A DNA stretch of 64,000 nt from Bacteroides helcogenes P 36-108 (GTDB lineage: Bacteria; Bacteroidota; Bacteroidia; Bacteroidales; Bacteroidaceae). The notes beneath the pieces were generated by a model. It did not search any database and was not told where the DNA came from. It worked only from the letters and a program-made list of their open reading frames with translations. Positions 1 to 64,000 of this stretch are shown piece after piece; position 1 is the stretch's first letter, and every line of letters begins with the position of its first letter. The stretch is taken from positions 1,860,001-1,924,000 of the forward strand of contig NC_014933.1 of assembly GCF_000186225.1 (NCBI RefSeq), read 5' to 3'. Position numbers and translations under genes: made by a program.

Positions 1-99
1 AGCATTCAGTCGGCATCGCAATATCCATGAACAAATCATTATGGCTGAAGGATAGGCTGGTTTGCCGTTTTCAATGTCTTCAACCCATATCGCAGGCAT
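1..99 (-). CDS. Possible 5' fragment of a transposase-like gene running off the left edge
   Basis: On the minus strand an ATG at 97-99 opens a frame of 33 codons with no stop before the window edge. The peptide contains W, then G-K-P-A-Y-P-S and a hydrophobic I-M-I-C-S-W-I-L-R stretch. This loosely resembles the N-terminal pattern of IS4/IS5-type DDE transposases (G-x-P-x-Y-S followed by a helix ending L-R/K). The fragment is too short to assign with confidence and could be a chance frame. It abuts the 22-bp repeat array at 99-186. Confidence 0.2.
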   Translation of the reverse strand, partial: MPAIWVEDIENGKPAYPSAIMICSWILRCRLNA

Positions 100-186
100 T
101 GCCAATATAGATGCAATAAATTGCAAATATAGATGCAACAGATTGCAAATATAGATGCAGACCGTTGAATATATAGATTGCCAACG
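99..186 (+). repeat. Array of four 22-bp tandem repeats upstream of susC
   Basis: Four consecutive 22-bp units start at 99, 121, 143 and 165. The core ATATAGATGCA begins at 105, 127 and 149; the fourth unit (171) is diverged to ATATAGATTGC. Units 2 and 3 also contain a dyad TTGCA-8 bases-TGCAA. The same core with the same 22-bp period occurs inverted at 34357-34444. The array lies about 190 bases before the SusC start. The stretch 187-376 shows nothing further that I can name; no clear TAnnTTTG promoter box was seen there. Confidence 0.85.
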
Positions 187-376
187 GCGGACACTGGTGT
201 TTAACGTGAAGCTTTTAAATGTGGGTGACATTTCATCTGTATAGAGCAAGGATGTCTGTTTGCTCCGTGAATATCCTTTTTTAGCTGCGCAAATGAAGAA
301 GTTTATAAATGAACAGAGTTCTGATGGAACTTAGCGGAAAAGCACAATAATCTCTAATAACTTAATATTAACGACT

Positions 377-3300
377 ATGCTAAAACGGCTAAAAACAGTC
401 AGTATGATGCTGCTTCTCATGAGTTCCTCTACCGGAGCAGCGTATGCGGTTGCCAACCCCGGCGTGACCGATGTTAAAATCACACAACAGAATGGAAAGT
501 GCACCGGAATAGTGAAAGATACTACGGGTGAAACCGTTATCGGTGCATCTGTGGTGGTAAAAGGAACTACTAATGGAGTTATCACCGGTCTTGACGGCGA
601 CTTTACCCTTACCGGCGTGAAGAAGGGAGATATCATCCAAATCTCTTTCGTGGGCTATGTCACTCAAGAAGTGAAATGGGAAGGACAACCTCTGAACATC
701 ATTATGCAGGACGATTCCCGGCAATTGGAAGAGGTTGTGGTAACAGCCATGGGTATCAAAAAAGATGCAAAGAAGTTAGGTTATGCAGTCAGCTCGGTTT
801 CTGCAGCCGATTTAACAAAAACGGGCGGCAGCAATCTCGCTTCCGGACTTTATGGTAAGGCAACAGGTGTCCGCATCCAGTCAGCTCCCGGTGGCGGTAC
901 TTCAGCGGTATCTATTTCTGTTCGCGGACTTTCTTCAATCACAGGTAATACGCAGCCTCTGCTTATTATGGATGGTGTGCCCATTCATAACGGAAATACC
1001 AACAACAATGATTACTGGTCCAACCAACGAATCAATTCCAACGGTCTTGTTGATATCAATCCGGAGGATATTGAGAATATATCTATCTTGAAAGGTGCTG
1101 CCGCATCTGCACTTTATGGCTCGGAAGCTGCCAATGGTGTTGTAATGATTACCACAAAGAAAGGTAAAAAAGGATCGGGCACAACTGTTGATTTTAGTGC
1201 AAACCTGAGCTTTGACAAGGTGGCTTATATGCCTGAGATTCAAAAAGAGTATGGTCCCGGTTATGATAACTGGGTGCTTGGAAACGATAATGAACAAGCA
1301 CTTACCGGTTTCCGACAGACTCGTTTTGACCTTAATGGCAACTCTATTATTACTCCAAACCGTGAATCATATTTCTCGTGGGGAGCCAAATATGATCCGA
1401 ACAAGACTGTCACTTACTTTGACGGTACTCAGCGTGCATTTACTCCTATCGACCACAATCAGTGGGCTGATATTTTCCGTACGGGTGTTAATCAGACTTA
1501 TAATGTTGCTTTGACCAACAGTACAGAGCGCAACAATGTCCGTTTCTCTTATACTTATAATGATGCGCAAGCCATGCAGTACAATTCAAATAATCATAAA
1601 CATAATTTTAATTTGAATGGTACATTTGATGTAGCTAAAGATATCAAGCTGAATTATACAGCTACTTATACTACCCAATATATCAAGAACCGTGCTTATC
1701 GTATCAGCCGTCTGACAAACAATTACAGCGGTATGTTCGGTGGATTCACCGATGTGGCATATATCCGCGATCACACTGTTACAAGCTTGGGCTACATGAA
1801 CAGCATTGCGGCTGTCAACGGTGGTACAAGCAATACTTTGACGCCGAGCGAGCAATTCCTTTACAGCCCGATGGGCTCTACCTCACTGATGAGTGAGTAT
1901 TTCTGGAATATCTTTGGAAAGACACAAGAGGAAGAACATAACCGCTTTATCGGTTCTGTTAATCCTACTTGGGAAATCATTCCTGGCTTGACTTTGAGTG
2001 GACGTATTGCTACTGACCTTACAACGGATAAGATTGAGAACAAGAACAGTGCGGAAAATGCGCATATCTTTTCTACCAACGGTCAGTACAGTGATTCTTA
2101 CGGGCTCATCAACAACCGCTATCAGATTGTGTATGGCGACATCATGTTGATGTTTGACAAGACTTTCTACGAAAAGCATAATATTACTGCCAATCTGGGC
2201 TGGAATGTCCGTCAGGAAACTTTCTATGAATCAAGCGTGAGCACAAGCAATGGTCTGACTCAAGAGAATTGGTTCAACCTTGCCGCATCTGTAGGCAACA
2301 AGAATGCAAATATGTCAAAATCGGATTTGCTTCGTACGGGTATGTTCCTGACTGCAAGCTACGGATATAACAGTTGGGGATTCCTTGAAGGCTCAATCCG
2401 TCAGGAAAAGACTTCTACATTGAAGAATGGAAACAACTCTTTCTGGTATCCGTCGGTAAGTGCCAGTGTGGTTTATACGGAATTATTCAAGGATGCGCTT
2501 CCTCAATGGTGGAATTATGGTAAACTGCGTGCCTCTTATGGTGTCGTAGGTAACGCGCCCGAAATCTATCGTGCTAACAGAGCGTATAAACAAGGCTCTC
2601 TGACGAGGACATCCACTTACACTTATAATTATGTTGATGTGGAAGTCGGTAATGATGGCATCAAGCCGGAAACCAAATATGAGTTTGAAATAGGTATTGA
2701 GAACAAGTTCTTCAACAACCGTTTGGGAATGGAATTCAGCTATTACTATAACGACATTAAAGACCAGATTCTTACTACCACGGCAGCTGCTTCTATGGGA
2801 GGCCGCAGTATGTTGATGAATGTGGGTGAACTTACAAACACAGGTATTGAATTGAGTCTTTATGGAACTCCCTATCAGAATAAAGACTGGCGCTGGGATG
2901 TTCGCGGTAATCTCGCATGGAACCAGAACAAGGTGAAGAAACTTGCCGATGGCCTTGATGTGCTTTCACACTTAACCATAGACGGTGGAGCAGCAAGCCT
3001 TGAATCTCACGTGGGTGAAGCTATGGGTGACTGGTACACCTATACTTATAAGACAGATGATAACGGGAATTACATTGTAGGCAGTGATGGACTTTACATT
3101 GCCGACAAATCGGAACGTCATAAGGTAGGAAATGCCATGCCCAAGTTCACGGGTGGTTTCGGCACAAGCTTGAGTTGGAAGAACCTTACTTTGGATGTTA
3201 CATTTGACTTCCGCATTGGTGGCAGTGTACTTAATCAGCCGTGGCAGTACATGATGGATGCCGGTACTATTACTGATGCCGTTGGTGTCCGTGACCATTC

Positions 3301-3823
3301 AACAGGTGGTGTGTTCTATTATAGTGATAAGGAAGATGTTTCTGATAAATCTTCTATCCACGTACTCACGGAGAGTGAGGTTGCGGGTATCAGAGATTCT
3401 TATAAGCGTGGTGATAAGTTCAACGGACACTATCTTTGGGATAACGGTGTTATCCAGAAGGGTGTAAAGGAAGATGGTACTCCGAACGACATAATTGTAA
3501 CTCAGTTCGAAATCAATGACAGCCAGTATGGTTGGGGTACGGGAGCAACTCAGAGCTATCAGGAGGCTATCCAGAAAAACAGCTATGTGAAGTGTCGTGA
3601 AATCAGTTTGGCTTATACATTGCCCACAAGCTGGACCAAGAAGTTCGCTTGCAACAATCTGACCGTTTCTGCTTTTGCACGCAATCCGTTCTATATTTAT
3701 CGCAGCCTGAAGTTGTTCGACTCTGAAACGTCTGATGCCACAAACTGGATTTATCAGGCACAAGTTGGTGGCTCTACCGCCAGTGCCCGTACATTCGGTG
3801 TGTCTCTTCGTGCCAGCTTCTAA
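377..3823 (+). CDS. SusC-like TonB-dependent outer-membrane receptor
   Basis: A 1148-residue outer-membrane transporter that would import an oligosaccharide across the outer membrane with its SusD partner. The start gives a good signal peptide (basic MLKRLK, hydrophobic core, A-Y-A cut). A carboxypeptidase-regulatory-like beta-sandwich follows (residues about 40-115, with G-T-T-N-G and D-G-D-F), then a TonB box region (LEEVVVTAMG near 118), a plug domain (VRGLSS near 183, then D-G-V-P) and a long beta-barrel ending in aromatic F (RASF). No N-terminal STN domain is visible, so anti-sigma signalling through this receptor is unlikely. SusD begins 37 bases downstream. Substrate cannot be read from the sequence; the neighbouring enzymes point to N-glycans. 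Confidence 0.96.
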   Translation: MLKRLKTVSMMLLLMSSSTGAAYAVANPGVTDVKITQQNGKCTGIVKDTTGETVIGASVVVKGTTNGVITGLDGDFTLTGVKKGDIIQISFVGYVTQEVKWEGQPLNIIMQDDSRQLEEVVVTAMGIKKDAKKLGYAVSSVSAADLTKTGGSNLASGLYGKATGVRIQSAPGGGTSAVSISVRGLSSITGNTQPLLIMDGVPIHNGNTNNNDYWSNQRINSNGLVDINPEDIENISILKGAAASALYGSEAANGVVMITTKKGKKGSGTTVDFSANLSFDKVAYMPEIQKEYGPGYDNWVLGNDNEQALTGFRQTRFDLNGNSIITPNRESYFSWGAKYDPNKTVTYFDGTQRAFTPIDHNQWADIFRTGVNQTYNVALTNSTERNNVRFSYTYNDAQAMQYNSNNHKHNFNLNGTFDVAKDIKLNYTATYTTQYIKNRAYRISRLTNNYSGMFGGFTDVAYIRDHTVTSLGYMNSIAAVNGGTSNTLTPSEQFLYSPMGSTSLMSEYFWNIFGKTQEEEHNRFIGSVNPTWEIIPGLTLSGRIATDLTTDKIENKNSAENAHIFSTNGQYSDSYGLINNRYQIVYGDIMLMFDKTFYEKHNITANLGWNVRQETFYESSVSTSNGLTQENWFNLAASVGNKNANMSKSDLLRTGMFLTASYGYNSWGFLEGSIRQEKTSTLKNGNNSFWYPSVSASVVYTELFKDALPQWWNYGKLRASYGVVGNAPEIYRANRAYKQGSLTRTSTYTYNYVDVEVGNDGIKPETKYEFEIGIENKFFNNRLGMEFSYYYNDIKDQILTTTAAASMGGRSMLMNVGELTNTGIELSLYGTPYQNKDWRWDVRGNLAWNQNKVKKLADGLDVLSHLTIDGGAASLESHVGEAMGDWYTYTYKTDDNGNYIVGSDGLYIADKSERHKVGNAMPKFTGGFGTSLSWKNLTLDVTFDFRIGGSVLNQPWQYMMDAGTITDAVGVRDHSTGGVFYYSDKEDVSDKSSIHVLTESEVAGIRDSYKRGDKFNGHYLWDNGVIQKGVKEDGTPNDIIVTQFEINDSQYGWGTGATQSYQEAIQKNSYVKCREISLAYTLPTSWTKKFACNNLTVSAFARNPFYIYRSLKLFDSETSDATNWIYQAQVGGSTASARTFGVSLRASF

Positions 3824-3860
3824 CTCAAACTTTATTGAAATTACATTAAATAAGATATAT

Positions 3861-5579
3861 ATGAAAAAGATATTTTCTACGTTATTTGTTGGAATGGCCC
3901 TCACATCACTCGTTGCATGCTCTGATTTAGACTACGATGAGAAATATGTGGACTCTTCCACAACATCAACGGTAGGTGTGCCACAAGTTTTCACTGCCGT
4001 GATGTACAAGGGTAATACATGGATGAATCCTGTTTACTATCGTTATTATACACAGTCAGCTACTTCCGGTATTTTTTCCGGTATAATAGGCAACAGCAAT
4101 GGTAAAGGCCGTTTTATGGGAGCCGGTGAAGGTTACTTCAATACCCGTTGGAAGGACTTCTATGATATGCTGACTCAGTTCCGTTTGTTGGAGAATACCT
4201 ATAACAATCTTTCTGGAGAAGAAAAGCCGGTCAATGAGATTTTCTATTACCTCGGCCGTACTCTCGTTGAAGGACAACTTCACGAAATGCTTTCTCTTTT
4301 TGGAGACGTTCCATTCACAGGGGCTGGCACTCTTTGGAATTCGGATTATAATACAGCCAAAGAACAGTGTGTGTATGATGATGACGTAGCTCTCTATAAG
4401 CAAATTCTTGCAGACCTCAAGGAAGTAGGCGACTACTTTGCGGCAGGTAATCTGAATACTGCGGGGCTTGCTTCTCTTGCTCGTCAGGATTATTCTATTG
4501 CTGCCGGCAGTAGTACTATTTGGCAGAAGTATGTCAATTCGCTTCGCCTTCGTATTGCTCTCCATCTTGCCACTAATGGTGATTGTACCACGGAGGCTAA
4601 AGCAGCTATTGCTGAGATTCTGAATAATCCAACCAAATATCCGCTTATAGATGACAATTCAGAAAATCAGGGTGTTGCCGGCGATACTCAAACTGATACT
4701 TTTAACTTTGGAAAGAGCATGTCACAAGCACTCAGAACTGGAGGTATGGCCGCAGGTTCGCAGACTGTGCTCAATGCCATGAATCTTCCTGCAAATGGTG
4801 TTCCTGATGCTGGTACTGATCCGCGTATTCAGGTAATTTACGATTGCAATCCTGACGGTGAATATATTGCGTACGATGTAAATCTTACAAGTTCCCAAAT
4901 CAGCGATATCAGTGATAAAAAGCATGAGGAGTATGTTAAGAGAGGTATGACGTCTGCAAACTATTACTGTGAGGTTGACTCTCAGGCTGTTGCCGGATGG
5001 GCTTCTTATCAAGGCAATGCCAATCTGAATGGCCTTTGGATCAGCGCTGCAGAAGTTAGTCTCAGTAAGGCGGAGGCATATTTAATGGGATATGGAGTCT
5101 CTCAGAATGAAACTGCCGCAAAGGAGAATTTCATTAAAGGCATTAAGCAGTCCACTGAATATTATTGGAACCTGAAAGAGACGAGCTCTCTTTATAAGAA
5201 TGGCAACGACAGCTATGCCGGATTCCGTTCATTGGCTAAGCCTACTGACGCTGAAGTTGCAGCTTATGCAGAAAGTGTTTGGAAACCTACACAAGAGGCT
5301 GTTTGTACCCAACTATGGCTTAATTTTAGTTTTATGAACGAACTTGAGGCATGGAATGTAGTACGTCGTACAAGTTATCCGGTAGTGACTTTTGCGAAGG
5401 ACAGCCAAGTAGCCAATTATCCGACTCCTCCGAACCGGTTACCCTATCCGAGTGATGAACTTAGCTACAACAGTGCAAATTGCCAGGCCGCTATTTCAAA
5501 GAACTACGAAGAAACAACCGGCTATTATACAAACTTGTTTTGGGCCAATAAGACTTATTACAAGCTTGTAAGTGAATAA
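3861..5579 (+). CDS. SusD-like surface glycan-binding lipoprotein
   Basis: A 572-residue lipoprotein that would cap the SusC barrel and bind glycan at the cell surface. I place the start at the ATG at 3861, because this yields a lipoprotein signal (MKKIFSTLFVGMALTSLVAC, lipobox LVAC, Cys 20); a longer in-frame extension overlaps the susC end and lacks a signal. The body is typical of the SusD/RagB superfamily: tetratricopeptide-like helices, a GWASYQGN region and a C-terminal LPYPSDELSYN segment, which is a common SusD ending. It belongs to the large SusD-like 2 type by length and C-terminus. It is co-transcribed with susC and followed by a terminator at 5620-5652. Confidence 0.94.
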   Translation: MKKIFSTLFVGMALTSLVACSDLDYDEKYVDSSTTSTVGVPQVFTAVMYKGNTWMNPVYYRYYTQSATSGIFSGIIGNSNGKGRFMGAGEGYFNTRWKDFYDMLTQFRLLENTYNNLSGEEKPVNEIFYYLGRTLVEGQLHEMLSLFGDVPFTGAGTLWNSDYNTAKEQCVYDDDVALYKQILADLKEVGDYFAAGNLNTAGLASLARQDYSIAAGSSTIWQKYVNSLRLRIALHLATNGDCTTEAKAAIAEILNNPTKYPLIDDNSENQGVAGDTQTDTFNFGKSMSQALRTGGMAAGSQTVLNAMNLPANGVPDAGTDPRIQVIYDCNPDGEYIAYDVNLTSSQISDISDKKHEEYVKRGMTSANYYCEVDSQAVAGWASYQGNANLNGLWISAAEVSLSKAEAYLMGYGVSQNETAAKENFIKGIKQSTEYYWNLKETSSLYKNGNDSYAGFRSLAKPTDAEVAAYAESVWKPTQEAVCTQLWLNFSFMNELEAWNVVRRTSYPVVTFAKDSQVANYPTPPNRLPYPSDELSYNSANCQAAISKNYEETTGYYTNLFWANKTYYKLVSE

Positions 5580-5619
5580 TTAAGTTTCATCAGCCCGATG
5601 GGACTGATGGGTATAATGG

Positions 5620-5652
5620 CTCCGGCAGTTTTGTTGACTGCCGGAGTTTTTT
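5620..5652 (+). terminator. Rho-independent terminator after susD
   Basis: A perfect 10-bp stem CTCCGGCAGT (5620-5629) / ACTGCCGGAG (5637-5646) with a 7-base loop is followed directly by TTTTTT. It separates susCD from the downstream glycosidase operon, so the latter either has its own promoter in 5653-5803 (none of the TAnnTTTG form was evident) or depends on read-through. Confidence 0.85.
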
Positions 5653-5803
5653 ATTCATTGTGATGAGATTATTTGCAGATTAAGTAGCATTGAATTGTCC
5701 ATTAGTGTATATAAATTCCTTGATTCTTTTGAGCTTTTTCTGCAAAAACGGTTAACTTTATGCCGATTTAATGAAGACTACTATAATATAAACAATTCAA
5801 TTT

Positions 5804-7180
5804 ATGAGAAACCTAAAAAACTGGGTAGCCTGTTTGCTTGGAGCTACCTGTACTTTGAACCTGAGCGCCCAGCAAGAGAACAGTTACATTCATGAGCAGT
5901 CTGACGGTTACGAATGGCCTACCGACAAGGAAGTGCTTGCCAAGCTGGATAAGTGGCAAGATCAGAAATTCGGTGTTTTGTTTCATTGGGGACTTTATTC
6001 ACAAGCCGGCAAGGTGGAGTCCTGGTCTATCTGCTCCGAAGACTGGATTACCCGTGACATGGATTCTTACGTGGATTACAAAAAATGGTACTGGGGATTG
6101 ATGGATTCTTTTAATCCCACCGATTTTAATCCCGAACAATGGGCAGATGTGATGCAGGATGCAGGCATGAAGTATATGTTGTTTACTACGAAGCATCATG
6201 ACGGTTTTTGTATGTTCGACTCAAAGTATTCGGATTTCTCCATAGCCAAAGGTCCTTTTGCCGCCGACCCTCGTAAGGATGTGGCACGTCACGTGTTTGA
6301 CGCCTTTCGTAAGAAGGGCTTTATGATGGGATGTTATTTCTCCAAGCCTGACTGGCATTATGAATATTATTGGAGTCCTTACTATGCTACTCCCAATCGA
6401 AGTATCAATTATAAGAAGGAGAGGCATCCGGATTGGTGGAAAAATTATCAGCAGTTCACTTATAACCAAATGAATGAGCTGATGACAAACTATGGAAGTT
6501 TTGACATTCTGTGGTTGGATGGTGGATGGGAAACCGGTGATGACGTGGGGCTGAATGAACTATTGGCGAAGGTGCGTACTTCTACACAACCCGGATTGAT
6601 TTCGGTGGACCGGACTATTCGTGGCAAAAATGAAAACTATCAGACGCCCGAACGCAGTATTCCCGCCAAACAGATGAATCATCCATGGGAAAGTTGCATC
6701 ACACTGAGTGACAATTGGGGATGGGTTCCGGGATCGGTATTTAAGTCGGCAAACAGAGTGGTAAGCATCTTGACGGAAATTACGGCTAAGGGTGGTTGTT
6801 TGGTATTAGGCGTAGGTCCCACACCACAGGGTGTTATTGAACCGGAAGTCGCAGAGCGCCTCCACGAAATTGGTGAATGGTTGAGAGGTAACGGGAAAGC
6901 CATTTACAATACACGTACTACTCCCGATTATAACGATGGAAATGTATGGTTTACCGCAGACAAGGATGGAGAAACCATCTATGCGGTTTATGTCCTGAAT
7001 GATGGAGATACTTTGCCTCGTAGCGTTGAATGGAGAGGAAATGTTCCGATCGGCAAAATGACGATGCTCAAAGGGAATAAACGCGTGAAGTATGTCTGCA
7101 AAGACGGCAAGGTGACGGTCACTTTACCTGAGGGATTAAAGAATGAGCCGGTGGCATTTTGCTTCAAACTGAGGAAATAG
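5804..7180 (+). CDS. GH29 alpha-L-fucosidase (first paralogue)
   Basis: A secreted 458-residue enzyme that would remove alpha-linked L-fucose from glycans by a retaining mechanism. A signal peptide covers residues 1-22 (cut after L-S-A). GH29 hallmarks are FHWGLYS near 60, HHDGFCMFDS at 131-140, and the catalytic nucleophile in FDILWLDGGW (Asp 239). The C-terminal part (about 365-458) forms a small beta-domain. It is a close paralogue of the enzyme at 9173-10561; long stretches are identical. It heads an operon with the downstream FGE/propeller gene (21-base gap). Linkage preference (core alpha-1,3, alpha-1,6 or antenna fucose) cannot be read directly. Confidence 0.93.
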   Translation: MRNLKNWVACLLGATCTLNLSAQQENSYIHEQSDGYEWPTDKEVLAKLDKWQDQKFGVLFHWGLYSQAGKVESWSICSEDWITRDMDSYVDYKKWYWGLMDSFNPTDFNPEQWADVMQDAGMKYMLFTTKHHDGFCMFDSKYSDFSIAKGPFAADPRKDVARHVFDAFRKKGFMMGCYFSKPDWHYEYYWSPYYATPNRSINYKKERHPDWWKNYQQFTYNQMNELMTNYGSFDILWLDGGWETGDDVGLNELLAKVRTSTQPGLISVDRTIRGKNENYQTPERSIPAKQMNHPWESCITLSDNWGWVPGSVFKSANRVVSILTEITAKGGCLVLGVGPTPQGVIEPEVAERLHEIGEWLRGNGKAIYNTRTTPDYNDGNVWFTADKDGETIYAVYVLNDGDTLPRSVEWRGNVPIGKMTMLKGNKRVKYVCKDGKVTVTLPEGLKNEPVAFCFKLRK

Positions 7181-7201
7181 GATATCAAAAGCAAAAATAC
7201 A

Positions 7202-9139
7202 ATGATGAGAATTCGTCAGATAATGGTATTATGTGCAGTAGGGTTGATGCCATTCTCACTGCCTGCCCAAGAGAAAACCTTGATTCCTTTGGTACAAATC
7301 CCTGCCGGAACTTTCTATATGGGCAGTGATGGGCAGGGAGAGGATTATGATGAGGCTCCTATCCATAAAGTGATTATATCCCATTCCTTCCTGATGGGGA
7401 CGACGGAGGTTACCAATGCACAATATGAACTGTTTAGGCCTGAACATAAAGCTTTGCGGGGCAAAGATAATGTTTCGGTTGAAGACGATGATGCAGTGGT
7501 GAATGTGTGCTATCAGGATGCAATAGATTTTTGCCGATGGCTCAGCCAAAGGGAAGGGAAGACTTACCGGTTGCCTACGGAAGCGGAATGGGAATATGCT
7601 TGCAGGGCAGGTACATATACACTGTATTACACTGGTGACGGATTGTCTGGGCCGATGTGCCGCAATCAGGTGGTGGCGAGAGATTATAAACCTGTCTCGT
7701 TAAAAGTGGGGCAAACTGTACCAAATGCTTTCGGTCTGTATGATATGCATGGAAATGTAGAAGAATGGTGTGCAGACTGGTATGCCCCTTATTCCATGCA
7801 GGTGCAGAGTGATCCGGTAGGTCCGGAAACCGGTGAGTACAGGGTCACCCGTGGTGGGAGCCATCATACACCGGTGCAGTATTTGCGCAGCGCCAACCGG
7901 ATGGCTATGCTTCCCGAAGACAGGCATTCGTTGACAGGATTCAGGGTAGTGCAAAGCGATGAACCTTTGCCTGTAGCCGGAATAGATAAGACGAGTCCTT
8001 TCTTTTTGGAACCTATTCCTTTTGTGGTTCCACCGGCTGCCACATCGGGCATTCCTTTTTACAGGCACAATCACCAGCCCTCTGTCACTTGGTGTGACAA
8101 CGGTGATTTGCTGGCTGCATGGTTTTCGGCAGATGAGGAAAATGGGCGTGGCATGGTGGTGCTTTCTTCACGGCTTCGGTTCGGAAAGACAGAATGGGAA
8201 GCTGCTTCACTATTCTTTAAAGTGCCTGACCGGAATATGACCGGAACATCCTTATTTAATAACGGGCGAGGCATACTCTATCACTTCAATGGTGTAGAAG
8301 CATCGGGTGACTGGCAGAACTTGATGATGGTAATGCGCACCAGTATGGATAATGGTTTTTCTTGGAGTAAGCCGCAGATCATTGCTCCTGAACATGCCAG
8401 GCGTCATCAGGTCATTTCCGGCACGTCGCAGACCCCGGAAGGCTGGATGATTCAGGCTTGTGATGCCGGTCCCGGTGGAAATGACGGAGCTGCCATACAT
8501 GTTAGCAAGGATGGTGGAAAGACTTGGAATGATCCTTGGGACGGCGGTCTTTTGCCAGACTTTAAAGAGGGTGGCAGGGGAACCACCATCGCTGGAATTC
8601 ATGCCGGAGTGGTGATGCTGAAAGACAGGCGTTTACTGGCTTTGGGACGTGGCAACAGTATCACTGACAAAGAAGGATGCAAACGTATGCCGATGAGTCT
8701 GTCGTCTGACATGGGAAAGACTTGGAATTATCATGCTTCGCCATTTCCACCCATAGATGGCGGGCAACGCCTTGTATTGATGAGGCTTAATGAAGGACCT
8801 TTGATGTTAGTGTCTTTTACCGACCATCCGCAGCGTACGCCCGAAGCTGACAGAGGAATGGAATTTAGGGATGGAAAAGGACGGGTTTATAAAGGATATG
8901 GTATGTATGCAGCCGTTTCGTATGATGAAGGAAAGACATGGCCTGTAAAGAAATTGCTGACGGATGGGGTGGAACGTCATCTTGATGGCGGTGCTTGGAC
9001 GGGATTCTTTGAGCAAGATGCCACACATGCCGAACCCAGAGGATATCTGGCCGGTACACAGTCACCGGATAATACCATCCATATTGTAAGCAGCAGGTTG
9101 CATTATCGGTTTAATCTGGCGTGGCTGGAAGATTACTAA
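7202..9139 (+). CDS. Fusion of an FGE-sulfatase-like domain and an Asp-box beta-propeller
   Basis: A 645-residue exported protein (signal peptide about 1-22). Residues 25-252 match the formylglycine-generating-enzyme/SUMF1 fold: PAGTFYMGS, E-V-T-N-A-Q-Y, RLPTEAEWEYACRAGT, N-x-F-G-L-Y-D-M-x-G-N-V-E-E-W and RVTRGGS. Both cysteines that bind copper in true FGE are replaced: in the segment after RGGS the equivalents are Thr 223 and Leu 228, so formylglycine synthesis is unlikely. Residues 270-645 carry four Asp-box motifs (SMDNGFSW 381, SKDGGKTW 435, SSDMGKTW 501, SYDEGKTW 573) of a sialidase-like six-bladed propeller. The gene sits between two fucosidase genes. Function is unknown; a glycosidase or glycan-binding role is inferred. 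Confidence 0.85.
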   Translation: MMRIRQIMVLCAVGLMPFSLPAQEKTLIPLVQIPAGTFYMGSDGQGEDYDEAPIHKVIISHSFLMGTTEVTNAQYELFRPEHKALRGKDNVSVEDDDAVVNVCYQDAIDFCRWLSQREGKTYRLPTEAEWEYACRAGTYTLYYTGDGLSGPMCRNQVVARDYKPVSLKVGQTVPNAFGLYDMHGNVEEWCADWYAPYSMQVQSDPVGPETGEYRVTRGGSHHTPVQYLRSANRMAMLPEDRHSLTGFRVVQSDEPLPVAGIDKTSPFFLEPIPFVVPPAATSGIPFYRHNHQPSVTWCDNGDLLAAWFSADEENGRGMVVLSSRLRFGKTEWEAASLFFKVPDRNMTGTSLFNNGRGILYHFNGVEASGDWQNLMMVMRTSMDNGFSWSKPQIIAPEHARRHQVISGTSQTPEGWMIQACDAGPGGNDGAAIHVSKDGGKTWNDPWDGGLLPDFKEGGRGTTIAGIHAGVVMLKDRRLLALGRGNSITDKEGCKRMPMSLSSDMGKTWNYHASPFPPIDGGQRLVLMRLNEGPLMLVSFTDHPQRTPEADRGMEFRDGKGRVYKGYGMYAAVSYDEGKTWPVKKLLTDGVERHLDGGAWTGFFEQDATHAEPRGYLAGTQSPDNTIHIVSSRLHYRFNLAWLEDY

Positions 9140-9172
9140 TCATTAAAAGTACGGATTATTAATTAATATACA

Positions 9173-10561
9173 ATGAAGAATTTGAATAGACTATTGGGGT
9201 ATGCGGCATTGGTCGTACTTCCGATAACGGTAAATGCTCAGCAGGTGCAAGGCTTTGTGCATCAACAGTCAGAGGCTGCGGACTATGTATGGCCTGCAGA
9301 CAAGCAAGTATTGGATAAACTGGATAAATGGCAAGATCAGAAATTCGGCGTTTTGTTTCATTGGGGGCTTTATTCCGTGCCCGGCATTGTAGAGTCCTGG
9401 TCCATTTGTTCGGAAGATGTGGATTGGATTACCCGCAAAGGGAATTTGCCTTATGAGGAATATAAGAAATGGTATTGGGGATTGAAGGATTCTCTGAACC
9501 CGGTAAACTTCAATCCCGGACAATGGGCGGACGTGATGCAGGATGCAGGCATGAGGTATATGATTTTCACTACCAAACATCATGATGGATTCTGCATGTT
9601 TGATAGTAAATATACTGATTTTTCTATAGCTAACGGCGCTTTTAAAAACAATCCCCGCAAGGATGTGGCACGTCATGTGTTCGATGCTTTCCGTCAGAAG
9701 GGATTTATGATGGGGTGTTATTTCTCCAAGCCTGATTGGCATTGTCAATGGTTTTGGAATGATTATTACGCTACTCCGAACCGCCGCATCAACTATAAGA
9801 AGGAAATGCATCCTGACTGGTGGAAAAATTATCAGACTTTCACTCAGAATCAACTGGACGAACTGATGAATGGTTATGGCAGTTTTGACATCCTTTGGTT
9901 GGATGGTGGCTGGATAACGGGTGATGATATTAATCTGGACGGCATTTTGAAGAAAGCACGTAGCCGGCATCCGGGACTTATTGCTGTGGATCGTAGTATT
10001 CGTGGCAAGAATGAGAACTATCAGACTCCCGAACGCGGCATTCCTGAAACGCAGCTTAACTATCCATGGGAAAGCTGTATCACGTTGAGTAATGATTGGG
10101 GGTGGGTTCCTAATGCACCGTTCAAGTCTCCACAGAAAGTGATTAATATTTTGGCGGAGATTACTGCCAAAGGTGGTTGTTTGCTGTTGGGGGTAGGTCC
10201 TACGCCCGATGGCGTGATTGAAGAAGAAGTTGCCAAACGTTTGCATGTGGTAGGCGAATGGTTGAGAACCAATGGGGAGGCAATCTATAATACTCGTACC
10301 ACTGCGGTATATCGTGATGGGAATACTTGGTTCACAGCTTCAAAGGACGGAAAGACATTGTATGCTGTTTATGCTTTGCCTGAAGAAGAAAAATTACCTG
10401 CAACGATTCATTGGAACGGCAATATTCCTAAGGGAAGCATGAAACTTCTGAAAGGAAACAAGACTGTGAAATATACTTGTCAGGGTGAGGAGGTGATTGT
10501 CACTCTGCCGAAGGGCTTGAAGAATGAACCTGTGGCATTGGCTTTTACACTGAGAAAATAA
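9173..10561 (+). CDS. GH29 alpha-L-fucosidase (second paralogue)
   Basis: A secreted 462-residue alpha-L-fucosidase with a signal peptide of about 22 residues (cut after V-N-A). It keeps HHDGFCMFDS (137-146) and the nucleophile motif FDILWLDGGW (Asp 244). It differs from the upstream paralogue mainly in the loop after ESWSICSED (extra V-D and N-L-P-Y-E-E) and in residues after KPDWH (CQWFWND against YEYYWSP), places that could tune acceptor recognition. It follows the FGE/propeller gene by 33 bases and precedes the GH3 gene by 13 bases, consistent with one operon. Confidence 0.93.
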   Translation: MKNLNRLLGYAALVVLPITVNAQQVQGFVHQQSEAADYVWPADKQVLDKLDKWQDQKFGVLFHWGLYSVPGIVESWSICSEDVDWITRKGNLPYEEYKKWYWGLKDSLNPVNFNPGQWADVMQDAGMRYMIFTTKHHDGFCMFDSKYTDFSIANGAFKNNPRKDVARHVFDAFRQKGFMMGCYFSKPDWHCQWFWNDYYATPNRRINYKKEMHPDWWKNYQTFTQNQLDELMNGYGSFDILWLDGGWITGDDINLDGILKKARSRHPGLIAVDRSIRGKNENYQTPERGIPETQLNYPWESCITLSNDWGWVPNAPFKSPQKVINILAEITAKGGCLLLGVGPTPDGVIEEEVAKRLHVVGEWLRTNGEAIYNTRTTAVYRDGNTWFTASKDGKTLYAVYALPEEEKLPATIHWNGNIPKGSMKLLKGNKTVKYTCQGEEVIVTLPKGLKNEPVALAFTLRK

Positions 10562-10574
10562 AAGAGATGGAATA

Positions 10575-12920
10575 ATGAATACAAAACTTGTAATTACTGG
10601 AGCGTTCTTGATAGCAATGACCGGACAGACTTTTTGTCAGAAGCCTGTGTATAAGCAGGCTGGAGCTCCTATCGAATATCGGGTGAAAGATCTGATAGGC
10701 CGTATGACGGTTGAAGAAAAAGTGGCGCAACTCTGTTGTCCGTTGGGCTGGGAGATGTACACTAAAACCGGAAAAAATACGGTGGAAGTGTCTGCTTTGT
10801 ATAAAGAAAAAATGAAAGATGCTCCTGTCGGCTCTTTCTGGGCAGTGTTGCGTGCTGATCCTTGGACACAGAAAACACTGGAAACCGGACTGAATCCTGA
10901 ATTGGCGGCCAAGGCACTGAATGCTTTGCAGAAATACGCGGTCGAAGAAACACGTTTGGGCATACCCGTACTCTTTGCGGAAGAATGTCCGCATGGGCAT
11001 ATGGCTATTGGCGCCACAGTTTTTCCTACGGCTCTTTCGGCTGCCAGTACCTGGGATGAAAGTTTGATGCAGCAAATGGGTGAAGCTATTGCTTTAGAGG
11101 CTCGTCTGCAAGGAGCTAACATCGGTTATGGTCCTGTGCTGGACGTTGCCCGTGAACCGCGTTGGTCACGTATGGAAGAGACTTTTGGCGAAGATCCTGT
11201 ATTAACTTCCGTAATGGGAGTGGCTTTGATGAAAGGCATGCAGGGAGATGTACAGAATGATGGAAAGCATCTTTATTCTACTTTAAAGCATTTTGCCGCT
11301 TATGGTGTGCCCGAATCCGGGCACAATGGTTCTCGGGCCAATAGTGGTATGCGTCAGTTGTTCTCCGAGTATTTGCCGCCTTTTAAGAAAGCAGTTGAAG
11401 CGGGGGCAGGGACTATCATGACTTCGTACAACTCCATTGACGGTGTGCCCTGCACATCCAATAAATTTCTGCTGACCGAAGTACTTCGTAACCAGTGGGG
11501 CTTCAAAGGTTTTGTCTATTCTGATCTCATTAGTATTGAGGGAATAGTAGGCATGCGTGCGGCCAAGGATAATAAAGAGGCTGCTGCAAAAGCACTGAGA
11601 GCCGGATTGGATATGGATTTGGGGGGGGATGCTTTTGGCAGGAATCTGAAGCAGGCTTATGAAGAAGGACTGATTACAATGGATGATTTGGACAGGGCGG
11701 TAAGCAATGTGTTGCGTCTGAAATTTCAAATGGGGCTGTTTGAAAATCCGTATGTCTCTCCGGAACAGGCTGGAAAGCATATTCGCAGCAGGGAGCATAA
11801 AGAATTGGCTCGCCGTGTAGCTCGCGAGGGAGTGGTACTGCTGAAAAACGATGGTGTGCTGCCATTGGACAAGCATCTCAAGAGGATAGCAGTTATTGGT
11901 CCTAATGCTGATATGATGTACAATCAGTTAGGGGACTACACAGCACCGCAGGATCGTAAGGAAATAGTTACGGTTCTTGATGGTGTCCGTGCAGCAGTTT
12001 CCAAGACTACACAGGTAGTGTATGTGAAGGGCTGTGCCGTACGCGATACAACCGAGAGTGATATTCCGGCAGCCGTGGCTGCTGCTCAGAGGGCTGATGC
12101 GGTGATATTGGTAGTAGGCGGCTCCAGCGCACGTGACTTCAAGACGAAATACATTAGTACCGGGGCAGCTACTGTATCGGAAGATATAAAGGTGTTGCCT
12201 GATATGGATTGTGGCGAAGGTTTTGACCGCAGTTCCTTGCGTTTGTTGGGTGATCAGGAGAAGCTGATAAATGCTGTTGCTGCTACCGGAAAGCCGTTGG
12301 TCGTGATTTATATTGCGGGACGGGCCATGAATATGAATTTAGCGGCAGACAAAGCGCGGGCTTTGCTGGCGGCTTGGTATCCCGGAGAGCAGGGAGGTGC
12401 GGGAATTGCCGATATCTTGTTCGGTGATTATAATCCGGCAGGACGTTTACCGGTTTCTATACCGCGTAGTGAAGGTCAGTTACCTGTTTTTTATTCACAG
12501 GGTACTCAACGCGATTATGTGGAAGAGAAAGGTACTCCACTGTATGCTTTCGGCTATGGATTGAGTTATACGAAGTTTGTTTACAGTGCTTTGGAAATGC
12601 GGAAAGGAACGGATGTGGAGACTTTGCAGACCGTTTCGTGTACTGTGACTAACACTGGTGACCGGGATGGTGAAGAAGTGGTACAGCTCTATATCTGTGA
12701 CGAAGTAGCATCTGTATCACAGCCTCCCATATTACTGAAAGCTTTCCGACGTATTTTTCTGAAGAAGGGAGAGAGCAGGAAAGTGACTTTCTTGTTGAAG
12801 AAAGATGATTTGGCTATTTATGATGATGAGATGAATTATGTAGTAGAACCGGGTGATTTTAAAGTAATGGTAGGTGCTGCTTCTGATGACATCAGGCTGA
12901 AAGGTAAGTTTAGGTTGTAA
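10575..12920 (+). CDS. GH3 beta-glycosidase (glucosidase/xylosidase type)
   Basis: A 781-residue exported enzyme that hydrolyses terminal beta-linked sugars by a retaining mechanism. A signal peptide (about 1-21) precedes the GH3 N-terminal TIM barrel with GYGPVLDVAREPRWSRMEE near 184 and KHFAAYG near 238; the nucleophile is Asp 317 in GFVYSDLISIEG. The alpha/beta sandwich domain (R-E-G-V-V-L-L-K-N-D near 415) and a C-terminal fibronectin type III-like domain (LYAFGYGLSYT, then EVVQLYICD) follow. In this locus a beta-1,2-xylosidase acting on plant N-glycans, or removal of glucose/GlcNAc, are possible; the family alone does not decide. Confidence 0.9.
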   Translation: MNTKLVITGAFLIAMTGQTFCQKPVYKQAGAPIEYRVKDLIGRMTVEEKVAQLCCPLGWEMYTKTGKNTVEVSALYKEKMKDAPVGSFWAVLRADPWTQKTLETGLNPELAAKALNALQKYAVEETRLGIPVLFAEECPHGHMAIGATVFPTALSAASTWDESLMQQMGEAIALEARLQGANIGYGPVLDVAREPRWSRMEETFGEDPVLTSVMGVALMKGMQGDVQNDGKHLYSTLKHFAAYGVPESGHNGSRANSGMRQLFSEYLPPFKKAVEAGAGTIMTSYNSIDGVPCTSNKFLLTEVLRNQWGFKGFVYSDLISIEGIVGMRAAKDNKEAAAKALRAGLDMDLGGDAFGRNLKQAYEEGLITMDDLDRAVSNVLRLKFQMGLFENPYVSPEQAGKHIRSREHKELARRVAREGVVLLKNDGVLPLDKHLKRIAVIGPNADMMYNQLGDYTAPQDRKEIVTVLDGVRAAVSKTTQVVYVKGCAVRDTTESDIPAAVAAAQRADAVILVVGGSSARDFKTKYISTGAATVSEDIKVLPDMDCGEGFDRSSLRLLGDQEKLINAVAATGKPLVVIYIAGRAMNMNLAADKARALLAAWYPGEQGGAGIADILFGDYNPAGRLPVSIPRSEGQLPVFYSQGTQRDYVEEKGTPLYAFGYGLSYTKFVYSALEMRKGTDVETLQTVSCTVTNTGDRDGEEVVQLYICDEVASVSQPPILLKAFRRIFLKKGESRKVTFLLKKDDLAIYDDEMNYVVEPGDFKVMVGAASDDIRLKGKFRL

Positions 12921-12939
12921 TAGCCTCTATATTTAAGAT

Positions 12940-12981
12940 AAGTCCCGGAAATGTGATGGATCCGTCACATTTCCGGGACTT
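12940..12981. terminator. Bidirectional hairpin between convergent GH3 and GH92 genes
   Basis: A perfect 17-bp inverted repeat (12940-12956 with 12965-12981, arms AAGTCCCGGAAATGTGA and its complement) encloses an 8-base loop. It lies in the 99-base gap between the 3' ends of two convergent genes. There is no strong T-run on either side, but the stem length and position suit a shared terminator. Confidence 0.8.
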
Positions 12982-13019
12982 AGTCTATTTGAATTGAGCT
13001 TTTTCGAGGAGACTTTTGT

Positions 13020-15212
13020 TTATTTCATTTTATAGACCAAAGTGCCTCCTTTCAGGATGTCTTCGTGGGTAATATGGTTTTTAGTATAAGGTTTACCATT
13101 CAAAGTAATGCTATCCACATATTTATGTTCTTTAGAGAGCCCTTCGGAAATCACGGTAAAAGTCTTTCCATCTGCTAAATGAAGTACGAATTTCGGCATT
13201 TGAGGTGCTCCGAATACATACTCGCCGCTTACGGGATTCACTGGGTAAAATCCCATGGCAGAGAACATGTACCATGCTGACATCTGTCCGCAATCATCGT
13301 TGCCACAAAGCCCGTCGGGTACGGGACGATATTGCGTGTCGAATATTTCGCGGATCAGCTCTTGGGTACGTTCCGGACGTCCTGCAAGGGCATATAGATA
13401 GGCGATGTGATGACTCGGTTCGTTACCATGGGCATATTGTCCGATGAGGCCGGTGACATCGGCTTGTTTAGTTTCCAACTTTACGGAAAAGAGAGAGTCT
13501 AACTTGTTGAGAAAAGGTTTTTCACCACCGAAGAGGGCAATAAGGCCGGGTACATCATGTTGCACATGCCAGGTATATTGCCAGGCATTGCCTTCCGTGT
13601 AGTCTCCACCATTGCTCTCGGAATGAGTTACGTCACTGGGATTGAAAGGTGATTTCCATGTACCGTCGGCATTGCGGGGCCGCATGAATAAGGTTTCCTT
13701 GTCGAACAGGTTTTTGTAGAAGCTTGTCCGCCTGCCAAAGTAGACGGCTTCTTCTGTTTTGCCCATCAGTTTGGCCATCTCGGCTGCGGCATAGTCATCA
13801 TAAACGGATTCTAAAGTGGAAGATACGGATTCTGCTTCAGTCAAGTCAGTAGGCAGATAGCCATACTGCATATAGTTATTCCAATCAGATTTCAGTTTGT
13901 GAGGGATAGTCTGTGTCTTTTTTATAGCTTGGAAAGCACGTTCGGCATCGAAGCCACGGAAGCCTTTGCGATAGGCTTCCGCCACTACGGACACTCCATG
14001 GTTGGCTATCATACAGTAATTTTCTTTTCCCCACAATCCCCATATAGGCAAGAAGCCTTGTACTTCGGACTGTTCTACCAATGAACTGACAAAACCGTCC
14101 ACACGTTCGGGAACCATCAGGGTATAGAACGGATGGGCGGCTCGGTAAGTATCCCATAAAGAGAAAGTGGAATAGAAAGTGCCGGTTTCTGCTTTCACTA
14201 TACTGTCCGCGGCATTACGATACATGCCGTCCACGTCCGAGATTTGGTTCGGTTGAATCAAAGCATGGTAGAAGCCGGTATAGAAGTTCGTTTTTTCTTC
14301 ATCGCTTCCGGTTACTTCGATGCGGCTCAGGTACTTGTTCCAGTTGTCGTGGGCAGCTTTTTTCACTTCTTCAAAATTCCATCCGGATATTTCGGCATTC
14401 ATGTTTCTCTTGGCTCCTTCTATACTGGTGGTGGAGAGTGCTACTTTCATCATCAATACATCTTCGGGATTTAGGCTGAAAGTGGCGATGATACGTTTGC
14501 CTTTTTCCGTTTCGGCCAATGGCAAGTATATGGAATCAGAGACAGGACGGTTGAACTTCATCACAAAGAAATAGTCCTGGCTCACCCATACGCTGTTGCG
14601 CACGTGTCCGGTCAAGGTCTGTGAATCTTCCCAACTCACATCACAGCTTTGCACCTGCGAATGATATTGTTTTTCATTCCAACTTGGACCGTGCTGAAGG
14701 TCAATCAGGATGGAAGCTGAGTCGGTTTTATGGTAGGTGTAGCGATGCAGGGCGACATGCGTGGAGGCAGTCAGTTCGGCTCTGACTTGCGGTTCGTTCA
14801 ATTCTACGGTATAATATCCCGGTGTAGCAGCTTCTTTTTCTTTGTCGAAATGGCTGCGGTAAGCATCCCAGTTGCGGGTACGTTTCCCGGTGACGGGCAT
14901 TACAAGAATATCCCCCAGATCCATACAGCCTGTTCCGTTCAAATGGGTTTGGGTAAATCCCCAAATCAGAGAGTCGCTATATACGTATTCTGCACAATAT
15001 CTCCATCCTATGGCTCCGGTGACAGGACTGGTCTGAATCATGCCGAACGGAGTACATGCTCCGGGGAAGGTATGTCCGTTGTCTGCTGCTCCTATAAAGG
15101 GATTTACGTACTGGGTATAGTCAGTTTCTGCGGTGGTTGTCTTTGTAGAGTTGCAGCCCAGCAGTGTGCTGCTCAGGGCTAATACATATAAGATAATATG
15201 GTTTTTCTTCAT
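13020..15212 (-). CDS. GH92 alpha-mannosidase, lipoprotein
   Basis: A 730-residue calcium-dependent exo-alpha-mannosidase of family GH92, anchored as a lipoprotein. I chose the ATG at 15210-15212 because it gives a lipoprotein signal with lipobox LLGC (Cys 20 of MKKNHIILYVLALSSTLLGC); a longer frame start adds an unlikely leader. Family signs are Y-V-N-P-F-I-G near the N-terminus, G-C-M-D-L-G-D, TFSLWDTYRAAHP, the catalytic-acid region YTEGNAWQYTW and the base/calcium region GLCGNDDCGQMSAWYMF. It is followed upstream on the same strand by the PNGase gene (26-base gap), so mannose trimming and glycan release are co-expressed. Confidence 0.92.
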   Translation of the reverse strand: MKKNHIILYVLALSSTLLGCNSTKTTTAETDYTQYVNPFIGAADNGHTFPGACTPFGMIQTSPVTGAIGWRYCAEYVYSDSLIWGFTQTHLNGTGCMDLGDILVMPVTGKRTRNWDAYRSHFDKEKEAATPGYYTVELNEPQVRAELTASTHVALHRYTYHKTDSASILIDLQHGPSWNEKQYHSQVQSCDVSWEDSQTLTGHVRNSVWVSQDYFFVMKFNRPVSDSIYLPLAETEKGKRIIATFSLNPEDVLMMKVALSTTSIEGAKRNMNAEISGWNFEEVKKAAHDNWNKYLSRIEVTGSDEEKTNFYTGFYHALIQPNQISDVDGMYRNAADSIVKAETGTFYSTFSLWDTYRAAHPFYTLMVPERVDGFVSSLVEQSEVQGFLPIWGLWGKENYCMIANHGVSVVAEAYRKGFRGFDAERAFQAIKKTQTIPHKLKSDWNNYMQYGYLPTDLTEAESVSSTLESVYDDYAAAEMAKLMGKTEEAVYFGRRTSFYKNLFDKETLFMRPRNADGTWKSPFNPSDVTHSESNGGDYTEGNAWQYTWHVQHDVPGLIALFGGEKPFLNKLDSLFSVKLETKQADVTGLIGQYAHGNEPSHHIAYLYALAGRPERTQELIREIFDTQYRPVPDGLCGNDDCGQMSAWYMFSAMGFYPVNPVSGEYVFGAPQMPKFVLHLADGKTFTVISEGLSKEHKYVDSITLNGKPYTKNHITHEDILKGGTLVYKMK

Positions 15213-15238
15213 AATTATTATTTTGGGGATGAATAGAA

Positions 15239-16960
15239 TCAATAAATCAATGTTCCGGAGATGCACCAATAACTGTTACTGTTTCCTTCGGGGGCTCCTT
15301 GCGGTATTTGTACGCTGAGAGTATGCTCTCCAGCTTCCAAATTGCCAAGACAGATATACTCCGGATTGGTAACAGTGCCGGGACACCAGTTGGAACGGCT
15401 AAGGTCGGATGAGCTAAGACCATTGGAAAAGTTTCCTGAACAGGGATTCAGGTTGCGGTAAGTGCCGCAGTCATCACGCCAAGGAATGAAGGTTATGATT
15501 TTTTGTCCGTCCAGCAGGATGGTGTTGGGCTTTTGGTTGAATTCATCACCACCGCCCCAGCCACCATGTCCGGTGGTGAGGTAGAATAGGCGTGCATTGG
15601 TTACGGGTTCGTTCAGGGTAAATTTTACACGTAAGGTATCATTTCCCAGGAAAGTAGGATAAGCCTGTCCGGCTTGTTCCAGATAGTTTACGGTATTGAA
15701 TAGAGGTATGGTCTTCAATATACGGTGTTCGTCGTCCGGATAGTATTTCAGATTGAGCGACAGGCGGTGGCCTTTGGCATCCCAGTTGCCGATATAGGCG
15801 CCGATCCAGGCTTCGCCTTGCAGGTGTTCGGCAAGGTTCGTCACTTCGGATTTATAGAGTACAGAGTCCACCCAATCTTGTCCTTTTACCTTATTATAAT
15901 TGAACTTGCGTACACCAAAGGCGGTGAAAAAACGCATCAGTTCAAGAGGTGTGTCATAATAGGGTGTGGAAATGAGTGCCGGATAGGCCATATCTTTGGA
16001 TTGGAAAGCCGGTACGCTTTTGAGGTCACGGATGGCATCGAGAAAGGATTGCTTCTTTCCGGTGGGAATCACGAAGATGGATCCGGTGCGGTCATAAGCA
16101 TCTCCATCGGAATATTGGGCCACTTCCACAAAAATACTGCGGTTCTTTACATACTCCGGCAGTTTTACTTTTTTCAGGATAATAGTACCTCCGCCGGCGG
16201 GATACATGATACCTTCTTCGAGTGTGGCAGGCAGTTTAGCACCATTGAAGCAGATGGGCTGCTGGTCGAATACGGGTATGGTAATGACACCGCTTTGGTT
16301 GATGGTGTATTGATAATCATCGGCATCCAGTGCTTCACCCCAGGTGGTAGGTAGCAGATTCTCTGCTTTCTTCAGGGGAGAAATGGAGGAGGCTTCCTGC
16401 ACCATATCTCCGTTGCGGATTACTTTCAGCACTAATCCGTCGGGTACACCAACGTTGGCTTGCGGTGTTCCTCGAAAAGGAATGTCATTGGTGTACCAGA
16501 CTTCGATGGTATTGGAACGCAGTGAAGTGCGGAGTATCTTGCAGTTCAGGCCTAAGTGTTTTCCTTCGCCTGCTTCGGTGAATCCGGCGCCTATCCTGAA
16601 CGGAGTGGCAGCGGAGATGACTTTCCCGTTAGGCAACTTGGCAAGACGATAGGCTTGGCAAGAAGAATAATCTATGTAGTTACTGGTCACCGGTGTTTCA
16701 ATTTCGGGAGTCGGTTCTCCTACTGTTTCAGGACTTTGTTCTTGGGGTGGAAGCACATTCTTCAAGGCTACTTGATCCATGCAGACTGTCATTTGCATCT
16801 GTCCGGGAATTGTTTTGCCTTTATAGACACTTCGGTAAATGACTTCGATACCTTTGGCATTTTTTAATTTTTTCTGCATGTTTTGTGCAGAAATGGTTGT
16901 GGACAAGGTAAGGATGCATAACATCAGTAACCATGTTTTTTTGTTCCGTTTTGCTTTCAT
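15239..16960 (-). CDS. Large PNGase F-type peptide-N-glycosidase with N-terminal extension
   Basis: A 573-residue exported amidase (signal peptide about 1-25, cut after S-A-Q) that would cleave the Asn-GlcNAc amide bond and release whole N-glycans. The C-terminal half matches PNGase F: GDAYDRTGSIFVIP, with Asp 290 aligning to catalytic Asp 60; GGDEFNQKPNTILLDG, with Glu 473 aligning to Glu 206; and SNWCPGTV, aligning to GWCPGM. An additional domain of about 190 residues (27-215) is absent from short PNGase F but fits the large PNGases such as Elizabethkingia PNGase F-II, which carry an N-terminal bowl-like domain and accept core alpha-1,3-fucose. The segment VWYTNDIPFRG...GVPDGLVLKV resembles GLPGLI-family proteins. 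It is divergent from the MFS gene. Confidence 0.87.
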   Translation of the reverse strand: MKAKRNKKTWLLMLCILTLSTTISAQNMQKKLKNAKGIEVIYRSVYKGKTIPGQMQMTVCMDQVALKNVLPPQEQSPETVGEPTPEIETPVTSNYIDYSSCQAYRLAKLPNGKVISAATPFRIGAGFTEAGEGKHLGLNCKILRTSLRSNTIEVWYTNDIPFRGTPQANVGVPDGLVLKVIRNGDMVQEASSISPLKKAENLLPTTWGEALDADDYQYTINQSGVITIPVFDQQPICFNGAKLPATLEEGIMYPAGGGTIILKKVKLPEYVKNRSIFVEVAQYSDGDAYDRTGSIFVIPTGKKQSFLDAIRDLKSVPAFQSKDMAYPALISTPYYDTPLELMRFFTAFGVRKFNYNKVKGQDWVDSVLYKSEVTNLAEHLQGEAWIGAYIGNWDAKGHRLSLNLKYYPDDEHRILKTIPLFNTVNYLEQAGQAYPTFLGNDTLRVKFTLNEPVTNARLFYLTTGHGGWGGGDEFNQKPNTILLDGQKIITFIPWRDDCGTYRNLNPCSGNFSNGLSSSDLSRSNWCPGTVTNPEYICLGNLEAGEHTLSVQIPQGAPEGNSNSYWCISGTLIY

Positions 16961-17003
16961 TATAGTTGGTAGTTGGTAATTAGGATATTTTTAAATTATG
17001 CTA

Positions 17004-17011
17004 CAAAAGTA
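17004..17011 (-). promoter_or_regulatory. Likely -7 box of the PNGase/GH92 operon
   Basis: On the minus strand the sequence is TACTTTTG, matching TAnnTTTG, 44 bases before the PNGase ATG. No clear TTTG was found at the -33 position. The 289-base divergent region 16961-17249 otherwise holds AT-rich DNA; no certain promoter for the + strand MFS gene was identified. Confidence 0.5.
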
Positions 17012-17249
17012 CGAAAAAGAATTTGTTCTAAAGCCACATAATTAGAGCATGTAACCTGACTTTTGGCTATTTTATGTTACTGGCTTTGTTAAAAACAAAC
17101 AAATTCTCAAGAAGAAAACGAAGATTGTTGCTGATTAATATGTATTTTTTATTCCTTTGTTATGAATTTCTATGATGTGAATGCCTATTTTATGTAAAAA
17201 AGGTATATATATTGCATCTGTTTAAATATATTTATAGTATGATATTTTT

Positions 17250-18557
17250 ATGAAAAACATTACTCGTACACCTGTTTGGTGGGTTCCTACTGCCTATTTT
17301 GCTATGGGGTTACCTTTTATTGCTGTTAATTTGGTTTCTACATTTATGTTCAAGGATTTGGGCATTTCCGATACTCAGATAGCCTTTTGGACTTCTGTCA
17401 TTATGATGCCCTGGACTCTGAAATTTCTGTGGAGCCCTTTTTTGGAGATGTATCGCACGAAGAAGTTCTTTGTGGTGGTTACCCAACTACTTAGCGGATT
17501 GCTGTTTGGTTTGGTGGCTTTTTCTTTGAAGTTTGATTATTTTTTCGCCATCAGCATCTCTACTATGGCTATGGTGGCTCTTAGTGGAGCTACTCATGAT
17601 GTGGCTTGTGATGGTGTGTACATGGATGAACTTTCACCGACTGATCAGGCAAAATATATCGGTGTGCAAGGTGCTTTCTATAATATAGCTAAGCTGGTGG
17701 CGAATGGAGGTCTGGTGGCGATGGCCGGTATGCTTTCAAAACATTATGGAGCTGTGGAAGGAGGCTCTATCACTGAAAATATTTCGGCTTATAAAGAGGC
17801 ATGGATGATTATTTTTATTGTTATTTCCTTACTGTTAATTACTCTTGGAGTTTACCATTCTAAAATGCTGCCATCTACGCAGGTACGGGTGTATAAACAA
17901 CGTTCAGCTTCTGAAGTGTTGCAGGAATTATGGGCGGTAATTTGCAATTTCTTTACCAAGAAATATATTTTATATTATATTTGCTTTATTATTCTTTACC
18001 GTTTTGCCGAAGGATTTGTAATGAAGATAGCGCCGCTTTTCTTACGTTCCTCACGTGAGATGGGAGGCTTAGGGCTTTCGTTGACAGAGATAGGGACACT
18101 TAATGGAGTTTTTGGTTCGGCAGCTTTCGTTTTGGGCTCTTTGCTGGCAGGTATGTATGTCTCGAAATTAGGATTGAAGAAGACGCTGTTTTCTCTCTGT
18201 TGCGTATTTAATTTCCCGTTTGCGGTTTATACCTTGCTGGCTGTTTTTCAACCTGAAAGTTTGTATTTGATAGGTACTGGTATAGTGTTTGAGTATTTTG
18301 GATATGGTTTTGGATTTGTGGGTCTTACATTGTTTATGATGCAGCAAATAGCTCCCGGAAAGCATCAGATGTCTCATTATGCTTTTGCATCAGGTATCAT
18401 GAATTTAGGCGTGATGCTTCCGGGGATGATGAGTGGTTATCTCAGTGACAGATATGGATATGAGCGATTCTTTATTTATGTACTTTTGGCTGCTCTTCCG
18501 TCTTTGATGATAACTTATTTCATACCGTTTACTTATGATGACTCGAAGAAGAAATAA
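17250..18557 (+). CDS. MFS permease, likely Man-GlcNAc importer
   Basis: A 435-residue inner-membrane major facilitator protein with about 12 hydrophobic segments and no signal peptide. The N-terminus ([15 protein letters not shown], then [10 protein letters not shown]) and [15 protein letters not shown] resemble the AmpG-like branch of MFS. It precedes GH130 (32-base gap) and GH92, the same order as BT1034-BT1033-BT1032 in B. thetaiotaomicron. The inferred role is moving beta-mannosyl-GlcNAc, the trimmed N-glycan core, into the cytoplasm for phosphorolysis. Family assignment is firm; the substrate is inferred from context. Confidence 0.85.
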
Positions 18558-18589
18558 ATTATAAACCTAAAAATAAAGAATTAAGAATT

Positions 18590-19561
18590 ATGAATGACAA
18601 AATTGTAATGCCTTGGGAAGAACGTCCGGAAGGATGTTCAGATGTGATGTGGCGTTATTCAAAGAATCCGGTTATTGGTCGTTACCATATACCGACTTCA
18701 AACAGTATTTTCAACAGTGCAGTAGTTCCGTTCGGCGATGGTTTTGCCGGAGTATTTCGTTGTGACAACAAAGCAGTGCAGATGAATATCTTTGCAGGCT
18801 TCAGTAAAGATGGTATCAACTGGGAGATCAGTCATGAACCTATTTCTTTCAAAGCAGGAAATACGAATATGATAGAGTCTGAATATAAATATGATCCGCG
18901 TGTCACTTGGATTGAAGATCGCTACTGGATTACTTGGTGTAATGGCTATCATGGCCCTACTATCGGCATTGGTTACACATTCGATTTTAAAGAGTTCTTC
19001 CAGTGTGAGAATGCTTTTTTGCCCTTTAATCGTAATGGTGTGCTTTTTCCTCAGAAGATAAATGGTAAGTATGCCATGTTGAGCCGTCCAAGTGATAACG
19101 GACATACCCCATTTGGGGATATTTACCTTAGTTATAGCCCGGACATGAAATATTGGGGTGAACATCGCTGTGTGATGAAAGTGACTCCTTTTCCGGAAAG
19201 TGCCTGGCAGTGCACTAAGATAGGAGCAGGCTCTGTACCATTTTTGACCGATGAAGGTTGGCTGATTTTTTATCATGGAGTCATCACTACTTGTAATGGT
19301 TTCCGATATTCTATGGGAGCAGCCATTCTTGATAAAGAGAATCCTGACAAAGTTTTGTATCGTACACGTGAATATTTGCTTGCACCTGCTGCTTCTTATG
19401 AATTACAGGGGGATGTGCCTAATGTTGTATTCCCGTGTGCTGCATTACAGGATGGAAACAGAGTTGCAGTGTATTATGGCGCTGCCGATACGGTTGTAGG
19501 AATGGCTTTCGGCTATATTTCCGAGATTATAGAGTTTACCAAGCGGACGAGCGTTATTTAA
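18590..19561 (+). CDS. GH130 beta-1,4-mannosyl-GlcNAc phosphorylase
   Basis: A 323-residue cytoplasmic enzyme (no signal peptide) of the GH130 five-bladed propeller family. These enzymes split beta-mannosides with phosphate to give alpha-mannose 1-phosphate. The catalytic aspartate is Asp 102 in [11 protein letters not shown], equivalent to Asp 104 of UhgbMP. Further family motifs are [22 protein letters not shown] and LIFYHGV. The gene order with an MFS permease and GH92 matches the characterised B. thetaiotaomicron BT1033, a 4-O-beta-mannosyl-GlcNAc phosphorylase. The product would feed mannose 1-phosphate and GlcNAc into central metabolism without spending ATP on the mannose. Confidence 0.9.
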
Positions 19562-19586
19562 GCACCCCTTTATAAATTTTATTATC

Positions 19587-21836
19587 ATGAAACGAGCAAT
19601 CATTTCTTGTCTATTGTTCTTCGGCATGCACGCTGCGTTAATGTCGGCAGGAAAGAACTTATCACCGGTGGATTACGTCAATCCCTTCATTGGTACGACG
19701 AATTTCGGAACGACTAATCCGGGAGCTGTCTGTCCCAATGGAATGATGTCCGTAGTACCATTCAATGTGATGGGATCGGCGGATAACAAGTATGACAAAG
19801 ACGCACGCTGGTGGTCCACTCCTTACGAATACCATAATTGTTACTTTACAGGATATTCTCATGTGAACCTCAGCGGGGTGGGGTGTCCGGAGTTGGGTTC
19901 GCTTTTGTTGATGCCTACTACGGGTGTGTTATCTGTTGACTATAAGGAGTATGGCAGCCGCTATAAGGATGAGCAGGCTTCTCCAGGCTATTATACCAAT
20001 TTCCTGACTCGCTATAATGTGAAGACCGAAGTAACTGCTACTCCTCGTACAGGGGTGACACGCTTTACTTTCCCTGCCGGGCAAAGCCATGTCCTGCTTA
20101 ATCTGGGCGAAGGATTGACTAATGAATCCGGTGCTGTTTTGCGTCAGGTAAATGATTGTGAATTTGAGGGAATGAAACTGTTGGGCACTTTCTGTTACAA
20201 TCCTCAGGCGGTATTTCCCGTTTATTTTGTGATGCGTGTCAATAAGCGTCCTGTTACCTCCGGCTATTGGAAGAAACAGCGCCTTATGACAGGTGTGGAA
20301 GGTGAATGGGATCCGGACAATGGGCGTTATAAACTTTATACACGTTACCGCAAAGAGATTGCCGGAGATGACATAGGGGCTTACCTAACCTTTAATACAG
20401 AAGAAGGTGAACAAATAGAAGTTCAGATGGGAGTTTCCTTTGTCAGCATGGAAAATGCCCGACTCAATTTGGAAGTAGAGCAGAAAGGAAAAGATTTTAG
20501 TCGGATATTGGCTGAAAGCCGTCAGCGTTGGAACGATGATTTATCACGCATATTGGTGGAAGGTGGAACGGAAACCCAGAAGTCTGTTTTCTATACTGCG
20601 CTGTATCACTTGCTGATACATCCCAATATTTTGCAAGATGTGAACGGTCAATACCCTGCTATGGAGAGTGATAAAATACTGACCACAAAAGGTGATCGTT
20701 ATACTGTCTTTTCCTTGTGGGATACTTATCGCAATGTACATCAGCTTCTTACCTTGGTATATCCAGAACGACAGTTGCAAATGGTGCGTACTATGCTTGA
20801 TATGTACCGCGAACATGGCTGGTTGCCTAAATGGGAATTGTACGGACGTGAAACTCTGACTATGGAGGGTGATCCGTCTATTCCTGTTATAGTGGATACA
20901 TGGTTGAAAGGCTTGCGCGATTTTGATGTGGAGCTTGCTTACGAGGCTATGCGCAAGGGCGCTACATTGCCGGGGAGTGAGAATTTGCTGCGTCCGGACA
21001 ATGATGATTATCTTTCTTTAGGATATGTTCCTTTACGTGCTCAGTATGACAATTCCGTATCGCATGCTTTGGAGTATTACATTGCTGATAATGCCCTTTC
21101 ACGTCTTGCCGCTGCTTTGGGGAAGAAAGATGATGCTCGCCTGTTTTATAACCGTTCTTTAGGATACAAGCATTATTATAGCAAAGAGTTCGGGACTTTC
21201 CGCCCTATCTTGCCGAATGGTGAATTCTATTCTCCTTTCAATCCGATGCAAGGTGAGAACTTCGAGCCGAGCCCCGGTTTTCATGAAGGAAATTCATGGA
21301 ATTATACTTTCTACGTTCCCCACGATGTCAAGGGGCTGGCGCGTCTGATGGGAGGGAAAAAGCCTTTTATAGACAAACTCCAACGTGTTTTCGATGATGG
21401 GCTTTATGATCCTGCCAATGAGCCGGATATAGCTTATGCTCATCTTTTCTCTTATTTCAAGGGAGAGGAATGGCGTACCCAAAGAGAACTGCATCGGTTG
21501 TTGCAGAAATTCTTCAAGAATACTCCGGATGGCATTCCTGGTAATGACGATACCGGGACAATGTCTGCTTGGGCTGTCTTTAATATGATGGGATTTTATC
21601 CGGACTGTCCAGGAGAACCGGCCTATACACTTTCTACGCCGATATTCGATAAAGTAACTATTCGTCTTGACCAGAAATATTGGGGGAATGATAAATTGGT
21701 GATAGAGACTGAGCGCCCGTCTGTGGAATCATTGTACATCCGAGAAATGGAATTAGGGGGGCGGAAGTTCTCTCGCTACCGCATTGCTCATGAGGAGCTT
21801 GTACATGGTGGTACGTTGAAGTTCATCCTCCGTTAA
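19587..21836 (+). CDS. GH92 alpha-mannosidase (second)
   Basis: A 749-residue secreted GH92 exo-alpha-mannosidase with a type I-like signal peptide (about 1-21, cut after L-M-S-A). Family landmarks are DYVNPFIGTTNFGTTNPGA, GYSHVNLSGVGCPELGSL, VFSLWDTYRNVHQ, the acid region HEGNSWNYTF and the Asp pair GNDDTGTMSAWAVF. It differs from the GH92 at 13020-15212 at conserved positions (T for Q and A for Y in the last motif; NYTFYVPHD against QYTWHVQHD), so a different linkage preference is plausible. It is the last gene of the MFS-GH130-GH92 trio, with a strong terminator after it. Confidence 0.92.
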   Translation: MKRAIISCLLFFGMHAALMSAGKNLSPVDYVNPFIGTTNFGTTNPGAVCPNGMMSVVPFNVMGSADNKYDKDARWWSTPYEYHNCYFTGYSHVNLSGVGCPELGSLLLMPTTGVLSVDYKEYGSRYKDEQASPGYYTNFLTRYNVKTEVTATPRTGVTRFTFPAGQSHVLLNLGEGLTNESGAVLRQVNDCEFEGMKLLGTFCYNPQAVFPVYFVMRVNKRPVTSGYWKKQRLMTGVEGEWDPDNGRYKLYTRYRKEIAGDDIGAYLTFNTEEGEQIEVQMGVSFVSMENARLNLEVEQKGKDFSRILAESRQRWNDDLSRILVEGGTETQKSVFYTALYHLLIHPNILQDVNGQYPAMESDKILTTKGDRYTVFSLWDTYRNVHQLLTLVYPERQLQMVRTMLDMYREHGWLPKWELYGRETLTMEGDPSIPVIVDTWLKGLRDFDVELAYEAMRKGATLPGSENLLRPDNDDYLSLGYVPLRAQYDNSVSHALEYYIADNALSRLAAALGKKDDARLFYNRSLGYKHYYSKEFGTFRPILPNGEFYSPFNPMQGENFEPSPGFHEGNSWNYTFYVPHDVKGLARLMGGKKPFIDKLQRVFDDGLYDPANEPDIAYAHLFSYFKGEEWRTQRELHRLLQKFFKNTPDGIPGNDDTGTMSAWAVFNMMGFYPDCPGEPAYTLSTPIFDKVTIRLDQKYWGNDKLVIETERPSVESLYIREMELGGRKFSRYRIAHEELVHGGTLKFILR

Positions 21837-21845
21837 TTAGTAATG

Positions 21846-21887
21846 AAATAAGGCTTCCTGTTATGGGAAGCCTTATTTGTTTTTTTA
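21846..21887 (+). terminator. Rho-independent terminator after the GH130/GH92 operon
   Basis: A 13-bp perfect stem AAATAAGGCTTCC (21846-21858) / GGAAGCCTTATTT (21866-21878) with a 7-base loop is followed by GTTTTTTTATTT. It also lies at the 3' end of the convergent TraB-family gene. Confidence 0.9.
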
Positions 21888-21926
21888 TTTGTGAATATCC
21901 GAATGCTGGAGAAGGGGCAGAGAGAT

Positions 21927-22811
21927 TTATTTCATGGCTTCAATAGTGTAGCCTTGTTCTTTTAGCAGATTTAATACACCATTGGTTCCAGGCAGATGTC
22001 CGGCTCCTACGATGAAAAGTGTAGGAGCTTCATTCATGATGGCAGGCATCTTTCCGGTCCATGCTTTATTACGGTTGTCGAGCAAGGCTTCCATTTCTCC
22101 GGGTAGTGGGTCGCAGGAGTCTCCAAAACGTTCTTCCATTGCTTGCAATAGTCCATCTAAATTTTGTGCGCTATAGCATGCAATTATAGTTTTGACTTGT
22201 TCGATAGATCTGTTGATTGTGCTGACTGTACAATGCAGCAGATTGGCCTGTCGCTGTAAGGATTGACTGTTGAAGAGAAAATCTATTTGCGACTGAATGC
22301 TCTCCAAACCGCCTACTTTCTTGCCTTGTCGCTGTGCTTGTTGTTGGAAATAGGTGTCTAATTGTTCTTGTGGGTTGAATCCTGGAGTATGCTTTATGGC
22401 TATCAAAATCCCAAGCTGCTGATTGATGGCGGCAGGTTTTAAGTTGGCTAACATGGATATGTCTGCCATCATGTTTTCCTTTACTGCTTTGCCTATTTCT
22501 TCATATTGTTCGGGAGTGAACAAACTTTGCAAAGTGGTATCTTTCGGCATCATCATTTGTTGTTGCATGTTTTGCATGACGGCGGGTTGCATCATGTCTG
22601 CCATGATTATCTCGCCATAGACTTGTGAAGTCTCGTTTATGGCCTGATTCATCGTGGCAATACTGTCTTTTATACTGAGTGGAGATAAGTGGTAAGTACC
22701 GAAGATATAAGATGGTTTTTCCAATCCCTTACCGGAGATTTTCCATAGAAGTTGAGCATTGGCATTCAGCATAAGGCTGACGAATAAAAGTAGTCCTAAA
22801 AGTCTTTTCAT
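21927..22811 (-). CDS. TraB/GumN family protein
   Basis: A 294-residue exported protein with a signal peptide (MKRLLGLLLFVSLMLNANA). The TraB/GumN signature is seen at both ends: LLWKISGKGLEKPSYIFGTYHLSP near the N-terminus with the GTxH motif, and PTLFIVGAGHLPGTNGVLNLL near the C-terminus with GAGHLPG. Members are predicted to have a metal-dependent hydrolase or protease-like active site formed by these two histidine motifs; the physiological role in Bacteroides is not established. It lies 82 bases downstream of the NlpC/P60 gene and may be in the same transcription unit. Confidence 0.85.
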   Translation of the reverse strand: MKRLLGLLLFVSLMLNANAQLLWKISGKGLEKPSYIFGTYHLSPLSIKDSIATMNQAINETSQVYGEIIMADMMQPAVMQNMQQQMMMPKDTTLQSLFTPEQYEEIGKAVKENMMADISMLANLKPAAINQQLGILIAIKHTPGFNPQEQLDTYFQQQAQRQGKKVGGLESIQSQIDFLFNSQSLQRQANLLHCTVSTINRSIEQVKTIIACYSAQNLDGLLQAMEERFGDSCDPLPGEMEALLDNRNKAWTGKMPAIMNEAPTLFIVGAGHLPGTNGVLNLLKEQGYTIEAMK

Positions 22812-22893
22812 TGTTTTTTCTTTAAATATTTGTAAATGTTTTAATATTAGTCGAGGGTGGTAGGATGAAAATCACAAGGAGGGGAATTTTCTT

Positions 22894-23409
22894 TTATGGC
22901 TGAATTCTTCCTCCACTGAGCCAATGTCGGGTATAGTATTTTTCTTTGAGATCGCTGATGATGACGCCTTGGCTGGTACTGGCATGGATGAATTTTCCTC
23001 TTTTGAGATAGATACCTACGTGCGTTGCTTTTTTACGGGAAATGTCACTGGTAAAAAACACCAAGTCCCCCTCACGCAAATTGTGGCGAGAAACTTGGTT
23101 GCTTTCTTTTAACTGTCCGTCTGTATTTCGTGACAGACGGATATGGTACACTTTCTTATAGAGTTGCGATACTAAACCTGAACAATCGGTCCCACGTTTG
23201 CTTTCACCGCCTGCACGATAAGGAGTACCTATCCATTCGGCAGAATTGATATACAGTTTATGGTTATCTTCCAAGCCAATATCTATTCCCATACGGATAG
23301 ACGCCTGTGCCAAAGCCTTGTAGTTAAGGTGTGGTGCAGATGTATGACAAGAACTGAGACTAATCAACAGACCGAAGAATGCTACAATATAAGAAAGATG
23401 CCGCTTCAT
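22894..23409 (-). CDS. NlpC/P60 cysteine peptidase lipoprotein
   Basis: A 171-residue lipoprotein (lipobox L-S-S-C at residue 21) with an NlpC/P60 domain that would cleave peptidoglycan peptide stems. The catalytic triad is visible: Cys in GTDCSGLVSQLY (residue about 76), His in ATHVGIYLKRG, and a later His in FIHASTSQG. The domain starts at EWIGTPYRAGG, usual for the family. Its ATG overlaps the stop of the upstream ABC ATPase gene by four bases (ATGA), so translation is probably coupled. Confidence 0.9.
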   Translation of the reverse strand: MKRHLSYIVAFFGLLISLSSCHTSAPHLNYKALAQASIRMGIDIGLEDNHKLYINSAEWIGTPYRAGGESKRGTDCSGLVSQLYKKVYHIRLSRNTDGQLKESNQVSRHNLREGDLVFFTSDISRKKATHVGIYLKRGKFIHASTSQGVIISDLKEKYYTRHWLSGGRIQP

Positions 23410-24239
23410 GCTTTTACATTATTGTCTGTCTCGTTGGCAGTCTGAACAGGAGGCTCTTCTGCCTTGGTATCTTCTGTGGTAATCCCCGCTTCTTCGTTTG
23501 TCGTTATTTCCTGCTGTTCTTCAGCTATTTCTTCTTTAACGTTTACATTGAAGTAGTCTTCCAACTCCTTTTCCGCCGAATTATTTTCATTCAGGATGTC
23601 TCGGATAATGATTCCGTGTTCCAGCAAGGCTATACGAGAACATACGTCCACTGTGTGGTTCAGATTGTGGCTGGAGATGATGACGGTGGCATGATGTTCT
23701 TCATTGTATTTTTTCAGCAGGTGCTTGATGATTGCTTGCGAACTTGGGTCAAGAAAATTGAATGGCTCGTCAAGTATCAGTAGTTGTGGCTGGTGTAGCA
23801 TGGCGGAGATAATACCTATTTTCTGCTTATTTCCCATGGAGAAGTTACGTATGAACTTCTTTTGCCCTAATACTTCTCCATTCATGAAGCGCTCGAAAGG
23901 AACGAGACGTTCATTCACTTCTTCTTTCTTCAGTCCGTACATTTTACCAATGAAGTAGAAGTATTCTTCAGGAGTGAGGTAATCTATCAGGAATCCGTCG
24001 TCAATGAAGGCGCCGGTAAAAGCTTTCCACTCTTCACTTTTGCTTACTTCGATGTCATTGATGGTGATGTTTCCGTCATCGGCTTTCAATAGGTCGAGAA
24101 TGAGGCGGAAAAGGGTGGTTTTTCCTGCACCATTGTTTCCCACCAGTCCCAGCATGTCAGCTTGCTTGATGGTGTAGTTCTCTATGTTTACGGCTACTTT
24201 ATCACCGAAATGTTTTTGAAGGTTTGTTATTTGTATCAT
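23406..24239 (-). CDS. ABC transporter ATP-binding protein with acidic C-terminal tail
   Basis: A 277-residue ATPase. It has Walker A GNNGAGKTTLF (near 34-44), signature motif NFSMGNKQKIG near 130, Walker B LLILDEPFNFLD, and a switch His in VIISSHNL. It would power the permease encoded 35 bases upstream in the same operon. The last 60 or so residues form an unusual tail rich in Glu and Thr (EEIAEEQQEITTNEE and following) that is not part of the nucleotide-binding fold. The stop codon overlaps the start of the NlpC/P60 gene. Confidence 0.92.
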   Translation of the reverse strand: MIQITNLQKHFGDKVAVNIENYTIKQADMLGLVGNNGAGKTTLFRLILDLLKADDGNITINDIEVSKSEEWKAFTGAFIDDGFLIDYLTPEEYFYFIGKMYGLKKEEVNERLVPFERFMNGEVLGQKKFIRNFSMGNKQKIGIISAMLHQPQLLILDEPFNFLDPSSQAIIKHLLKKYNEEHHATVIISSHNLNHTVDVCSRIALLEHGIIIRDILNENNSAEKELEDYFNVNVKEEIAEEQQEITTNEEAGITTEDTKAEEPPVQTANETDNNVKA

Positions 24240-24274
24240 ACTTTTTATAATTAATGGATGATAGTTAATACTTC

Positions 24275-25765
24275 CTATTTCTGTCTACTGTCTCTGAAGC
24301 CCTCCATGTTCCGGTAGCGTCGTTTCATGAAACGATGATAGACATTGTGCAACCAAAAACGTGAAGTGGCGATAAAGGCAAGGCCGATAGTTATGAATAT
24401 TACCGATACAACTGTTTCGTCGAATATGGCTTGTAGGGTGTACAGTAGAATCAGAGGTACGCCGAAGGCGGCAAAGGAAATGAGGTTTTGCATTCCTGTG
24501 CCTATGTTGCGTTGTGTCATCTTATTGTTCATATCTACAGTCTTGTTGTTATAGACTGCCATTTGGAACATACAGAAATAGACGAATCCGGGGATGAAAA
24601 AGAACCAAGAGAGGCCGGTCAGCAAAGTGACTTTTCCCATCACCATGGCGGGTATCATCAATAGTAGGGGGATAATTTGCCCGATGGTGTAAGTGGCATA
24701 TTTAGCTTGCAGTAGAGCATAAATGCTCTCTTTGCGGCTCATCAGTCCGTCTATGTAGTTACCCTCATACCCCATGATGGTACTCAGAAAAAGGAGACCG
24801 AAGAGAACAAAGTTGTACATCACGAGAAAGCTCTTCATGCCCCCTTGGTAGGCATCGGTAAAGGCAATGAGCGCACTGAACATGATGACTACTCCACCGG
24901 CTGAATAGAGGGCACGCTTGCATACCTTGTTGCGTAGCAGTAGCTTCAGCTCCAGTTTCATATATTCGCCCACTTGCCCGTAGCGTTCCAGAAAACGATA
25001 TTCGGATACATGTTTCACTTGTACGGTGGTGTCTTCCACCTTGTTGATTTCGTTATATACCATACGGTTTACCACATTGCGGTTTATCAGGTAGAGTAAG
25101 ATGATAACCGCCAATATACCTGCAAAGGTAAGTGGGTTGCCTTGAATGAAACCCTCGCCTACATTGGTAGAAAAACTGAATATAGGACTTTTGTCGGGAA
25201 TGAACATGGCGGCAGCTATTGCTCCATAGACACCTACAGGTAGCAGTAGCCACCAGAATCGTTCACTCATCAACGTACGACATAGCAAAAACCAGTAGTT
25301 ATTGGCCAACATCAATAGCCAAATGCCCAGTAAGTAGGTGACGGTTCCTGCTATTCCATAGAAACGAGTGATGGTGATGATGGCGAATGGTACGAAAAAG
25401 AAGAACCAAAAAAGGTTGAATAGGTCCAGTCCCGAACGAATCAGCAGGCTGTCTATCAGACGGCTGCGTTTGATAGGAAGCAGGATATAAGGCTTTACTT
25501 CTTGAGTAGGTGTTTTCTGAAAAGGCATGCGGGTGATGAAATCGACAGCAAGAATGAATAGCAAGCCGGAGTTTAAGATGTGGTAGGGCTCTGTGGCTTC
25601 ACTTTGCATGGCAAAAGCAAGCGTAGTGCCGAAGAAGATGAGGTAGCCGGCCCAAAAAGCAGTCATCAGATAGATCCAGAATTTGGCGAATCGGCTTTTT
25701 TCATACATAGGATTGCGTTTGTCGGCAAGTTTCCCATGTTTTCGCAATACTAAAAAGAGATTCAT
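24275..25765 (-). CDS. DUF5687-type ABC permease
   Basis: A 496-residue integral membrane protein with about ten or more hydrophobic segments, probably the membrane partner of the adjacent ABC ATPase. I place the start at ATG 25763-25765 (MNLFLVLRKHGKLADKRNPM) because the longer frame adds a non-membrane leader that overlaps the terminator of the upstream gene. The cytoplasmic N-terminus (RKHGKLADKRNPMYEKSR) and the repeated transmembrane pairs suit the Bacteroidetes DUF5687 exporter family. The substrate is unknown. Confidence 0.8.
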   Translation of the reverse strand: MNLFLVLRKHGKLADKRNPMYEKSRFAKFWIYLMTAFWAGYLIFFGTTLAFAMQSEATEPYHILNSGLLFILAVDFITRMPFQKTPTQEVKPYILLPIKRSRLIDSLLIRSGLDLFNLFWFFFFVPFAIITITRFYGIAGTVTYLLGIWLLMLANNYWFLLCRTLMSERFWWLLLPVGVYGAIAAAMFIPDKSPIFSFSTNVGEGFIQGNPLTFAGILAVIILLYLINRNVVNRMVYNEINKVEDTTVQVKHVSEYRFLERYGQVGEYMKLELKLLLRNKVCKRALYSAGGVVIMFSALIAFTDAYQGGMKSFLVMYNFVLFGLLFLSTIMGYEGNYIDGLMSRKESIYALLQAKYATYTIGQIIPLLLMIPAMVMGKVTLLTGLSWFFFIPGFVYFCMFQMAVYNNKTVDMNNKMTQRNIGTGMQNLISFAAFGVPLILLYTLQAIFDETVVSVIFITIGLAFIATSRFWLHNVYHRFMKRRYRNMEGFRDSRQK

Positions 25766-25791
25766 TATATAACTTAATTTAGGGTGGATAT

Positions 25792-25829
25792 AAAAAAGGC
25801 TGCGCTGCTTTTCACTGAACAACGCAACC
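25792..25829 (-). terminator. Terminator after the M16 protease gene
   Basis: On the minus strand a 10-bp stem (GGTTGCGTTG with CAGCGCAGCC, two G-T pairs; plus-strand arms 25798-25807 and 25820-25829) is followed by TTTTTTAT. It separates the M16 gene from the ABC permease gene. Confidence 0.8.
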
Positions 25830-25848
25830 TTTTGTGTGTAGAATTCTC

Positions 25849-28668
25849 TTATTTTTTATCAGGACTTATCATTGATATCTCAATTTTGTTCTTTTGCTTG
25901 AACAAGCCTTCTGCGAATTTTTGAATATCATTTATGGTAATGCTGTTGACAATTTGTTCATAGTCTTTTATCTGATTCATACCGGTAAATAGGTATTCGT
26001 CAATGCTGTTTAGCCAGTATCCATTCTCTTTCAGGTTTTCAGTATGTTTTTTCAACATGAATTCCTTCACTTTATTCAAGTCAGTTTCGGACGGACCTGC
26101 TTTTGTTATGTTTTCAAGTTCTGCAAAGATAATCTGCATAAGCTTTTCTCGTTTTTCAGGAGCTGTTTCGAAAACAATTTGCAGGATGGCTTTCTCTTTG
26201 GGGAATTTGCTTAACTGACCTCCTACATATACTCCGTAAGTACCGCCTTCATCTTCGCGGACTTTGTTCGTATAAACCAAATCAAGGATCTGGCTGGTCA
26301 TACTCAATAAGATATTGTTTCTTAAATCATACTTGCAGCCACCGTTCAACAGAACAAAGTTTGAAGCTTTTGCCGTTTCCTGCTGTCTGATGAACTCGTT
26401 CTTGTAAACTCCCTGACGCATGTCAACTTTATTGTCTTTGAAAGTTTCTTTGCGGTTGATGGTCGGCAGAGCACCCAGGTATTCCACAATCAGAGGTTTC
26501 ATTTTTTCTATATCCATATTTCCTACAAAGATGAAAGTAAAGTCGCTGGCATCTTTATAACGGTCATTATACATTGACAGGATTTTATCATAATCCATTT
26601 TGTCAATCATGTCAGCTTTGATTCTTATCTTTCTCGGATGTTTCATGTAAATACCTGCCTGAATCGAGTCACTGAAAGCTACTTGTGGGTTCATTTCCAT
26701 GTTCTGCAATGCAGCTTTATTGCGGTTTTTGTAAGATGCGAATGCATCGTCATCGCGGCGTGGTGCAGTGAATGTCAGATAAGTCAGTTGCATCATGGTT
26801 TCAAAATCTTTTGGTGAACAGTTACCGTTTACAGATTCTGTCTTGTCACCTATACCATAGCTTACAGAGGCTTTTTTGCCGGCTAATGCTTTGTCCAGAT
26901 TGACGGCACTGAAATTTCCTAAGCCACCGTTTCCTATAGCATCCAATCCGCTGATATTTATAATTTCTGAATCGGGGAATAAAGAACTTCCGCCTAAGCT
27001 TACTCCCTTCATATAAATTTCATCAGCTTTGAAATCAGTCTTTTTGATGATGACTTTAACTCCGTTGGATAATGTCAGTGTGGTAGTGCCAAATATATCA
27101 TCTGTTTTTTCGGATATGAGCTTACCGCCTTTAGGAGCTTCTTTCATTAATGGTTCATCAGATACTTTATCCACATACGCGGTTAGTTTTTCTGCTTTAA
27201 CATTTTTCAGAATCTGCTTGATGGTGTCTTCTGATGGCATTTTCAGACCTTCTTTCTGAGGACCGAGTATGGCAACAACCTGATTGCTGTCAGTCACGAG
27301 AGTCTGCATCATTTGATTCAGAGCAACCACTGGAATGGCAGGAGCTATCTGGTTGATGATGGTATATTCGTTTTCAATGCCCGGAATAGGTTCTTGGTCA
27401 AGGAAATGACGGACATACTCGTTTACATATTCTCTATTCTTACGTTTGTCACGTTCGTTATATGCTGATTCCAATTGGCGTAGATATTCAGCGCGTGCCC
27501 GATTATATTCAGTTTCTGTGAAGCCGAATTGGCGTGCACGTTCCATTTCGCGAAGGAGCGTTTCAATACCATTTTCTATTGCATCTTCTTTGCAAACCAC
27601 TACACCTGTAAAGGCATCCTTGGTTTTGGCTACAAAGAAGTCACTGTCATAGGTTCCTGCATAAATATATGGAGGATTGGCCGTTTGGGCCAACTCATTC
27701 AAACGTGCATTCAACATATTTGTAATGAGGCTGGTAGCATAGTTTTGTACCAAATATCCCATGTTGTCTTTTTGATCGTTCGGTGTTGCTTCATGCTTGT
27801 TGAAGATGATTGTCTGAATATTGGGTTGTTCTTTATCCTGATAAACCACTACGATAGGTTCTCTATTATCATTGACGGGATAATATTCACGTTTGGCGGC
27901 ATTAGGCTGGGCAGGGATGTCAGAGAATATTTTTTTGATGTTGGCCTCAATGGCATCCACATCTACATCACCTACAATGACAATACCTTGTAAATCGGGG
28001 CGATACCATTTTTCATAATAATCTCTCAGTGTCTGAGGTTTGAAATTCATTACTACGTCCATAGTTCCGATAGGAAAACAAGTGGCATATTTAGTTCCCT
28101 CGAACATTGCGGGAAGCATTTTTTCTTGAAAGCGTTGTATGGCACTCATGCGTGTGCGCCATTCTTCATTGATAACACCCCGTTCTTTGTCTATTTCTAC
28201 CGGATCCAGGGTCAGGTCGTTGCTCCAGTCATGAAGAATGAGCAGGCAAGAATCGATGGCTCCCGGTGTAGTGACAGGAACGTTCGATATATTATATACT
28301 GTTTCGTCAACGGAAGTGTAGGCATTCAGGTTCTCTCCGAATTTTACTCCGATGCGTTCCAGATATTGCTTCAGTGCATCTCCGGGGAAATGAGTGGTTC
28401 CGTTAAAACACATGTGTTCCAGAAAATGAGCAAGACCGCGTTGGTTGGCTTCTTCTTGTATAGATCCTACTTTCTGGGCTATATAGAAATCGGCCCGGTT
28501 GGCAGGAAGGTTATTTTTGCGGATATAATAAGTCAATCCGTTTTCCAGTTTACCTATGCGGACATTTTTGTCCACCGGAATAGGAGGCATTTGTTGGGCA
28601 AATACCTGTTGGAAATTGCAGCACATTATCAGTGCGACGATCCATAAACCACGTAATAAATGTTTCAT
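25849..28668 (-). CDS. M16 family zinc metalloprotease (full-length, two-half type)
   Basis: A 939-residue exported peptidase with a signal peptide of about 25 residues (cut after V-F-A). The inverted zinc motif HFLEH is at residues 81-85, with the third ligand Glu in a later E-R-G-V-I-N-E-E-W segment. The length corresponds to two fused M16 halves (active N-terminal, inactive C-terminal), as in the PqqL-type periplasmic enzymes. It follows kdsA by 70 bases. The likely role is periplasmic degradation of peptides; the specific substrate is unknown. Confidence 0.92.
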   Translation of the reverse strand: MKHLLRGLWIVALIMCCNFQQVFAQQMPPIPVDKNVRIGKLENGLTYYIRKNNLPANRADFYIAQKVGSIQEEANQRGLAHFLEHMCFNGTTHFPGDALKQYLERIGVKFGENLNAYTSVDETVYNISNVPVTTPGAIDSCLLILHDWSNDLTLDPVEIDKERGVINEEWRTRMSAIQRFQEKMLPAMFEGTKYATCFPIGTMDVVMNFKPQTLRDYYEKWYRPDLQGIVIVGDVDVDAIEANIKKIFSDIPAQPNAAKREYYPVNDNREPIVVVYQDKEQPNIQTIIFNKHEATPNDQKDNMGYLVQNYATSLITNMLNARLNELAQTANPPYIYAGTYDSDFFVAKTKDAFTGVVVCKEDAIENGIETLLREMERARQFGFTETEYNRARAEYLRQLESAYNERDKRKNREYVNEYVRHFLDQEPIPGIENEYTIINQIAPAIPVVALNQMMQTLVTDSNQVVAILGPQKEGLKMPSEDTIKQILKNVKAEKLTAYVDKVSDEPLMKEAPKGGKLISEKTDDIFGTTTLTLSNGVKVIIKKTDFKADEIYMKGVSLGGSSLFPDSEIINISGLDAIGNGGLGNFSAVNLDKALAGKKASVSYGIGDKTESVNGNCSPKDFETMMQLTYLTFTAPRRDDDAFASYKNRNKAALQNMEMNPQVAFSDSIQAGIYMKHPRKIRIKADMIDKMDYDKILSMYNDRYKDASDFTFIFVGNMDIEKMKPLIVEYLGALPTINRKETFKDNKVDMRQGVYKNEFIRQQETAKASNFVLLNGGCKYDLRNNILLSMTSQILDLVYTNKVREDEGGTYGVYVGGQLSKFPKEKAILQIVFETAPEKREKLMQIIFAELENITKAGPSETDLNKVKEFMLKKHTENLKENGYWLNSIDEYLFTGMNQIKDYEQIVNSITINDIQKFAEGLFKQKNKIEISMISPDKK

Positions 28669-28701
28669 AACCTGAAATTAAATTGTTTTTGTTCTATCTG
28701 T

Positions 28702-28732
28702 CGGATACCGGGATGATAAATCACGGTATCCG
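28702..28732 (-). terminator. Hairpin between kdsA and the M16 gene
   Basis: A perfect 9-bp stem CGGATACCG (28702-28710) / CGGTATCCG (28724-28732) with a 13-base loop lies in the 70-base gap. No T-run follows on the minus strand, so it could attenuate or protect the transcript rather than end it. Confidence 0.5.
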
Positions 28733-28738
28733 GAAAAA

Positions 28739-29542
28739 TTATTCATTGATTGCTTGGCGGATGCGCACTAATTTGGTCAATAGGTCTTCCAGTAAATCGA
28801 GTTTCAGCATATTGGCGCCGTCACTTTTGGCAATGCACGGATTCTCGTGTGTCTCAATGAACAGGCCGTCCGCACCTACGGCTATGCCGGCTTTTGCTAC
28901 GGTTTCAATGAGTTGCGGCATACCTCCCGTCACCCCGCTGGTCTGATTGGGCTGTTGCAAAGAGTGGGTGACATCCAGAATTACAGGAAAGCCGAATGTT
29001 TGCATTTCTGGGATGCCGCGGTAATCAATGACTAAGTCCTGATAACCAAAAGTTGTTCCACGCTCGGTGAGCATCACGTTCTTGTTGCCCGCTTCCACCA
29101 CCTTGTCTGCGGCAAAGCGCATGGCAAGTGGAGAAAGGAATTGCCCTTTTTTGATATTTATTATTTTTCCGGTCTTGGCAGCAGCAACCAGCAAATCAGT
29201 CTGGCGGCAGAGGAAAGCAGGAATCTGGAGAATATCCACATATTCGGCTGCCATTTCGGCTTCATCGGCGGCATGGATGTCAGTAACGGTAGGTACGCCA
29301 AAGGTGTCATGTACTTTTTTCAGTATCTTCAAAGCCTTTTCATCGCCAATCCCCATGAAAGAGTCCAGACGCGAACGGTTTGCTTTGCGGTATGAACCTT
29401 TGAATACATAAGGAATCTGCAGCTTTCCGGTGATGTTTACAATACGTTCGGCGATGTGCATTGCCATGTCTTCGCCTTCAATGACACAAGGACCTGCCAA
29501 TAAAAAGAAATTGCCGGCAGGATTATTTTTCAATTCAATCAT
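28739..29542 (-). CDS. kdsA: 3-deoxy-8-phosphooctulonate synthase (KDO-8-P synthase)
   Basis: A 267-residue cytoplasmic aldolase that condenses phosphoenolpyruvate with arabinose 5-phosphate to make KDO 8-phosphate for lipopolysaccharide. Clear motifs are LLAGPCVIEGEDMAMHIAE, FKGSYRKANRSRLDSF, VTDIHAADEAE, IPAFLCRQTDLL and VMLTERGTTFGYQDLV. I prefer the ATG at 29540-29542 (MIELKNNPAGNFFLLAGPC), which fits family start points; a frame start nine codons earlier is possible. It lies 43 bases after the lipid kinase gene in a - strand run miaA, kinase, kdsA, M16. Confidence 0.95.
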   Translation of the reverse strand: MIELKNNPAGNFFLLAGPCVIEGEDMAMHIAERIVNITGKLQIPYVFKGSYRKANRSRLDSFMGIGDEKALKILKKVHDTFGVPTVTDIHAADEAEMAAEYVDILQIPAFLCRQTDLLVAAAKTGKIINIKKGQFLSPLAMRFAADKVVEAGNKNVMLTERGTTFGYQDLVIDYRGIPEMQTFGFPVILDVTHSLQQPNQTSGVTGGMPQLIETVAKAGIAVGADGLFIETHENPCIAKSDGANMLKLDLLEDLLTKLVRIRQAINE

Positions 29543-29585
29543 ATTGGTATAAGTATTTAATTGGGGCATCGTCTGATGCCTGAAT

Positions 29586-30512
29586 TCAGTCTGGTATTAT
29601 CAAAGTGACAGCTTCGTGCAATATACCGATGTCCAACGGAAAATGGCGGTCTAAAATACGGCCGTCCAAATCGACAGATGCATTTTGTGCACGGAGTACC
29701 TTTACTTTTTGTGTACGAAACGGTTTCACTACTTTATGATTCAGGATTCTGCCCTGAATGAGCATCCATAATCCCGACCAAAGCTGCAATAGTTCCGGAC
29801 GGTAAATGACAGAAACATCCAGCCACCCGTTGTAAGGTACGGCACTCGGCACTTGCCCGTAGCCCCATGAACTGCCTATGCAAACTGTCATGATGCGTCC
29901 TCGTATATGCTCGCCATTTATTTTCAGGTGCATGCGGTATAATTTCCGTTCAAAGATGATGGAAAGCAATGCCATGAAATAAGATAGAAATTTTACTCCC
30001 CAGAAGCGTTTGCACTGGTCTGTAATTTTAACGATACGGGCGCCGAGACCTATATTGATGGCATTAAGGAAATATCTGGTCAGGTGTTTTTCTCCGTCAT
30101 AATAGTAGCAAGTACCTACATCTATTTTCCGGCGGCGATTATTTATGATGCAATCTACAGCCTCTTTATATTCGGAACTCATTTCCCAATATTTGGCAAA
30201 ATCATTGCCTATGCCGTTGGGAATGATGCCTATGGCTATGTCGCCTTTGTTTTTAGCATTAGAATGCATTATACCGTTGATGGCATCATTCAGCGCACCG
30301 TCACCACCGACAATGATGATTGTGCGATAACCGTTATTGGCAAGGATGCCTGCCAGACGTTCTACCGATCCGAACCCTTCGGACTGTACATAGTCATAAG
30401 ACACACCCTTACTGTCTATGTATTCTTTAATTTCTTTCCACCGTTTTTGTACTTTCCGTGTTCCGGCTTTGGGATTGTATATTACACCCCATTTTTCGGG
30501 TTCTACGCTCAT
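29586..30512 (-). CDS. Diacylglycerol/lipid kinase family protein
   Basis: A 308-residue cytoplasmic or membrane-associated kinase of the DAGK catalytic (DgkB/YegS) family. The N-terminus has V-I-Y-N-P-K-A-G-T; the nucleotide-binding GGDGALNDAINGI is at about 85, and GIIPNGIGNDFAKYW follows. The C-terminal beta-sandwich is usual for the family. It phosphorylates a lipid or sphingoid base with ATP; the Bacteroides substrate is not defined by sequence. The start is supported by AAAGGAG 6 bases before the ATG, an unusually clear ribosome-binding site for this group. Confidence 0.9.
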   Translation of the reverse strand: MSVEPEKWGVIYNPKAGTRKVQKRWKEIKEYIDSKGVSYDYVQSEGFGSVERLAGILANNGYRTIIIVGGDGALNDAINGIMHSNAKNKGDIAIGIIPNGIGNDFAKYWEMSSEYKEAVDCIINNRRRKIDVGTCYYYDGEKHLTRYFLNAINIGLGARIVKITDQCKRFWGVKFLSYFMALLSIIFERKLYRMHLKINGEHIRGRIMTVCIGSSWGYGQVPSAVPYNGWLDVSVIYRPELLQLWSGLWMLIQGRILNHKVVKPFRTQKVKVLRAQNASVDLDGRILDRHFPLDIGILHEAVTLIIPD

Positions 30513-30518
30513 ATATTA

Positions 30519-30525
30519 CTCCTTT
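30519..30525 (-). promoter_or_regulatory. Strong Shine-Dalgarno of the lipid kinase gene
   Basis: AAAGGAG on the minus strand, 6 bases upstream of the ATG at 30510-30512. Most genes in this window lack such a site. Confidence 0.7.
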
Positions 30526-30576
30526 CAGTAAGTCTTACTTATTCTGTTTTGCCACAGGCTTTGTCGCCCTTGTGCC

Positions 30577-30584
30577 CAAAGATA
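30577..30584 (-). promoter_or_regulatory. Candidate -7 box for the lipid kinase/kdsA genes
   Basis: TATCTTTG on the minus strand, immediately after the miaA stop codon and 64 bases before the kinase ATG. A matching TTTG at -33 was not found, so activity is uncertain. Confidence 0.45.
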
Positions 30585-31505
30585 CTAAATCTCTTTGAGT
30601 TTTGATTTTACAAAAGCAATCTTTTCTTCCATCGGTAGGCATGCGTCCACCCAATGGATGCTGAATCCGCGTCGTTCCATGCCGCGAAACCATGTCATTT
30701 GCCGTTTGGCAAATTGGTGGATGGCTATTTCCAAGTTGTGGAGCATCTCATCGTATGTCAGCTTTCCGATGACGTGAAGTGTCAGATATTTGTATTCCAG
30801 TCCATAATAAATGAGGTCGTCAGGAGAGATGCCTTGGGCTATCAACCGGTGTACTTCATCTACCATTCCTTCGTCCAAACGTTGGTGCAGCCGGCGGGTT
30901 ATCTTTTCTCTGCGCAGTTCCCTGTCAATATCCACGCCGATGATGAGGCTGTTTAATTTGGGGAATGTACGTTCATCTACCGGCGTATGGACATAATATT
31001 CTTCAATCTCGATGGCTCGGATGGCACGTTTGGCTGTATCTACGTCTGTTGTGTTGTGCAGACTCTTATAGGTACTTAAAATCTTTATTAATTCTTCTAA
31101 TGACTTGTTTGCCAGATGGGTGCGTAATTCCGGATTTTCTGGTACAGGCAATAGTCTGTACCCCTTTAGTATCGCTTCCAGATACATGCCCGTACCTCCG
31201 CATACAATAGGAAGGCAACCTTTAGGTTTTATCGTTTCGTAGGCGGCCAGGAAATCACGCTGATATTCAAAAACATTGTATTTATAGCCCGGATCGGCTA
31301 TATCTATAAGGTGATAGGGTATCTGTCTGCTGTTTACGGTATAATCGGCAATATCTTTGCCTGTGCCCAGATCCATACCCCGATATATTTGACGAGAATC
31401 GGCACTGATGATTTCCGTGTTGAGTTCGGCAGCCAATGCGGCGGCAAATGGGGTCTTTCCGGATGCGGTGGGACCTAATATGGCGATTAAATCATAGTCA
31501 GGCAT
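30585..31505 (-). CDS. miaA: tRNA dimethylallyltransferase
   Basis: A 306-residue cytoplasmic enzyme that adds a dimethylallyl group to adenosine 37 of tRNAs reading codons that begin with U. The Walker A motif GPTASGKT (about 9-16) is followed by DSRQIYRGMDLGTGKD and PYHLIDIADP. FEYQRDF, CGGTGMYLEAIL and KRQMTWFRG complete the family pattern. I place the start at the ATG 31503-31505 (MPDYDLIAILGPTASGKT); the longer frame would run through the promoter at 31532-31561. Confidence 0.95.
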   Translation of the reverse strand: MPDYDLIAILGPTASGKTPFAAALAAELNTEIISADSRQIYRGMDLGTGKDIADYTVNSRQIPYHLIDIADPGYKYNVFEYQRDFLAAYETIKPKGCLPIVCGGTGMYLEAILKGYRLLPVPENPELRTHLANKSLEELIKILSTYKSLHNTTDVDTAKRAIRAIEIEEYYVHTPVDERTFPKLNSLIIGVDIDRELRREKITRRLHQRLDEGMVDEVHRLIAQGISPDDLIYYGLEYKYLTLHVIGKLTYDEMLHNLEIAIHQFAKRQMTWFRGMERRGFSIHWVDACLPMEEKIAFVKSKLKEI

Positions 31506-31531
31506 ATAAAAAACTGTTATTAATCTGACTA

Positions 31532-31561
31532 CAAAGATAGTGTAATTAAGATGGATTACAA
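31532..31561 (-). promoter_or_regulatory. Promoter of miaA
   Basis: On the minus strand TATCTTTG (31532-31539) has a TTG at 31559-31561 with 19 bases between, close to the Bacteroides consensus TTTG-N19-21-TAnnTTTG. The miaA ATG is 27 bases downstream. Confidence 0.75.
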
Positions 31562-31746
31562 TTAATATCTGACTGAAGTTTTGCATGTTTAAATAAGAAT
31601 GCAATTAAAGTCTCATTTTTTGTATTCTGCCTTAAACTGCTTTTGACCGGGAAAGGTTAAGTATAATTGAACTTGCGAAACTTAAATAAAATCGGGATTT
31701 CATGCTATTTGAGGTATGTTTTTTACTTTTAACAGCTCTTTTTGTG

Positions 31747-31754
31747 TACTTTTG
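31747..31754 (+). promoter_or_regulatory. -7 box of the TPR/AraC regulator gene
   Basis: TACTTTTG, 28 bases before the ATG at 31782. Its position supports the chosen start, because a longer frame start (31716) would lie upstream of the promoter. Confidence 0.6.
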
Positions 31755-31781
31755 CACATGTTTTTTTTACAGAATAGAATA

Positions 31782-33611
31782 ATGAACAAACTACTTATAT
31801 ACCTGATCATGCTTCTCGCCGCATTGCTGAACAGTTGCGGGCGGAAGCCCGCTACCACAATGCCGGACAAAGGCAACGACAGCATTTACACGCGCAGTTC
31901 CATTTACCGAATCAGCCAGAGCGACCCTGAACGGGCGCTTGCATTAGTTGATACCGCAGAAATGCTCAACCTGCTGAGGACGAACCATTCGAGCCTCGAA
32001 ATCATGAAGTCCATCATCCATTTTAATGGACTCGGGCAGCCCAAGATAGCCCGCTACTATTCCCTGAAAGCGTATGAAGACGCCGAACTCCGGAAAGATA
32101 CCTTAGCCTATATGACCAACCTGATTAACCTCATCGTTTTCTGCCATGATTCGGGCGATTTCGCAGGTTGCATCCGATATTCATCCGAGGGAATAGAATT
32201 CATTCATAGGAGCGGGAGATTCAAAGACGAGGAGGGCAATTTGGTGATGCACATCGGCATGAGCCAACATGCGTTGGGCATGGACAAGGAGGCGAAGGAC
32301 AATATGATGCGGGGCATCGCCATCTGCCGGGAGGCGGTGGACAGGGAGGTTTGTTGGAGCAATGTGCAGCACCTTCTCTATACAATGGGGGAGACGATGA
32401 GCGAGTTAGGTGAAATGGGCGATTGGCAGCAAGCCGCCACGATGATACCCGACCTGCTGAAAACCAACGCCCTGCATGAACAATTGGAAAGCGAGGCGCC
32501 GGAGGGCAACATCGACATGTACCGATTCTACACCTATGCCCAGTGCATGGAAATCTATCAGCATCTGGGCAACCGGAAACTGGCCGATGAGTACTACCGG
32601 AAGTGCTGTTCTACGGGATTTGTGAATTCTCCCGAAGGATTGGGCTTCATCGTCCGCTATCTGCTATGGATTGAGGACTACCCATTGGCGCTGCACAACA
32701 TCCAGATAGCGAAGCGGGCATTTTTGCAGAACCAAAGCAACGAGATTTCCTTGAACAAATTGCTTGTCAATGAAGTGGAAGCGCTCACTGGATTGGGACG
32801 GTACAAGGAAGCGGCGGATGTGAGCCACCAAATCATCGCGCTGAAAGACACCCTCTTTAAGCGCCAACAGCGGGATGACGCCCAGGAGCTTGCCGTTATC
32901 TACGAAAGCGGTGAGAAGGACAGGCAGATACAGAAGGAGCAGAATGAGAAACGCCTGCTGGCTGTACTTGTAATGGTGGTCATAGTCGCTTTGGGGGCGG
33001 TGGTGTACCACAGCCGCCGGATGCACCGCCGCAACGTGTCACTGGTGCGTTCCGTGCAGGAAGGCATTGCCTGCAGGGATGAACTTTTGCAGAAGGAGGA
33101 GGAATGTCTTGCGTATAAGGCGCAAACCGAAATGCAGGAGAAGCAGCTTGAGGAGTTGATGCATCCCCATGAAGACAATCCTCCATCTCCGGACGCAACG
33201 GAGGCGGAAACAGAGGGAACCAAGAGGTCCGAAGAATCGGAAGCATCCGAATCAGGAGAACAACTGAGGTGGGTGTTGCATGAAATCGCAGTTCGTCGGC
33301 TCTACCTGCAACCGGGCATCACAACTAAGACCATGCAGGAGGAGCTACACGTTCCCGCCTCACTTTTCGGCGAATGCTTCAAGGAACAGACCGGACGTAA
33401 TTTCTCGGAACACATCAACAGTTTGCGTATGGATTATGCCGCCAAAATGCTCACCGAATACCCCAATTATACCGTCGATGCCATCGCCAAGATGTGCGGC
33501 ATTGACTCGCGCCAGCATTTCCACCGCCTTTTTTCCGAACACCTCGGAATCACGCCTTCTGTTTTTCGAAAAAGCCATATTATGCCTGATAATGACGGTG
33601 CTACAAAGTAG
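31782..33611 (+). CDS. Membrane-anchored TPR protein with C-terminal AraC-type DNA-binding domain
   Basis: A 609-residue putative one-component regulator. The start at 31782 gives a lipoprotein-like signal (MNKLLIYLIMLLAALLNSC, Cys 19). The extracytoplasmic part (about 30-385) is helical with tetratricopeptide-like repeats (A-L-A-L-V-D-T, L-G-R-Y-K-E-A-A). One transmembrane helix (about 391-410, LLAVLVMVVIVALGAVVY) is followed by a basic segment and a coiled-coil-like, Glu-rich linker. The AraC/XylS double helix-turn-helix spans about 505-601 (TVDAIAKMCGIDSRQHFHRLF). A sensor outside would thus be tied directly to DNA binding inside. Its codon use is GC-richer by eye than its neighbours (one line near 32.5 kb counted 33 of 60 G+C), suggesting acquisition. 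Confidence 0.85.
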   Translation: MNKLLIYLIMLLAALLNSCGRKPATTMPDKGNDSIYTRSSIYRISQSDPERALALVDTAEMLNLLRTNHSSLEIMKSIIHFNGLGQPKIARYYSLKAYEDAELRKDTLAYMTNLINLIVFCHDSGDFAGCIRYSSEGIEFIHRSGRFKDEEGNLVMHIGMSQHALGMDKEAKDNMMRGIAICREAVDREVCWSNVQHLLYTMGETMSELGEMGDWQQAATMIPDLLKTNALHEQLESEAPEGNIDMYRFYTYAQCMEIYQHLGNRKLADEYYRKCCSTGFVNSPEGLGFIVRYLLWIEDYPLALHNIQIAKRAFLQNQSNEISLNKLLVNEVEALTGLGRYKEAADVSHQIIALKDTLFKRQQRDDAQELAVIYESGEKDRQIQKEQNEKRLLAVLVMVVIVALGAVVYHSRRMHRRNVSLVRSVQEGIACRDELLQKEEECLAYKAQTEMQEKQLEELMHPHEDNPPSPDATEAETEGTKRSEESEASESGEQLRWVLHEIAVRRLYLQPGITTKTMQEELHVPASLFGECFKEQTGRNFSEHINSLRMDYAAKMLTEYPNYTVDAIAKMCGIDSRQHFHRLFSEHLGITPSVFRKSHIMPDNDGATK

Positions 33612-33630
33612 AGAAAACAAAATGTAGCGT

Positions 33631-33674
33631 TGTAACTTGACGTCATGTTACATGTAACATGGCGTCAAGTTACA
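33631..33674. repeat. 44-bp near-perfect palindrome
   Basis: Arms TGTAACTTGACG (33631-33642) and CGTCAAGTTACA (33663-33674) flank an inner part centred on ATGTTACATGTAACAT (33645-33660). Only one opposed pair, T against G, is not Watson-Crick. It begins 20 bases after the stop of the TPR/AraC gene. No T-run follows, so it is more like a protein-binding dyad or a repeat-element hairpin than a classical terminator. Confidence 0.9.
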
Positions 33675-33747
33675 ATGTTACACACACACAATACCTGATA
33701 ATAAAACCGTTTATGTAATTTTGTTCCCAGCTTCGTTATTTCAATAT

Positions 33748-34104
33748 ATGAAAGAGGTGGAAACGACAGAACTTTAATAACAAGCATAGAGGGAAGTTGC
33801 GACACTGTATCTGCGTATCGGCGCAGAGGAGCAGATGGTAGAAAGCAGTGCAAAACAGACGGCAAGAAGCACAGAGGAACAGACGGTAAGCCGCAAAACA
33901 AACAATTTCAAGTCGTTGCTCCTGCCGGGCACTCAAAACCTGCTGATTTATCATCAAGCGGAAGGAATCACCATCAGCGGAACCACCGCTATGGTGAATA
34001 CATAGGAAGGCGGCTCACTGAACCTCGTGTCCGGCTTCCTGTTTTCCGCACGAATCCTATCACTCATCATCGGTTGCAATATACGGAGAATACTCAATCC
34101 TTGA
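33748..34104 (+). pseudogene. Possible broken small reading frame
   Basis: A TAATTTTG box (33716-33723) is followed by an ATG (33748) whose frame stops after nine codons. A second frame open from 33790 to 34104 reads 104 codons with a single amber stop at 34003-34005; the text on both sides looks protein-like (EVATLYLRIGAEEQMVE, GITISGTTAMVNT, then EGGSLNLVSGFLFSARIL). A frameshift and a nonsense mutation in one former gene would explain this. I recognise no family, so this is a weak call. Confidence 0.3.
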
Positions 34105-34203
34105 TATATGGGTTTTATTAGTGCCTGCTTTTTCAGCCAACTTTGCAAAGATAAGGCTTCTCGCTTATCTTAATGAGTACGTACTTTCATGAATTTTGAG
34201 ATA

Positions 34204-34246
34204 TTCCTCCTCCGCGGGCATACAGCCCGCGGAGGAGGAAATTTTT
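34204..34246 (+). terminator. Strong GC-rich terminator hairpin
   Basis: A perfect 15-bp stem TTCCTCCTCCGCGGG (34204-34218) / CCCGCGGAGGAGGAA (34226-34240) with a 7-base loop is followed by ATTTTT. It would stop + strand transcription coming from the TPR/AraC side. Confidence 0.85.
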
Positions 34247-34314
34247 CCCTCTGCTGTGCGGGGGAGGAAGGAGGGGGATATGCTTTGCTTTGGTATGCTA
34301 TGCTATGTGTACCC

Positions 34315-34348
34315 GATGTTACATTTTGGGGCGTTGATGTCACATTTT
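34315..34348 (+). repeat. Two direct 13-bp repeats GATGTYACATTTT
   Basis: GATGTTACATTTT at 34315-34327 and GATGTCACATTTT at 34336-34348, 21 bases apart (about two helical turns). Each contains ATGT-Y-ACAT, a dyad also related to the core of the palindrome at 33631-33674. They directly precede the 22-bp array. Confidence 0.65.
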
Positions 34349-34356
34349 CAGGGGGA

Positions 34357-34444
34357 TGCTGCATCTATATATCCGGCGTGCTGCATCTATATATCCGGCG
34401 TGCTGCATCTATATATCCAGCAGCCTGCATCTATATATGGAGTT
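34357..34444 (-). repeat. Second array of four 22-bp tandem repeats
   Basis: Four units of 22 bp start at 34357, 34379, 34401 and 34423. The core TGCATCTATAT begins at 34360, 34382, 34404 and 34426; on the minus strand this is ATATAGATGCA, the same 11-base core and period as the array at 99-186. Flanking bases of the units are different (GC-rich CCGGCG here). A small perfect hairpin GCCGCA-GCTA-TGCGGC follows at 34446-34461. The rest of 33612-34725 has no intact gene that I can support. Confidence 0.9.
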
Positions 34445-34609
34445 TGCCGCAGCTATGCGGCTTGCAATGAGCTGTGTATCGCGGACTTCTTTTTGTAAAT
34501 ATTCCGGTTTGTAGGGCTTTGTATCTTTCTGCTTAAATGGAAAAATAAGTAAAAGGGGAATGTTAACTTCTTAAAGTATGTTATGAAACATGCTTTTTTT
34601 CTTGGATAA

Positions 34610-34640
34610 TTTGCAGATATAGCAAATGTCCGTATCTTTG
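34610..34640 (+). promoter_or_regulatory. Consensus promoter of the small RNA unit
   Basis: TTTG (34610-34613), exactly 19 bases, then TATCTTTG (34633-34640): a full match to the Bacteroides promoter pattern, with no gene start downstream on this strand before the terminator. Confidence 0.85.
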
Positions 34641-34644
34641 CACT

Positions 34645-34708
34645 GTGTTTTTCATAGTATTAGATTTAAGGTTAACAAAGGTTGGAGTACAGCGGTACTC
34701 CTTTTTTT
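34645..34708 (+). ncRNA. Small RNA candidate, copy A
   Basis: A promoter-to-terminator unit of about 65 nucleotides. After the promoter comes a segment rich in T and A, then a 7-bp stem GGAGTAC-AGCG-GTACTCC (34684-34701) and TTTTTTT. From the -7 box to the start of the hairpin, 50 of 53 positions are identical to copy B at about 44.7 kb on the minus strand, while the hairpin sequences differ. It converges on the AraC gene at 34726-35628. Bacteroides is known to have families of paralogous sRNAs; whether this belongs to one was not checked. Confidence 0.65.
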
Positions 34709-34725
34709 ATGCCTTTACTTTTCTT

Positions 34726-35628
34726 TTAGTTCGTTTGTCTATATTCATTCGGGGCGCATCCTACTACTTTCTTGAATAATCGTGTGAAATGCTGTGGATA
34801 TTTGAATCCCAGTTCATAAGCTATTTCACTGATTGTCTTGCTTGGGTCAAAGATTTTTTCCTTGGCCGTATCTATCAATTTTAGCTGAATATGTTCTTGG
34901 GGGGAATTACCGGTTTCTTTTTTTATCAGATCTCCGAAGTAATTGGGGGAGAGATGCAGTTGTTCTGCGCAATATTGAACAGAGGGCAAACCGATGTCTT
35001 GTGGTTTATCAGACTGGAAATAGTCATTTAATATGTGCTCGAACTTGGTTAGGATGTCTTTGTTCACATTGCTGCGGGTGATGAATTGCCGGTCATAGAA
35101 ACGCATGCAATAGTTCAGTAATAGTTCGATGTTGTTAACAATCAAACTTTTGCTGTGTTTATCAATGGAATGCTGTAATTCTTCTTCAATGTTGTGTAGG
35201 CATTCTAAGATGATTCTGCGTTCTTGTTCGGATAAGTGCAACGCTTCGTTCGACTCGTAAGAAAAGAAAGTGTAACTGTTCATCATCCGTGCCAACGGAG
35301 TGCCGCGGAGCAGGTCAGGATGGAAAACCAGTGCATATCCTTTGGGCTGAAATTTCTCTTTGCGGTTGGAGATGCCCATAATTTGTCCGGGAGCCAAGAA
35401 TACAAGCGTTCCCTCTTGGTAATCATAGTATGAGCGTCCATAATGCAGATCGCCACATTTGGTGTCTTTCAAGAAAATGGTATAGAATCCGAAGCGTTGA
35501 CGTCTATACATTTGAGGTTTGCATTTGGAGAAATCAATGACGCTGACCAGAGGATGTAATGTCTCCTGTCCCAGCATTTCGTTGTATTGGCATACATGGT
35601 CAAGTTTAATCAGTTCTTCCATATTCAT
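34726..35628 (-). CDS. AraC family transcriptional regulator
   Basis: A 300-residue cytoplasmic regulator. The N-terminal half is a cupin-like sensing domain (FYTIFLKDTKCGDLHYGR, VFLAPGQIMGISN). The C-terminal 100 residues form the AraC double helix-turn-helix (PSVQYCAEQLHLSPNYFGDLI, then TISEIAYELGFKYPQHFTRLFKK). The start is either ATG 35626-35628 or the second Met two codons later. It is divergent from the SLC13-type transporter gene and may control it; this is inferred from position only. Confidence 0.92.
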   Translation of the reverse strand: MNMEELIKLDHVCQYNEMLGQETLHPLVSVIDFSKCKPQMYRRQRFGFYTIFLKDTKCGDLHYGRSYYDYQEGTLVFLAPGQIMGISNRKEKFQPKGYALVFHPDLLRGTPLARMMNSYTFFSYESNEALHLSEQERRIILECLHNIEEELQHSIDKHSKSLIVNNIELLLNYCMRFYDRQFITRSNVNKDILTKFEHILNDYFQSDKPQDIGLPSVQYCAEQLHLSPNYFGDLIKKETGNSPQEHIQLKLIDTAKEKIFDPSKTISEIAYELGFKYPQHFTRLFKKVVGCAPNEYRQTN

Positions 35629-35646
35629 TTATCTTTTGCGGTTGTA

Positions 35647-35654
35647 CAAAGTTA
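35647..35654 (-). promoter_or_regulatory. -7 box of the AraC gene
   Basis: TAACTTTG on the minus strand, 18 bases before the AraC ATG. No clear -33 TTTG. Confidence 0.5.
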
Positions 35655-35760
35655 GTATTTTTCTTTATAAAATGTAATGTACGGGCACATAATCCGTAAT
35701 AATGGTAAGTGTTTCTGTAATTTGTATTGGCGGTAAGCTTTCAGATAAACTTGAAAAATG

Positions 35761-35768
35761 TATATTTG
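35761..35768 (+). promoter_or_regulatory. -7 box of the SLC13-type transporter gene
   Basis: TATATTTG, 22 bases before the ATG at 35791. No clear -33 TTTG. Confidence 0.5.
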
Positions 35769-35790
35769 TACCAAAATATAAGTTTTGTCT

Positions 35791-37650
35791 ATGCTGGTTA
35801 CACTAATAATCCTTGTTCTTTCCGCAGCTTTTTTTGTGTCGGGTAAGGTCCGTTCGGATCTTGTGGCATTGTGTGCGTTGATTGGTTTGCTCGTTTTTCA
35901 GATTCTGACTCCTGAGGAGGCACTATCCGGTTTTTCCAATTCCGTTGTTATAATGATGGTAGGATTGTTTGTCGTGGGTGGCGCTATATTCCAGACCGGT
36001 TTGGCAAAGATGATCAGTTCGAGAATTTTGAAGTTGGCTGGTAAAAGTGAGTTGAGGTTGTTCTTGCTGGTGATGTTGGTGACATCGGCTATCGGTGCTT
36101 TTGTCAGTAATACGGGAACCGTTGCTCTGATGCTTCCCATTGTCGTAAGCTTGGCGGTAAGTGCCGGGATGAATCCGGGACGCCTGTTGATGCCTTTGGC
36201 TTTTGCAAGCAGTATGGGCGGTATGATGACGCTTATCGGTACTCCGCCGAACCTTGTTATTCAAAATACATTGACCGGGGCAGGACTCGAGGCACTCTCT
36301 TTCTTTTCGTTCTTTCCCGTAGGTGTTGTCTGTGTCACGGTAGGTACATTGGTCCTGCTTCCTTTGACAAAGTGGTTTCTCTCCAAAAAAGGGAAGAAAG
36401 ATGAAGGCACTCTATCGGGAAAGACATTGAATCAGTTGGCAAAGGAGTATGGTTTGTCAAGCAATTTGTTCCGCTTGCGCGCCATCAATGATTCCGGACT
36501 GATAGGAAAGACTATTATCGAGCTGGATGTGCGTCGCAAGTATGGACTGGATATTTTGGAAGTGCGTCGTGGAGAGGCCTCGCAACATCGGTTTCTGAAG
36601 ACCGTCACTCAAAAACTTGCCTCGCCCGATACGACGGTGTGGGCGGGTGATGTGCTTTATGTCAGGGGAGAGGTCGTGGAGGTAAATCGCTTTGCCGGGG
36701 ATTTCCGGCTGGAAATGATTGACGGACACACTACGGAAGAAGCGGAAAGAGCAGATAAGGGGCTTGATTTTTATGACATCGGTATAGCTGAAATCGTACT
36801 GATGCCTTCGTCCAAAATTATAAATCAGACGGTGAAAGAAGCTGGTTTCCGCGATAAGTTCAATGTAAATGTATTGGGCATTCGGCGCAAAAAGGAGTAT
36901 ATCCTGCAAGATTTAGGAAATGAGCGTACGCATAGCGGTGATGTTCTATTGGTACAGGGTACGTGGCAGGATATAGCACGTCTTAGTAGGGAAGATGCGG
37001 ATTGGGTGGTGCTGGGACAGCCCTTGGCGGAAGCCGCCAAGGTGACCTTGGATTATAAGGCTCCCGTAGCGGCGGCCATCATGGTGCTGATGGTAGTCAT
37101 GATGGTTTTCGACTTTATACCTGTCGCTCCCGTAACGGCTGTGATGATAGCTGGTCTGCTGATGGTGCTGACTGGTTGTTTCCGTAATGTGGAAGCTGCC
37201 TATAAGACCATAAACTGGGAAACCATTGTGCTATTTGCCGGCATGCTTCCAATGTCGTTGGCATTGGAAAAGACCGGTGCTTCGGAGTATATATCGAATA
37301 GTCTGGTAAACGGATTGGGGAGTTATGGCCCTGTGGTGCTGATGGCAGGCATTTACTTCACCACCTCGCTCATGACGATGTTTATCAGCAATACGGTGAC
37401 AGCGGTGCTCATGGCTCCTATCGCCCTTCAGAGTGCCTTGCAGATTAATGTCAGCCCGATTCCGTTTTTGTTTGCCGTGACAGTGGCGGCAAGCATGTGT
37501 TTCGCTTCTCCATTTTCTACACCTCCGAATGCATTGGTGATGCCTGCCGGACAATATACTTTTATGGATTACATCAAAGTGGGACTTCCATTGCAGGTCA
37601 TAATGGGAATAGTGATGGTGTTGGCATTGCCACTGCTGTTTCCGTTCTGA
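35791..37650 (+). CDS. SLC13/DASS-type permease with two TrkA-C domains
   Basis: A 619-residue inner-membrane anion transporter. Transmembrane segments surround two central TrkA-C (RCK_C) domains at about 215-300 and 315-395 (GLIGKTIIELDVRRKYGLDILEV and IINQTVKEAGFRDKFNVNVLGI). Repeated hairpin motifs are GAFVSNTGTVALMLPIV and MFISNTVTAVLMAPIA, and the C-terminal part has CFASPFSTPPNALVM. Members carry sulfate, dicarboxylates or related anions; the substrate cannot be fixed here. The ATG at 35791 is preferred over a TTG two codons upstream. Confidence 0.9.
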   Translation: MLVTLIILVLSAAFFVSGKVRSDLVALCALIGLLVFQILTPEEALSGFSNSVVIMMVGLFVVGGAIFQTGLAKMISSRILKLAGKSELRLFLLVMLVTSAIGAFVSNTGTVALMLPIVVSLAVSAGMNPGRLLMPLAFASSMGGMMTLIGTPPNLVIQNTLTGAGLEALSFFSFFPVGVVCVTVGTLVLLPLTKWFLSKKGKKDEGTLSGKTLNQLAKEYGLSSNLFRLRAINDSGLIGKTIIELDVRRKYGLDILEVRRGEASQHRFLKTVTQKLASPDTTVWAGDVLYVRGEVVEVNRFAGDFRLEMIDGHTTEEAERADKGLDFYDIGIAEIVLMPSSKIINQTVKEAGFRDKFNVNVLGIRRKKEYILQDLGNERTHSGDVLLVQGTWQDIARLSREDADWVVLGQPLAEAAKVTLDYKAPVAAAIMVLMVVMMVFDFIPVAPVTAVMIAGLLMVLTGCFRNVEAAYKTINWETIVLFAGMLPMSLALEKTGASEYISNSLVNGLGSYGPVVLMAGIYFTTSLMTMFISNTVTAVLMAPIALQSALQINVSPIPFLFAVTVAASMCFASPFSTPPNALVMPAGQYTFMDYIKVGLPLQVIMGIVMVLALPLLFPF

Positions 37651-37667
37651 TAAAATGAATGTTACTT

Positions 37668-39029
37668 ATGAATTACGTTGCTACAGACAAGCAGACCATG
37701 ATAGATCTCAATATACAGGATGGGGTATATGGAGAACGAGTTCTTGGTTCGATCTATCAGAACACGGACACGAAAAAAGGAAAACGACTGATGATGCATT
37801 GGATTGCCAATCCTTTGAGTGATATTGAACTGATTTGCAAAAGGCAGGAGGCCATAGCTTGGGGACATTTGCCGGAACTTCCTTTGAATGAGGAAGAATT
37901 GGATTTTCTGGAATATTATTTGGACTATCGGGAACGGTTATCACCTAAAGGTGCATTTCTGTCTTTTATTAATAAAGTGGATCGTATATTTAAACCGGAA
38001 TCGTCACGGTATGTTATTACGCGGGGTGTTGCATTGGTAGTGAAGCTATTTGTGCGACTCTATGATTTCCGAATACATTTGCCGGAAAATTCACCGGTTT
38101 TGATAAAAGAATTTGCCGGGATGGTAGGAGCTTCTTTGAGCTGCTCTGACTTGAAAAAGGTGCTTGAAGAACATGCTGATGGAAAGGCAATGTCTGATTA
38201 TACAATAGATCGTTATGATTATTTGTTTCGCCAGGAGAGGCTTGACATTATCAGGGGCTTATTGGATATTGTTTATCAGTGGGATGTACTCCGTACAGCT
38301 CATTGGCTGGCCGTCGAACGCAATTATTGCTGTCGCCCCATAATGACAAAGGAGATGAGATTGTCTGTTTCGGGTTTTCTGCACCCTTTCCTGCAAGAAG
38401 GACAGAAAAACGATTGGAGTATGTCAAAGGGGAATGTGGCTATATTTACAGGTTCTAATATGGCAGGTAAATCCACTACTTTGAAGGCTTTGGCTTCGAT
38501 AATATGGCTTGCTCATTGTGGTCTGCCTGTTCCGGTTGAATCTATGATATGCCCGGTTTATGAGGGATTATATACTTCAATTAATCTTCCGGATTCTTTG
38601 CGGGATGGGCGGAGCCATTTTCTTGCAGAGGTTTTGAGGATAAAGGAAGTGTTGTTGCAGGCTCGGTCGGGAAAGCGCTGCTTGGTTGTTTTGGATGAAA
38701 TGTTCCGGGGCACGAATGCCCAGGATGCTTTTGAAGCTTCTGTTGCCGTTAATGGTTTGCTGATTAAATATACATCCTGTCATTTTCTTATTTCAACGCA
38801 TATTGTAGAGTATGCAAGATATTTTGAACAAAACCCTTCCTGCAGCTTTTTTTATATGGAGTCCAGGATTGCGGGTGATCATTTTATCTGTTCACACCGA
38901 TTGAGGACTGGCATTTCCGAGAGCAGGGTAGGGTATTGGTTGGTTAAGAAAGAGTTAGGATGCTCTCCAGATGTTTATGATTTTTCGGCGAATTGTAATG
39001 ATATTCAGCAAAGAAACCGTCAGGAATAA
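37668..39029 (+). CDS. Short MutS-like ATPase
   Basis: A 453-residue protein with the MutS core-to-ATPase region only. The first 230 residues correspond to the clamp/lever part (VLGSIYQNTDTKKGKRLM, N-P-L-S-D-I). Walker A is FTGSNMAGKSTTLKALA near 262, Walker B is LVVLDEMFRGTNAQDA, followed by a conserved S-T-H. MutS domains I and II (mismatch binding) are missing, so classical mismatch repair is unlikely; such short forms are common in Bacteroidetes. An ATG three codons earlier (37659) is an alternative start. The 3' end overlaps the convergent permease gene by 75 bases. Confidence 0.85.
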   Translation: MNYVATDKQTMIDLNIQDGVYGERVLGSIYQNTDTKKGKRLMMHWIANPLSDIELICKRQEAIAWGHLPELPLNEEELDFLEYYLDYRERLSPKGAFLSFINKVDRIFKPESSRYVITRGVALVVKLFVRLYDFRIHLPENSPVLIKEFAGMVGASLSCSDLKKVLEEHADGKAMSDYTIDRYDYLFRQERLDIIRGLLDIVYQWDVLRTAHWLAVERNYCCRPIMTKEMRLSVSGFLHPFLQEGQKNDWSMSKGNVAIFTGSNMAGKSTTLKALASIIWLAHCGLPVPVESMICPVYEGLYTSINLPDSLRDGRSHFLAEVLRIKEVLLQARSGKRCLVVLDEMFRGTNAQDAFEASVAVNGLLIKYTSCHFLISTHIVEYARYFEQNPSCSFFYMESRIAGDHFICSHRLRTGISESRVGYWLVKKELGCSPDVYDFSANCNDIQQRNRQE

Positions 39030-40157
39030 GATGCAGCCTGTCAGGATGCAAGGCAATGGAAATCCCGCTTCCAACTGCGGAAACAGGTTCCGTATCATTT
39101 CCATATAATAGCTGCGAATCCAGCATATACCGCCGATGGAAAGTAATAGCACCAGTATGTTCAGACCTGCCGTGAGTATGCAATAAGGAAGTGCCACCCT
39201 TGCCGGGCTATATCCTATCAACAAAAGATTTTCCAGCTTTACGGTGTTTTTCTGTAGCAACAGGAAGATGCTCAACATCAGTATATAGAATGACAGAATA
39301 CTGATAAACATTCCTACACCTATGACGATGCCGGTGATGAGGCGCAGGAAATAAGTCGTTTTTCCGGCATCCAGATTATCCCCTTCGGTTTCATAATTGT
39401 TCGTTCGGAAGTAGTTGGCAATGGCTGCATCGGTGGGATTATTTACTTCCACGATGAGGCGTGAGGGATGTGCCTCTTTGCCTTGGGCAAAAGTTTCATT
39501 GGCTACGTCCATGAAGGATTGCGGGACAAGGATGGTGTTCAGTCGGTTGGAGAATCCTACAATATTGCCTTTGTATTGCTCCACACGATCGTTGCCTCGT
39601 ATCATGATGTCCATCTGTATCAGACTCATCAATCCTTCTGACAGTTTGGGGAGGCTCCTGCTTTGTGCGAATCCAAAGTTGTAGAGGTTCAGATAGTTGC
39701 GGGGGATGATGATGGGAATGGTATGAGTGTTTTCATCAAAATGCCATTTATCCAGATTTACATCTACATATTCATCGGGTACAGACTCGAAGAACATTTC
39801 CGTAGATAGCTGAATTCCTGCCTCTTGCATACCCAGCCCGGCAGAAACCTTGAACATGGAAGGGGTAAAGACGCCTACTCCTTTGGTGAAAGGTTGCGCT
39901 TCCAACTCTTTGATTTCATCTTTGGTGAAGTTGTTGCTTTTTCCTGTGAAACTGCCGAGGGTACTGATTTTCTTGGTGGCGATGATGTAGTCTTTTTTTA
40001 TGAAACTGTCTCCTTGGGTGAAAATGGGAAGTACGTCACGATAAAATTGTATGCTCAACAGTACGATTATCATGCCAAAGAGGTTGGCAAGGAAAAAACC
40101 GGTCAGTTGTCCGATGCTGATATGCCGGCGAAGAAGTTTCCAAACAAGTCTGTTCAT
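38955..40157 (-). CDS. FtsX-like ABC permease
   Basis: A 400-residue inner-membrane protein of the MacB/FtsX permease layout: one transmembrane helix near residues 18-40, a large extracytoplasmic domain (about 45-270), then three C-terminal helices (IVIGVGMFISILSFYILML; ILTAGLNILVLLLSIGGICW; CILTGCILFLTVSLLNII). It lies 9 bases after the ATPase gene and would form a lipid or peptide exporter or mechanotransmission complex with it. Its last 75 bases overlap the convergent MutS-like gene. Confidence 0.85.
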   Translation of the reverse strand: MNRLVWKLLRRHISIGQLTGFFLANLFGMIIVLLSIQFYRDVLPIFTQGDSFIKKDYIIATKKISTLGSFTGKSNNFTKDEIKELEAQPFTKGVGVFTPSMFKVSAGLGMQEAGIQLSTEMFFESVPDEYVDVNLDKWHFDENTHTIPIIIPRNYLNLYNFGFAQSRSLPKLSEGLMSLIQMDIMIRGNDRVEQYKGNIVGFSNRLNTILVPQSFMDVANETFAQGKEAHPSRLIVEVNNPTDAAIANYFRTNNYETEGDNLDAGKTTYFLRLITGIVIGVGMFISILSFYILMLSIFLLLQKNTVKLENLLLIGYSPARVALPYCILTAGLNILVLLLSIGGICWIRSYYMEMIRNLFPQLEAGFPLPCILTGCILFLTVSLLNIITIRRKIINIWRAS

Positions 40158-40166
40158 TTTATAGAG

Positions 40167-40811
40167 TTATAATTTATAGCTGAAATCATATTCCAATGGC
40201 AAATGCTTTCCGATAGAAGTCACTACGATTCCTGCCCCTTGGCATGTGGCTTCTTCCATAAGGATGTGGCTCATGATGGCTCCGTTCTCATCGTCCAGAT
40301 GGCTGACGGGTTCGTCCAGAAAGATAAAGTCGAAAGGCTGGCAAAGGGCACGGATGAAGGCTACACGCTGCTGCTGCCCGAAAGAGAGTTTGGCTGCTTT
40401 TTCGTTCGCTTTGTCGGCAATGCCCAAATTGTCAAAGAACGTAAGAATTTCTTTTTTCTTTTTGTAATTGGTGATCTGATTCTTTAGCTGTACGTTTTCA
40501 AAAGCGGTAAGTTCTGGAAAAATGCGAAGTTCTTGAAAAAGAATGCTGAGAGAATGCTTGCGGATCTCTACCCATTCATCCATAGAGAATGAACGGATGT
40601 TCTTTTCGTCAAAATTGATGATACCCTGATAATCGCAGCGATAACCATAAATATAACTGCAAAGAGATGATTTTCCTGTGCCGGAAGCAGCTTCTATCAG
40701 GTAGCATTTTCCTCTGCTGAATAATCTGTCTTGATGCCAAATATCTGAGGTGATGGTATCGCGGTCGGCAAACACCTGGGGCAGTGTTTGTTGTAAATGG
40801 ATGCTATTCAT
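40167..40811 (-). CDS. ABC transporter ATP-binding protein (LolD/FtsE-like)
   Basis: A 214-residue ATPase with Walker A EAASGTGKSSLCSYIYG (near 36-52), Q-loop LFQELRIFPELTA, signature LSFGQQQRVAFIRAL, Walker B FIFLDEPVSHLD and a downstream V-T-S-I-G-K-H in place of the usual T-H-D/S-H-N. It partners the FtsX-like permease immediately downstream (9 bases). The operon also carries the DUF4836 lipoprotein gene, 30 bases upstream. Confidence 0.9.
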   Translation of the reverse strand: MNSIHLQQTLPQVFADRDTITSDIWHQDRLFSRGKCYLIEAASGTGKSSLCSYIYGYRCDYQGIINFDEKNIRSFSMDEWVEIRKHSLSILFQELRIFPELTAFENVQLKNQITNYKKKKEILTFFDNLGIADKANEKAAKLSFGQQQRVAFIRALCQPFDFIFLDEPVSHLDDENGAIMSHILMEEATCQGAGIVVTSIGKHLPLEYDFSYKL

Positions 40812-40841
40812 AATGTGTTGTCAATCTTATTGGTCGTTGCA

Positions 40842-41939
40842 TTAAAGCCCGATGAACTGCCTGGCGAAATCTACCAATTGTTTTAGGGAGTTCTGTCCCT
40901 TCTCTTTCAGAGTGACGGTGAAAGTCGTGCGGTTATTGTCTCCGCGCGCATTCAGTGTCTCTATCTTCATGATGAGTCCGTAAAGTGTATTGACTTCCGT
41001 ATTATCGGGCTCAAACTCCATGATGGCATGCAGATTGGTCAATGTAAGCAGTTCGTTGCTGGTCAATTCTATATTGAAGGGCTTGCCTTGCATCATCTGC
41101 ATCATGGCTTGCAGTAGTTCCTGATTGCTTTGGGGATGGAAAGGTTGGTTGCTTTCCTTTGTTTCTCCGTTGAATCCGGCACGTTGCAGGTTGGCGTATA
41201 TTTTGCCGTTTTCAAATAAGACGGAACCTGTCAGGCGGGTATTCTGCGGCCAGTTCAGTACACCGCGCATGTCGAAGGGCAGCACTTCGGGAGTGGCCAG
41301 CAGGCGGATGTCACCTCTCTGCTTCATCATTGAGTCAAAGTGTTCATTGGTGTGGATGCTCTTGTCGGCAGGCTGCTTCATCAGCATGGCAATGGCGGCA
41401 GAGAGTTTCTTCAGTTGCGTTGTGCTTTGGGCATATATAGCGAGCAATGTGCCGTCGTTGAATGCTAACTGTATGCCTGCGTCCTTGATTTCGGTCGTAC
41501 TGTATTTGTCAGCCTTTGTGGGAATGGTGCAAATATTTTCTTTTGCAAGCATGTCGATGAGTGATTCCAGCTTCTTTAGGTCATTCACCTTGAGGGCGGC
41601 TGTCATGCTGTGCAGTGAAGGAGCGTTGAATACATAGACCGGTGTTTCCCAATCAATGCCTGTTTCCGCGGGATTCTTCAGTAGCTTCTCTATTTGTGTG
41701 CCGAGGGTGGGAGTGCTGCCTTCGAGCAACAGGCCGAGGAATTTCTTTTGGAAGTCTTGGTTGCCGGCAGAATTCAGTCCCGCTTTTTCAACAATGGCTT
41801 TCATGTCAATGGCAGCCAGTCCCGTGGCATTGGCGGGGATGGCGTTGGTATATTCTGTCTTTTCAGTCTTGCTGCATGAGTATAGGTTCAGTATCAAGGT
41901 GAGGAAGACGATAAACGGGAATGATAATTTTCTTTTCAT
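40842..41939 (-). CDS. DUF4836-like lipoprotein
   Basis: A 365-residue lipoprotein (lipobox N-L-Y-S-C, Cys 22). After the anchor it begins TNAIPANATGLAAIDMKAI, the pattern of the Bacteroidetes DUF4836 family, whose members bear repeated domains with an I-P-x-x-A start. No catalytic motif is visible. It is encoded between rsmE (9-base gap) and an ABC exporter gene pair (30-base gap), so a cell-envelope role linked to that exporter is possible but unproven. Confidence 0.7.
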   Translation of the reverse strand: MKRKLSFPFIVFLTLILNLYSCSKTEKTEYTNAIPANATGLAAIDMKAIVEKAGLNSAGNQDFQKKFLGLLLEGSTPTLGTQIEKLLKNPAETGIDWETPVYVFNAPSLHSMTAALKVNDLKKLESLIDMLAKENICTIPTKADKYSTTEIKDAGIQLAFNDGTLLAIYAQSTTQLKKLSAAIAMLMKQPADKSIHTNEHFDSMMKQRGDIRLLATPEVLPFDMRGVLNWPQNTRLTGSVLFENGKIYANLQRAGFNGETKESNQPFHPQSNQELLQAMMQMMQGKPFNIELTSNELLTLTNLHAIMEFEPDNTEVNTLYGLIMKIETLNARGDNNRTTFTVTLKEKGQNSLKQLVDFARQFIGL

Positions 41940-41948
41940 ACGCTTATA

Positions 41949-42647
41949 TTATTGGTTTTGCAGATTCAGGATATGGCATGCGACGAGTGCTGCTGTTTCG
42001 GTGCGCAGGCGTGATTTCCCCAGGCTGATCGGGATAAATCCGTTTTTCAATGCTTTCTTTACTTCTTCTTCACTGAAATCGCCTTCGGGACCGATAAGAA
42101 CTAATGCATCCTCTCCTTTGCGGATCTGCTCTTTAAGCAAAAGTTTTTCGTCTTCATGGCAATGTGCAATGAACTTCTGTCCCTCGAAAGGCCGGGTGAT
42201 GAAGTTATTGAAATCGGTCATTTCGTTCAGTTTCGGTAAACGTGCCTTGAGAGATTGCTTGATGGCTGAAATCAATATCTTGGAAATTCGCTCTGTCTTG
42301 ATGACTTTACGTTCCGAGAAGCGGCAGTTCAGGAAAGTAAGCTCGTCGAAACCTATTTCGGTAGCTTTTTCGGCAAACCATTCTGTACGGTCCATATTCT
42401 TGGTGGGAGCCATAGCTATATGTAAATGTCCGTTCCATAACGGCTCTTGAGGAAGTGTCTCTATTATCTTAACGGAGCAGCGTTTACCGGTGGCGGTACT
42501 TATTTCGGCACGGTAAAAGTTGCCGTTTCCATCCGTCAGCATTACTTCATCTCCGGTTTGCAGGCGCAATACGCGTATGGCATGTGCCGCTTCTTCTTCA
42601 GGTAGTTCGGATCGGATTTCTATATCGGGGGTATAAAATACGTGCAT
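41949..42647 (-). CDS. rsmE: 16S rRNA m3U1498 methyltransferase
   Basis: A 232-residue SPOUT-class methyltransferase that modifies U1498 of 16S rRNA using S-adenosylmethionine. The N-terminal PUA-like part (HAIRVLRLQTGDEVMLTDG) is followed by the SPOUT knot: ATEIGFDELTFLNCRFSE, LIGPEGDFSEEEV and ISLGKSRLRTETAALVA. All are hallmark RsmE motifs. It lies 5 bases after the DUF151 gene. Confidence 0.96.
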   Translation of the reverse strand: MHVFYTPDIEIRSELPEEEAAHAIRVLRLQTGDEVMLTDGNGNFYRAEISTATGKRCSVKIIETLPQEPLWNGHLHIAMAPTKNMDRTEWFAEKATEIGFDELTFLNCRFSERKVIKTERISKILISAIKQSLKARLPKLNEMTDFNNFITRPFEGQKFIAHCHEDEKLLLKEQIRKGEDALVLIGPEGDFSEEEVKKALKNGFIPISLGKSRLRTETAALVACHILNLQNQ

Positions 42648-42652
42648 GGAAT

Positions 42653-43231
42653 TTATGGATTATTCTTTTGTTGATTAATTTGATCTCTCAAGAGGGCGGC
42701 GCGCTCGTAATTTTCTTCCTCAACGGCCTTTTGCAGAGCTTCTTTCAGTAGGTCTAATGTATCTTTCTTTAAGAGATTCTCCCGGCCGGTTTCTTTGTTT
42801 TCACTGTCAGAACTTTCTTCTGTCTTTATTCGTTCTGCTTCCAATATATCTTCGTAAATGAAGATCGGTGCATTCATTCGTAGTGCAAGTGCCACAGCGT
42901 CACTTGTCCGGGCATCAATGCGTAGAATAGTTTCATCTTCTTTCATGTATAAATAAGAATAGAAGACACCGTTATCCACTTTGTAAATGAGGACACGCAT
43001 CAGTTTTACTCCTAATATTTCGAGCACAGAGGCAAACAGATTGTGCGTCAGCGGGCGGGGAGGAACAATCCCTTTCAGTTCGATGACCATTGCCTGTGCT
43101 TCGGAAGCACCAATGATGACAGGGAGCTGACGTTCTCCATCTACCTCACCCAACATCAGAGCGTAGGCGCCTGCCTGCGCCTGACTGTTGGAGATATTCA
43201 ATACTTGCAGTTCTATTTTCTTTTTGTTCAT
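42653..43231 (-). CDS. Bifunctional nuclease (DUF151) with C-terminal UVR motif
   Basis: A 192-residue cytoplasmic protein. Residues 5-135 match the BFN/DUF151 domain (LPVIIGASEAQAMVIEL, PRPLTHNLFASVLEILG, RIDARTSDAVALALRMNAPIF). The last 35 residues form a UvrB/UvrC-type helical motif (LLKEALQKAVEEENYERAA, then LRDQINQ). Plant and bacterial relatives have nuclease activity; the role in Bacteroides is not known. It is the second gene of the operon from 44546 to 38955. Confidence 0.88.
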   Translation of the reverse strand: MNKKKIELQVLNISNSQAQAGAYALMLGEVDGERQLPVIIGASEAQAMVIELKGIVPPRPLTHNLFASVLEILGVKLMRVLIYKVDNGVFYSYLYMKEDETILRIDARTSDAVALALRMNAPIFIYEDILEAERIKTEESSDSENKETGRENLLKKDTLDLLKEALQKAVEEENYERAALLRDQINQQKNNP

Positions 43232-43283
43232 AAGTTCAGGTTATAAGACGGCGGGATTATCATCCTGTTGTGCTGTCATTTCT

Positions 43284-44546
43284 TCATTCTTTTTCCGGCT
43301 GGTGCTTGTACTTGAATACAAATGCAAATACAACAGCTACAACCAGTGCATAGGCCGAGAATGTGTACCAGGCCGATTGCCATTGCAGAGTCTGGGGTGT
43401 TTTGCTGCTGAAATCAACGAAATGGTTTACTACGGCCTGTGCTCCCAAAGTGCCGATGGTAGCACCGAAGCCGTTTGTCATGATAACAAACAATCCTTGT
43501 GCGCTGGAACGGATCCTTTTGTCTGTCTCTCTGTCAACAAATAGTGAACCGGATATGTTGAAGAAGTCAAATGCGACTCCATAAACAATCATGGAGAGTA
43601 CGAACATCCATACGCCACTGCCCGGATTACCTGCTCCGAACAGGCCAAACCGCAAGACCCATGCAAGCATTGCGATTAACATAACTTGCTTAATCCCGAA
43701 ACGTTTCAAGAAGAATGGTATCAGTAGGATACACAAAGTTTCGGATATCTGGGATAAAGAAATAAGTATATTGGCATGTTGTACACCGAAGGTTTCGGCA
43801 TATTCGGGGATGCTTCCGAAGCTGCTGATATACGGGTTGGCGAATCCGTTGGTAATCTGTAAAGAAACACCCAGCAGCATGGAGAAGATAAAGAAAATGG
43901 CCATCTTCTTTTGTTTGAACAGTGTGAAAGCGCGCAATCCTAATGCCTCTATCACCGATTTTGCCTGTCCTCCCTTGCTGATGGGACAGTGTGGCAATGT
44001 CAGCGCATAGCCTCCGTAAATAATACCGATAATGGCACAGGCAAAAAATTGTCCGTAGTTATTCTGCAATCCCAGTAGATCGACTATCCACATGGAGCAG
44101 ATGAAGCCGATGGTTCCGAAAATACGGATGGGCGGAAAGGTCTTGATGGTATCCAGACCGGCCTTATCCAAAGCAGTGTATGCTACCGAGTTGGACAGGG
44201 CTAAAGTGGGCATATAAAATGCGACACTTAATGAATAGAATGTGAACAATGTGCCGAAATTCACATCTGTACCTTTGATCATACCGTAGTACCCGGCAAT
44301 AGCCATAAATAAGGCTGAAGTGAAGTGGCTGAAGCTTAACAGTTTTTGTGCAGGTATCCAACGGTCGGCAATAATGCCGAGGATGGCGGGCATGAATAAT
44401 GATACGATACCTTGCATGGCATAGAACATACCGATGTGGGCGGCAAGACCTACGTTCACCAGATAACTGCCCATGGATGTGAGATATGCTCCCCACACGG
44501 CAAACTGGAGGAAGTTCATGATGATTAAGCGAACTTTTATACTCAT
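43284..44546 (-). CDS. Nucleoside:H+ symporter family MFS permease
   Basis: A 420-residue inner-membrane transporter with 12 hydrophobic segments. The start MSIKVRLIIMNFLQFAVWGAY and GIVSLFMPAILGIIADRWIP match the NupG/XapB nucleoside:proton symporter family; the ending FKYKHQPEKE is a short cytoplasmic tail. It heads a six-gene operon through DUF151, rsmE, the DUF4836 gene and the ABC pair. A small RNA-like unit lies about 110 bases upstream on the same strand. Confidence 0.9.
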   Translation of the reverse strand: MSIKVRLIIMNFLQFAVWGAYLTSMGSYLVNVGLAAHIGMFYAMQGIVSLFMPAILGIIADRWIPAQKLLSFSHFTSALFMAIAGYYGMIKGTDVNFGTLFTFYSLSVAFYMPTLALSNSVAYTALDKAGLDTIKTFPPIRIFGTIGFICSMWIVDLLGLQNNYGQFFACAIIGIIYGGYALTLPHCPISKGGQAKSVIEALGLRAFTLFKQKKMAIFFIFSMLLGVSLQITNGFANPYISSFGSIPEYAETFGVQHANILISLSQISETLCILLIPFFLKRFGIKQVMLIAMLAWVLRFGLFGAGNPGSGVWMFVLSMIVYGVAFDFFNISGSLFVDRETDKRIRSSAQGLFVIMTNGFGATIGTLGAQAVVNHFVDFSSKTPQTLQWQSAWYTFSAYALVVAVVFAFVFKYKHQPEKE

Positions 44547-44654
44547 AATTCTTTTTCTATTATGTGTTTTTCTTATATATACATTGGCGCAAATGTAGGG
44601 ATTTTCTTGAAAAGGGCGATGAATAGAGAGGAAAAAAGCATATTCGGAAGTATA

Positions 44655-44727
44655 TAAAAAAAAGAAGGGTATCTATCCCAGACACCCAATCTTTATTAAC
44701 CTTAAATCTAATACCATGAAAAACACA
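44655..44727 (-). ncRNA. Small RNA candidate, copy B
   Basis: The minus-strand counterpart of copy A. The conserved segment continues for about 45 bases from the -7 box, then an 8-bp stem GGGTGTCT / AGATACCC (plus-strand 44667-44687, one G-T pair) and a TTCTTTTTTTT run. Within the conserved segment this copy has an ATG giving a 14-codon frame (MVLDLRLIKIGCLG) whose stop falls inside the hairpin; copy A has ATA there, so an obligatory leader peptide is doubtful. It lies in the 289-base gap before the nucleoside transporter gene. Confidence 0.6.
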
Positions 44728-44730
44728 GTG

Positions 44731-44738
44731 CAAAGATA
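44731..44738 (-). promoter_or_regulatory. -7 box of small RNA copy B
   Basis: TATCTTTG on the minus strand, identical to the copy A box. The -33 region has only a weak GTTG, 16 bases away. Confidence 0.6.
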
Positions 44739-44835
44739 TAGAGTTTATGTTATACAACATGGTATTTCTCTGTATTTCTTCTTTTTATTAACTCTATTTA
44801 AGAAATTTGCGAGATGAATACATAAAACAACAGAT

Positions 44836-46017
44836 TTATTCTACGTAGAGCACCAATCCTTTCAGATATTCCCCTTCGGGATGATAGATATTAACCGGAT
44901 GGTCGGCAGGCTGTGTCAGTTGATGCAGGATGCGGACATTACGCCCTGACATGGCAGCGGCAGTAAATACGGCGGTACGGAAATTTTCTTTGCTGACGGC
45001 TTGCGAACATGAGAAAGTGAACAGGAGGCCGCCTGGCTTGATTTTTTCGAAAGCTTTCACATTCAGTTTCCGGTAACCCTGTAAAGCGTTTCGCAAAGCA
45101 TCGCGATGTTTGGCGAATGCAGGCGGGTCGAGTATGATGAGGTCGTATTGGTCACCCATACGATCTAAGTATTTGAAAGCATCTTCTGCATAGGCGGCAT
45201 GACGGTTGTCGCCGGGAAAATTGAGCTCGATGTTTTTGTTTGTCAAGTCTATGGCTTTGGCGGAACTATCTACGGAATGTACCAACTTGGCATCACCGCG
45301 CATGGCATAAACGGAAAAACCTCCGGTATAGCAAAACATGTTCAGTACACTGTGTCCTTTGGCATAACGTTCGAGTAGGGAACGGTTCTCCCGTTGGTCC
45401 ACAAAGAAGCCGGTCTTTTGCCCTTTCAGCCAGTCAATGTGGAACTTCAGACCGTATTCTATGGCAACATTGTCTGTACCTCCACCTTTCAGAAAGCCGT
45501 TTTCGGGATATAAATCTGCTTTGAATGGAAGGGTTGTTTCCGATTTATAATAGATGTTGTCTATTTTGTTGCCCATTACTTCGGCAAGTGCTTCGGCGAT
45601 AGCCATGCGGTCGAGATGCATACCGGCAGAATGTGCTTGCATGACGGCAGTGCGGGCATAGATGTCGATTACAAGTCCGGGAAGATTGTCACCCTCTCCG
45701 TGTACCAGACGGTAGGTATTGTTGACCGGATTTTCGGCAACACCGATGCTGCGGCGCATATCGTAGGCGATGGCCAGTTTACGTTTCCAGAAATCGGCAT
45801 TGATGTCTTCATTCTGGCAGAAGGTCAATACACGCACGGCAATACTACCAATCTGGAAGTGCCCTTTGGCTATGAAGTCCTTCTTGGAGGTGTAGATTTC
45901 AACCACTTCCCCTTCTTCGGGCTCGCCGTCAAAATGTGCGATTGCACCGGAAAATACCCACGGGTGGAAACGTTTTAAAGACTCTTCCTTACCAGATTTG
46001 AGATATACTTTATACAT
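44836..46017 (-). CDS. Class I SAM-dependent rRNA methyltransferase (RlmI-like)
   Basis: A 393-residue methyltransferase predicted to modify a cytosine of 23S rRNA. It has an N-terminal PUA-like domain (RFHPWVFSGAIAHFDGEPEEG), a linker with F-F-V-D-Q-R-E-N-R, the SAM site VLNMFCYTGGFSVYAMRGD, VDSSAKAIDLTNKN, and the NPPY-like catalytic LILDPPAFAKHRD; a late Cys lies in FTFSCSQAV. I place the start at the ATG 46015-46017 (MYKVYLKSGKE), which fits the family. It is the last gene of the operon beginning at 47278. Confidence 0.92.
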   Translation of the reverse strand: MYKVYLKSGKEESLKRFHPWVFSGAIAHFDGEPEEGEVVEIYTSKKDFIAKGHFQIGSIAVRVLTFCQNEDINADFWKRKLAIAYDMRRSIGVAENPVNNTYRLVHGEGDNLPGLVIDIYARTAVMQAHSAGMHLDRMAIAEALAEVMGNKIDNIYYKSETTLPFKADLYPENGFLKGGGTDNVAIEYGLKFHIDWLKGQKTGFFVDQRENRSLLERYAKGHSVLNMFCYTGGFSVYAMRGDAKLVHSVDSSAKAIDLTNKNIELNFPGDNRHAAYAEDAFKYLDRMGDQYDLIILDPPAFAKHRDALRNALQGYRKLNVKAFEKIKPGGLLFTFSCSQAVSKENFRTAVFTAAAMSGRNVRILHQLTQPADHPVNIYHPEGEYLKGLVLYVE

Positions 46018-46056
46018 AGTTATATATGTTGTTTTATGAAATGCGACAGGCAATTT

Positions 46057-46719
46057 TCACTTTTCTGTAACAGTCGCCGTTTTATCTATTTGTTCTTCTT
46101 GCTCTTTTCCTTCTTCCGGGGCTATTTCAAAATCACCGGTACGCTTCAGTTCTTGCAATCGGTTGTATATATTGAGGCATGCCCAGGCATCAGTTGCTGC
46201 ATATTGTTTCTGAGATTCGCTCAACATATCGGCTTCCCAGTTGGAAAGACGTTGGCTTTTCGAGATTTTCTCTCCGAACAGGATGCCGTATATTTTTTGT
46301 AGACTTTTGTCTTGGATGCCAAAGGCACGGACATATTCTTGCAATTCAATGCAGGCGTGTTGTTCAAAAGGGGCACGTTTATGAAGCATCATAAAGTCGT
46401 CCCGCAAGGAAAGGCCTACTTTGGTTACATTAGGATTTTCCAACAGTGTGATGACGGGGAGAGTTAGTCCGGTAAGGTTTAGGCGAAACAGAAAACAATG
46501 TTCCTCTGAAGATACTTGAAGCAAGGCCACTTTGTGTGATTGCCCTTTGGTGAATGAGGGGCGAGTCTCGCTGTCAATGCCAAGCAAGGTACAGCTTTTC
46601 AGGTAGGCTACTGCCTTTTCCGCTTCCCAAGGTGTTTGTACAACATGTATTTGTCCGGGGAAAGTCGCTTTGGGCAAGTCTTTCAGTATTTCTTTCTCTA
46701 TGGTTCTTTTGATAATCAT
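46057..46719 (-). CDS. DEDDy 3'-5' exonuclease domain protein
   Basis: A 220-residue RNase D/WRN-type exonuclease. The DEDD residues are visible: D and E in LLGIDSETRPSF, D in VGLSLRDDFMML, and Y with D in YAATDAWACLNIYNRL. It lacks the HRDC domains of full RNase D. The ATG at 46717-46719 (MIIKRTIEKEIL) is chosen because it leaves 10 bases to the upstream stop, whereas the longer frame overlaps the DUF5063 gene. Confidence 0.88.
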   Translation of the reverse strand: MIIKRTIEKEILKDLPKATFPGQIHVVQTPWEAEKAVAYLKSCTLLGIDSETRPSFTKGQSHKVALLQVSSEEHCFLFRLNLTGLTLPVITLLENPNVTKVGLSLRDDFMMLHKRAPFEQHACIELQEYVRAFGIQDKSLQKIYGILFGEKISKSQRLSNWEADMLSESQKQYAATDAWACLNIYNRLQELKRTGDFEIAPEEGKEQEEQIDKTATVTEK

Positions 46720-46729
46720 AACTTGATGT

Positions 46730-47278
46730 TTATTCGCCTTCTTCTTCCGCATTGTCATCGGCTCCTTGCGCATATCTTACATCGTGCAGGGCACGTAGGG
46801 TGTTGACAAGTTTCTGCCCCCAATAAAGACGGAAATTTCCTTGGCAAATAGCAAGAGAATCGTTCATCGTTTCATTCAGTCCTAATTGGAAGACAAAGAT
46901 GAAATCCTTGATATCCTGGTATATATCCGCTAAATCTTCTGAAATATATCTTGTAATGGGCTGGTCACTGTACTTCATGTCAGATACAAATACGTCCAGA
47001 TAGTCATCTTGTTCGGCAAGGACACCTGCAAGGTTCATACGGAGAATTTCATAAGTTTCTTCTGTTACGTAAGTTTCGGGAGCTTCTTCGCCTATTGCCT
47101 CGCATTCCGGCAACATGGACGTTTTGAGATAAAGCAGTGGAAGTATTTTTAAAGATGTATCGACAAAGACGGAACGTTTCATGCCTTCTGCCTGTTCCAG
47201 AAATTTGCAGAATTCGGCAGCTACGGTAACGAACTCCACCACGTTACGGTCGAATATCACTTGGCTTTCTTTTTTCAT
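46730..47278 (-). CDS. DUF5063 family protein
   Basis: A 182-residue soluble, largely helical, acidic protein starting MKKESQVIFDRNVVEFVTVA. It has no signal peptide or membrane helix and no catalytic motif that I recognise. The pattern (F-V-D-T-S-L-K-I-L-P-L-L-Y near 45, ISEDLADIYQDIKDFI near 115) fits DUF5063. It heads an operon with the exonuclease and the RlmI-like gene, which suggests RNA metabolism but proves nothing. Confidence 0.75.
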   Translation of the reverse strand: MKKESQVIFDRNVVEFVTVAAEFCKFLEQAEGMKRSVFVDTSLKILPLLYLKTSMLPECEAIGEEAPETYVTEETYEILRMNLAGVLAEQDDYLDVFVSDMKYSDQPITRYISEDLADIYQDIKDFIFVFQLGLNETMNDSLAICQGNFRLYWGQKLVNTLRALHDVRYAQGADDNAEEEGE

Positions 47279-47300
47279 AATCCTTTTTTGATTTGAAACG

Positions 47301-47332
47301 CAAAGATAGTGTAAACCAAAAGCACAAGCAAA
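47301..47332 (-). promoter_or_regulatory. Promoter of the DUF5063 operon
   Basis: On the minus strand TTTG (47329-47332), 20 bases, then TATCTTTG (47301-47308): a full consensus match, 22 bases before the ATG. Confidence 0.85.
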
Positions 47333-47448
47333 TTTATTTGCATTTTGCTGAGATACGGTCTGCTTTTGCAGAACAAAAGTATGAAAAAGGTTTGGAAAGC
47401 ACGGCTGCTTTTGTTTGAAGACATATTTCCTTGCGTTAGTTTTTTTAT

Positions 47449-47456
47449 TACTTTTG
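47449..47456 (+). promoter_or_regulatory. -7 box of ftsK
   Basis: TACTTTTG, 29 bases before the ftsK ATG. The -33 element is not a clean match. Confidence 0.55.
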
Positions 47457-47470
47457 CACCAATCTAATCA

Positions 47471-47476
47471 AAGGAG
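47471..47476 (+). promoter_or_regulatory. Strong ribosome-binding site of ftsK
   Basis: AAGGAG, 8 bases before the ATG at 47485; one of the few clear Shine-Dalgarno sequences in the window. Confidence 0.7.
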
Positions 47477-47484
47477 ATTTATAC

Positions 47485-49959
47485 ATGGCAAAGAAGAATA
47501 CCATCAAAGATAGAGAACTGTCGCCTTCATTTTTCGGAAAAGTGGCAGCTATATTCAAAAATGAAACCATCCATTTTGTGATCGGCTTGGTACTTGTTAT
47601 CTTTTCTGTTTATCTGTTACTCGCCTTTTCATCATTCTTCTTTACGGGAGCAGCAGATCAGAGCATTATTGACAGTGGCAACGCTCAAGAGCTGGCTTCT
47701 ACCAATAATGGAGTGAAGAATTATGCCGGTTCCCGTGGTGCGCAGTTGGCAAGCTATCTGATAAACGATTGTTTTGGGGTGTCTTCTTTCTTTATACTCG
47801 TATTCCTCGCTGTATCGGGATTGAAGTTGATGAAAGTACGTGTGGTACGTTTATGGAAGTGGTTTATAGGTTGCTCGCTTTTGCTCGTCTGGTTCTCTGT
47901 GTTTTTCGGCTTTGTGTTTGTTGATCAATATAAAGACTCTTTCCTCTATTTGGGAGGTATGCATGGATATAATGCCGGTAATTGGCTGGTGTCACAGGTC
48001 GGTGTACCCGGAGTATGGATGATTTTATTGATTACTGCCGTCTGTTTTCTTATTTACCTGAGTGCGCGTACCGTGGTGTGGCTGAGAGATTTATTTACTC
48101 TTAAATTCTTGAAACGTAAGGAAAAGGCCGAAAAGGAGAAAGGAGAGACTCCCGAAGAATTTACTGATTCATGGACTGCTGCGGGTAAGGCCTCTGTACA
48201 GCAGAAGGTGGAACAAGACAAGAATATGCTTGCCGAATCCAGCGATGAAGACAATCTCGTACATGAAATAACTCTTGACCTGGGCGGTACAGACAAAGAA
48301 AAAAAAGTCAGGCAAGAGGATGAGGTTACAATGACTATTGAAACTCCTGTGCCGGATCCTCTGCCTTCTTTCCGGACACAGCCAGAAGCGAAAGAACCGG
48401 ACTTTGAAGTTGAAACAAACGTAGATGAAGAATATCAGGGTGTTGAAAAGGAGCCTTATAATCCACGTCTTGATCTGGAGAATTATCATTATCCTACGGT
48501 AGATTTGATGAAGCATTACGATGACAATGGCCCGACTATTGATATGGAGGAGCAGAATGCAAACAAGGATAAGATTATTAATACCCTGCGCAGTTTTGGT
48601 ATCGAAATCAGTACGATCAAAGCCACTGTGGGACCTACGGTGACGCTATACGAAATAACTCCTGAACAGGGAGTGCGTATTTCCAAAATTCGAGGATTGG
48701 AGGATGATATTGCTTTGAGTCTTTCTGCTTTGGGCATTCGTATTATTGCCCCTATTCCCGGCAAGGGAACTATCGGTATCGAAGTGCCGAATTCCAATCC
48801 TAAGATAGTGTCCGGTCAGAGTATTATTGGTAGTAAGAAATTTCAGGAATCTACTTATGATTTACCTGTCGCTTTGGGAAAGACCATTACTAATGAGGTG
48901 TTTATGGTAGATTTGTGCAAGATGCCGCATGTGCTTGTTGCCGGTGCTACTGGTCAAGGTAAGTCTGTGGGGCTGAATGCGATTATTACCTCCTTATTAT
49001 ATAAGAAGCATCCAGCGGAATTGAAATTCGTATTGGTGGATCCGAAGAAGGTGGAGTTTAGTATTTATTCCGTGATAGAACATCATTTTCTTGCCAAATT
49101 GCCTGATGGGGGAGAGCCGATCATTACGGACGTTACCAAAGTAGTGCAAACCCTGAATTCTATTTGTGTGGAAATGGATACGCGTTATGATTTGCTGAAA
49201 GCTGCCCATGTACGTAACATCAAGGAATATAATGAGAAGTTTGTGAATCGTCGTTTGAATCCGGAGAAGGGGCATAAGTTTATGCCGTATATCGTGGTGG
49301 TTATTGATGAGTTTGGTGATTTGATAATGACTGCCGGTAAAGATGTTGAGTTGCCTATTGCCCGTATTGCCCAGTTGGCACGTGCTGTGGGTATTCATAT
49401 GATTATCGCTACGCAACGGCCTACTACCAATATTATTACAGGTACGATAAAGGCAAACTTCCCTGCCCGCATTGCTTTCCGTGTATCGGCGATGGTAGAT
49501 TCTCGGACTATTCTCGATCGTCCGGGAGCTAATCAACTGATTGGTCGTGGTGATATGTTATTCTTGCAGGGAGCTGATCCGGTTCGCGTGCAGTGCGCTT
49601 TTATCGATACGCCGGAAGTTGCGGAAATAACCAAATATATTGCCCGGCAGCCGGGATATCCTACAGCCTTCTATCTGCCTGAATATGTAGATGAAAACGC
49701 GGGAGGTGACTTGGGAGATGTGGATATGGGACGTCTGGATCCTTTATTTGAGGATGCCGCCCGTTTGGTAGTTATCCATCAGCAAGGTTCCACATCACTT
49801 ATACAACGTAAATTTGCAATAGGTTATAATCGTGCGGGACGCATCATGGATCAGTTGGAGAAAGCCGGAATTGTGGGGCCGGCACAGGGAAGCAAGCCGC
49901 GTGAGGTATTCTGTGTGGACGAAAATGATTTGGAAATGCGTCTGAACAATTTGAATTAA
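47485..49959 (+). CDS. ftsK: FtsK/SpoIIIE DNA translocase
   Basis: An 824-residue septal DNA pump for chromosome segregation. Four N-terminal transmembrane helices (residues about 30-200) are followed by an acidic linker (210-340). The motor begins near 345 (alpha domain GIEISTIKATVGPTVTLYEI). Walker A is AGATGQGKSVGLN near 489, and Walker B is YIVVVIDEFGDLIM. HMIIATQRPTTNIITG and FRVSAMVDSRTILD complete the motor. The C-terminal winged-helix gamma domain (STSLIQRKFAIGYNRAGRIM) reads orienting sequences. Its linker is short compared with E. coli FtsK, as is usual in Bacteroidetes. Confidence 0.96.
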   Translation: MAKKNTIKDRELSPSFFGKVAAIFKNETIHFVIGLVLVIFSVYLLLAFSSFFFTGAADQSIIDSGNAQELASTNNGVKNYAGSRGAQLASYLINDCFGVSSFFILVFLAVSGLKLMKVRVVRLWKWFIGCSLLLVWFSVFFGFVFVDQYKDSFLYLGGMHGYNAGNWLVSQVGVPGVWMILLITAVCFLIYLSARTVVWLRDLFTLKFLKRKEKAEKEKGETPEEFTDSWTAAGKASVQQKVEQDKNMLAESSDEDNLVHEITLDLGGTDKEKKVRQEDEVTMTIETPVPDPLPSFRTQPEAKEPDFEVETNVDEEYQGVEKEPYNPRLDLENYHYPTVDLMKHYDDNGPTIDMEEQNANKDKIINTLRSFGIEISTIKATVGPTVTLYEITPEQGVRISKIRGLEDDIALSLSALGIRIIAPIPGKGTIGIEVPNSNPKIVSGQSIIGSKKFQESTYDLPVALGKTITNEVFMVDLCKMPHVLVAGATGQGKSVGLNAIITSLLYKKHPAELKFVLVDPKKVEFSIYSVIEHHFLAKLPDGGEPIITDVTKVVQTLNSICVEMDTRYDLLKAAHVRNIKEYNEKFVNRRLNPEKGHKFMPYIVVVIDEFGDLIMTAGKDVELPIARIAQLARAVGIHMIIATQRPTTNIITGTIKANFPARIAFRVSAMVDSRTILDRPGANQLIGRGDMLFLQGADPVRVQCAFIDTPEVAEITKYIARQPGYPTAFYLPEYVDENAGGDLGDVDMGRLDPLFEDAARLVVIHQQGSTSLIQRKFAIGYNRAGRIMDQLEKAGIVGPAQGSKPREVFCVDENDLEMRLNNLN

Positions 49960-49979
49960 TCTTTTTAATACGATGTAGT

Positions 49980-50612
49980 ATGTTGAAATTTGATAGAATT
50001 TTATTGTGTGTCTTGTTGCTGTCCTTGTCTTTGCCGGTATTGGCGCAGAAACCGGAAGCCAAAGATATATTGGAACGTACCACACGTAAGTTCCGTGAAG
50101 CGGGAGGAATAAAGGCCGTTTTTACGGTTCGTACTTCCGGGGGGGCTACTACCGGTACTATTCGCCTGAAGGGAGATAAATTTCTTTTGGAAACTGACGG
50201 AGTGACTACTTGGTTTGACGGACATACGCAGTGGAGCTATCTTTCTTCCGGCAAAGAGGTAAATATATCTGAACCTACTCCCGAAGAATTGCAAAATATC
50301 AATCCTTATGCCTTTTTATCTCTTGATGAGCAGGGATATAAACTGAAATTAGGGAAAATAGATAATGTTCAGGATAATTCTCTCTATAAGATGGTGTTTA
50401 CTGCCACAGGACGAAAACAGGATTTGCAATGCATTATTCTATATGTAACAAAAGATTCACTTTATCCTGTGCGTGTCAGTATGGCGAGACGGGGAGGTGA
50501 AGCCATAGTTATAATCATCAATTCTTATCAGACGGGATTGGCTTATCCGGATGGCCTTTTTGTGTTTGATAAGAAGGATTACCCGGCAGCGGAAATTATT
50601 GATTTGAGATAA
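49980..50612 (+). CDS. LolA-like outer-membrane lipoprotein carrier
   Basis: A 210-residue periplasmic protein with a signal peptide (cut after V-L-A-Q, about residue 23) and a LolA-type half-barrel: AKDILERTTRKFREAGGIKAVF, FLLETDGVTTWFDGHTQWSY, and GLFVFDKKDYPAAEIIDLR at the end. It would shuttle lipoproteins from the inner to the outer membrane. It lies 20 bases after ftsK and precedes trxB by 19 bases, so the three are probably one operon. Confidence 0.88.
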   Translation: MLKFDRILLCVLLLSLSLPVLAQKPEAKDILERTTRKFREAGGIKAVFTVRTSGGATTGTIRLKGDKFLLETDGVTTWFDGHTQWSYLSSGKEVNISEPTPEELQNINPYAFLSLDEQGYKLKLGKIDNVQDNSLYKMVFTATGRKQDLQCIILYVTKDSLYPVRVSMARRGGEAIVIIINSYQTGLAYPDGLFVFDKKDYPAAEIIDLR

Positions 50613-50631
50613 ATTTATAAAATCATTGAAT

Positions 50632-51579
50632 ATGGAAATAGAAAAAGTAAAATGTTTGATTATAGGTTCCGGTCCTGCAGGTTATACAGCCGCTATTTAT
50701 GCTGGTCGTGCCAATCTTTCACCGGTGCTTTATGCAGGATTGCAGCCTGGTGGTCAGTTGACTACCACTACTGATGTAGAAAACTTTCCCGGATATCCGG
50801 TCGGTATCGGGGGATCGGAATTGATGGAGGATTTACGCAAGCAAGCGGAACGTTTCGGCGCAGATTTGCGCTATGGTGTTGCCACGGCTGCCGACCTTGG
50901 CCAGATGCCTTATAAGATAACGATTGATGATGAAAAGGTGATTGAAACAGAAACACTTATCATTGCTACAGGCGCTGCTGCAAAATATCTGGGACTCGAT
51001 GATGAAAAAAAATATGCGGGCATGGGAGTTAGTGCCTGTGCCACTTGTGACGGCTTTTTCTATCGCAAGAAAACAGTAGCTGTTGTTGGTGGCGGAGATA
51101 CTGCTTGTGAAGAGGCGGTCTATCTTGCAGGGCTGGCGTCAAAAGTTTATCTGATAGTTCGTAAGCCTTTCCTGCGTGCTTCTAAAATTATGCAGGAACG
51201 TGTGATGAACCATGATAAGATTGAAGTCTTGTTTGAGCACAATGCCGTAGGTCTGTATGGGGATGATGGAGTGGAAGGGGTGCATTTGGTGAAACGTGCG
51301 GGTGAAGCGGATGAGGAATATTATGATTTGGCTATTGACGGTTTCTTTTTGGCTATCGGGCACAAACCTAATTCGGACATCTTTAAGCCTTATATAGATA
51401 CGGACGAGGTGGGATACATCATTACTGAACCGGACACTCCGCGTACTAAGCTTCCCGGTGTATTTGCTGCCGGAGACGTGGCTGACCCTCATTATCGTCA
51501 GGCAATTACTGCTGCGGGTAGCGGTTGCAAAGCTGCTATTGAAGCTGAAAGATATTTGTCCGCGAAAGGTGAAATTTAA
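50632..51579 (+). CDS. trxB: Thioredoxin reductase
   Basis: A 315-residue flavoprotein that passes electrons from NADPH to thioredoxin. The FAD motif LIIGSGPAGYTAAIYAGRA is near the N-terminus, the redox-active CATC is in GVSACATCDGFF (about 136), the NADPH motif VVGGGDTACEEAVYLA is near 150, and the FAD C-terminal G-V-F-A-A-G-D-V is near 286. The ATG at 50632 (MEIEKVKCLIIGSGPAG) is preferred to a TTG two codons upstream. Confidence 0.96.
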   Translation: MEIEKVKCLIIGSGPAGYTAAIYAGRANLSPVLYAGLQPGGQLTTTTDVENFPGYPVGIGGSELMEDLRKQAERFGADLRYGVATAADLGQMPYKITIDDEKVIETETLIIATGAAAKYLGLDDEKKYAGMGVSACATCDGFFYRKKTVAVVGGGDTACEEAVYLAGLASKVYLIVRKPFLRASKIMQERVMNHDKIEVLFEHNAVGLYGDDGVEGVHLVKRAGEADEEYYDLAIDGFFLAIGHKPNSDIFKPYIDTDEVGYIITEPDTPRTKLPGVFAAGDVADPHYRQAITAAGSGCKAAIEAERYLSAKGEI

Positions 51580-51583
51580 AGAA

Positions 51584-51642
51584 TTAAGGATTAAGAGATT
51601 GTATTTTGCGCTAATAGTGCAGCCTATTAATCCTTAATCCTT
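51584..51642. terminator. Candidate terminator between trxB and the Crp/Fnr gene
   Basis: AAGGATTAA (51586-51594) can pair with TTAATCCTT (51627-51635 or 51634-51642) across a long loop, followed by GTCTTTTTAT on the + strand. It lies between convergent genes. The loop is large, so this is a weak call. Confidence 0.4.
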
Positions 51643-51648
51643 GTCTTT

Positions 51649-52350
51649 TTATCCTATTTTGCTTATTTTCTTTAGTTTTTCTTCATCAATGATTTTGATT
51701 TTACGTCCATCAATAGTTATTAACCGTTCTGTGGCGAATTGCGATAGTGTACGGATAGCATTGGACGTTGTCATGTTCGACAAATTGGCTAAATCTTCAC
51801 GGGAAAGATAAATGCTTAGGGTAGAACCGTCTTCTTCCAGTCCGTAGCTTTCTTTGAGAAAAATTAGGGATTCGGCCAATCTCCCGCGAATGTGCTTTTG
51901 AGTTAGGTTCACGGTACGTTCATCTGCGATACCCAAATCAATGGACAGTTGTTTAATGAAGAACATGGCCAGGTCATTGTTTTGCGTCAGCAATGTCATG
52001 AGGGCGGTCATAGGTATTTGACAGACGAGGGAAGGTTCGAATGCTGATGCTGCGGTAACATAATCTGTTTTTGCAAAATATGGACGGTAGCCGAAATATT
52101 CCACAGGTTTAATCATGCGGATAATTTGGCTTCTTCCACCTACACCGTCTTTGTAAATTTTGACTTTTCCGTTCAACAGGCACATCAAATGGGTAGGCGT
52201 TTCGCCTTCACAATGGATAACCTCGTTTTTTTTATAGTTCTGAAGTGCGAAATGGTTGGCAAGGAACTCCCTTTGTTCTTCGTTTAAAGGGGCCCATATA
52301 TCGGCAATCAACTCCGGAACATTGATATCAGACATGTTTATTTTTACCAT
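51649..52350 (-). CDS. Crp/Fnr family transcriptional regulator
   Basis: A 233-residue cytoplasmic regulator with a cyclic-nucleotide-binding-like beta-barrel (VIHCEGETPTHLMCLLNGKVKIYKDG near 45-70) and a C-terminal winged helix (LSREDLANLSNMTTSNAIRTLSQF near 190). No Fe-S cysteine cluster is visible, so it is unlikely to be an FNR-type oxygen sensor; the ligand is unknown. A second Met five codons in (52335) is an alternative start. It is encoded next to, and in the same direction as, the downstream end of GSIII. Confidence 0.92.
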   Translation of the reverse strand: MVKINMSDINVPELIADIWAPLNEEQREFLANHFALQNYKKNEVIHCEGETPTHLMCLLNGKVKIYKDGVGGRSQIIRMIKPVEYFGYRPYFAKTDYVTAASAFEPSLVCQIPMTALMTLLTQNNDLAMFFIKQLSIDLGIADERTVNLTQKHIRGRLAESLIFLKESYGLEEDGSTLSIYLSREDLANLSNMTTSNAIRTLSQFATERLITIDGRKIKIIDEEKLKKISKIG

Positions 52351-52378
52351 AAATGCTGCAAAACTGTGTTATACAGCA

Positions 52379-52386
52379 CAAATGTA
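52379..52386 (-). promoter_or_regulatory. -7 box of the Crp/Fnr gene
   Basis: TACATTTG on the minus strand, 28 bases before the ATG, with a TTTG 23 bases further upstream (52410-52413), slightly beyond the usual spacing. Confidence 0.55.
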
Positions 52387-52447
52387 AAAAGAAAAAATTA
52401 AATATTACACAAATGTGTCAAAAAGATATAGGAAATGGATATTTAAG

Positions 52448-52482
52448 TAGAGCCGTCTTCCCTTATAAGGGAAGAGGCTCTA
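52448..52482 (-). terminator. Hairpin downstream of GSIII
   Basis: An interrupted stem TAGAGCC / GGCTCTA (52448-52454 with 52476-52482) encloses a CTTCCCTTATAAGGGAAG palindrome (52457-52474). It starts 22 bases after the GSIII stop codon on the minus strand; no T-run follows. Confidence 0.7.
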
Positions 52483-52504
52483 TCGATTCTCTGTCGCCAA
52501 ATTT

Positions 52505-54694
52505 TCATTTAGTGAATAGCAATTCCCTGTATTTGGGCAAGGGCCAGATTTCATCGTCTATTTCCATCTCAAGGTGATCTATATGGTCACGTATGCTTTC
52601 CAGGAATGGGCGGACGTTTTCTTCATAAGCGAATGCTTTGTCCTTGTAGTTATCCATGTGGTTGGCTACTTTGCGGGCTTCGGTCATGTCATGTACTAAT
52701 ATCTTTATGGCTGTAACCCGTCGAGAAATTTCACGGATGAGTTCTTTGCGGTCAGCGCTGAGTATGTCATATTCTTCAGGAGAAAAGGTTTCACGTAAGC
52801 CGCGCAAATTGTCCAATAGACGATTTTGATAAATAACGGCAGTCGGCACAATATGATTGATGGCAAGGTCACCCAATACGCGGCTTTCAATTTGTACTTT
52901 CATTGTGTATTTCTCCAATTCTACTTCCAGACGGCAGGCAAGTTCCGTGTCATTGAAGATGTGTTCGCCGATCAGTACGGAACGTGACTGATTATCCATG
53001 TAATGCATCAAGGCTTCAGGGACATGGCATATGTTGGTCAGTCCGCGGCGGGCAGCCTCTTCTTTCCATTGTTCTGAGTAGCCGTCACCTTCAAAACGGA
53101 TAGGTTCGGAATTAAGGATTGTTTCTTTGAGTATGCGGAAAATGGCTTCATCCTTTCCCACTCCTTCTTCCATCAGTTTGTCAACGGCAATCTTGAATTC
53201 GTTCAACTGATTGGCCATGGAGGCATTAATGGCAATCATGGCGGCAGCGCAATTGGCGGATGAGCCGGCGGCGCGGAATTCAAAGCGATTGCCGGTAAAT
53301 GCAAACGGTGATGTACGGTTGCGATCGGTAGTGTCGAGTAAAATTTCCGGAATTCGTCCGATACCTAACTTCAGTGTAGTCTTTTCTTCAGCAGTCATTT
53401 TACTGTTGCTTACCTGACGCGCTATTTCGTCGAGAATGGAAGACAATTGTTTGCCTAAGAATATGGACAAGATGGCAGGCGGGGCTTCATTGGCGCCTAA
53501 ACGGTGGCTGTTTCCGGCGCTGACAATAGATGCGCGAAGTAAATCTTGGTTTTTATAAACCATCATTAGGACATTTACGAGGAAAGTGAGGAACAGCATA
53601 TTCCCTTTCGGATTCTTGCCTGGGGCAAAAAGATTGATGCCTGTGTCGGTGCAAAGCGACCAATTATTGTGTTTACCCGAACCATTTACTCCGCTATAAG
53701 GTTTTTCGTGTAGCAATACTGCAAAATTATGTTTGCGGGCGATACGTTTCATTAAATCCATTACCAACTGGTTGTGATCATTGGCGAGGTTTGCGTTTTC
53801 AAAAATAGGAGCCAGTTCAAATTGATTGGGTGCTACTTCATTATGGCGCGTCTTGACCGGAATACCCAATTTATGGCATTCAATTTCCAATTCTTTCATG
53901 AAAGCTGTCACACGTGGAGGGATGGAACCAAAATAATGGTCTTCCAGTTGTTGATCCTTAGCGGAAGAGTGTCCCATTAAGGTACGTCCTGTAAGGCAAA
54001 GGTCAGGGCGAGCATTATATAGAGCTGAGTCAACCAGAAAATATTCTTGTTCCCAGCCTAAGTTAGTATAGACACGCGTTATATTTTTATCAAATAACTG
54101 GCATACGTCTGTTGCGGCTCTATCCACGGCGGCCAAGGCTTTGAGTAGTGGCGTTTTATAATCGAGCGCCTCACCTGTATAAGAAATAAAGATAGTGGGG
54201 ATACAGAGGGTACTCTCTACTACGAAAGCCGGAGAGGAAACATCCCATGCCGTATATCCTCTGGCTTCGAATGTGTTTCTTATACCTCCGTTAGGAAACG
54301 AAGATGCGTCCGGTTCTTGTTGGATAAGTAATTTGCCGGAAAAGCGTTCGATGATTTCCATACCTTCACCGAATTCGATGAAGCCGTCATGCTTTTCGGC
54401 GGTTCCGTCTGTTAAAGGTTGAAACCAGTGAGTGTAGTGGGTTACATTGAGTGATTTAGCCCAGCTTTTCATGCCGTTGGCTATCAAGTCTGCAATTTCA
54501 CGATTAATGGGAGTTCCTTTTTCGATGGCGTCTGTCACGGCTTTGTAGGCCTCCTTAGGCAGATATTCTTGCATCTTTTTACGGTCGAAAACATGACTGC
54601 CATAGTAGTCGGACAATTTGTTTGAAGGGGTAGTGACTTCAAGAGGTCGCCTATTGGCAAGCTCCTGTAAAGCAAAAAATCGCATTTTTGACAT
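52505..54694 (-). CDS. glnN: Type III glutamine synthetase
   Basis: A 729-residue cytoplasmic enzyme that makes glutamine from glutamate, ammonia and ATP; the GSIII type (dodecamer of large subunits) is typical of Bacteroides. GSIII signs are FALQELANRRPLEVTTPSNK at the N-terminus, GFIEFGEGMEIIERFSGK, AWDVSSPAFVVE, LGWEQEYFLVD, NEVAPNQFELAPIFENAN, LLHEKPYSGVNGSGKHNNWS and GNSHRLGANEAPPAI. The length of about 730 fits the family. Upstream lies an unusual pair of GC-armed dyads that may control it. Confidence 0.97.
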   Translation of the reverse strand: MSKMRFFALQELANRRPLEVTTPSNKLSDYYGSHVFDRKKMQEYLPKEAYKAVTDAIEKGTPINREIADLIANGMKSWAKSLNVTHYTHWFQPLTDGTAEKHDGFIEFGEGMEIIERFSGKLLIQQEPDASSFPNGGIRNTFEARGYTAWDVSSPAFVVESTLCIPTIFISYTGEALDYKTPLLKALAAVDRAATDVCQLFDKNITRVYTNLGWEQEYFLVDSALYNARPDLCLTGRTLMGHSSAKDQQLEDHYFGSIPPRVTAFMKELEIECHKLGIPVKTRHNEVAPNQFELAPIFENANLANDHNQLVMDLMKRIARKHNFAVLLHEKPYSGVNGSGKHNNWSLCTDTGINLFAPGKNPKGNMLFLTFLVNVLMMVYKNQDLLRASIVSAGNSHRLGANEAPPAILSIFLGKQLSSILDEIARQVSNSKMTAEEKTTLKLGIGRIPEILLDTTDRNRTSPFAFTGNRFEFRAAGSSANCAAAMIAINASMANQLNEFKIAVDKLMEEGVGKDEAIFRILKETILNSEPIRFEGDGYSEQWKEEAARRGLTNICHVPEALMHYMDNQSRSVLIGEHIFNDTELACRLEVELEKYTMKVQIESRVLGDLAINHIVPTAVIYQNRLLDNLRGLRETFSPEEYDILSADRKELIREISRRVTAIKILVHDMTEARKVANHMDNYKDKAFAYEENVRPFLESIRDHIDHLEMEIDDEIWPLPKYRELLFTK

Positions 54695-54725
54695 ATGAGT
54701 CTCTTCTTTTATTGGTTGTTGGGCG

Positions 54726-54733
54726 CAAAATTA
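54726..54733 (-). promoter_or_regulatory. -7 box of GSIII
   Basis: TAATTTTG on the minus strand, 32 bases before the GSIII ATG. Confidence 0.6.
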
Positions 54734-54749
54734 TATGTTTTTTCTGAAT

Positions 54750-54826
54750 TACCCCTTGTTTTATGGGGGTATTATTGAAAAAATATATTGTTTTTCTTGG
54801 AATACCCCCTCTGAAAATGAGGTATT
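54750..54826 (-). promoter_or_regulatory. Two dyads upstream of GSIII (candidate operators)
   Basis: TACCCC (54750-54755) pairs with GGGGTA (54766-54771), and AATACC (54801-54806) pairs with GGTATT (54821-54826). The centres are 53 bp apart, about five helical turns, which would put two bound dimers on one face. They lie just upstream of the -7 box. In the 301-base gap 54695-54995, the rest is AT-rich with the downstream gene's promoter near 54961. Confidence 0.55.
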
Positions 54827-54960
54827 GGCCTATTTTTTTGTTTTTTGAATAAGAGTGTGTTCTTTGTTGAAACTATCCGTGATATTTCTACCTGATTAAT
54901 AAAAAACAGGCACTGCAAAACATAAGTTAATTGTAGAATGAAGTAATACTCATTTTTTCT

Positions 54961-54968
54961 TATATTTG
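54961..54968 (+). promoter_or_regulatory. -7 box of the DUF5686 gene
   Basis: TATATTTG directly overlaps the first possible TTG codon (54966) of the downstream frame, which argues for translation starting further downstream. Confidence 0.6.
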
Positions 54969-54995
54969 CCCCAAGCTATAAAAGAAATATTACGG

Positions 54996-57245
54996 TTGGA
55001 ACGTCTCTTGTTTATATGGATTTGGATTTGTTACCTCTTGCCGGTATGGCAAGAGGTAGGTGCGGCATGTGTATCCTATCCTAAGGATATACAGGTGCGT
55101 TCGGCTGATTCGATAATGGACAAAGTTATTTTTTATGCTCCTTTTTATGAACGTATCATAGATAATTACAAAGCGGAATTATATATAAAAGGTAGGGTAA
55201 ATATCCGGAAGAAAAATCATATACTTCGTTTCATTCCTTCTATGTTTCGTATCCGTAAAGGAGTGAGAGAATATATGATGGAGACTTATAGTGATCTGCA
55301 TTTTACGTCTCCTAATATTTATGACCAGAAGATTAAGGCAAGTGTCGGTACTGCTTCCGAATTTTGGGAATTGGACGGACGGCTTCCTGAATATTTTCAT
55401 ATAAACATCTATTCGGCTACCTTATTATATGATAAGCTGCTTTCTCCATTGGCTCCCAATGCAAAGAAATATTATACTTATCGCATTGATACAGTGATGG
55501 GAGAAAAACACGATCTTCGTTATAAAATCCGTTTTATGCCGAAAAATAAAAGCTTTCAGCTCGTGGGAGGGTATATGGTGGTCAGTGATAATGTATGGAG
55601 TATCAGGGAGATGAGGTTCGCCGGACGCAATGAAATATTACGATTCAATAATTTGGTGCAAATGGGAAATGTGGGTGAGTCGGATGAGTTTCTTCCTGTA
55701 CATTATGATGTAGATGCCTCTTTCCGTTTTTTGGGTAATTTGATAAATGGCAACTATACGGCAGTGCTTGATTATAAAAGCATACACCAGAGAAATCTCT
55801 CTCAGGCACGGGAGGGGAGAGAGAAAAAAAAATACGATTTATCAGATTCTTATACATTGCGCAGCGATACAAATGCTCTACTCCGTGATACTGCTTATTT
55901 TAATGAAATACGTCCTATTCCCTTGTCTTCTCATGAAGATACTTTATATCAGGATTTTTTTCTGCGGCGTGATACTCTTTTGGTGAAAAAAAAACCGAAG
56001 AACAAGAATCTGGAGTTTTGGGGGCAGGTTGGTGATGCGCTTATCAGCCGTTATACGGTGGATCTTGCAAAGATGGGAAGCGTGCGGTGTTCACCGTTGG
56101 TAAATCCGTTTTTGCTGAGTTATAGCGGAGGCGGTTTTTCATACCGGCAAGAGTTTAAGTATAATCGTTTGTTTAGGGGTGACCGTCTGCTGCGTGTTGT
56201 TCCCAGGATTGGCTATGATTTTAAAGAAAGGGAGTTCTATTGGCAGGTGGGTGTCGATTTTGATTATTGGCCCCGTAAGCGGGCAGCTCTGCATATTGAT
56301 TTCGGTAACGGCAACCGTATTTATAGCAGTGATGTGCTGGATGACCTGAAAGCCATTCCTGACAGTCTTTTCGACTTCAATCAGATACATTTGGACTATT
56401 TCAAAGATTTGTACCTGAATGTTCGTCATAGCTGGGAGATTGTTAACGGTTTGACTGTGGAGGTCGGACTTTCTATGCACAGACGTACGGAAGTGGAACG
56501 TTCCAAGTTTGTTCCGAATTATCCAGTCATGCCACCAACGAAATCGACACTGACTTCTGATGGCGGATCTTTGTTCTTTCCTAATTTTGATCCTAATATC
56601 TTGAATAAGTTCCGTCATACATATAATAGTTTTGCACCTCGTGTCACCGTTTCATGGACTCCGGGGCAGTATTATTATATGAAAGGGAACCGTAAGGTGA
56701 ACTTGCATTCTAAGTATCCCTCTATTTCTGTGGATTGGGAACGGGGCATAAGTGGAGTGTTTCATAGTAGTGGTTCGTATGAGCGAATAGAAGTGGATTT
56801 ACAACATCAGATTCCTTTGGGATTGATGCGTGACCTTTACTGGCGTTTCGGCTGGGGGGCATTTACCAATCAAAAGGAACTTTATTTCGTGGATTTCGCT
56901 AACTTACGCCGTTCTAATCTGCCTATGGGATGGAATGATGACATCGGAGGAGTGTTTCAGTTACTCGATGGACGTTGGTATAATTCTTCCCGTAAATATT
57001 TGCGTGGACATCTCACTTATGAGGCTCCTTTCCTTTTGTTACGGCATTTGATGAAATATACTCAATATGTACTGAATGAACGTTTGTATCTGAATGCTTT
57101 GGCTGTTCCTCATTTGAAGCCTTACATTGAAGTTGGATATGGTATAGGTACACACGTCTTTGACTTTGGATTGTTTGCCAGTTTTGCCAATTGGAAATAT
57201 CAGGAAATCGGTTGTAAGTTCACGTTCGAGCTGTTTAACAGATAA
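54996..57245 (+). CDS. DUF5686 family outer-membrane protein
   Basis: A protein of about 750 residues with a predicted beta-barrel C-terminal half (alternating aromatic strands such as YKYNRLFRGDRLLRVVPRIG, final residues K-F-T-F-E-L-F-N-R). The first in-frame ATG falls after the signal-like segment LLFIWIWICYLLPVWQEVGAA. A TTG start at 54996 (or 55008) is therefore likely, as an earlier TTG at 54966 lies in the promoter. The usual carboxypeptidase-regulatory-like N-terminal domain of many relatives is missing. The function is unknown; the family is predicted to sit in the outer membrane. Confidence 0.8.
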   Translation: MERLLFIWIWICYLLPVWQEVGAACVSYPKDIQVRSADSIMDKVIFYAPFYERIIDNYKAELYIKGRVNIRKKNHILRFIPSMFRIRKGVREYMMETYSDLHFTSPNIYDQKIKASVGTASEFWELDGRLPEYFHINIYSATLLYDKLLSPLAPNAKKYYTYRIDTVMGEKHDLRYKIRFMPKNKSFQLVGGYMVVSDNVWSIREMRFAGRNEILRFNNLVQMGNVGESDEFLPVHYDVDASFRFLGNLINGNYTAVLDYKSIHQRNLSQAREGREKKKYDLSDSYTLRSDTNALLRDTAYFNEIRPIPLSSHEDTLYQDFFLRRDTLLVKKKPKNKNLEFWGQVGDALISRYTVDLAKMGSVRCSPLVNPFLLSYSGGGFSYRQEFKYNRLFRGDRLLRVVPRIGYDFKEREFYWQVGVDFDYWPRKRAALHIDFGNGNRIYSSDVLDDLKAIPDSLFDFNQIHLDYFKDLYLNVRHSWEIVNGLTVEVGLSMHRRTEVERSKFVPNYPVMPPTKSTLTSDGGSLFFPNFDPNILNKFRHTYNSFAPRVTVSWTPGQYYYMKGNRKVNLHSKYPSISVDWERGISGVFHSSGSYERIEVDLQHQIPLGLMRDLYWRFGWGAFTNQKELYFVDFANLRRSNLPMGWNDDIGGVFQLLDGRWYNSSRKYLRGHLTYEAPFLLLRHLMKYTQYVLNERLYLNALAVPHLKPYIEVGYGIGTHVFDFGLFASFANWKYQEIGCKFTFELFNR

Positions 57246-57275
57246 ACTCTTTTTTACAAATGATATTTTTATTTC

Positions 57276-57283
57276 TATCTTTG
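57276..57283 (+). promoter_or_regulatory. -7 box of the pantothenate kinase gene
   Basis: TATCTTTG, 24 bases before the ATG at 57308. Confidence 0.6.
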
Positions 57284-57307
57284 CACTTCAAAATATTATA
57301 ATAAATC

Positions 57308-58138
57308 ATGGGTATAGTAATAGGAATAGATGTCGGTGGAAGCACTACAAAAATAGTTGGGATCAGTGGAGAAGAAATAAAATCTCCAATGTTTATCACT
57401 GCTACTGATCCGGTGACTTCCTTGTTTGGAGCATTCGGAAAGTATATATACGATAATGGCATTCAGCTCTCGGATATTGAACAGGTGATGCTGACCGGTG
57501 TGGGGAGCGCTTTTGTGAATTCACCTTTGTACGGTCTGCCTACTTGTAAAACAGATGAATTTCTTGCTAATGGATTGGGGGCTCAGTATGCCATGGATAT
57601 AGACCGGATGATTGTGGTCAGTATGGGAACGGGAACTTCTTTCGTGAGGATTGACGGAGGCAAGATAGAGCATATCGGCGGTATGGGTATTGGCGGTGGA
57701 ACTTTGCAGGGGCTTTCACGTTTATTGTTAAAGACTCATGATATTCATCAGATATCCGATTTGGCGGTAAAGGGAGATGTGACTCGTGTAAATTTGCAGA
57801 TCGGTGATATTTGTAATACGGCGTTGCCCGATTTGCCGGTAAATGCCACTGCCTCTTTATTCGGTAAGGCAGACAGCAATGCTTTGCCGGAAGATATTGC
57901 TTGCGGCATTATATATACTGTACTTCAGACAATTGGAGGAGCTGCCGTGCTTGCGGCTTTGAATAGTCCTGTCAAAGATTTTGTGCTGATTGGAAATCTT
58001 ACACTGCTTCCGCAATGCCGTGAAGTATTTACCAAAATGGAAAGCATTTACCATGTACATTTTCATATACCGCCTTATGCAGAATACAGGACAGCGATAG
58101 GTGCGGCTCTGGCATATGTCAATCGTGATGAAGGCTGA
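57308..58138 (+). CDS. coaW: Type II pantothenate kinase
   Basis: A 276-residue cytoplasmic ASKHA-fold kinase that phosphorylates pantothenate in the first step of coenzyme A synthesis. The phosphate loop VIGIDVGGSTTKIVGI is at the N-terminus; VMLTGVGSAFV, IVVSMGTGTSFV and GMGIGGGTLQGLSRLLL are type II signs. The C-terminal DFVLIGNLTLLPQCREVF and RTAIGAALAYV complete the fold. It is of the eukaryote/Staphylococcus type, not CoaA or CoaX. Confidence 0.92.
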   Translation: MGIVIGIDVGGSTTKIVGISGEEIKSPMFITATDPVTSLFGAFGKYIYDNGIQLSDIEQVMLTGVGSAFVNSPLYGLPTCKTDEFLANGLGAQYAMDIDRMIVVSMGTGTSFVRIDGGKIEHIGGMGIGGGTLQGLSRLLLKTHDIHQISDLAVKGDVTRVNLQIGDICNTALPDLPVNATASLFGKADSNALPEDIACGIIYTVLQTIGGAAVLAALNSPVKDFVLIGNLTLLPQCREVFTKMESIYHVHFHIPPYAEYRTAIGAALAYVNRDEG

Positions 58139-58178
58139 ATTTCAGAAAGAAGGATGATAGAAAGATTGGCTGTTTTGT

Positions 58179-58209
58179 TTTGTACTTCAAGAAATTACTT
58201 TTATCTTTG
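58179..58209 (+). promoter_or_regulatory. Promoter of rpsA
   Basis: TTTG (58179-58182), exactly 19 bases, then TATCTTTG (58202-58209): a full consensus match, giving a leader of about 60 bases before the rpsA ATG. Confidence 0.85.
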
Positions 58210-58274
58210 CGCCCGATTTAATGTGAATCAATATAAAGTCTCACTTAATTAACGAGTTAAACAAATTATTATTA

Positions 58275-60065
58275 ATGGAAAATTTAAAGAATGTGGCTCC
58301 TATTGAAGACTTCAACTGGGATGCTTATGAGAACGGTGAATCCGTAGCAAGCACAAGTCATGAAGACTTGGAAAAAGCGTATGACACTACGCTGAACAAA
58401 GTTAACGACCGCGAGGTAGTTGACGGAACCGTAATTGCAATGAACAAGCGTGAAGTAGTTGTGAACATCGGTTACAAATCAGACGGTATCATTCCGATGA
58501 GTGAGTTCCGTTACAATCCGGATCTGAAAGTAGGTGATACCGTAGAGGTATATATTGAAAATCAGGAAGACAAGAAAGGACAGTTGGTCCTGTCTCATCG
58601 CAAAGCTCGTGCCACCCGTTCTTGGGATCGCGTTAACGCAGCTTTGGAAAATGAAGAAATTATCAAGGGTTACATTAAGTGCCGCACTAAGGGTGGTATG
58701 ATTGTTGACGTATTCGGTATCGAAGCATTCTTGCCGGGTTCTCAAATAGACGTTAAGCCTATCCGTGACTATGATGTATTCGTTGGCAAAACTATGGAAT
58801 TCAAGGTTGTCAAGATCAATCAGGAATTCAAGAATGTTGTTGTATCCCATAAAGCTCTTATCGAAGCTGAATTGGAGCAGCAGAAAAAAGAAATCATCGG
58901 TAAACTCGAAAAAGGACAAGTCCTCGAAGGTACTGTTAAGAATATCACTTCCTATGGTGTATTTATCGACCTGGGCGGCGTAGACGGTTTGATTCACATC
59001 ACAGACCTTTCTTGGGGACGTGTCAGCGATCCGAAAGAAGTGGTTGAACTCGATCAGAAACTCAACGTTGTTATCCTTGATTTTGACGACGAGAAGAAGC
59101 GTATCGCTCTGGGCTTGAAACAACTTACTCCGCATCCGTGGGATGCCCTCGATCCTAACTTGAAGGTAGGCGACCACGTGAAGGGTAAAGTAGTCGTTAT
59201 GGCTGACTACGGTGCATTCATCGAAATCGCAGCAGGTGTTGAAGGCTTGATTCACGTATCAGAAATGTCCTGGAGCCAACATTTGCGCTCTGCACAAGAC
59301 TTCATGAAGGTAGGTGACGAAGTTGAAGCAGTAGTTCTGACTTTGGACCGCGAAGAACGTAAGATGTCTCTTGGCATCAAGCAACTGAAGGCTGACCCCT
59401 GGGAAACTATCGAAGAGAAATATCCTCTTGGCTCTAAGCACACAGCTAAGGTGCGCAACTTCACTAACTTCGGTGTATTCGTAGAAATCGAAGAAGGTGT
59501 AGATGGCTTGATTCATATCTCCGACCTGTCTTGGACTAAGAAGGTGAAACATCCTTCAGAATTCACTCAGATAGGTGCAGACATCGACGTACAGGTATTG
59601 GAAATCGATAAGGAAAACCGTCGTTTGAGCCTCGGCCACAAGCAACTCGAAGAAAATCCCTGGGATGTATTCGAAACTGTATTCACAGTAGGTTCGGTAC
59701 ACGAAGGTACTATCATCGAAATGCTGGATAAGGGTGCTGTTGTAGCTCTGCCTTACGGTGTAGAAGGTTTTGCAACTCCGAAGCACTTGGTTAAGGAAGA
59801 TGGTTCACAAGCTCAGTTGGACGAGAAACTCGAATTCAAAGTTATCGAGTTCAACAAGGACGCTAAGCGCATCATCCTTTCCCACAGCCGCATCTTCGAA
59901 GATGTAGCTAAGGCAGAGGAAAGAGCTGAGAAGAAGGCATCCAAGAAGTCTTCTCCGAAGAGAGAAGAAACTCCTTCCATTCAGAATCAGGCAGCTTCTA
60001 CCACTTTGGGTGACATTGATGCTTTGGCTGCTTTGAAAGAACAGATGGAAGCCGGAAAGAAGTAA
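58275..60065 (+). CDS. rpsA: 30S ribosomal protein S1
   Basis: A 596-residue RNA-binding ribosomal protein needed to load mRNAs, most important where Shine-Dalgarno signals are weak. Six S1 (OB-fold) domains are visible from about residue 45 to 555; clear repeats include GTVKNITSYGVFIDLGGVDG, GKVVVMADYGAFIEIAAGVEG and AKVRNFTNFGVFVEIEEGVDG. A short acidic N-terminal leader and a charged C-terminal tail (A-E-E-R-A-E-K-K-A-S-K-K) flank them. The codons are strongly biased, as for a highly expressed gene. Confidence 0.97.
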   Translation: MENLKNVAPIEDFNWDAYENGESVASTSHEDLEKAYDTTLNKVNDREVVDGTVIAMNKREVVVNIGYKSDGIIPMSEFRYNPDLKVGDTVEVYIENQEDKKGQLVLSHRKARATRSWDRVNAALENEEIIKGYIKCRTKGGMIVDVFGIEAFLPGSQIDVKPIRDYDVFVGKTMEFKVVKINQEFKNVVVSHKALIEAELEQQKKEIIGKLEKGQVLEGTVKNITSYGVFIDLGGVDGLIHITDLSWGRVSDPKEVVELDQKLNVVILDFDDEKKRIALGLKQLTPHPWDALDPNLKVGDHVKGKVVVMADYGAFIEIAAGVEGLIHVSEMSWSQHLRSAQDFMKVGDEVEAVVLTLDREERKMSLGIKQLKADPWETIEEKYPLGSKHTAKVRNFTNFGVFVEIEEGVDGLIHISDLSWTKKVKHPSEFTQIGADIDVQVLEIDKENRRLSLGHKQLEENPWDVFETVFTVGSVHEGTIIEMLDKGAVVALPYGVEGFATPKHLVKEDGSQAQLDEKLEFKVIEFNKDAKRIILSHSRIFEDVAKAEERAEKKASKKSSPKREETPSIQNQAASTTLGDIDALAALKEQMEAGKK

Positions 60066-60096
60066 TCCAAACTTCTATCTATAAATAAAAGGTGAA

Positions 60097-60130
60097 GGGC
60101 ACTTGTGTAAACAGGTGTCCTTTTCTTTTC
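60097..60130 (+). terminator. Terminator after rpsA
   Basis: GGGCACTTG (60097-60105) pairs with CAGGTGTCC (60112-60120), including two G-T pairs, followed by TTTTCTTTTC. Confidence 0.8.
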
Positions 60131-60143
60131 CCTTCTTGAACAG

Positions 60144-60173
60144 ATTGGATTAAGAAGAAAAATACTACCTTTG
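60144..60173 (+). promoter_or_regulatory. Promoter of rnz, very close to the start codon
   Basis: TACCTTTG (60166-60173) with ATTG 18 bases upstream (60144-60147). Only 7 bases lie between the box and the ATG at 60181, so the mRNA may have almost no leader. Confidence 0.65.
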
Positions 60174-60180
60174 CGCTGTC

Positions 60181-61095
60181 ATGGAAAAATTTGACTTACA
60201 CATACTCGGCTGCGGATCGGCATTGCCCACTACCCGTCATTTCCCTACTTCACAGATAGTGAACGTACGCGACAAATTGTTTATGATAGATTGCGGTGAG
60301 GGGGCACAGTTGCAATTTCGCAAAACACACCTCAAGTTCTCACGGCTGACTCACATTTTTATTTCTCATTTGCATGGTGACCATTGCTTCGGGTTGCCGG
60401 GACTGATTTCCACGCTCAATCTTTTGGGACGTACGGCAGAATTGCATATTCATTCGCCGAAGGGGCTGGAAGCATTATTTGTTCCAATGTTGGCTTTCTT
60501 CAATCGTCAGATGACATATAAGGTGCTTTTCCATGAGTTTGATACAAGAGAACCTGCCATGATTTATGAAGACCGTTCGCTGACGGTGACTACCATCCCT
60601 TTACGTCATCGTATGCCGTGCTGTGGTTTCCTGTTTGAAGAAAAGAGGCGCTCTAATCATATATTGCGTGAGATGGTGGATTTTTATCAAGTGCCGGTAT
60701 ATGAGCTGAACCGCATAAAGAATGGGGCCGACTACGTGACGCCTGGAGGAGAAACAATTCCTAATAATCGTTTGACAATCCCTTCGGAGCAGCCTCGCAG
60801 CTATGCCTATTGCTCGGACACCATTTACTTGCCCTCTATTGCAGATCAGATAAGAGGTGTCGATTTACTGTTCCACGAAGCTACTTTTGCCAATGAAGAC
60901 GCATCCCGCGCCAAGGAAACCTTTCATACCACGGCTGCCCAAGCAGCGCAGATAGCTCGTGATGCCGGAGTGAAGAAGTTGTTGATAGGGCATTTCTCTG
61001 CCCGCTACGATGATGAAAGTGCACTGCTGCAAGAAGCTTCTTCCATCTTTGCAGATACGCAACTTGCCAAAGAAACGCTTTGTGTGACGATATAA
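60181..61095 (+). CDS. rnz: Ribonuclease Z
   Basis: A 304-residue metallo-beta-lactamase-fold endonuclease that trims tRNA 3' ends. The zinc motif HLHGDHCFGLPGL is at residues 63-75, FMIDCGEGAQLQFRK precedes it, YCSDTIY gives a bridging Asp, LLFHEATF and the late His in LLIGHFSARYDD complete the site. The exosite arm between them (RMPCCGFLFEEKRR onward) is of the usual length. The start is fixed by the promoter directly in front. Confidence 0.95.
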   Translation: MEKFDLHILGCGSALPTTRHFPTSQIVNVRDKLFMIDCGEGAQLQFRKTHLKFSRLTHIFISHLHGDHCFGLPGLISTLNLLGRTAELHIHSPKGLEALFVPMLAFFNRQMTYKVLFHEFDTREPAMIYEDRSLTVTTIPLRHRMPCCGFLFEEKRRSNHILREMVDFYQVPVYELNRIKNGADYVTPGGETIPNNRLTIPSEQPRSYAYCSDTIYLPSIADQIRGVDLLFHEATFANEDASRAKETFHTTAAQAAQIARDAGVKKLLIGHFSARYDDESALLQEASSIFADTQLAKETLCVTI

Positions 61096-61108
61096 ATTAA
61101 ACTTTCAG

Positions 61109-61116
61109 TATCTTTG
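61109..61116 (+). promoter_or_regulatory. -7 box of the ECF sigma operon
   Basis: TATCTTTG, 33 bases before the sigma factor ATG; no good -33 TTTG. Confidence 0.55.
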
Positions 61117-61149
61117 TCAGTCTAATAAACAAATGCGTATAGAAAATAT

Positions 61150-61704
61150 ATGAACCCTTCCTATAATGAACGTGAAGTATTGGCCCTTTTGCAGGACGAA
61201 AGTACACAAAAGCGGGGATTTGAGATGATTGTCGCCCGGTATAGCGAACAGCTTTATTGGCAAATCCGCCGTATGGTACTTTCTCATGAAGACGCTGATG
61301 ATTTACTTCAGAATACTTTCATTAAGGCATGGATGAATATTGATTATTTCCGGGCGGAAGCTAAACTTTCTACGTGGCTCTATCGTATTGCCCTGAATGA
61401 ATGCCTTACTTTCCTAAACAAGCAGCGAGCTGCGGCTACGGTGTCATTGGATGATCCTGAAGCCGACGTGATTCAGAAATTGGAAAGCGATCCTTATTTT
61501 TCGGGAGACAAGGCTCAGATGACTTTGCAGAAAGCTCTGCTTTCTTTGCCGGAGAAACAGCGGATGGTATTCAACCTGAAATACTATCAGGAGATGAAGT
61601 ATGAGGAGATGTCGGATATTTTTGGAACCTCTGTGGGGGCTTTGAAAGCTTCCTATCACCATGCTGTGAAAAAAATCGAGAAGTTTTTGGGTGAGGAGTA
61701 TTAA
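61150..61704 (+). CDS. ECF RNA polymerase sigma factor
   Basis: A 184-residue sigma-70 family protein with region 2 (YSEQLYWQIRRMVLSHEDAD, DLLQNTFIKAWMNIDYF) and region 4 (LLSLPEKQRMVFNLKYYQ, then MKYEEMSDIFGTSVGALK). It would direct polymerase to a small regulon. Two short genes follow on the same strand: a single-helix membrane protein (possible anti-sigma) and an exported helical protein. This arrangement suggests an envelope-stress unit controlled by membrane sequestration. Confidence 0.93.
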   Translation: MNPSYNEREVLALLQDESTQKRGFEMIVARYSEQLYWQIRRMVLSHEDADDLLQNTFIKAWMNIDYFRAEAKLSTWLYRIALNECLTFLNKQRAAATVSLDDPEADVIQKLESDPYFSGDKAQMTLQKALLSLPEKQRMVFNLKYYQEMKYEEMSDIFGTSVGALKASYHHAVKKIEKFLGEEY

Positions 61705-61751
61705 ACCTTTGCAATGAAACAGTGTCTAACCAAACAGAAAGGAGAACGCTT

Positions 61752-62117
61752 ATGAAAGATGAGGATAACATACTGAAAAAGGTAGGAACGGAGAACCCTT
61801 TCCGGATTCCTGACGGTTATTTTGAAGGACTTGCTTCGGAGGTGATGAACCGTCTTCCTGAGAAAGAAAAACCTACCGTCCTGAAGAAAGAATCTGCAAT
61901 GTGGGCCAAAGTAAGGCCGTGGCTGTATATGACTGCCATGTTTATCGGTGCGGCGTTGATTATCCGCATGGCCTCTTCGAACCGTACTCCGGCTGTGAAT
62001 CGTGTGGCCAATGATGATACGGATATGGAAGTGGAATATATCAATACGGCCCTGGATAATTCGATGATGGATGACTATTCTCTATACGTTTATCTTGCAG
62101 ATGTTGACGGAGAGTAA
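61752..62117 (+). CDS. Small single-pass membrane protein, possible anti-sigma factor
   Basis: A 121-residue protein with a cytoplasmic part of about 55 residues (NPFRIPDGYFEGLASEVMNR), one transmembrane helix (WLYMTAMFIGAALIIRMA, about 60-77) and a short acidic outside part. The start at 61752 is chosen over an upstream ATG ten codons earlier because it sits just after a GAGAACG stretch and gives the compact form. The gene lies 47 bases after the sigma gene. No zinc-binding HxxxCxxC motif is present, so an anti-sigma role is inferred from position only. Confidence 0.7.
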   Translation: MKDEDNILKKVGTENPFRIPDGYFEGLASEVMNRLPEKEKPTVLKKESAMWAKVRPWLYMTAMFIGAALIIRMASSNRTPAVNRVANDDTDMEVEYINTALDNSMMDDYSLYVYLADVDGE

Positions 62118-62146
62118 GATAAGAACTAAACTGAAAGAAAAGAACA

Positions 62147-62623
62147 ATGAAAAAGCTGATCGTTTTATTTATTATGGTATGCGGTGTCATGCCCTTGCTT
62201 TGGGCTTCCGACGGATGTGACCAGCGTCTGACGCAGGATGAATTTCGCGCTAAGCAGAAAGCCTATATCACTGAGAAGGCAGGTTTGACGAAAGAGGAGG
62301 CCGCTAAATTTTTCCCGCTTTATTTTGAGTTGCAGGATCGGAAGAAACAACTGAATGATGAGGCATGGGGGCTGATTCGTAAAGGAAAGAATGAGAGCAC
62401 TACCGAAGCTCAGTATGAGGAGATAATGGAAGGCGTCTATGATGCCCGCATGGCTTCCGACCGTCTGGACAAGACTTATTTTGATAAATTCAAGAAGATG
62501 CTTTCCTTCAAGAAGATTTATCTGATACAGAAGGCAGAAATGAAGTTTCATCGTGAATTACTGAGAAATATGCAACCGAGGGGAAAAGGAGGACCGGAAA
62601 GGAAACAATCGGTTGAAAAATAA
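62147..62623 (+). CDS. Exported helical protein of the sigma operon (Spy/CpxP-like layout)
   Basis: A 158-residue protein with a signal peptide (cut after W-A-S, about 21) and an all-helical, highly charged body (DEFRAKQKAYITEKAGLTKE, FPLYFELQDRKKQLNDEAW). The layout, small size and position behind a sigma factor recall periplasmic stress proteins such as Spy/CpxP, but I see no definite LTxxQ pair. The tail is basic (PRGKGGPERKQS). Function is not known. Confidence 0.65.
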   Translation: MKKLIVLFIMVCGVMPLLWASDGCDQRLTQDEFRAKQKAYITEKAGLTKEEAAKFFPLYFELQDRKKQLNDEAWGLIRKGKNESTTEAQYEEIMEGVYDARMASDRLDKTYFDKFKKMLSFKKIYLIQKAEMKFHRELLRNMQPRGKGGPERKQSVEK

Positions 62624-62684
62624 AAACAGATGGTCTGTTTGCACAAAACAGATCGCTTGTTGAGGTTGCACGGACCATCTGTTT
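62624..62684. terminator. Bidirectional terminator between the sigma operon and mazG
   Basis: AAACAGATGGTC (62624-62635) pairs perfectly with GACCATCTGTTT (62673-62684), extended by three more pairs with one G-T. A-rich DNA precedes it (T-run for the minus strand) and TATTTTTTTT follows for the plus strand. Confidence 0.8.
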
Positions 62685-62691
62685 GGATGGT

Positions 62692-63483
62692 CTATTTTTT
62701 TTGCTCCAGCGCTTTGGCCTCATTCCATAGCTTGTCCATTTCTTCCAAAGTCATGTCGTGCAGGTTCTTTCCTTCCTTGATACTGTGTGCCTCCACATAG
62801 TTGAAGCGGCGGATAAACTTCTGGTTGGTGCATTCCAGTGCATTGTCTGGGTTGATTTTATAGAGGCGTGCGGCATTGATGAGGCTGAACATTACGTCAC
62901 CGAATTCGGCTTCCGCTTTTTCCTTGTCCATATTGGCCACTTCGGTCTGAAACTCCTGAATTTCTTCTTTCACTTTATCCCACACTTGCTCGCGCTCTTC
63001 CCAGTCGAAGCCTACATTGCGTGCTTTGTCTTGAATGCGATAAGCCTTGATGAGTGAGGGCAGGGCGGCAGGTACACCACTTAGCACAGTCTTGTTGCCA
63101 TCCTTCTCCTTTAGCTTCAGTTGCTCCCAATTTTCGGACACCTGTCCGGCGGTTTCTGCCTTCACGTCTCCGAACACGTGCGGATGACGGTAAATCAGTT
63201 TTTCGCAGAGGTGGTCGCACACATCCTTGATGTCGAAGTCTTCCGTCTCGCTGCCTATCTTTGCATAGAAAGCTACATGTAACAATACATCGCCCAATTC
63301 TTTGCAGATATCGTTCTTGTCATCACGCATCAGGGCGTCACACAGTTCGTATGTTTCTTCAATGGTGTTTGGGCGCAGGCTCTCGTTGGTCTGTTTTCTG
63401 TCCCACGGACATTTTACTCGCAGTTCGTCGAGTATGTCGAGGAAGCGTCCGAAGGCTTCCATTTGTTCTTTTCTTGAATGCAT
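62692..63483 (-). CDS. mazG: Nucleoside triphosphate pyrophosphohydrolase
   Basis: A 263-residue cytoplasmic enzyme that cleaves NTPs and dNTPs to monophosphates and pyrophosphate, a housecleaning function. Two MazG helical halves are present: LRVKCPWDRKQTNESLRPN with EETYELCDAL and the ELGDVLLHVAFYAKI metal site, then FGDVMFSLINAARL in the second half. Length and motifs fit the full MazG type. It is divergent from the DJ-1/PfpI gene. Confidence 0.94.
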   Translation of the reverse strand: MHSRKEQMEAFGRFLDILDELRVKCPWDRKQTNESLRPNTIEETYELCDALMRDDKNDICKELGDVLLHVAFYAKIGSETEDFDIKDVCDHLCEKLIYRHPHVFGDVKAETAGQVSENWEQLKLKEKDGNKTVLSGVPAALPSLIKAYRIQDKARNVGFDWEEREQVWDKVKEEIQEFQTEVANMDKEKAEAEFGDVMFSLINAARLYKINPDNALECTNQKFIRRFNYVEAHSIKEGKNLHDMTLEEMDKLWNEAKALEQKK

Positions 63484-63502
63484 GGTCTATTGAATTTGTC
63501 TG

Positions 63503-63510
63503 CAAAAATA
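63503..63510 (-). promoter_or_regulatory. Candidate -7 box of mazG
   Basis: TATTTTTG on the minus strand, 19 bases before the mazG ATG; the -33 region would fall inside the adjacent inverted repeat. Confidence 0.45.
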
Positions 63511-63513
63511 GGA

Positions 63514-63571
63514 TAATTGCACTACGGAAGTGCAGAAAAATGGAAAATTCTGCACTTCCGTAGTGCAATTA
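63514..63571. repeat. 24-bp perfect inverted repeat with nested dyads
   Basis: Arms 63514-63537 and 63548-63571 are exact reverse complements around a 10-base loop. Within each arm TGCACT-TCCGT-AGTGCA (or its complement) is itself a dyad, so the element can fold in several ways. It occupies the divergent promoter region between mazG and the DJ-1/PfpI gene. Confidence 0.9.
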
Positions 63572-63628
63572 CTGTGAAGAGGAGATGGAATAAAGCTTCA
63601 TGCGGAAAGAAGTAAGAGCTAAATGCAT

Positions 63629-63636
63629 TACCTTTG
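63629..63636 (+). promoter_or_regulatory. -7 box of the DJ-1/PfpI gene
   Basis: TACCTTTG, 40 bases before the ATG at 63677. Confidence 0.55.
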
Positions 63637-63676
63637 CATCTGCATAAATAACTTTATCCATAAGGAAAATAGAAAG

Positions 63677-64000
63677 ATGAAGAACGAAGTATTGTACGTG
63701 TTGCTTGACGAATATGCCGCACACGAAGCTGTTTATCTGTCACAGGCCATCAGCTCGGATGAGGTGGCAATGAAGCAGCATCCCAAGTACATTAATAAGG
63801 TAGTGGCTGCTACCATGCGGCCTGTCCGGTCTATCGGAGGATTCCGGACTTTGCCCGATTATTCGCTGGAGACCATGCCCGAAGACTATGCGGCATTGGT
63901 GCTGATTGGAGGCTACGGCTGGAAGACAGAAGTTGCCGAGGCGGTGGTTCCCATTGTGCAGAAAGCAATGGCCAAAGGAATTATAGTCGGTGCAATTTGC
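63677..64000 (+). CDS. DJ-1/PfpI family protein (3' end outside the window)
   Basis: The first 108 codons of a class I glutamine amidotransferase-like protein; the frame is open to the window edge. The sequence starts MKNEVLYVLLDEYAAHEA, contains DYAALVLIGGYGW (the oxyanion region) and ends KGIIVGAIC, where the Cys is the expected nucleophile at the elbow. PfpI/DJ-1 members include peptidase-like, chaperone and amidase proteins; the specific activity cannot be told from half the protein. Confidence 0.85.
   Translation, partial: MKNEVLYVLLDEYAAHEAVYLSQAISSDEVAMKQHPKYINKVVAATMRPVRSIGGFRTLPDYSLETMPEDYAALVLIGGYGWKTEVAEAVVPIVQKAMAKGIIVGAIC

Follow-up and report, generated by a model that had tools for sequence, protein, structure and literature searches.

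Positions 377 to 21,836 of the window (the whole 64,000-nucleotide stretch of the Bacteroides helcogenes P 36-108 genome analysed here) probably constitute a plant N-glycan utilisation locus that would feed the cell on plant glycoproteins; we put the probability of this reading at roughly 85%, because close relatives of four of its core enzymes have been proven in Bacteroides (Phocaeicola) massiliensis (PMC9522356). The idea of such a locus has a precedent: a B. helcogenes group 2 PNGase locus with SusC/D, GH29, GH3, GH130, and GH92 was named by Crouch et al. 2022 (PMC9522356). The locus gathers the core of the pathway in one place, and it offers candidates for steps left open in that paper: an alpha-1,6-mannosidase (GH92-B), an importer and a phosphorylase (the MFS protein and GH130), and, as a weak candidate galactosidase, a fusion of a formylglycine-generating-enzyme (FGE)-like domain to a sialidase-fold domain. 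Plant N-glycans are widespread in the diet and among allergens, and the enzymes that degrade them can be used to edit proteins made in plants (PMC9522356).

Gene content of the locus

Pfam and NCBIfam scans of positions 377 to 21,836 give 11 genes, listed below with two hairpins.

377..3823, +, SusC-type TonB-dependent outer-membrane importer (TIGR04056, 624 bits against a cut-off of 368)
3735..5579, likely start 3861, +, SusD-like surface lipoprotein (PF12771, E 4e-35; lipobox-like N-terminus by eye)
5618..5648, +, hairpin of 13 pairs with a T-rich tail, 3' of SusD (pattern scan only)
5804..7180, +, GH29-A, alpha-L-fucosidase, paralogue of GH29-B (PF01120, E 4e-94; 69% to GH29-B)
7202..9139, +, secreted FGE-BNR fusion: FGE-like at about residues 28-252, sialidase-fold BNR at about 264-645 (PF03781, PF13088)
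9173..10561, +, GH29-B, predicted core alpha-1,3-fucosidase (80% to the SusC/D-linked GH29 of G080)
10575..12920, +, GH3, predicted beta-1,2-xylosidase (76% to the G080 GH3 that lies with GH2, sulfatase, and AraC genes)
12939..12982, no strand assigned, hairpin of 20 pairs in the gap where GH3 and GH92-A converge (pattern scan only)
13020..15269, likely start 15212, -, GH92-A, predicted xylose-tolerant alpha-1,3-mannosidase lipoprotein (7zgm, 1425 bits; six of six +1/xylose-site residues)
15239..16960, -, type II (group 2) PNGase with NBL domain (7zgn, 1017 bits; Gly391)
17250..18557, +, AmpG-like MFS transporter, predicted Man-GlcNAc(2) importer (PF07690; TIGR00901 sub-threshold, 135.7 bits against 350)
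18590..19561, +, GH130, predicted cytoplasmic Man-beta-1,4-GlcNAc(2) phosphorylase (PF04041; closest solved relative Uhgb_MP)
19587..21836, +, GH92-B, candidate alpha-1,6-mannosidase (PF07971; 33% to GH92-A; genome co-occurrence)

These scans identify a SusC/SusD pair with linked glycosidases, the mark of a PUL, and confirm every member of an earlier note's gene list (SusC/SusD, PNGase, two GH29, GH3, two GH92, and an MFS-GH130 pair) as well as its statement that GH18, GH20, and GH2 are absent (0 among the 11 genes). The same note's description of the locus as compact did not hold, as the window begins within a larger region with a further GH92 complement and SusC/D pair upstream; the gene at 7202-9139 was missing from it. 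Neither a regulator nor a sulfatase is found among the 11 genes by profile scans. An AraC-type protein is encoded at 31716-33611, 10 kb downstream of the locus.

Probable orthology of the four core enzymes

A comparison with G080, a genome that we infer to be B. massiliensis or a near relative, provides the principal evidence. Specifically, i) the PNGase carries the N-terminal PNGase F-II/NBL domain (PF22252, E 3e-18) and both catalytic domains (PF09112, E 3e-55; PF09113, E 4e-51), finds its best PDB match in 7zgn, and is 79% identical to the G080 PNGase; ii) GH92-A is 82% identical to the G080 GH92, which carries the xylose-site residues of B035DRAFT_03340 (Y72, W178, W209, H530, E532, and S533; PMC9522356) at the published numbers, and the alignment shows that GH92-A keeps all six while neither GH92-B nor three GH92s upstream retain the set; iii) the 76% identity of GH3 to its G080 counterpart, whose gene is followed by GH2, sulfatase, and AraC genes, equals the value published for the B. 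helcogenes GH3 and B035DRAFT_00995, with the same GH3-GH2-sulfatase-AraC arrangement (PMC9522356); and iv) the G080 gene that is 80% identical to GH29-B is sited behind SusC/SusD-like genes, as is the core alpha-1,3-fucosidase B035DRAFT_02132, of which GH29-B is the predicted orthologue.

Judged by its NBL domain, its two catalytic domains, and Gly391, the window PNGase is a type II (group 2) enzyme. In an alignment of 13 type II rows, which represent 12 genomes because the window's own enzyme is counted twice, and 18 type I rows, residue 391 is always Gly in the former and always Asp in the latter; the type I matches of two further genomes came without a locus and are not part of it. A three-residue insert bearing Glu is confined to the type II rows. 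In group 2 PNGases this Gly takes the place of an Asp/Glu by which core alpha-1,3-fucose would be blocked (PMC9522356). PNGase F-II of Elizabethkingia meningoseptica (4r4z) is likewise a two-domain type II PNGase, but at 443 bits is more distant from the window enzyme than is 7zgn, and has a wider activity range on mammalian glycans (PMC9522356).

Orthology to the B. massiliensis enzymes thus favors the plant-type N-glycan target proposed in the earlier note; the NBL domain, 7zgn match, and Gly391 argue for its F-II-type PNGase tolerant of core alpha-1,3-fucose, and the B035DRAFT_00995 relationship, drawn through G080, for its suggestion that GH3 may be a beta-1,2-xylosidase. The proposed role for both fucosidases survives in part: GH29-B is probably the core alpha-1,3-fucosidase orthologue, while GH29-A is only a 69% paralogue of it.

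The PNGase, GH92-A, GH3, and GH29-B genes lie together within 8 kb in B. helcogenes, accompanied by GH29-A, FGE-BNR, MFS, GH130, and GH92-B; in the B. massiliensis-like G080, by contrast, where the relatives of the pathway enzymes are 76-82% identical to those of the window, GH3 is 2.6 Mb from PNGase, GH92, and GH29 on the same contig. Genomes G001, G031, and G054 carry consecutive PNGase, GH29 (52-53%), GH3 (65-67%), and GH92-A (68-69%) genes, and G073 has PNGase, GH20, GH29, GH92-A, GH3, GH130, and GH92-B within about 33 kb. The B. helcogenes genome differs from the B. massiliensis pathway in having no match to its GH2 galactosidase at E <= 1e-60. A further N-glycan cluster, cited in PMC10154615 (Dupoiron et al. 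2015), belongs to a plant pathogen of another phylum, Xanthomonas campestris.

A proposed pathway

The gene content, the similarities, the diagnostic residues, and the clustering of the four genes are evident in the DNA itself; we infer functional orthology and the substrates, order, and compartments of the following pathway. SusC/D would import glycopeptides, and the type II PNGase would detach their glycan; GH92-A would then take alpha-1,3-mannose, GH3 the xylose, and GH29-B the core alpha-1,3-fucose, in that order; GH92-B would next remove alpha-1,6-mannose; and the MFS protein would carry Man-GlcNAc2 into the cytoplasm for phosphorolysis by GH130. Antennal GlcNAc would fall to GH20 enzymes whose genes lie outside the locus.

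The closest solved relative of GH130 is Uhgb_MP (4udg, 514 bits), a mannoside phosphorylase from a gut bacterium which it resembles at the sequence level; matches to NCBIfam equivalogs all fall below their cut-offs. Both GH130 and GH92-B occur in 12 of 12 type II PNGase genomes (compared with 61 and 74 of all 251 genomes; p 2e-8 and 2e-7, respectively, uncorrected for relatedness). Type I PNGase genomes also carry GH130 (17/20) and GH92-B (18/20), and only 2 of the 12 type II genomes have the two genes no more than 2 kb apart, so the unit is not plant-specific; MFS-GH130-GH92-B resembles a set of general use on N-glycan cores, in which GH92-B is the candidate alpha-1,6-mannosidase of the pathway.

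Alternative substrates

Plants need not be the sole target, because the B. massiliensis PNGase, the orthologue of the window enzyme, also deglycosylates an insect glycoprotein, bee-venom phospholipase A2 (PMC9522356). The locus might then serve insect or other invertebrate glycoproteins equally, with GH29-A and GH29-B, tandem-type paralogues of 69% identity, dividing core alpha-1,3- and alpha-1,6-fucose between them. We consider this improbable: a GH92-A with the full set of xylose-site residues and a xylosidase-like GH3 point to xylosylated, plant-type cores, and L009, L010, and L015, loci of the same lineage, lack GH29-A. Very improbable, too, is a locus devoted mainly to high-mannose N-glycans or mannan, to which the PNGase and its neighbors were added. 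The DNA immediately preceding the window encodes three GH92 enzymes in tandem, along with a TIM-barrel lipoprotein and a divergent SusC/SusD pair; with the two GH92 genes in the window, five of the six GH92 matches of the genome fall within about 35 kb, and three GH92s are likewise found in a B. thetaiotaomicron high-mannose operon (PMC10154615). High-mannose breakdown, however, has no place for GH3 and two GH29s, and the xylose-site residues are found in GH92-A but not in the three upstream enzymes. The upstream TIM-barrel lipoprotein (L068:3410-4519) was considered as a GH18/GH85-type endoglycosidase; this is unsupported, its best structural matches being Cwp19 and PgaB, which exclude nothing. 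Elsewhere in the genome are a type I PNGase, 10 GH20 matches at 8 places, one GH18 above cut-off, and two more BNR_2 proteins. Given the type I PNGase and the GH18, the claim that glycan release relies on the PNGase stands for this locus but not genome-wide.

It is also very unlikely that the gene at 7202-9139 encodes a sialidase or sulfatase-activating enzyme and that the locus therefore handles sialylated or sulfated glycans as well. Its two halves (FGE-sulfatase PF03781, E 7.2e-48; BNR_2 sialidase-superfamily PF13088, E 2.6e-20) are predicted to take the fold of formylglycine-generating enzymes and the beta-propeller fold of GH33 sialidases, but by alignment the catalytic signatures are not retained. 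Of the GH33 arginine triad, an alignment of about 23% identity leaves one (Arg483) and puts His291 at the FRIP Arg and a Lys/Gly stretch at the third Arg. For the Tyr/Glu nucleophile pair, the Tyr could be Tyr615 or Phe603, and the Glu may correspond to His467, a pairing made by eye without gaps at a point where the aligner opened one. The FGE active-site Cys pair aligns with Thr223 and a gap, in a stretch with no Cys, and none of the 11 genes encodes a sulfatase. His291, His467, and Arg483 are invariant in all 37 rows of a hand-picked FGE-BNR alignment.

The FGE-BNR fusion

For the FGE-BNR protein, the likeliest role is that of an exo-acting enzyme or a lectin directed at a sugar other than sialic acid. 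Our best guess for its target, a weak one, is antennal beta-1,3-galactose, for which the locus has no known enzyme. A bolder and doubtful proposal combines two parts: that the fusion founds a new glycosidase family (sialidase fold, a His289-Asn290-His291/His467/Arg483 pocket, and the Cys-less FGE domain as lectin) that removes terminal beta-1,3-galactose or another antennal cap where GH2 is missing, and that GH92-B is the core alpha-1,6-mannosidase. A GH2 orthologue (93-100%) is present in 2 of 13 genomes searched (G080 and G062) and an N-glycan-clade FGE-BNR in G000, G112, and G196, but the pattern of replacement is weak because 6 of the 13 have neither.

In one lineage FGE-BNR is linked to GH29/GH3 genes: its clade at >= 70% identity comprises 10 of 66 loci (L002-L010 and L015), eight of which adjoin GH29/GH3. 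L007 stops within the FGE-BNR gene, and L005, which has hardly any upstream sequence and a GH28-like gene on its downstream side, is a possible counter-example. A required part in the pathway is unsupported, FGE-BNR occurring in 4 of 12 type II genomes (p 0.0017) and being no less strongly associated with type I PNGase (6 of 20 genomes, p 1.4e-4); two of those four type II copies (G249 and G073) belong to other clades with no GH29/GH3 match in the fetched stretch, and no association with GH92-B is seen (5/13, p 0.33). Nor can FGE-BNR be equated with the "sulfatase" beside the B. massiliensis GH3: the G080 counterpart of that gene is a Pfam sulfatase, and a search of G080 for FGE-BNR gives no match at E <= 1e-100.

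Outside the N-glycan clade, a scan of representatives of the neighbor clusters finds pectinesterase, Pec_lyase, and GH88 beside Phocaeicola-type FGE-BNR genes, a topoisomerase at four Parabacteroides loci, and nothing coherent in other phyla. The FGE-BNR tree has 38 rows labelled by neighborhood, and omits L005, L007, L014, L028, L030-L032, L038, L042-L067, the copy in G121, and those genome copies whose contigs the tree already had. Two secreted proteins without a Pfam or NCBIfam match lie beside FGE-BNR and GH3 in L002 and L003. We found no paper describing the FGE and BNR domain pair in the open-licence PMC literature; the fusion is common in gut metagenomes, and both domains are present in all 120 homologues listed.

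Gene content and organization

The window spans bases 1,860,001-1,924,000 of the one-contig genome (3,998,906 bp) of B. helcogenes P 36-108T, a species from pig faeces (PMC3072090). Pfam and NCBIfam scans bore out the gene list of the earlier note in full (SusC, SusD, two GH29s, GH3, two GH92s, PNGase, MFS, and GH130); the PNGase carries an N-terminal PNGase F-II domain. Only the gene at 7202-9139, encoding a two-domain formylglycine-enzyme-like and sialidase-fold fusion (FGE-BNR), was missing from that list. The 11 genes form three strand-defined units; signal peptides were assessed by eye.

Features of the locus
Unit 1, + strand: SusC (377-3823), SusD (3735-5579), GH29-A (5804-7180), FGE-BNR (7202-9139), GH29-B (9173-10561), GH3 (10575-12920)
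Unit 2, - strand: PNGase (15239-16960), GH92-A (13020-15269)
Unit 3, + strand: MFS (17250-18557), GH130 (18590-19561), GH92-B (19587-21836)
5618-5648: 13-pair hairpin 3' of SusD, pattern match only
12939-12982: 20-pair hairpin between units 1 and 2, pattern match only

The scan for terminator-like patterns found 26 sites against 16.3 expected.

Relation to plant N-glycan breakdown

Crouch et al. (2022; PMC9522356) characterised the CAZymes with which B. massiliensis dismantles plant complex N-glycans, and noted that in B. helcogenes and B. vulgatus a larger locus with SusC/D, GH29, GH3, GH130, and extra GH92 apparently surrounds the group 2 PNGase gene; the present locus is therefore already published as a bioinformatic association. 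No second paper naming both 'B. helcogenes' and 'PNGase' was found in the literature searched. As a finding the locus is thus already known, and the remaining interest lies in the FGE-BNR fusion and GH92-B.

The plant-type purpose proposed in the earlier note is probably right, judging from relatives of the B. massiliensis PNGase, GH92, GH3, and GH29, with diagnostic residues in the first two. Specifically, i) among solved structures the PNGase best matches 7zgn (1017 bits), which by its code in PMC9522356 is the B. massiliensis PNGase, and next E. meningoseptica PNGase F-II (443 bits); ii) residue 391 is Gly in 13/13 aligned rows of type II (group 2) PNGases, representing 12 genomes with the window's copy counted twice, and Asp in 18/18 type I rows, and a three-residue insert with Glu is common to the type II rows, a pattern that fits the published specificity switch; iii) a B. 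massiliensis-like genome, G080, has Gly at PNGase position 388 and Y72, W178, W209, H530, E532, and S533 in the adjoining GH92, numbered as in PMC9522356, and by these residues behaves as B. massiliensis; iv) GH92-A (top solved match 7zgm, 1425 bits) is 82% identical to the G080 GH92 and keeps all six residues, a set not kept in GH92-B or in three GH92 proteins encoded upstream; and v) the nearest G080 relatives of GH3 (76%, the figure also stated for the B. helcogenes GH3 in PMC9522356; neighbours GH2, sulfatase, and AraC regulator) and of GH29-B (80%; following SusC and a SusD-sized gene) lie in the surroundings described there for the xylosidase and core fucosidase. GH29-A is a paralogue of GH29-B (69%). 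In G080, unlike the window, GH3 lies 2.6 Mb away from PNGase, GH92, and GH29; PNGase, a GH29 (52-53%), GH3, and GH92-A are consecutive in three other genomes (G001, G031, and G054), so the window's grouping is not unique.

From genes, similarities, and residues we infer a pathway in which SusC/D would import glycopeptides; the PNGase would release the glycan, probably in the periplasm; GH92-A, GH3, and GH29-B would remove alpha-1,3-mannose, xylose, and core fucose, respectively, in the published order; GH92-B would remove alpha-1,6-mannose; the MFS would import Man-GlcNAc2 for phosphorolysis by GH130; and GH20 enzymes encoded elsewhere in the genome would deal with antennal GlcNAc.

GH92-B and GH130

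According to Crouch et al. (PMC9522356), no enzyme had been reported for the remaining alpha-1,6-mannose, and GH92-B is by inference a candidate alpha-1,6-mannosidase. The nearest solved relative of GH130 is Uhgb_MP (514 bits). Of 251 family genomes, 12 have a type II PNGase, 20 a type I PNGase, 74 GH92-B, and 61 GH130 (raw genome counts ignoring kinship, at E-value limits set per search). GH92-B is found together with GH130 in 59 genomes, and in 28 the two lie no more than 2 kb apart. Both seem to be N-glycan-core genes of general rather than plant-specific use, because they are common in type II genomes (both in 12/12) and type I genomes (18/20 and 17/20, respectively), and seldom adjacent in the former (within 2 kb in just 2/12, the window and G073). 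G073 (L107, L175) has a larger one-contig N-glycan locus with PNGase, GH20, GH29, GH92-A, GH3, GH130, and GH92-B, together with two glucosamine-6-phosphate-isomerase-type genes and an MFS of another family.

The FGE-BNR fusion

Ten fetched loci carry FGE-BNR at 70% identity or more, eight of them beside GH29/GH3; of the others, L007 ends within the FGE-BNR gene and L005 has a GH28-like neighbour. In a tree built from 38 selected rows, ten rows from N-glycan loci form a single clade (SH-aLRT 99; equal clustering in 0/500 shuffles), and three loci (L009, L010, and L015) retain SusC, FGE-BNR, GH29-B, and GH3, with no match to GH29-A. In one lineage FGE-BNR therefore goes together with the fucosidase-xylosidase pair. 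It is not a required partner, because a copy is present in only 4/12 genomes with type II PNGase and its association with type I genomes (6/20) is equally strong.

More distant copies lie beside pectin-type genes in Phocaeicola and, in four loci from Parabacteroides, beside a topoisomerase gene. Other-clade copies near pectinesterase, Pec_lyase, GH88, or MFS genes (L017, L018, L020, L022, and L023) hint at a pectin-related substrate of their own. The two-domain fusion, at 43-54% identity, also occurs in Planctomycetota, Armatimonadota, Kiritimatiellae, Acidobacteria, Omnitrophota, and Chitinophagaceae (L026-L041), with no shared neighbour gene found around it in these loci.

A weak pattern is compatible with a galactosidase role for FGE-BNR: among 13 genomes searched, G080 and G062 have the GH2 galactosidase orthologue, whereas B. 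helcogenes, G112, and G196 have FGE-BNR of the N-glycan clade and lack that orthologue, but six have neither gene. Two long proteins with secretion-type N-termini (L002:6242-8692 and L003:17464-19668) adjoin FGE-BNR or GH3 in related loci; neither has a Pfam or NCBIfam match, and they could possibly be new-type enzymes of plant N-glycan breakdown.

Surroundings and rest of the genome

SusC begins 376 bases into the window, and the larger region extends upstream with three GH92 genes in tandem, a gene for a TIM-barrel lipoprotein, and a SusC/SusD pair that is divergent; these genes are probably part of this N-glycan locus or of one next to it. This block (L099:14448-19029 and L068:1014-9457; genome 1,846,448-1,859,457) directly precedes the window, and its lipoprotein is of YddW/GHL10 type, with Cwp19 and PgaB as nearest solved folds. 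Of the six GH92 matches in the genome, five fall within about 35 kb.

Outside the locus the genome has ten GH20 matches at eight places, one GH18 match above the cut-off, and two further BNR_2 proteins, one bearing the sialidase FRIP motif. It also encodes a second PNGase, of type I with Asp at the switch position (C1:60147-61292; L098); the distance from this gene to a GH20 match is 18 kb, and to the sixth GH92 match 25 kb. A TPR-containing AraC-type regulator is encoded at window positions 31716-33611, 10 kb downstream of the locus.
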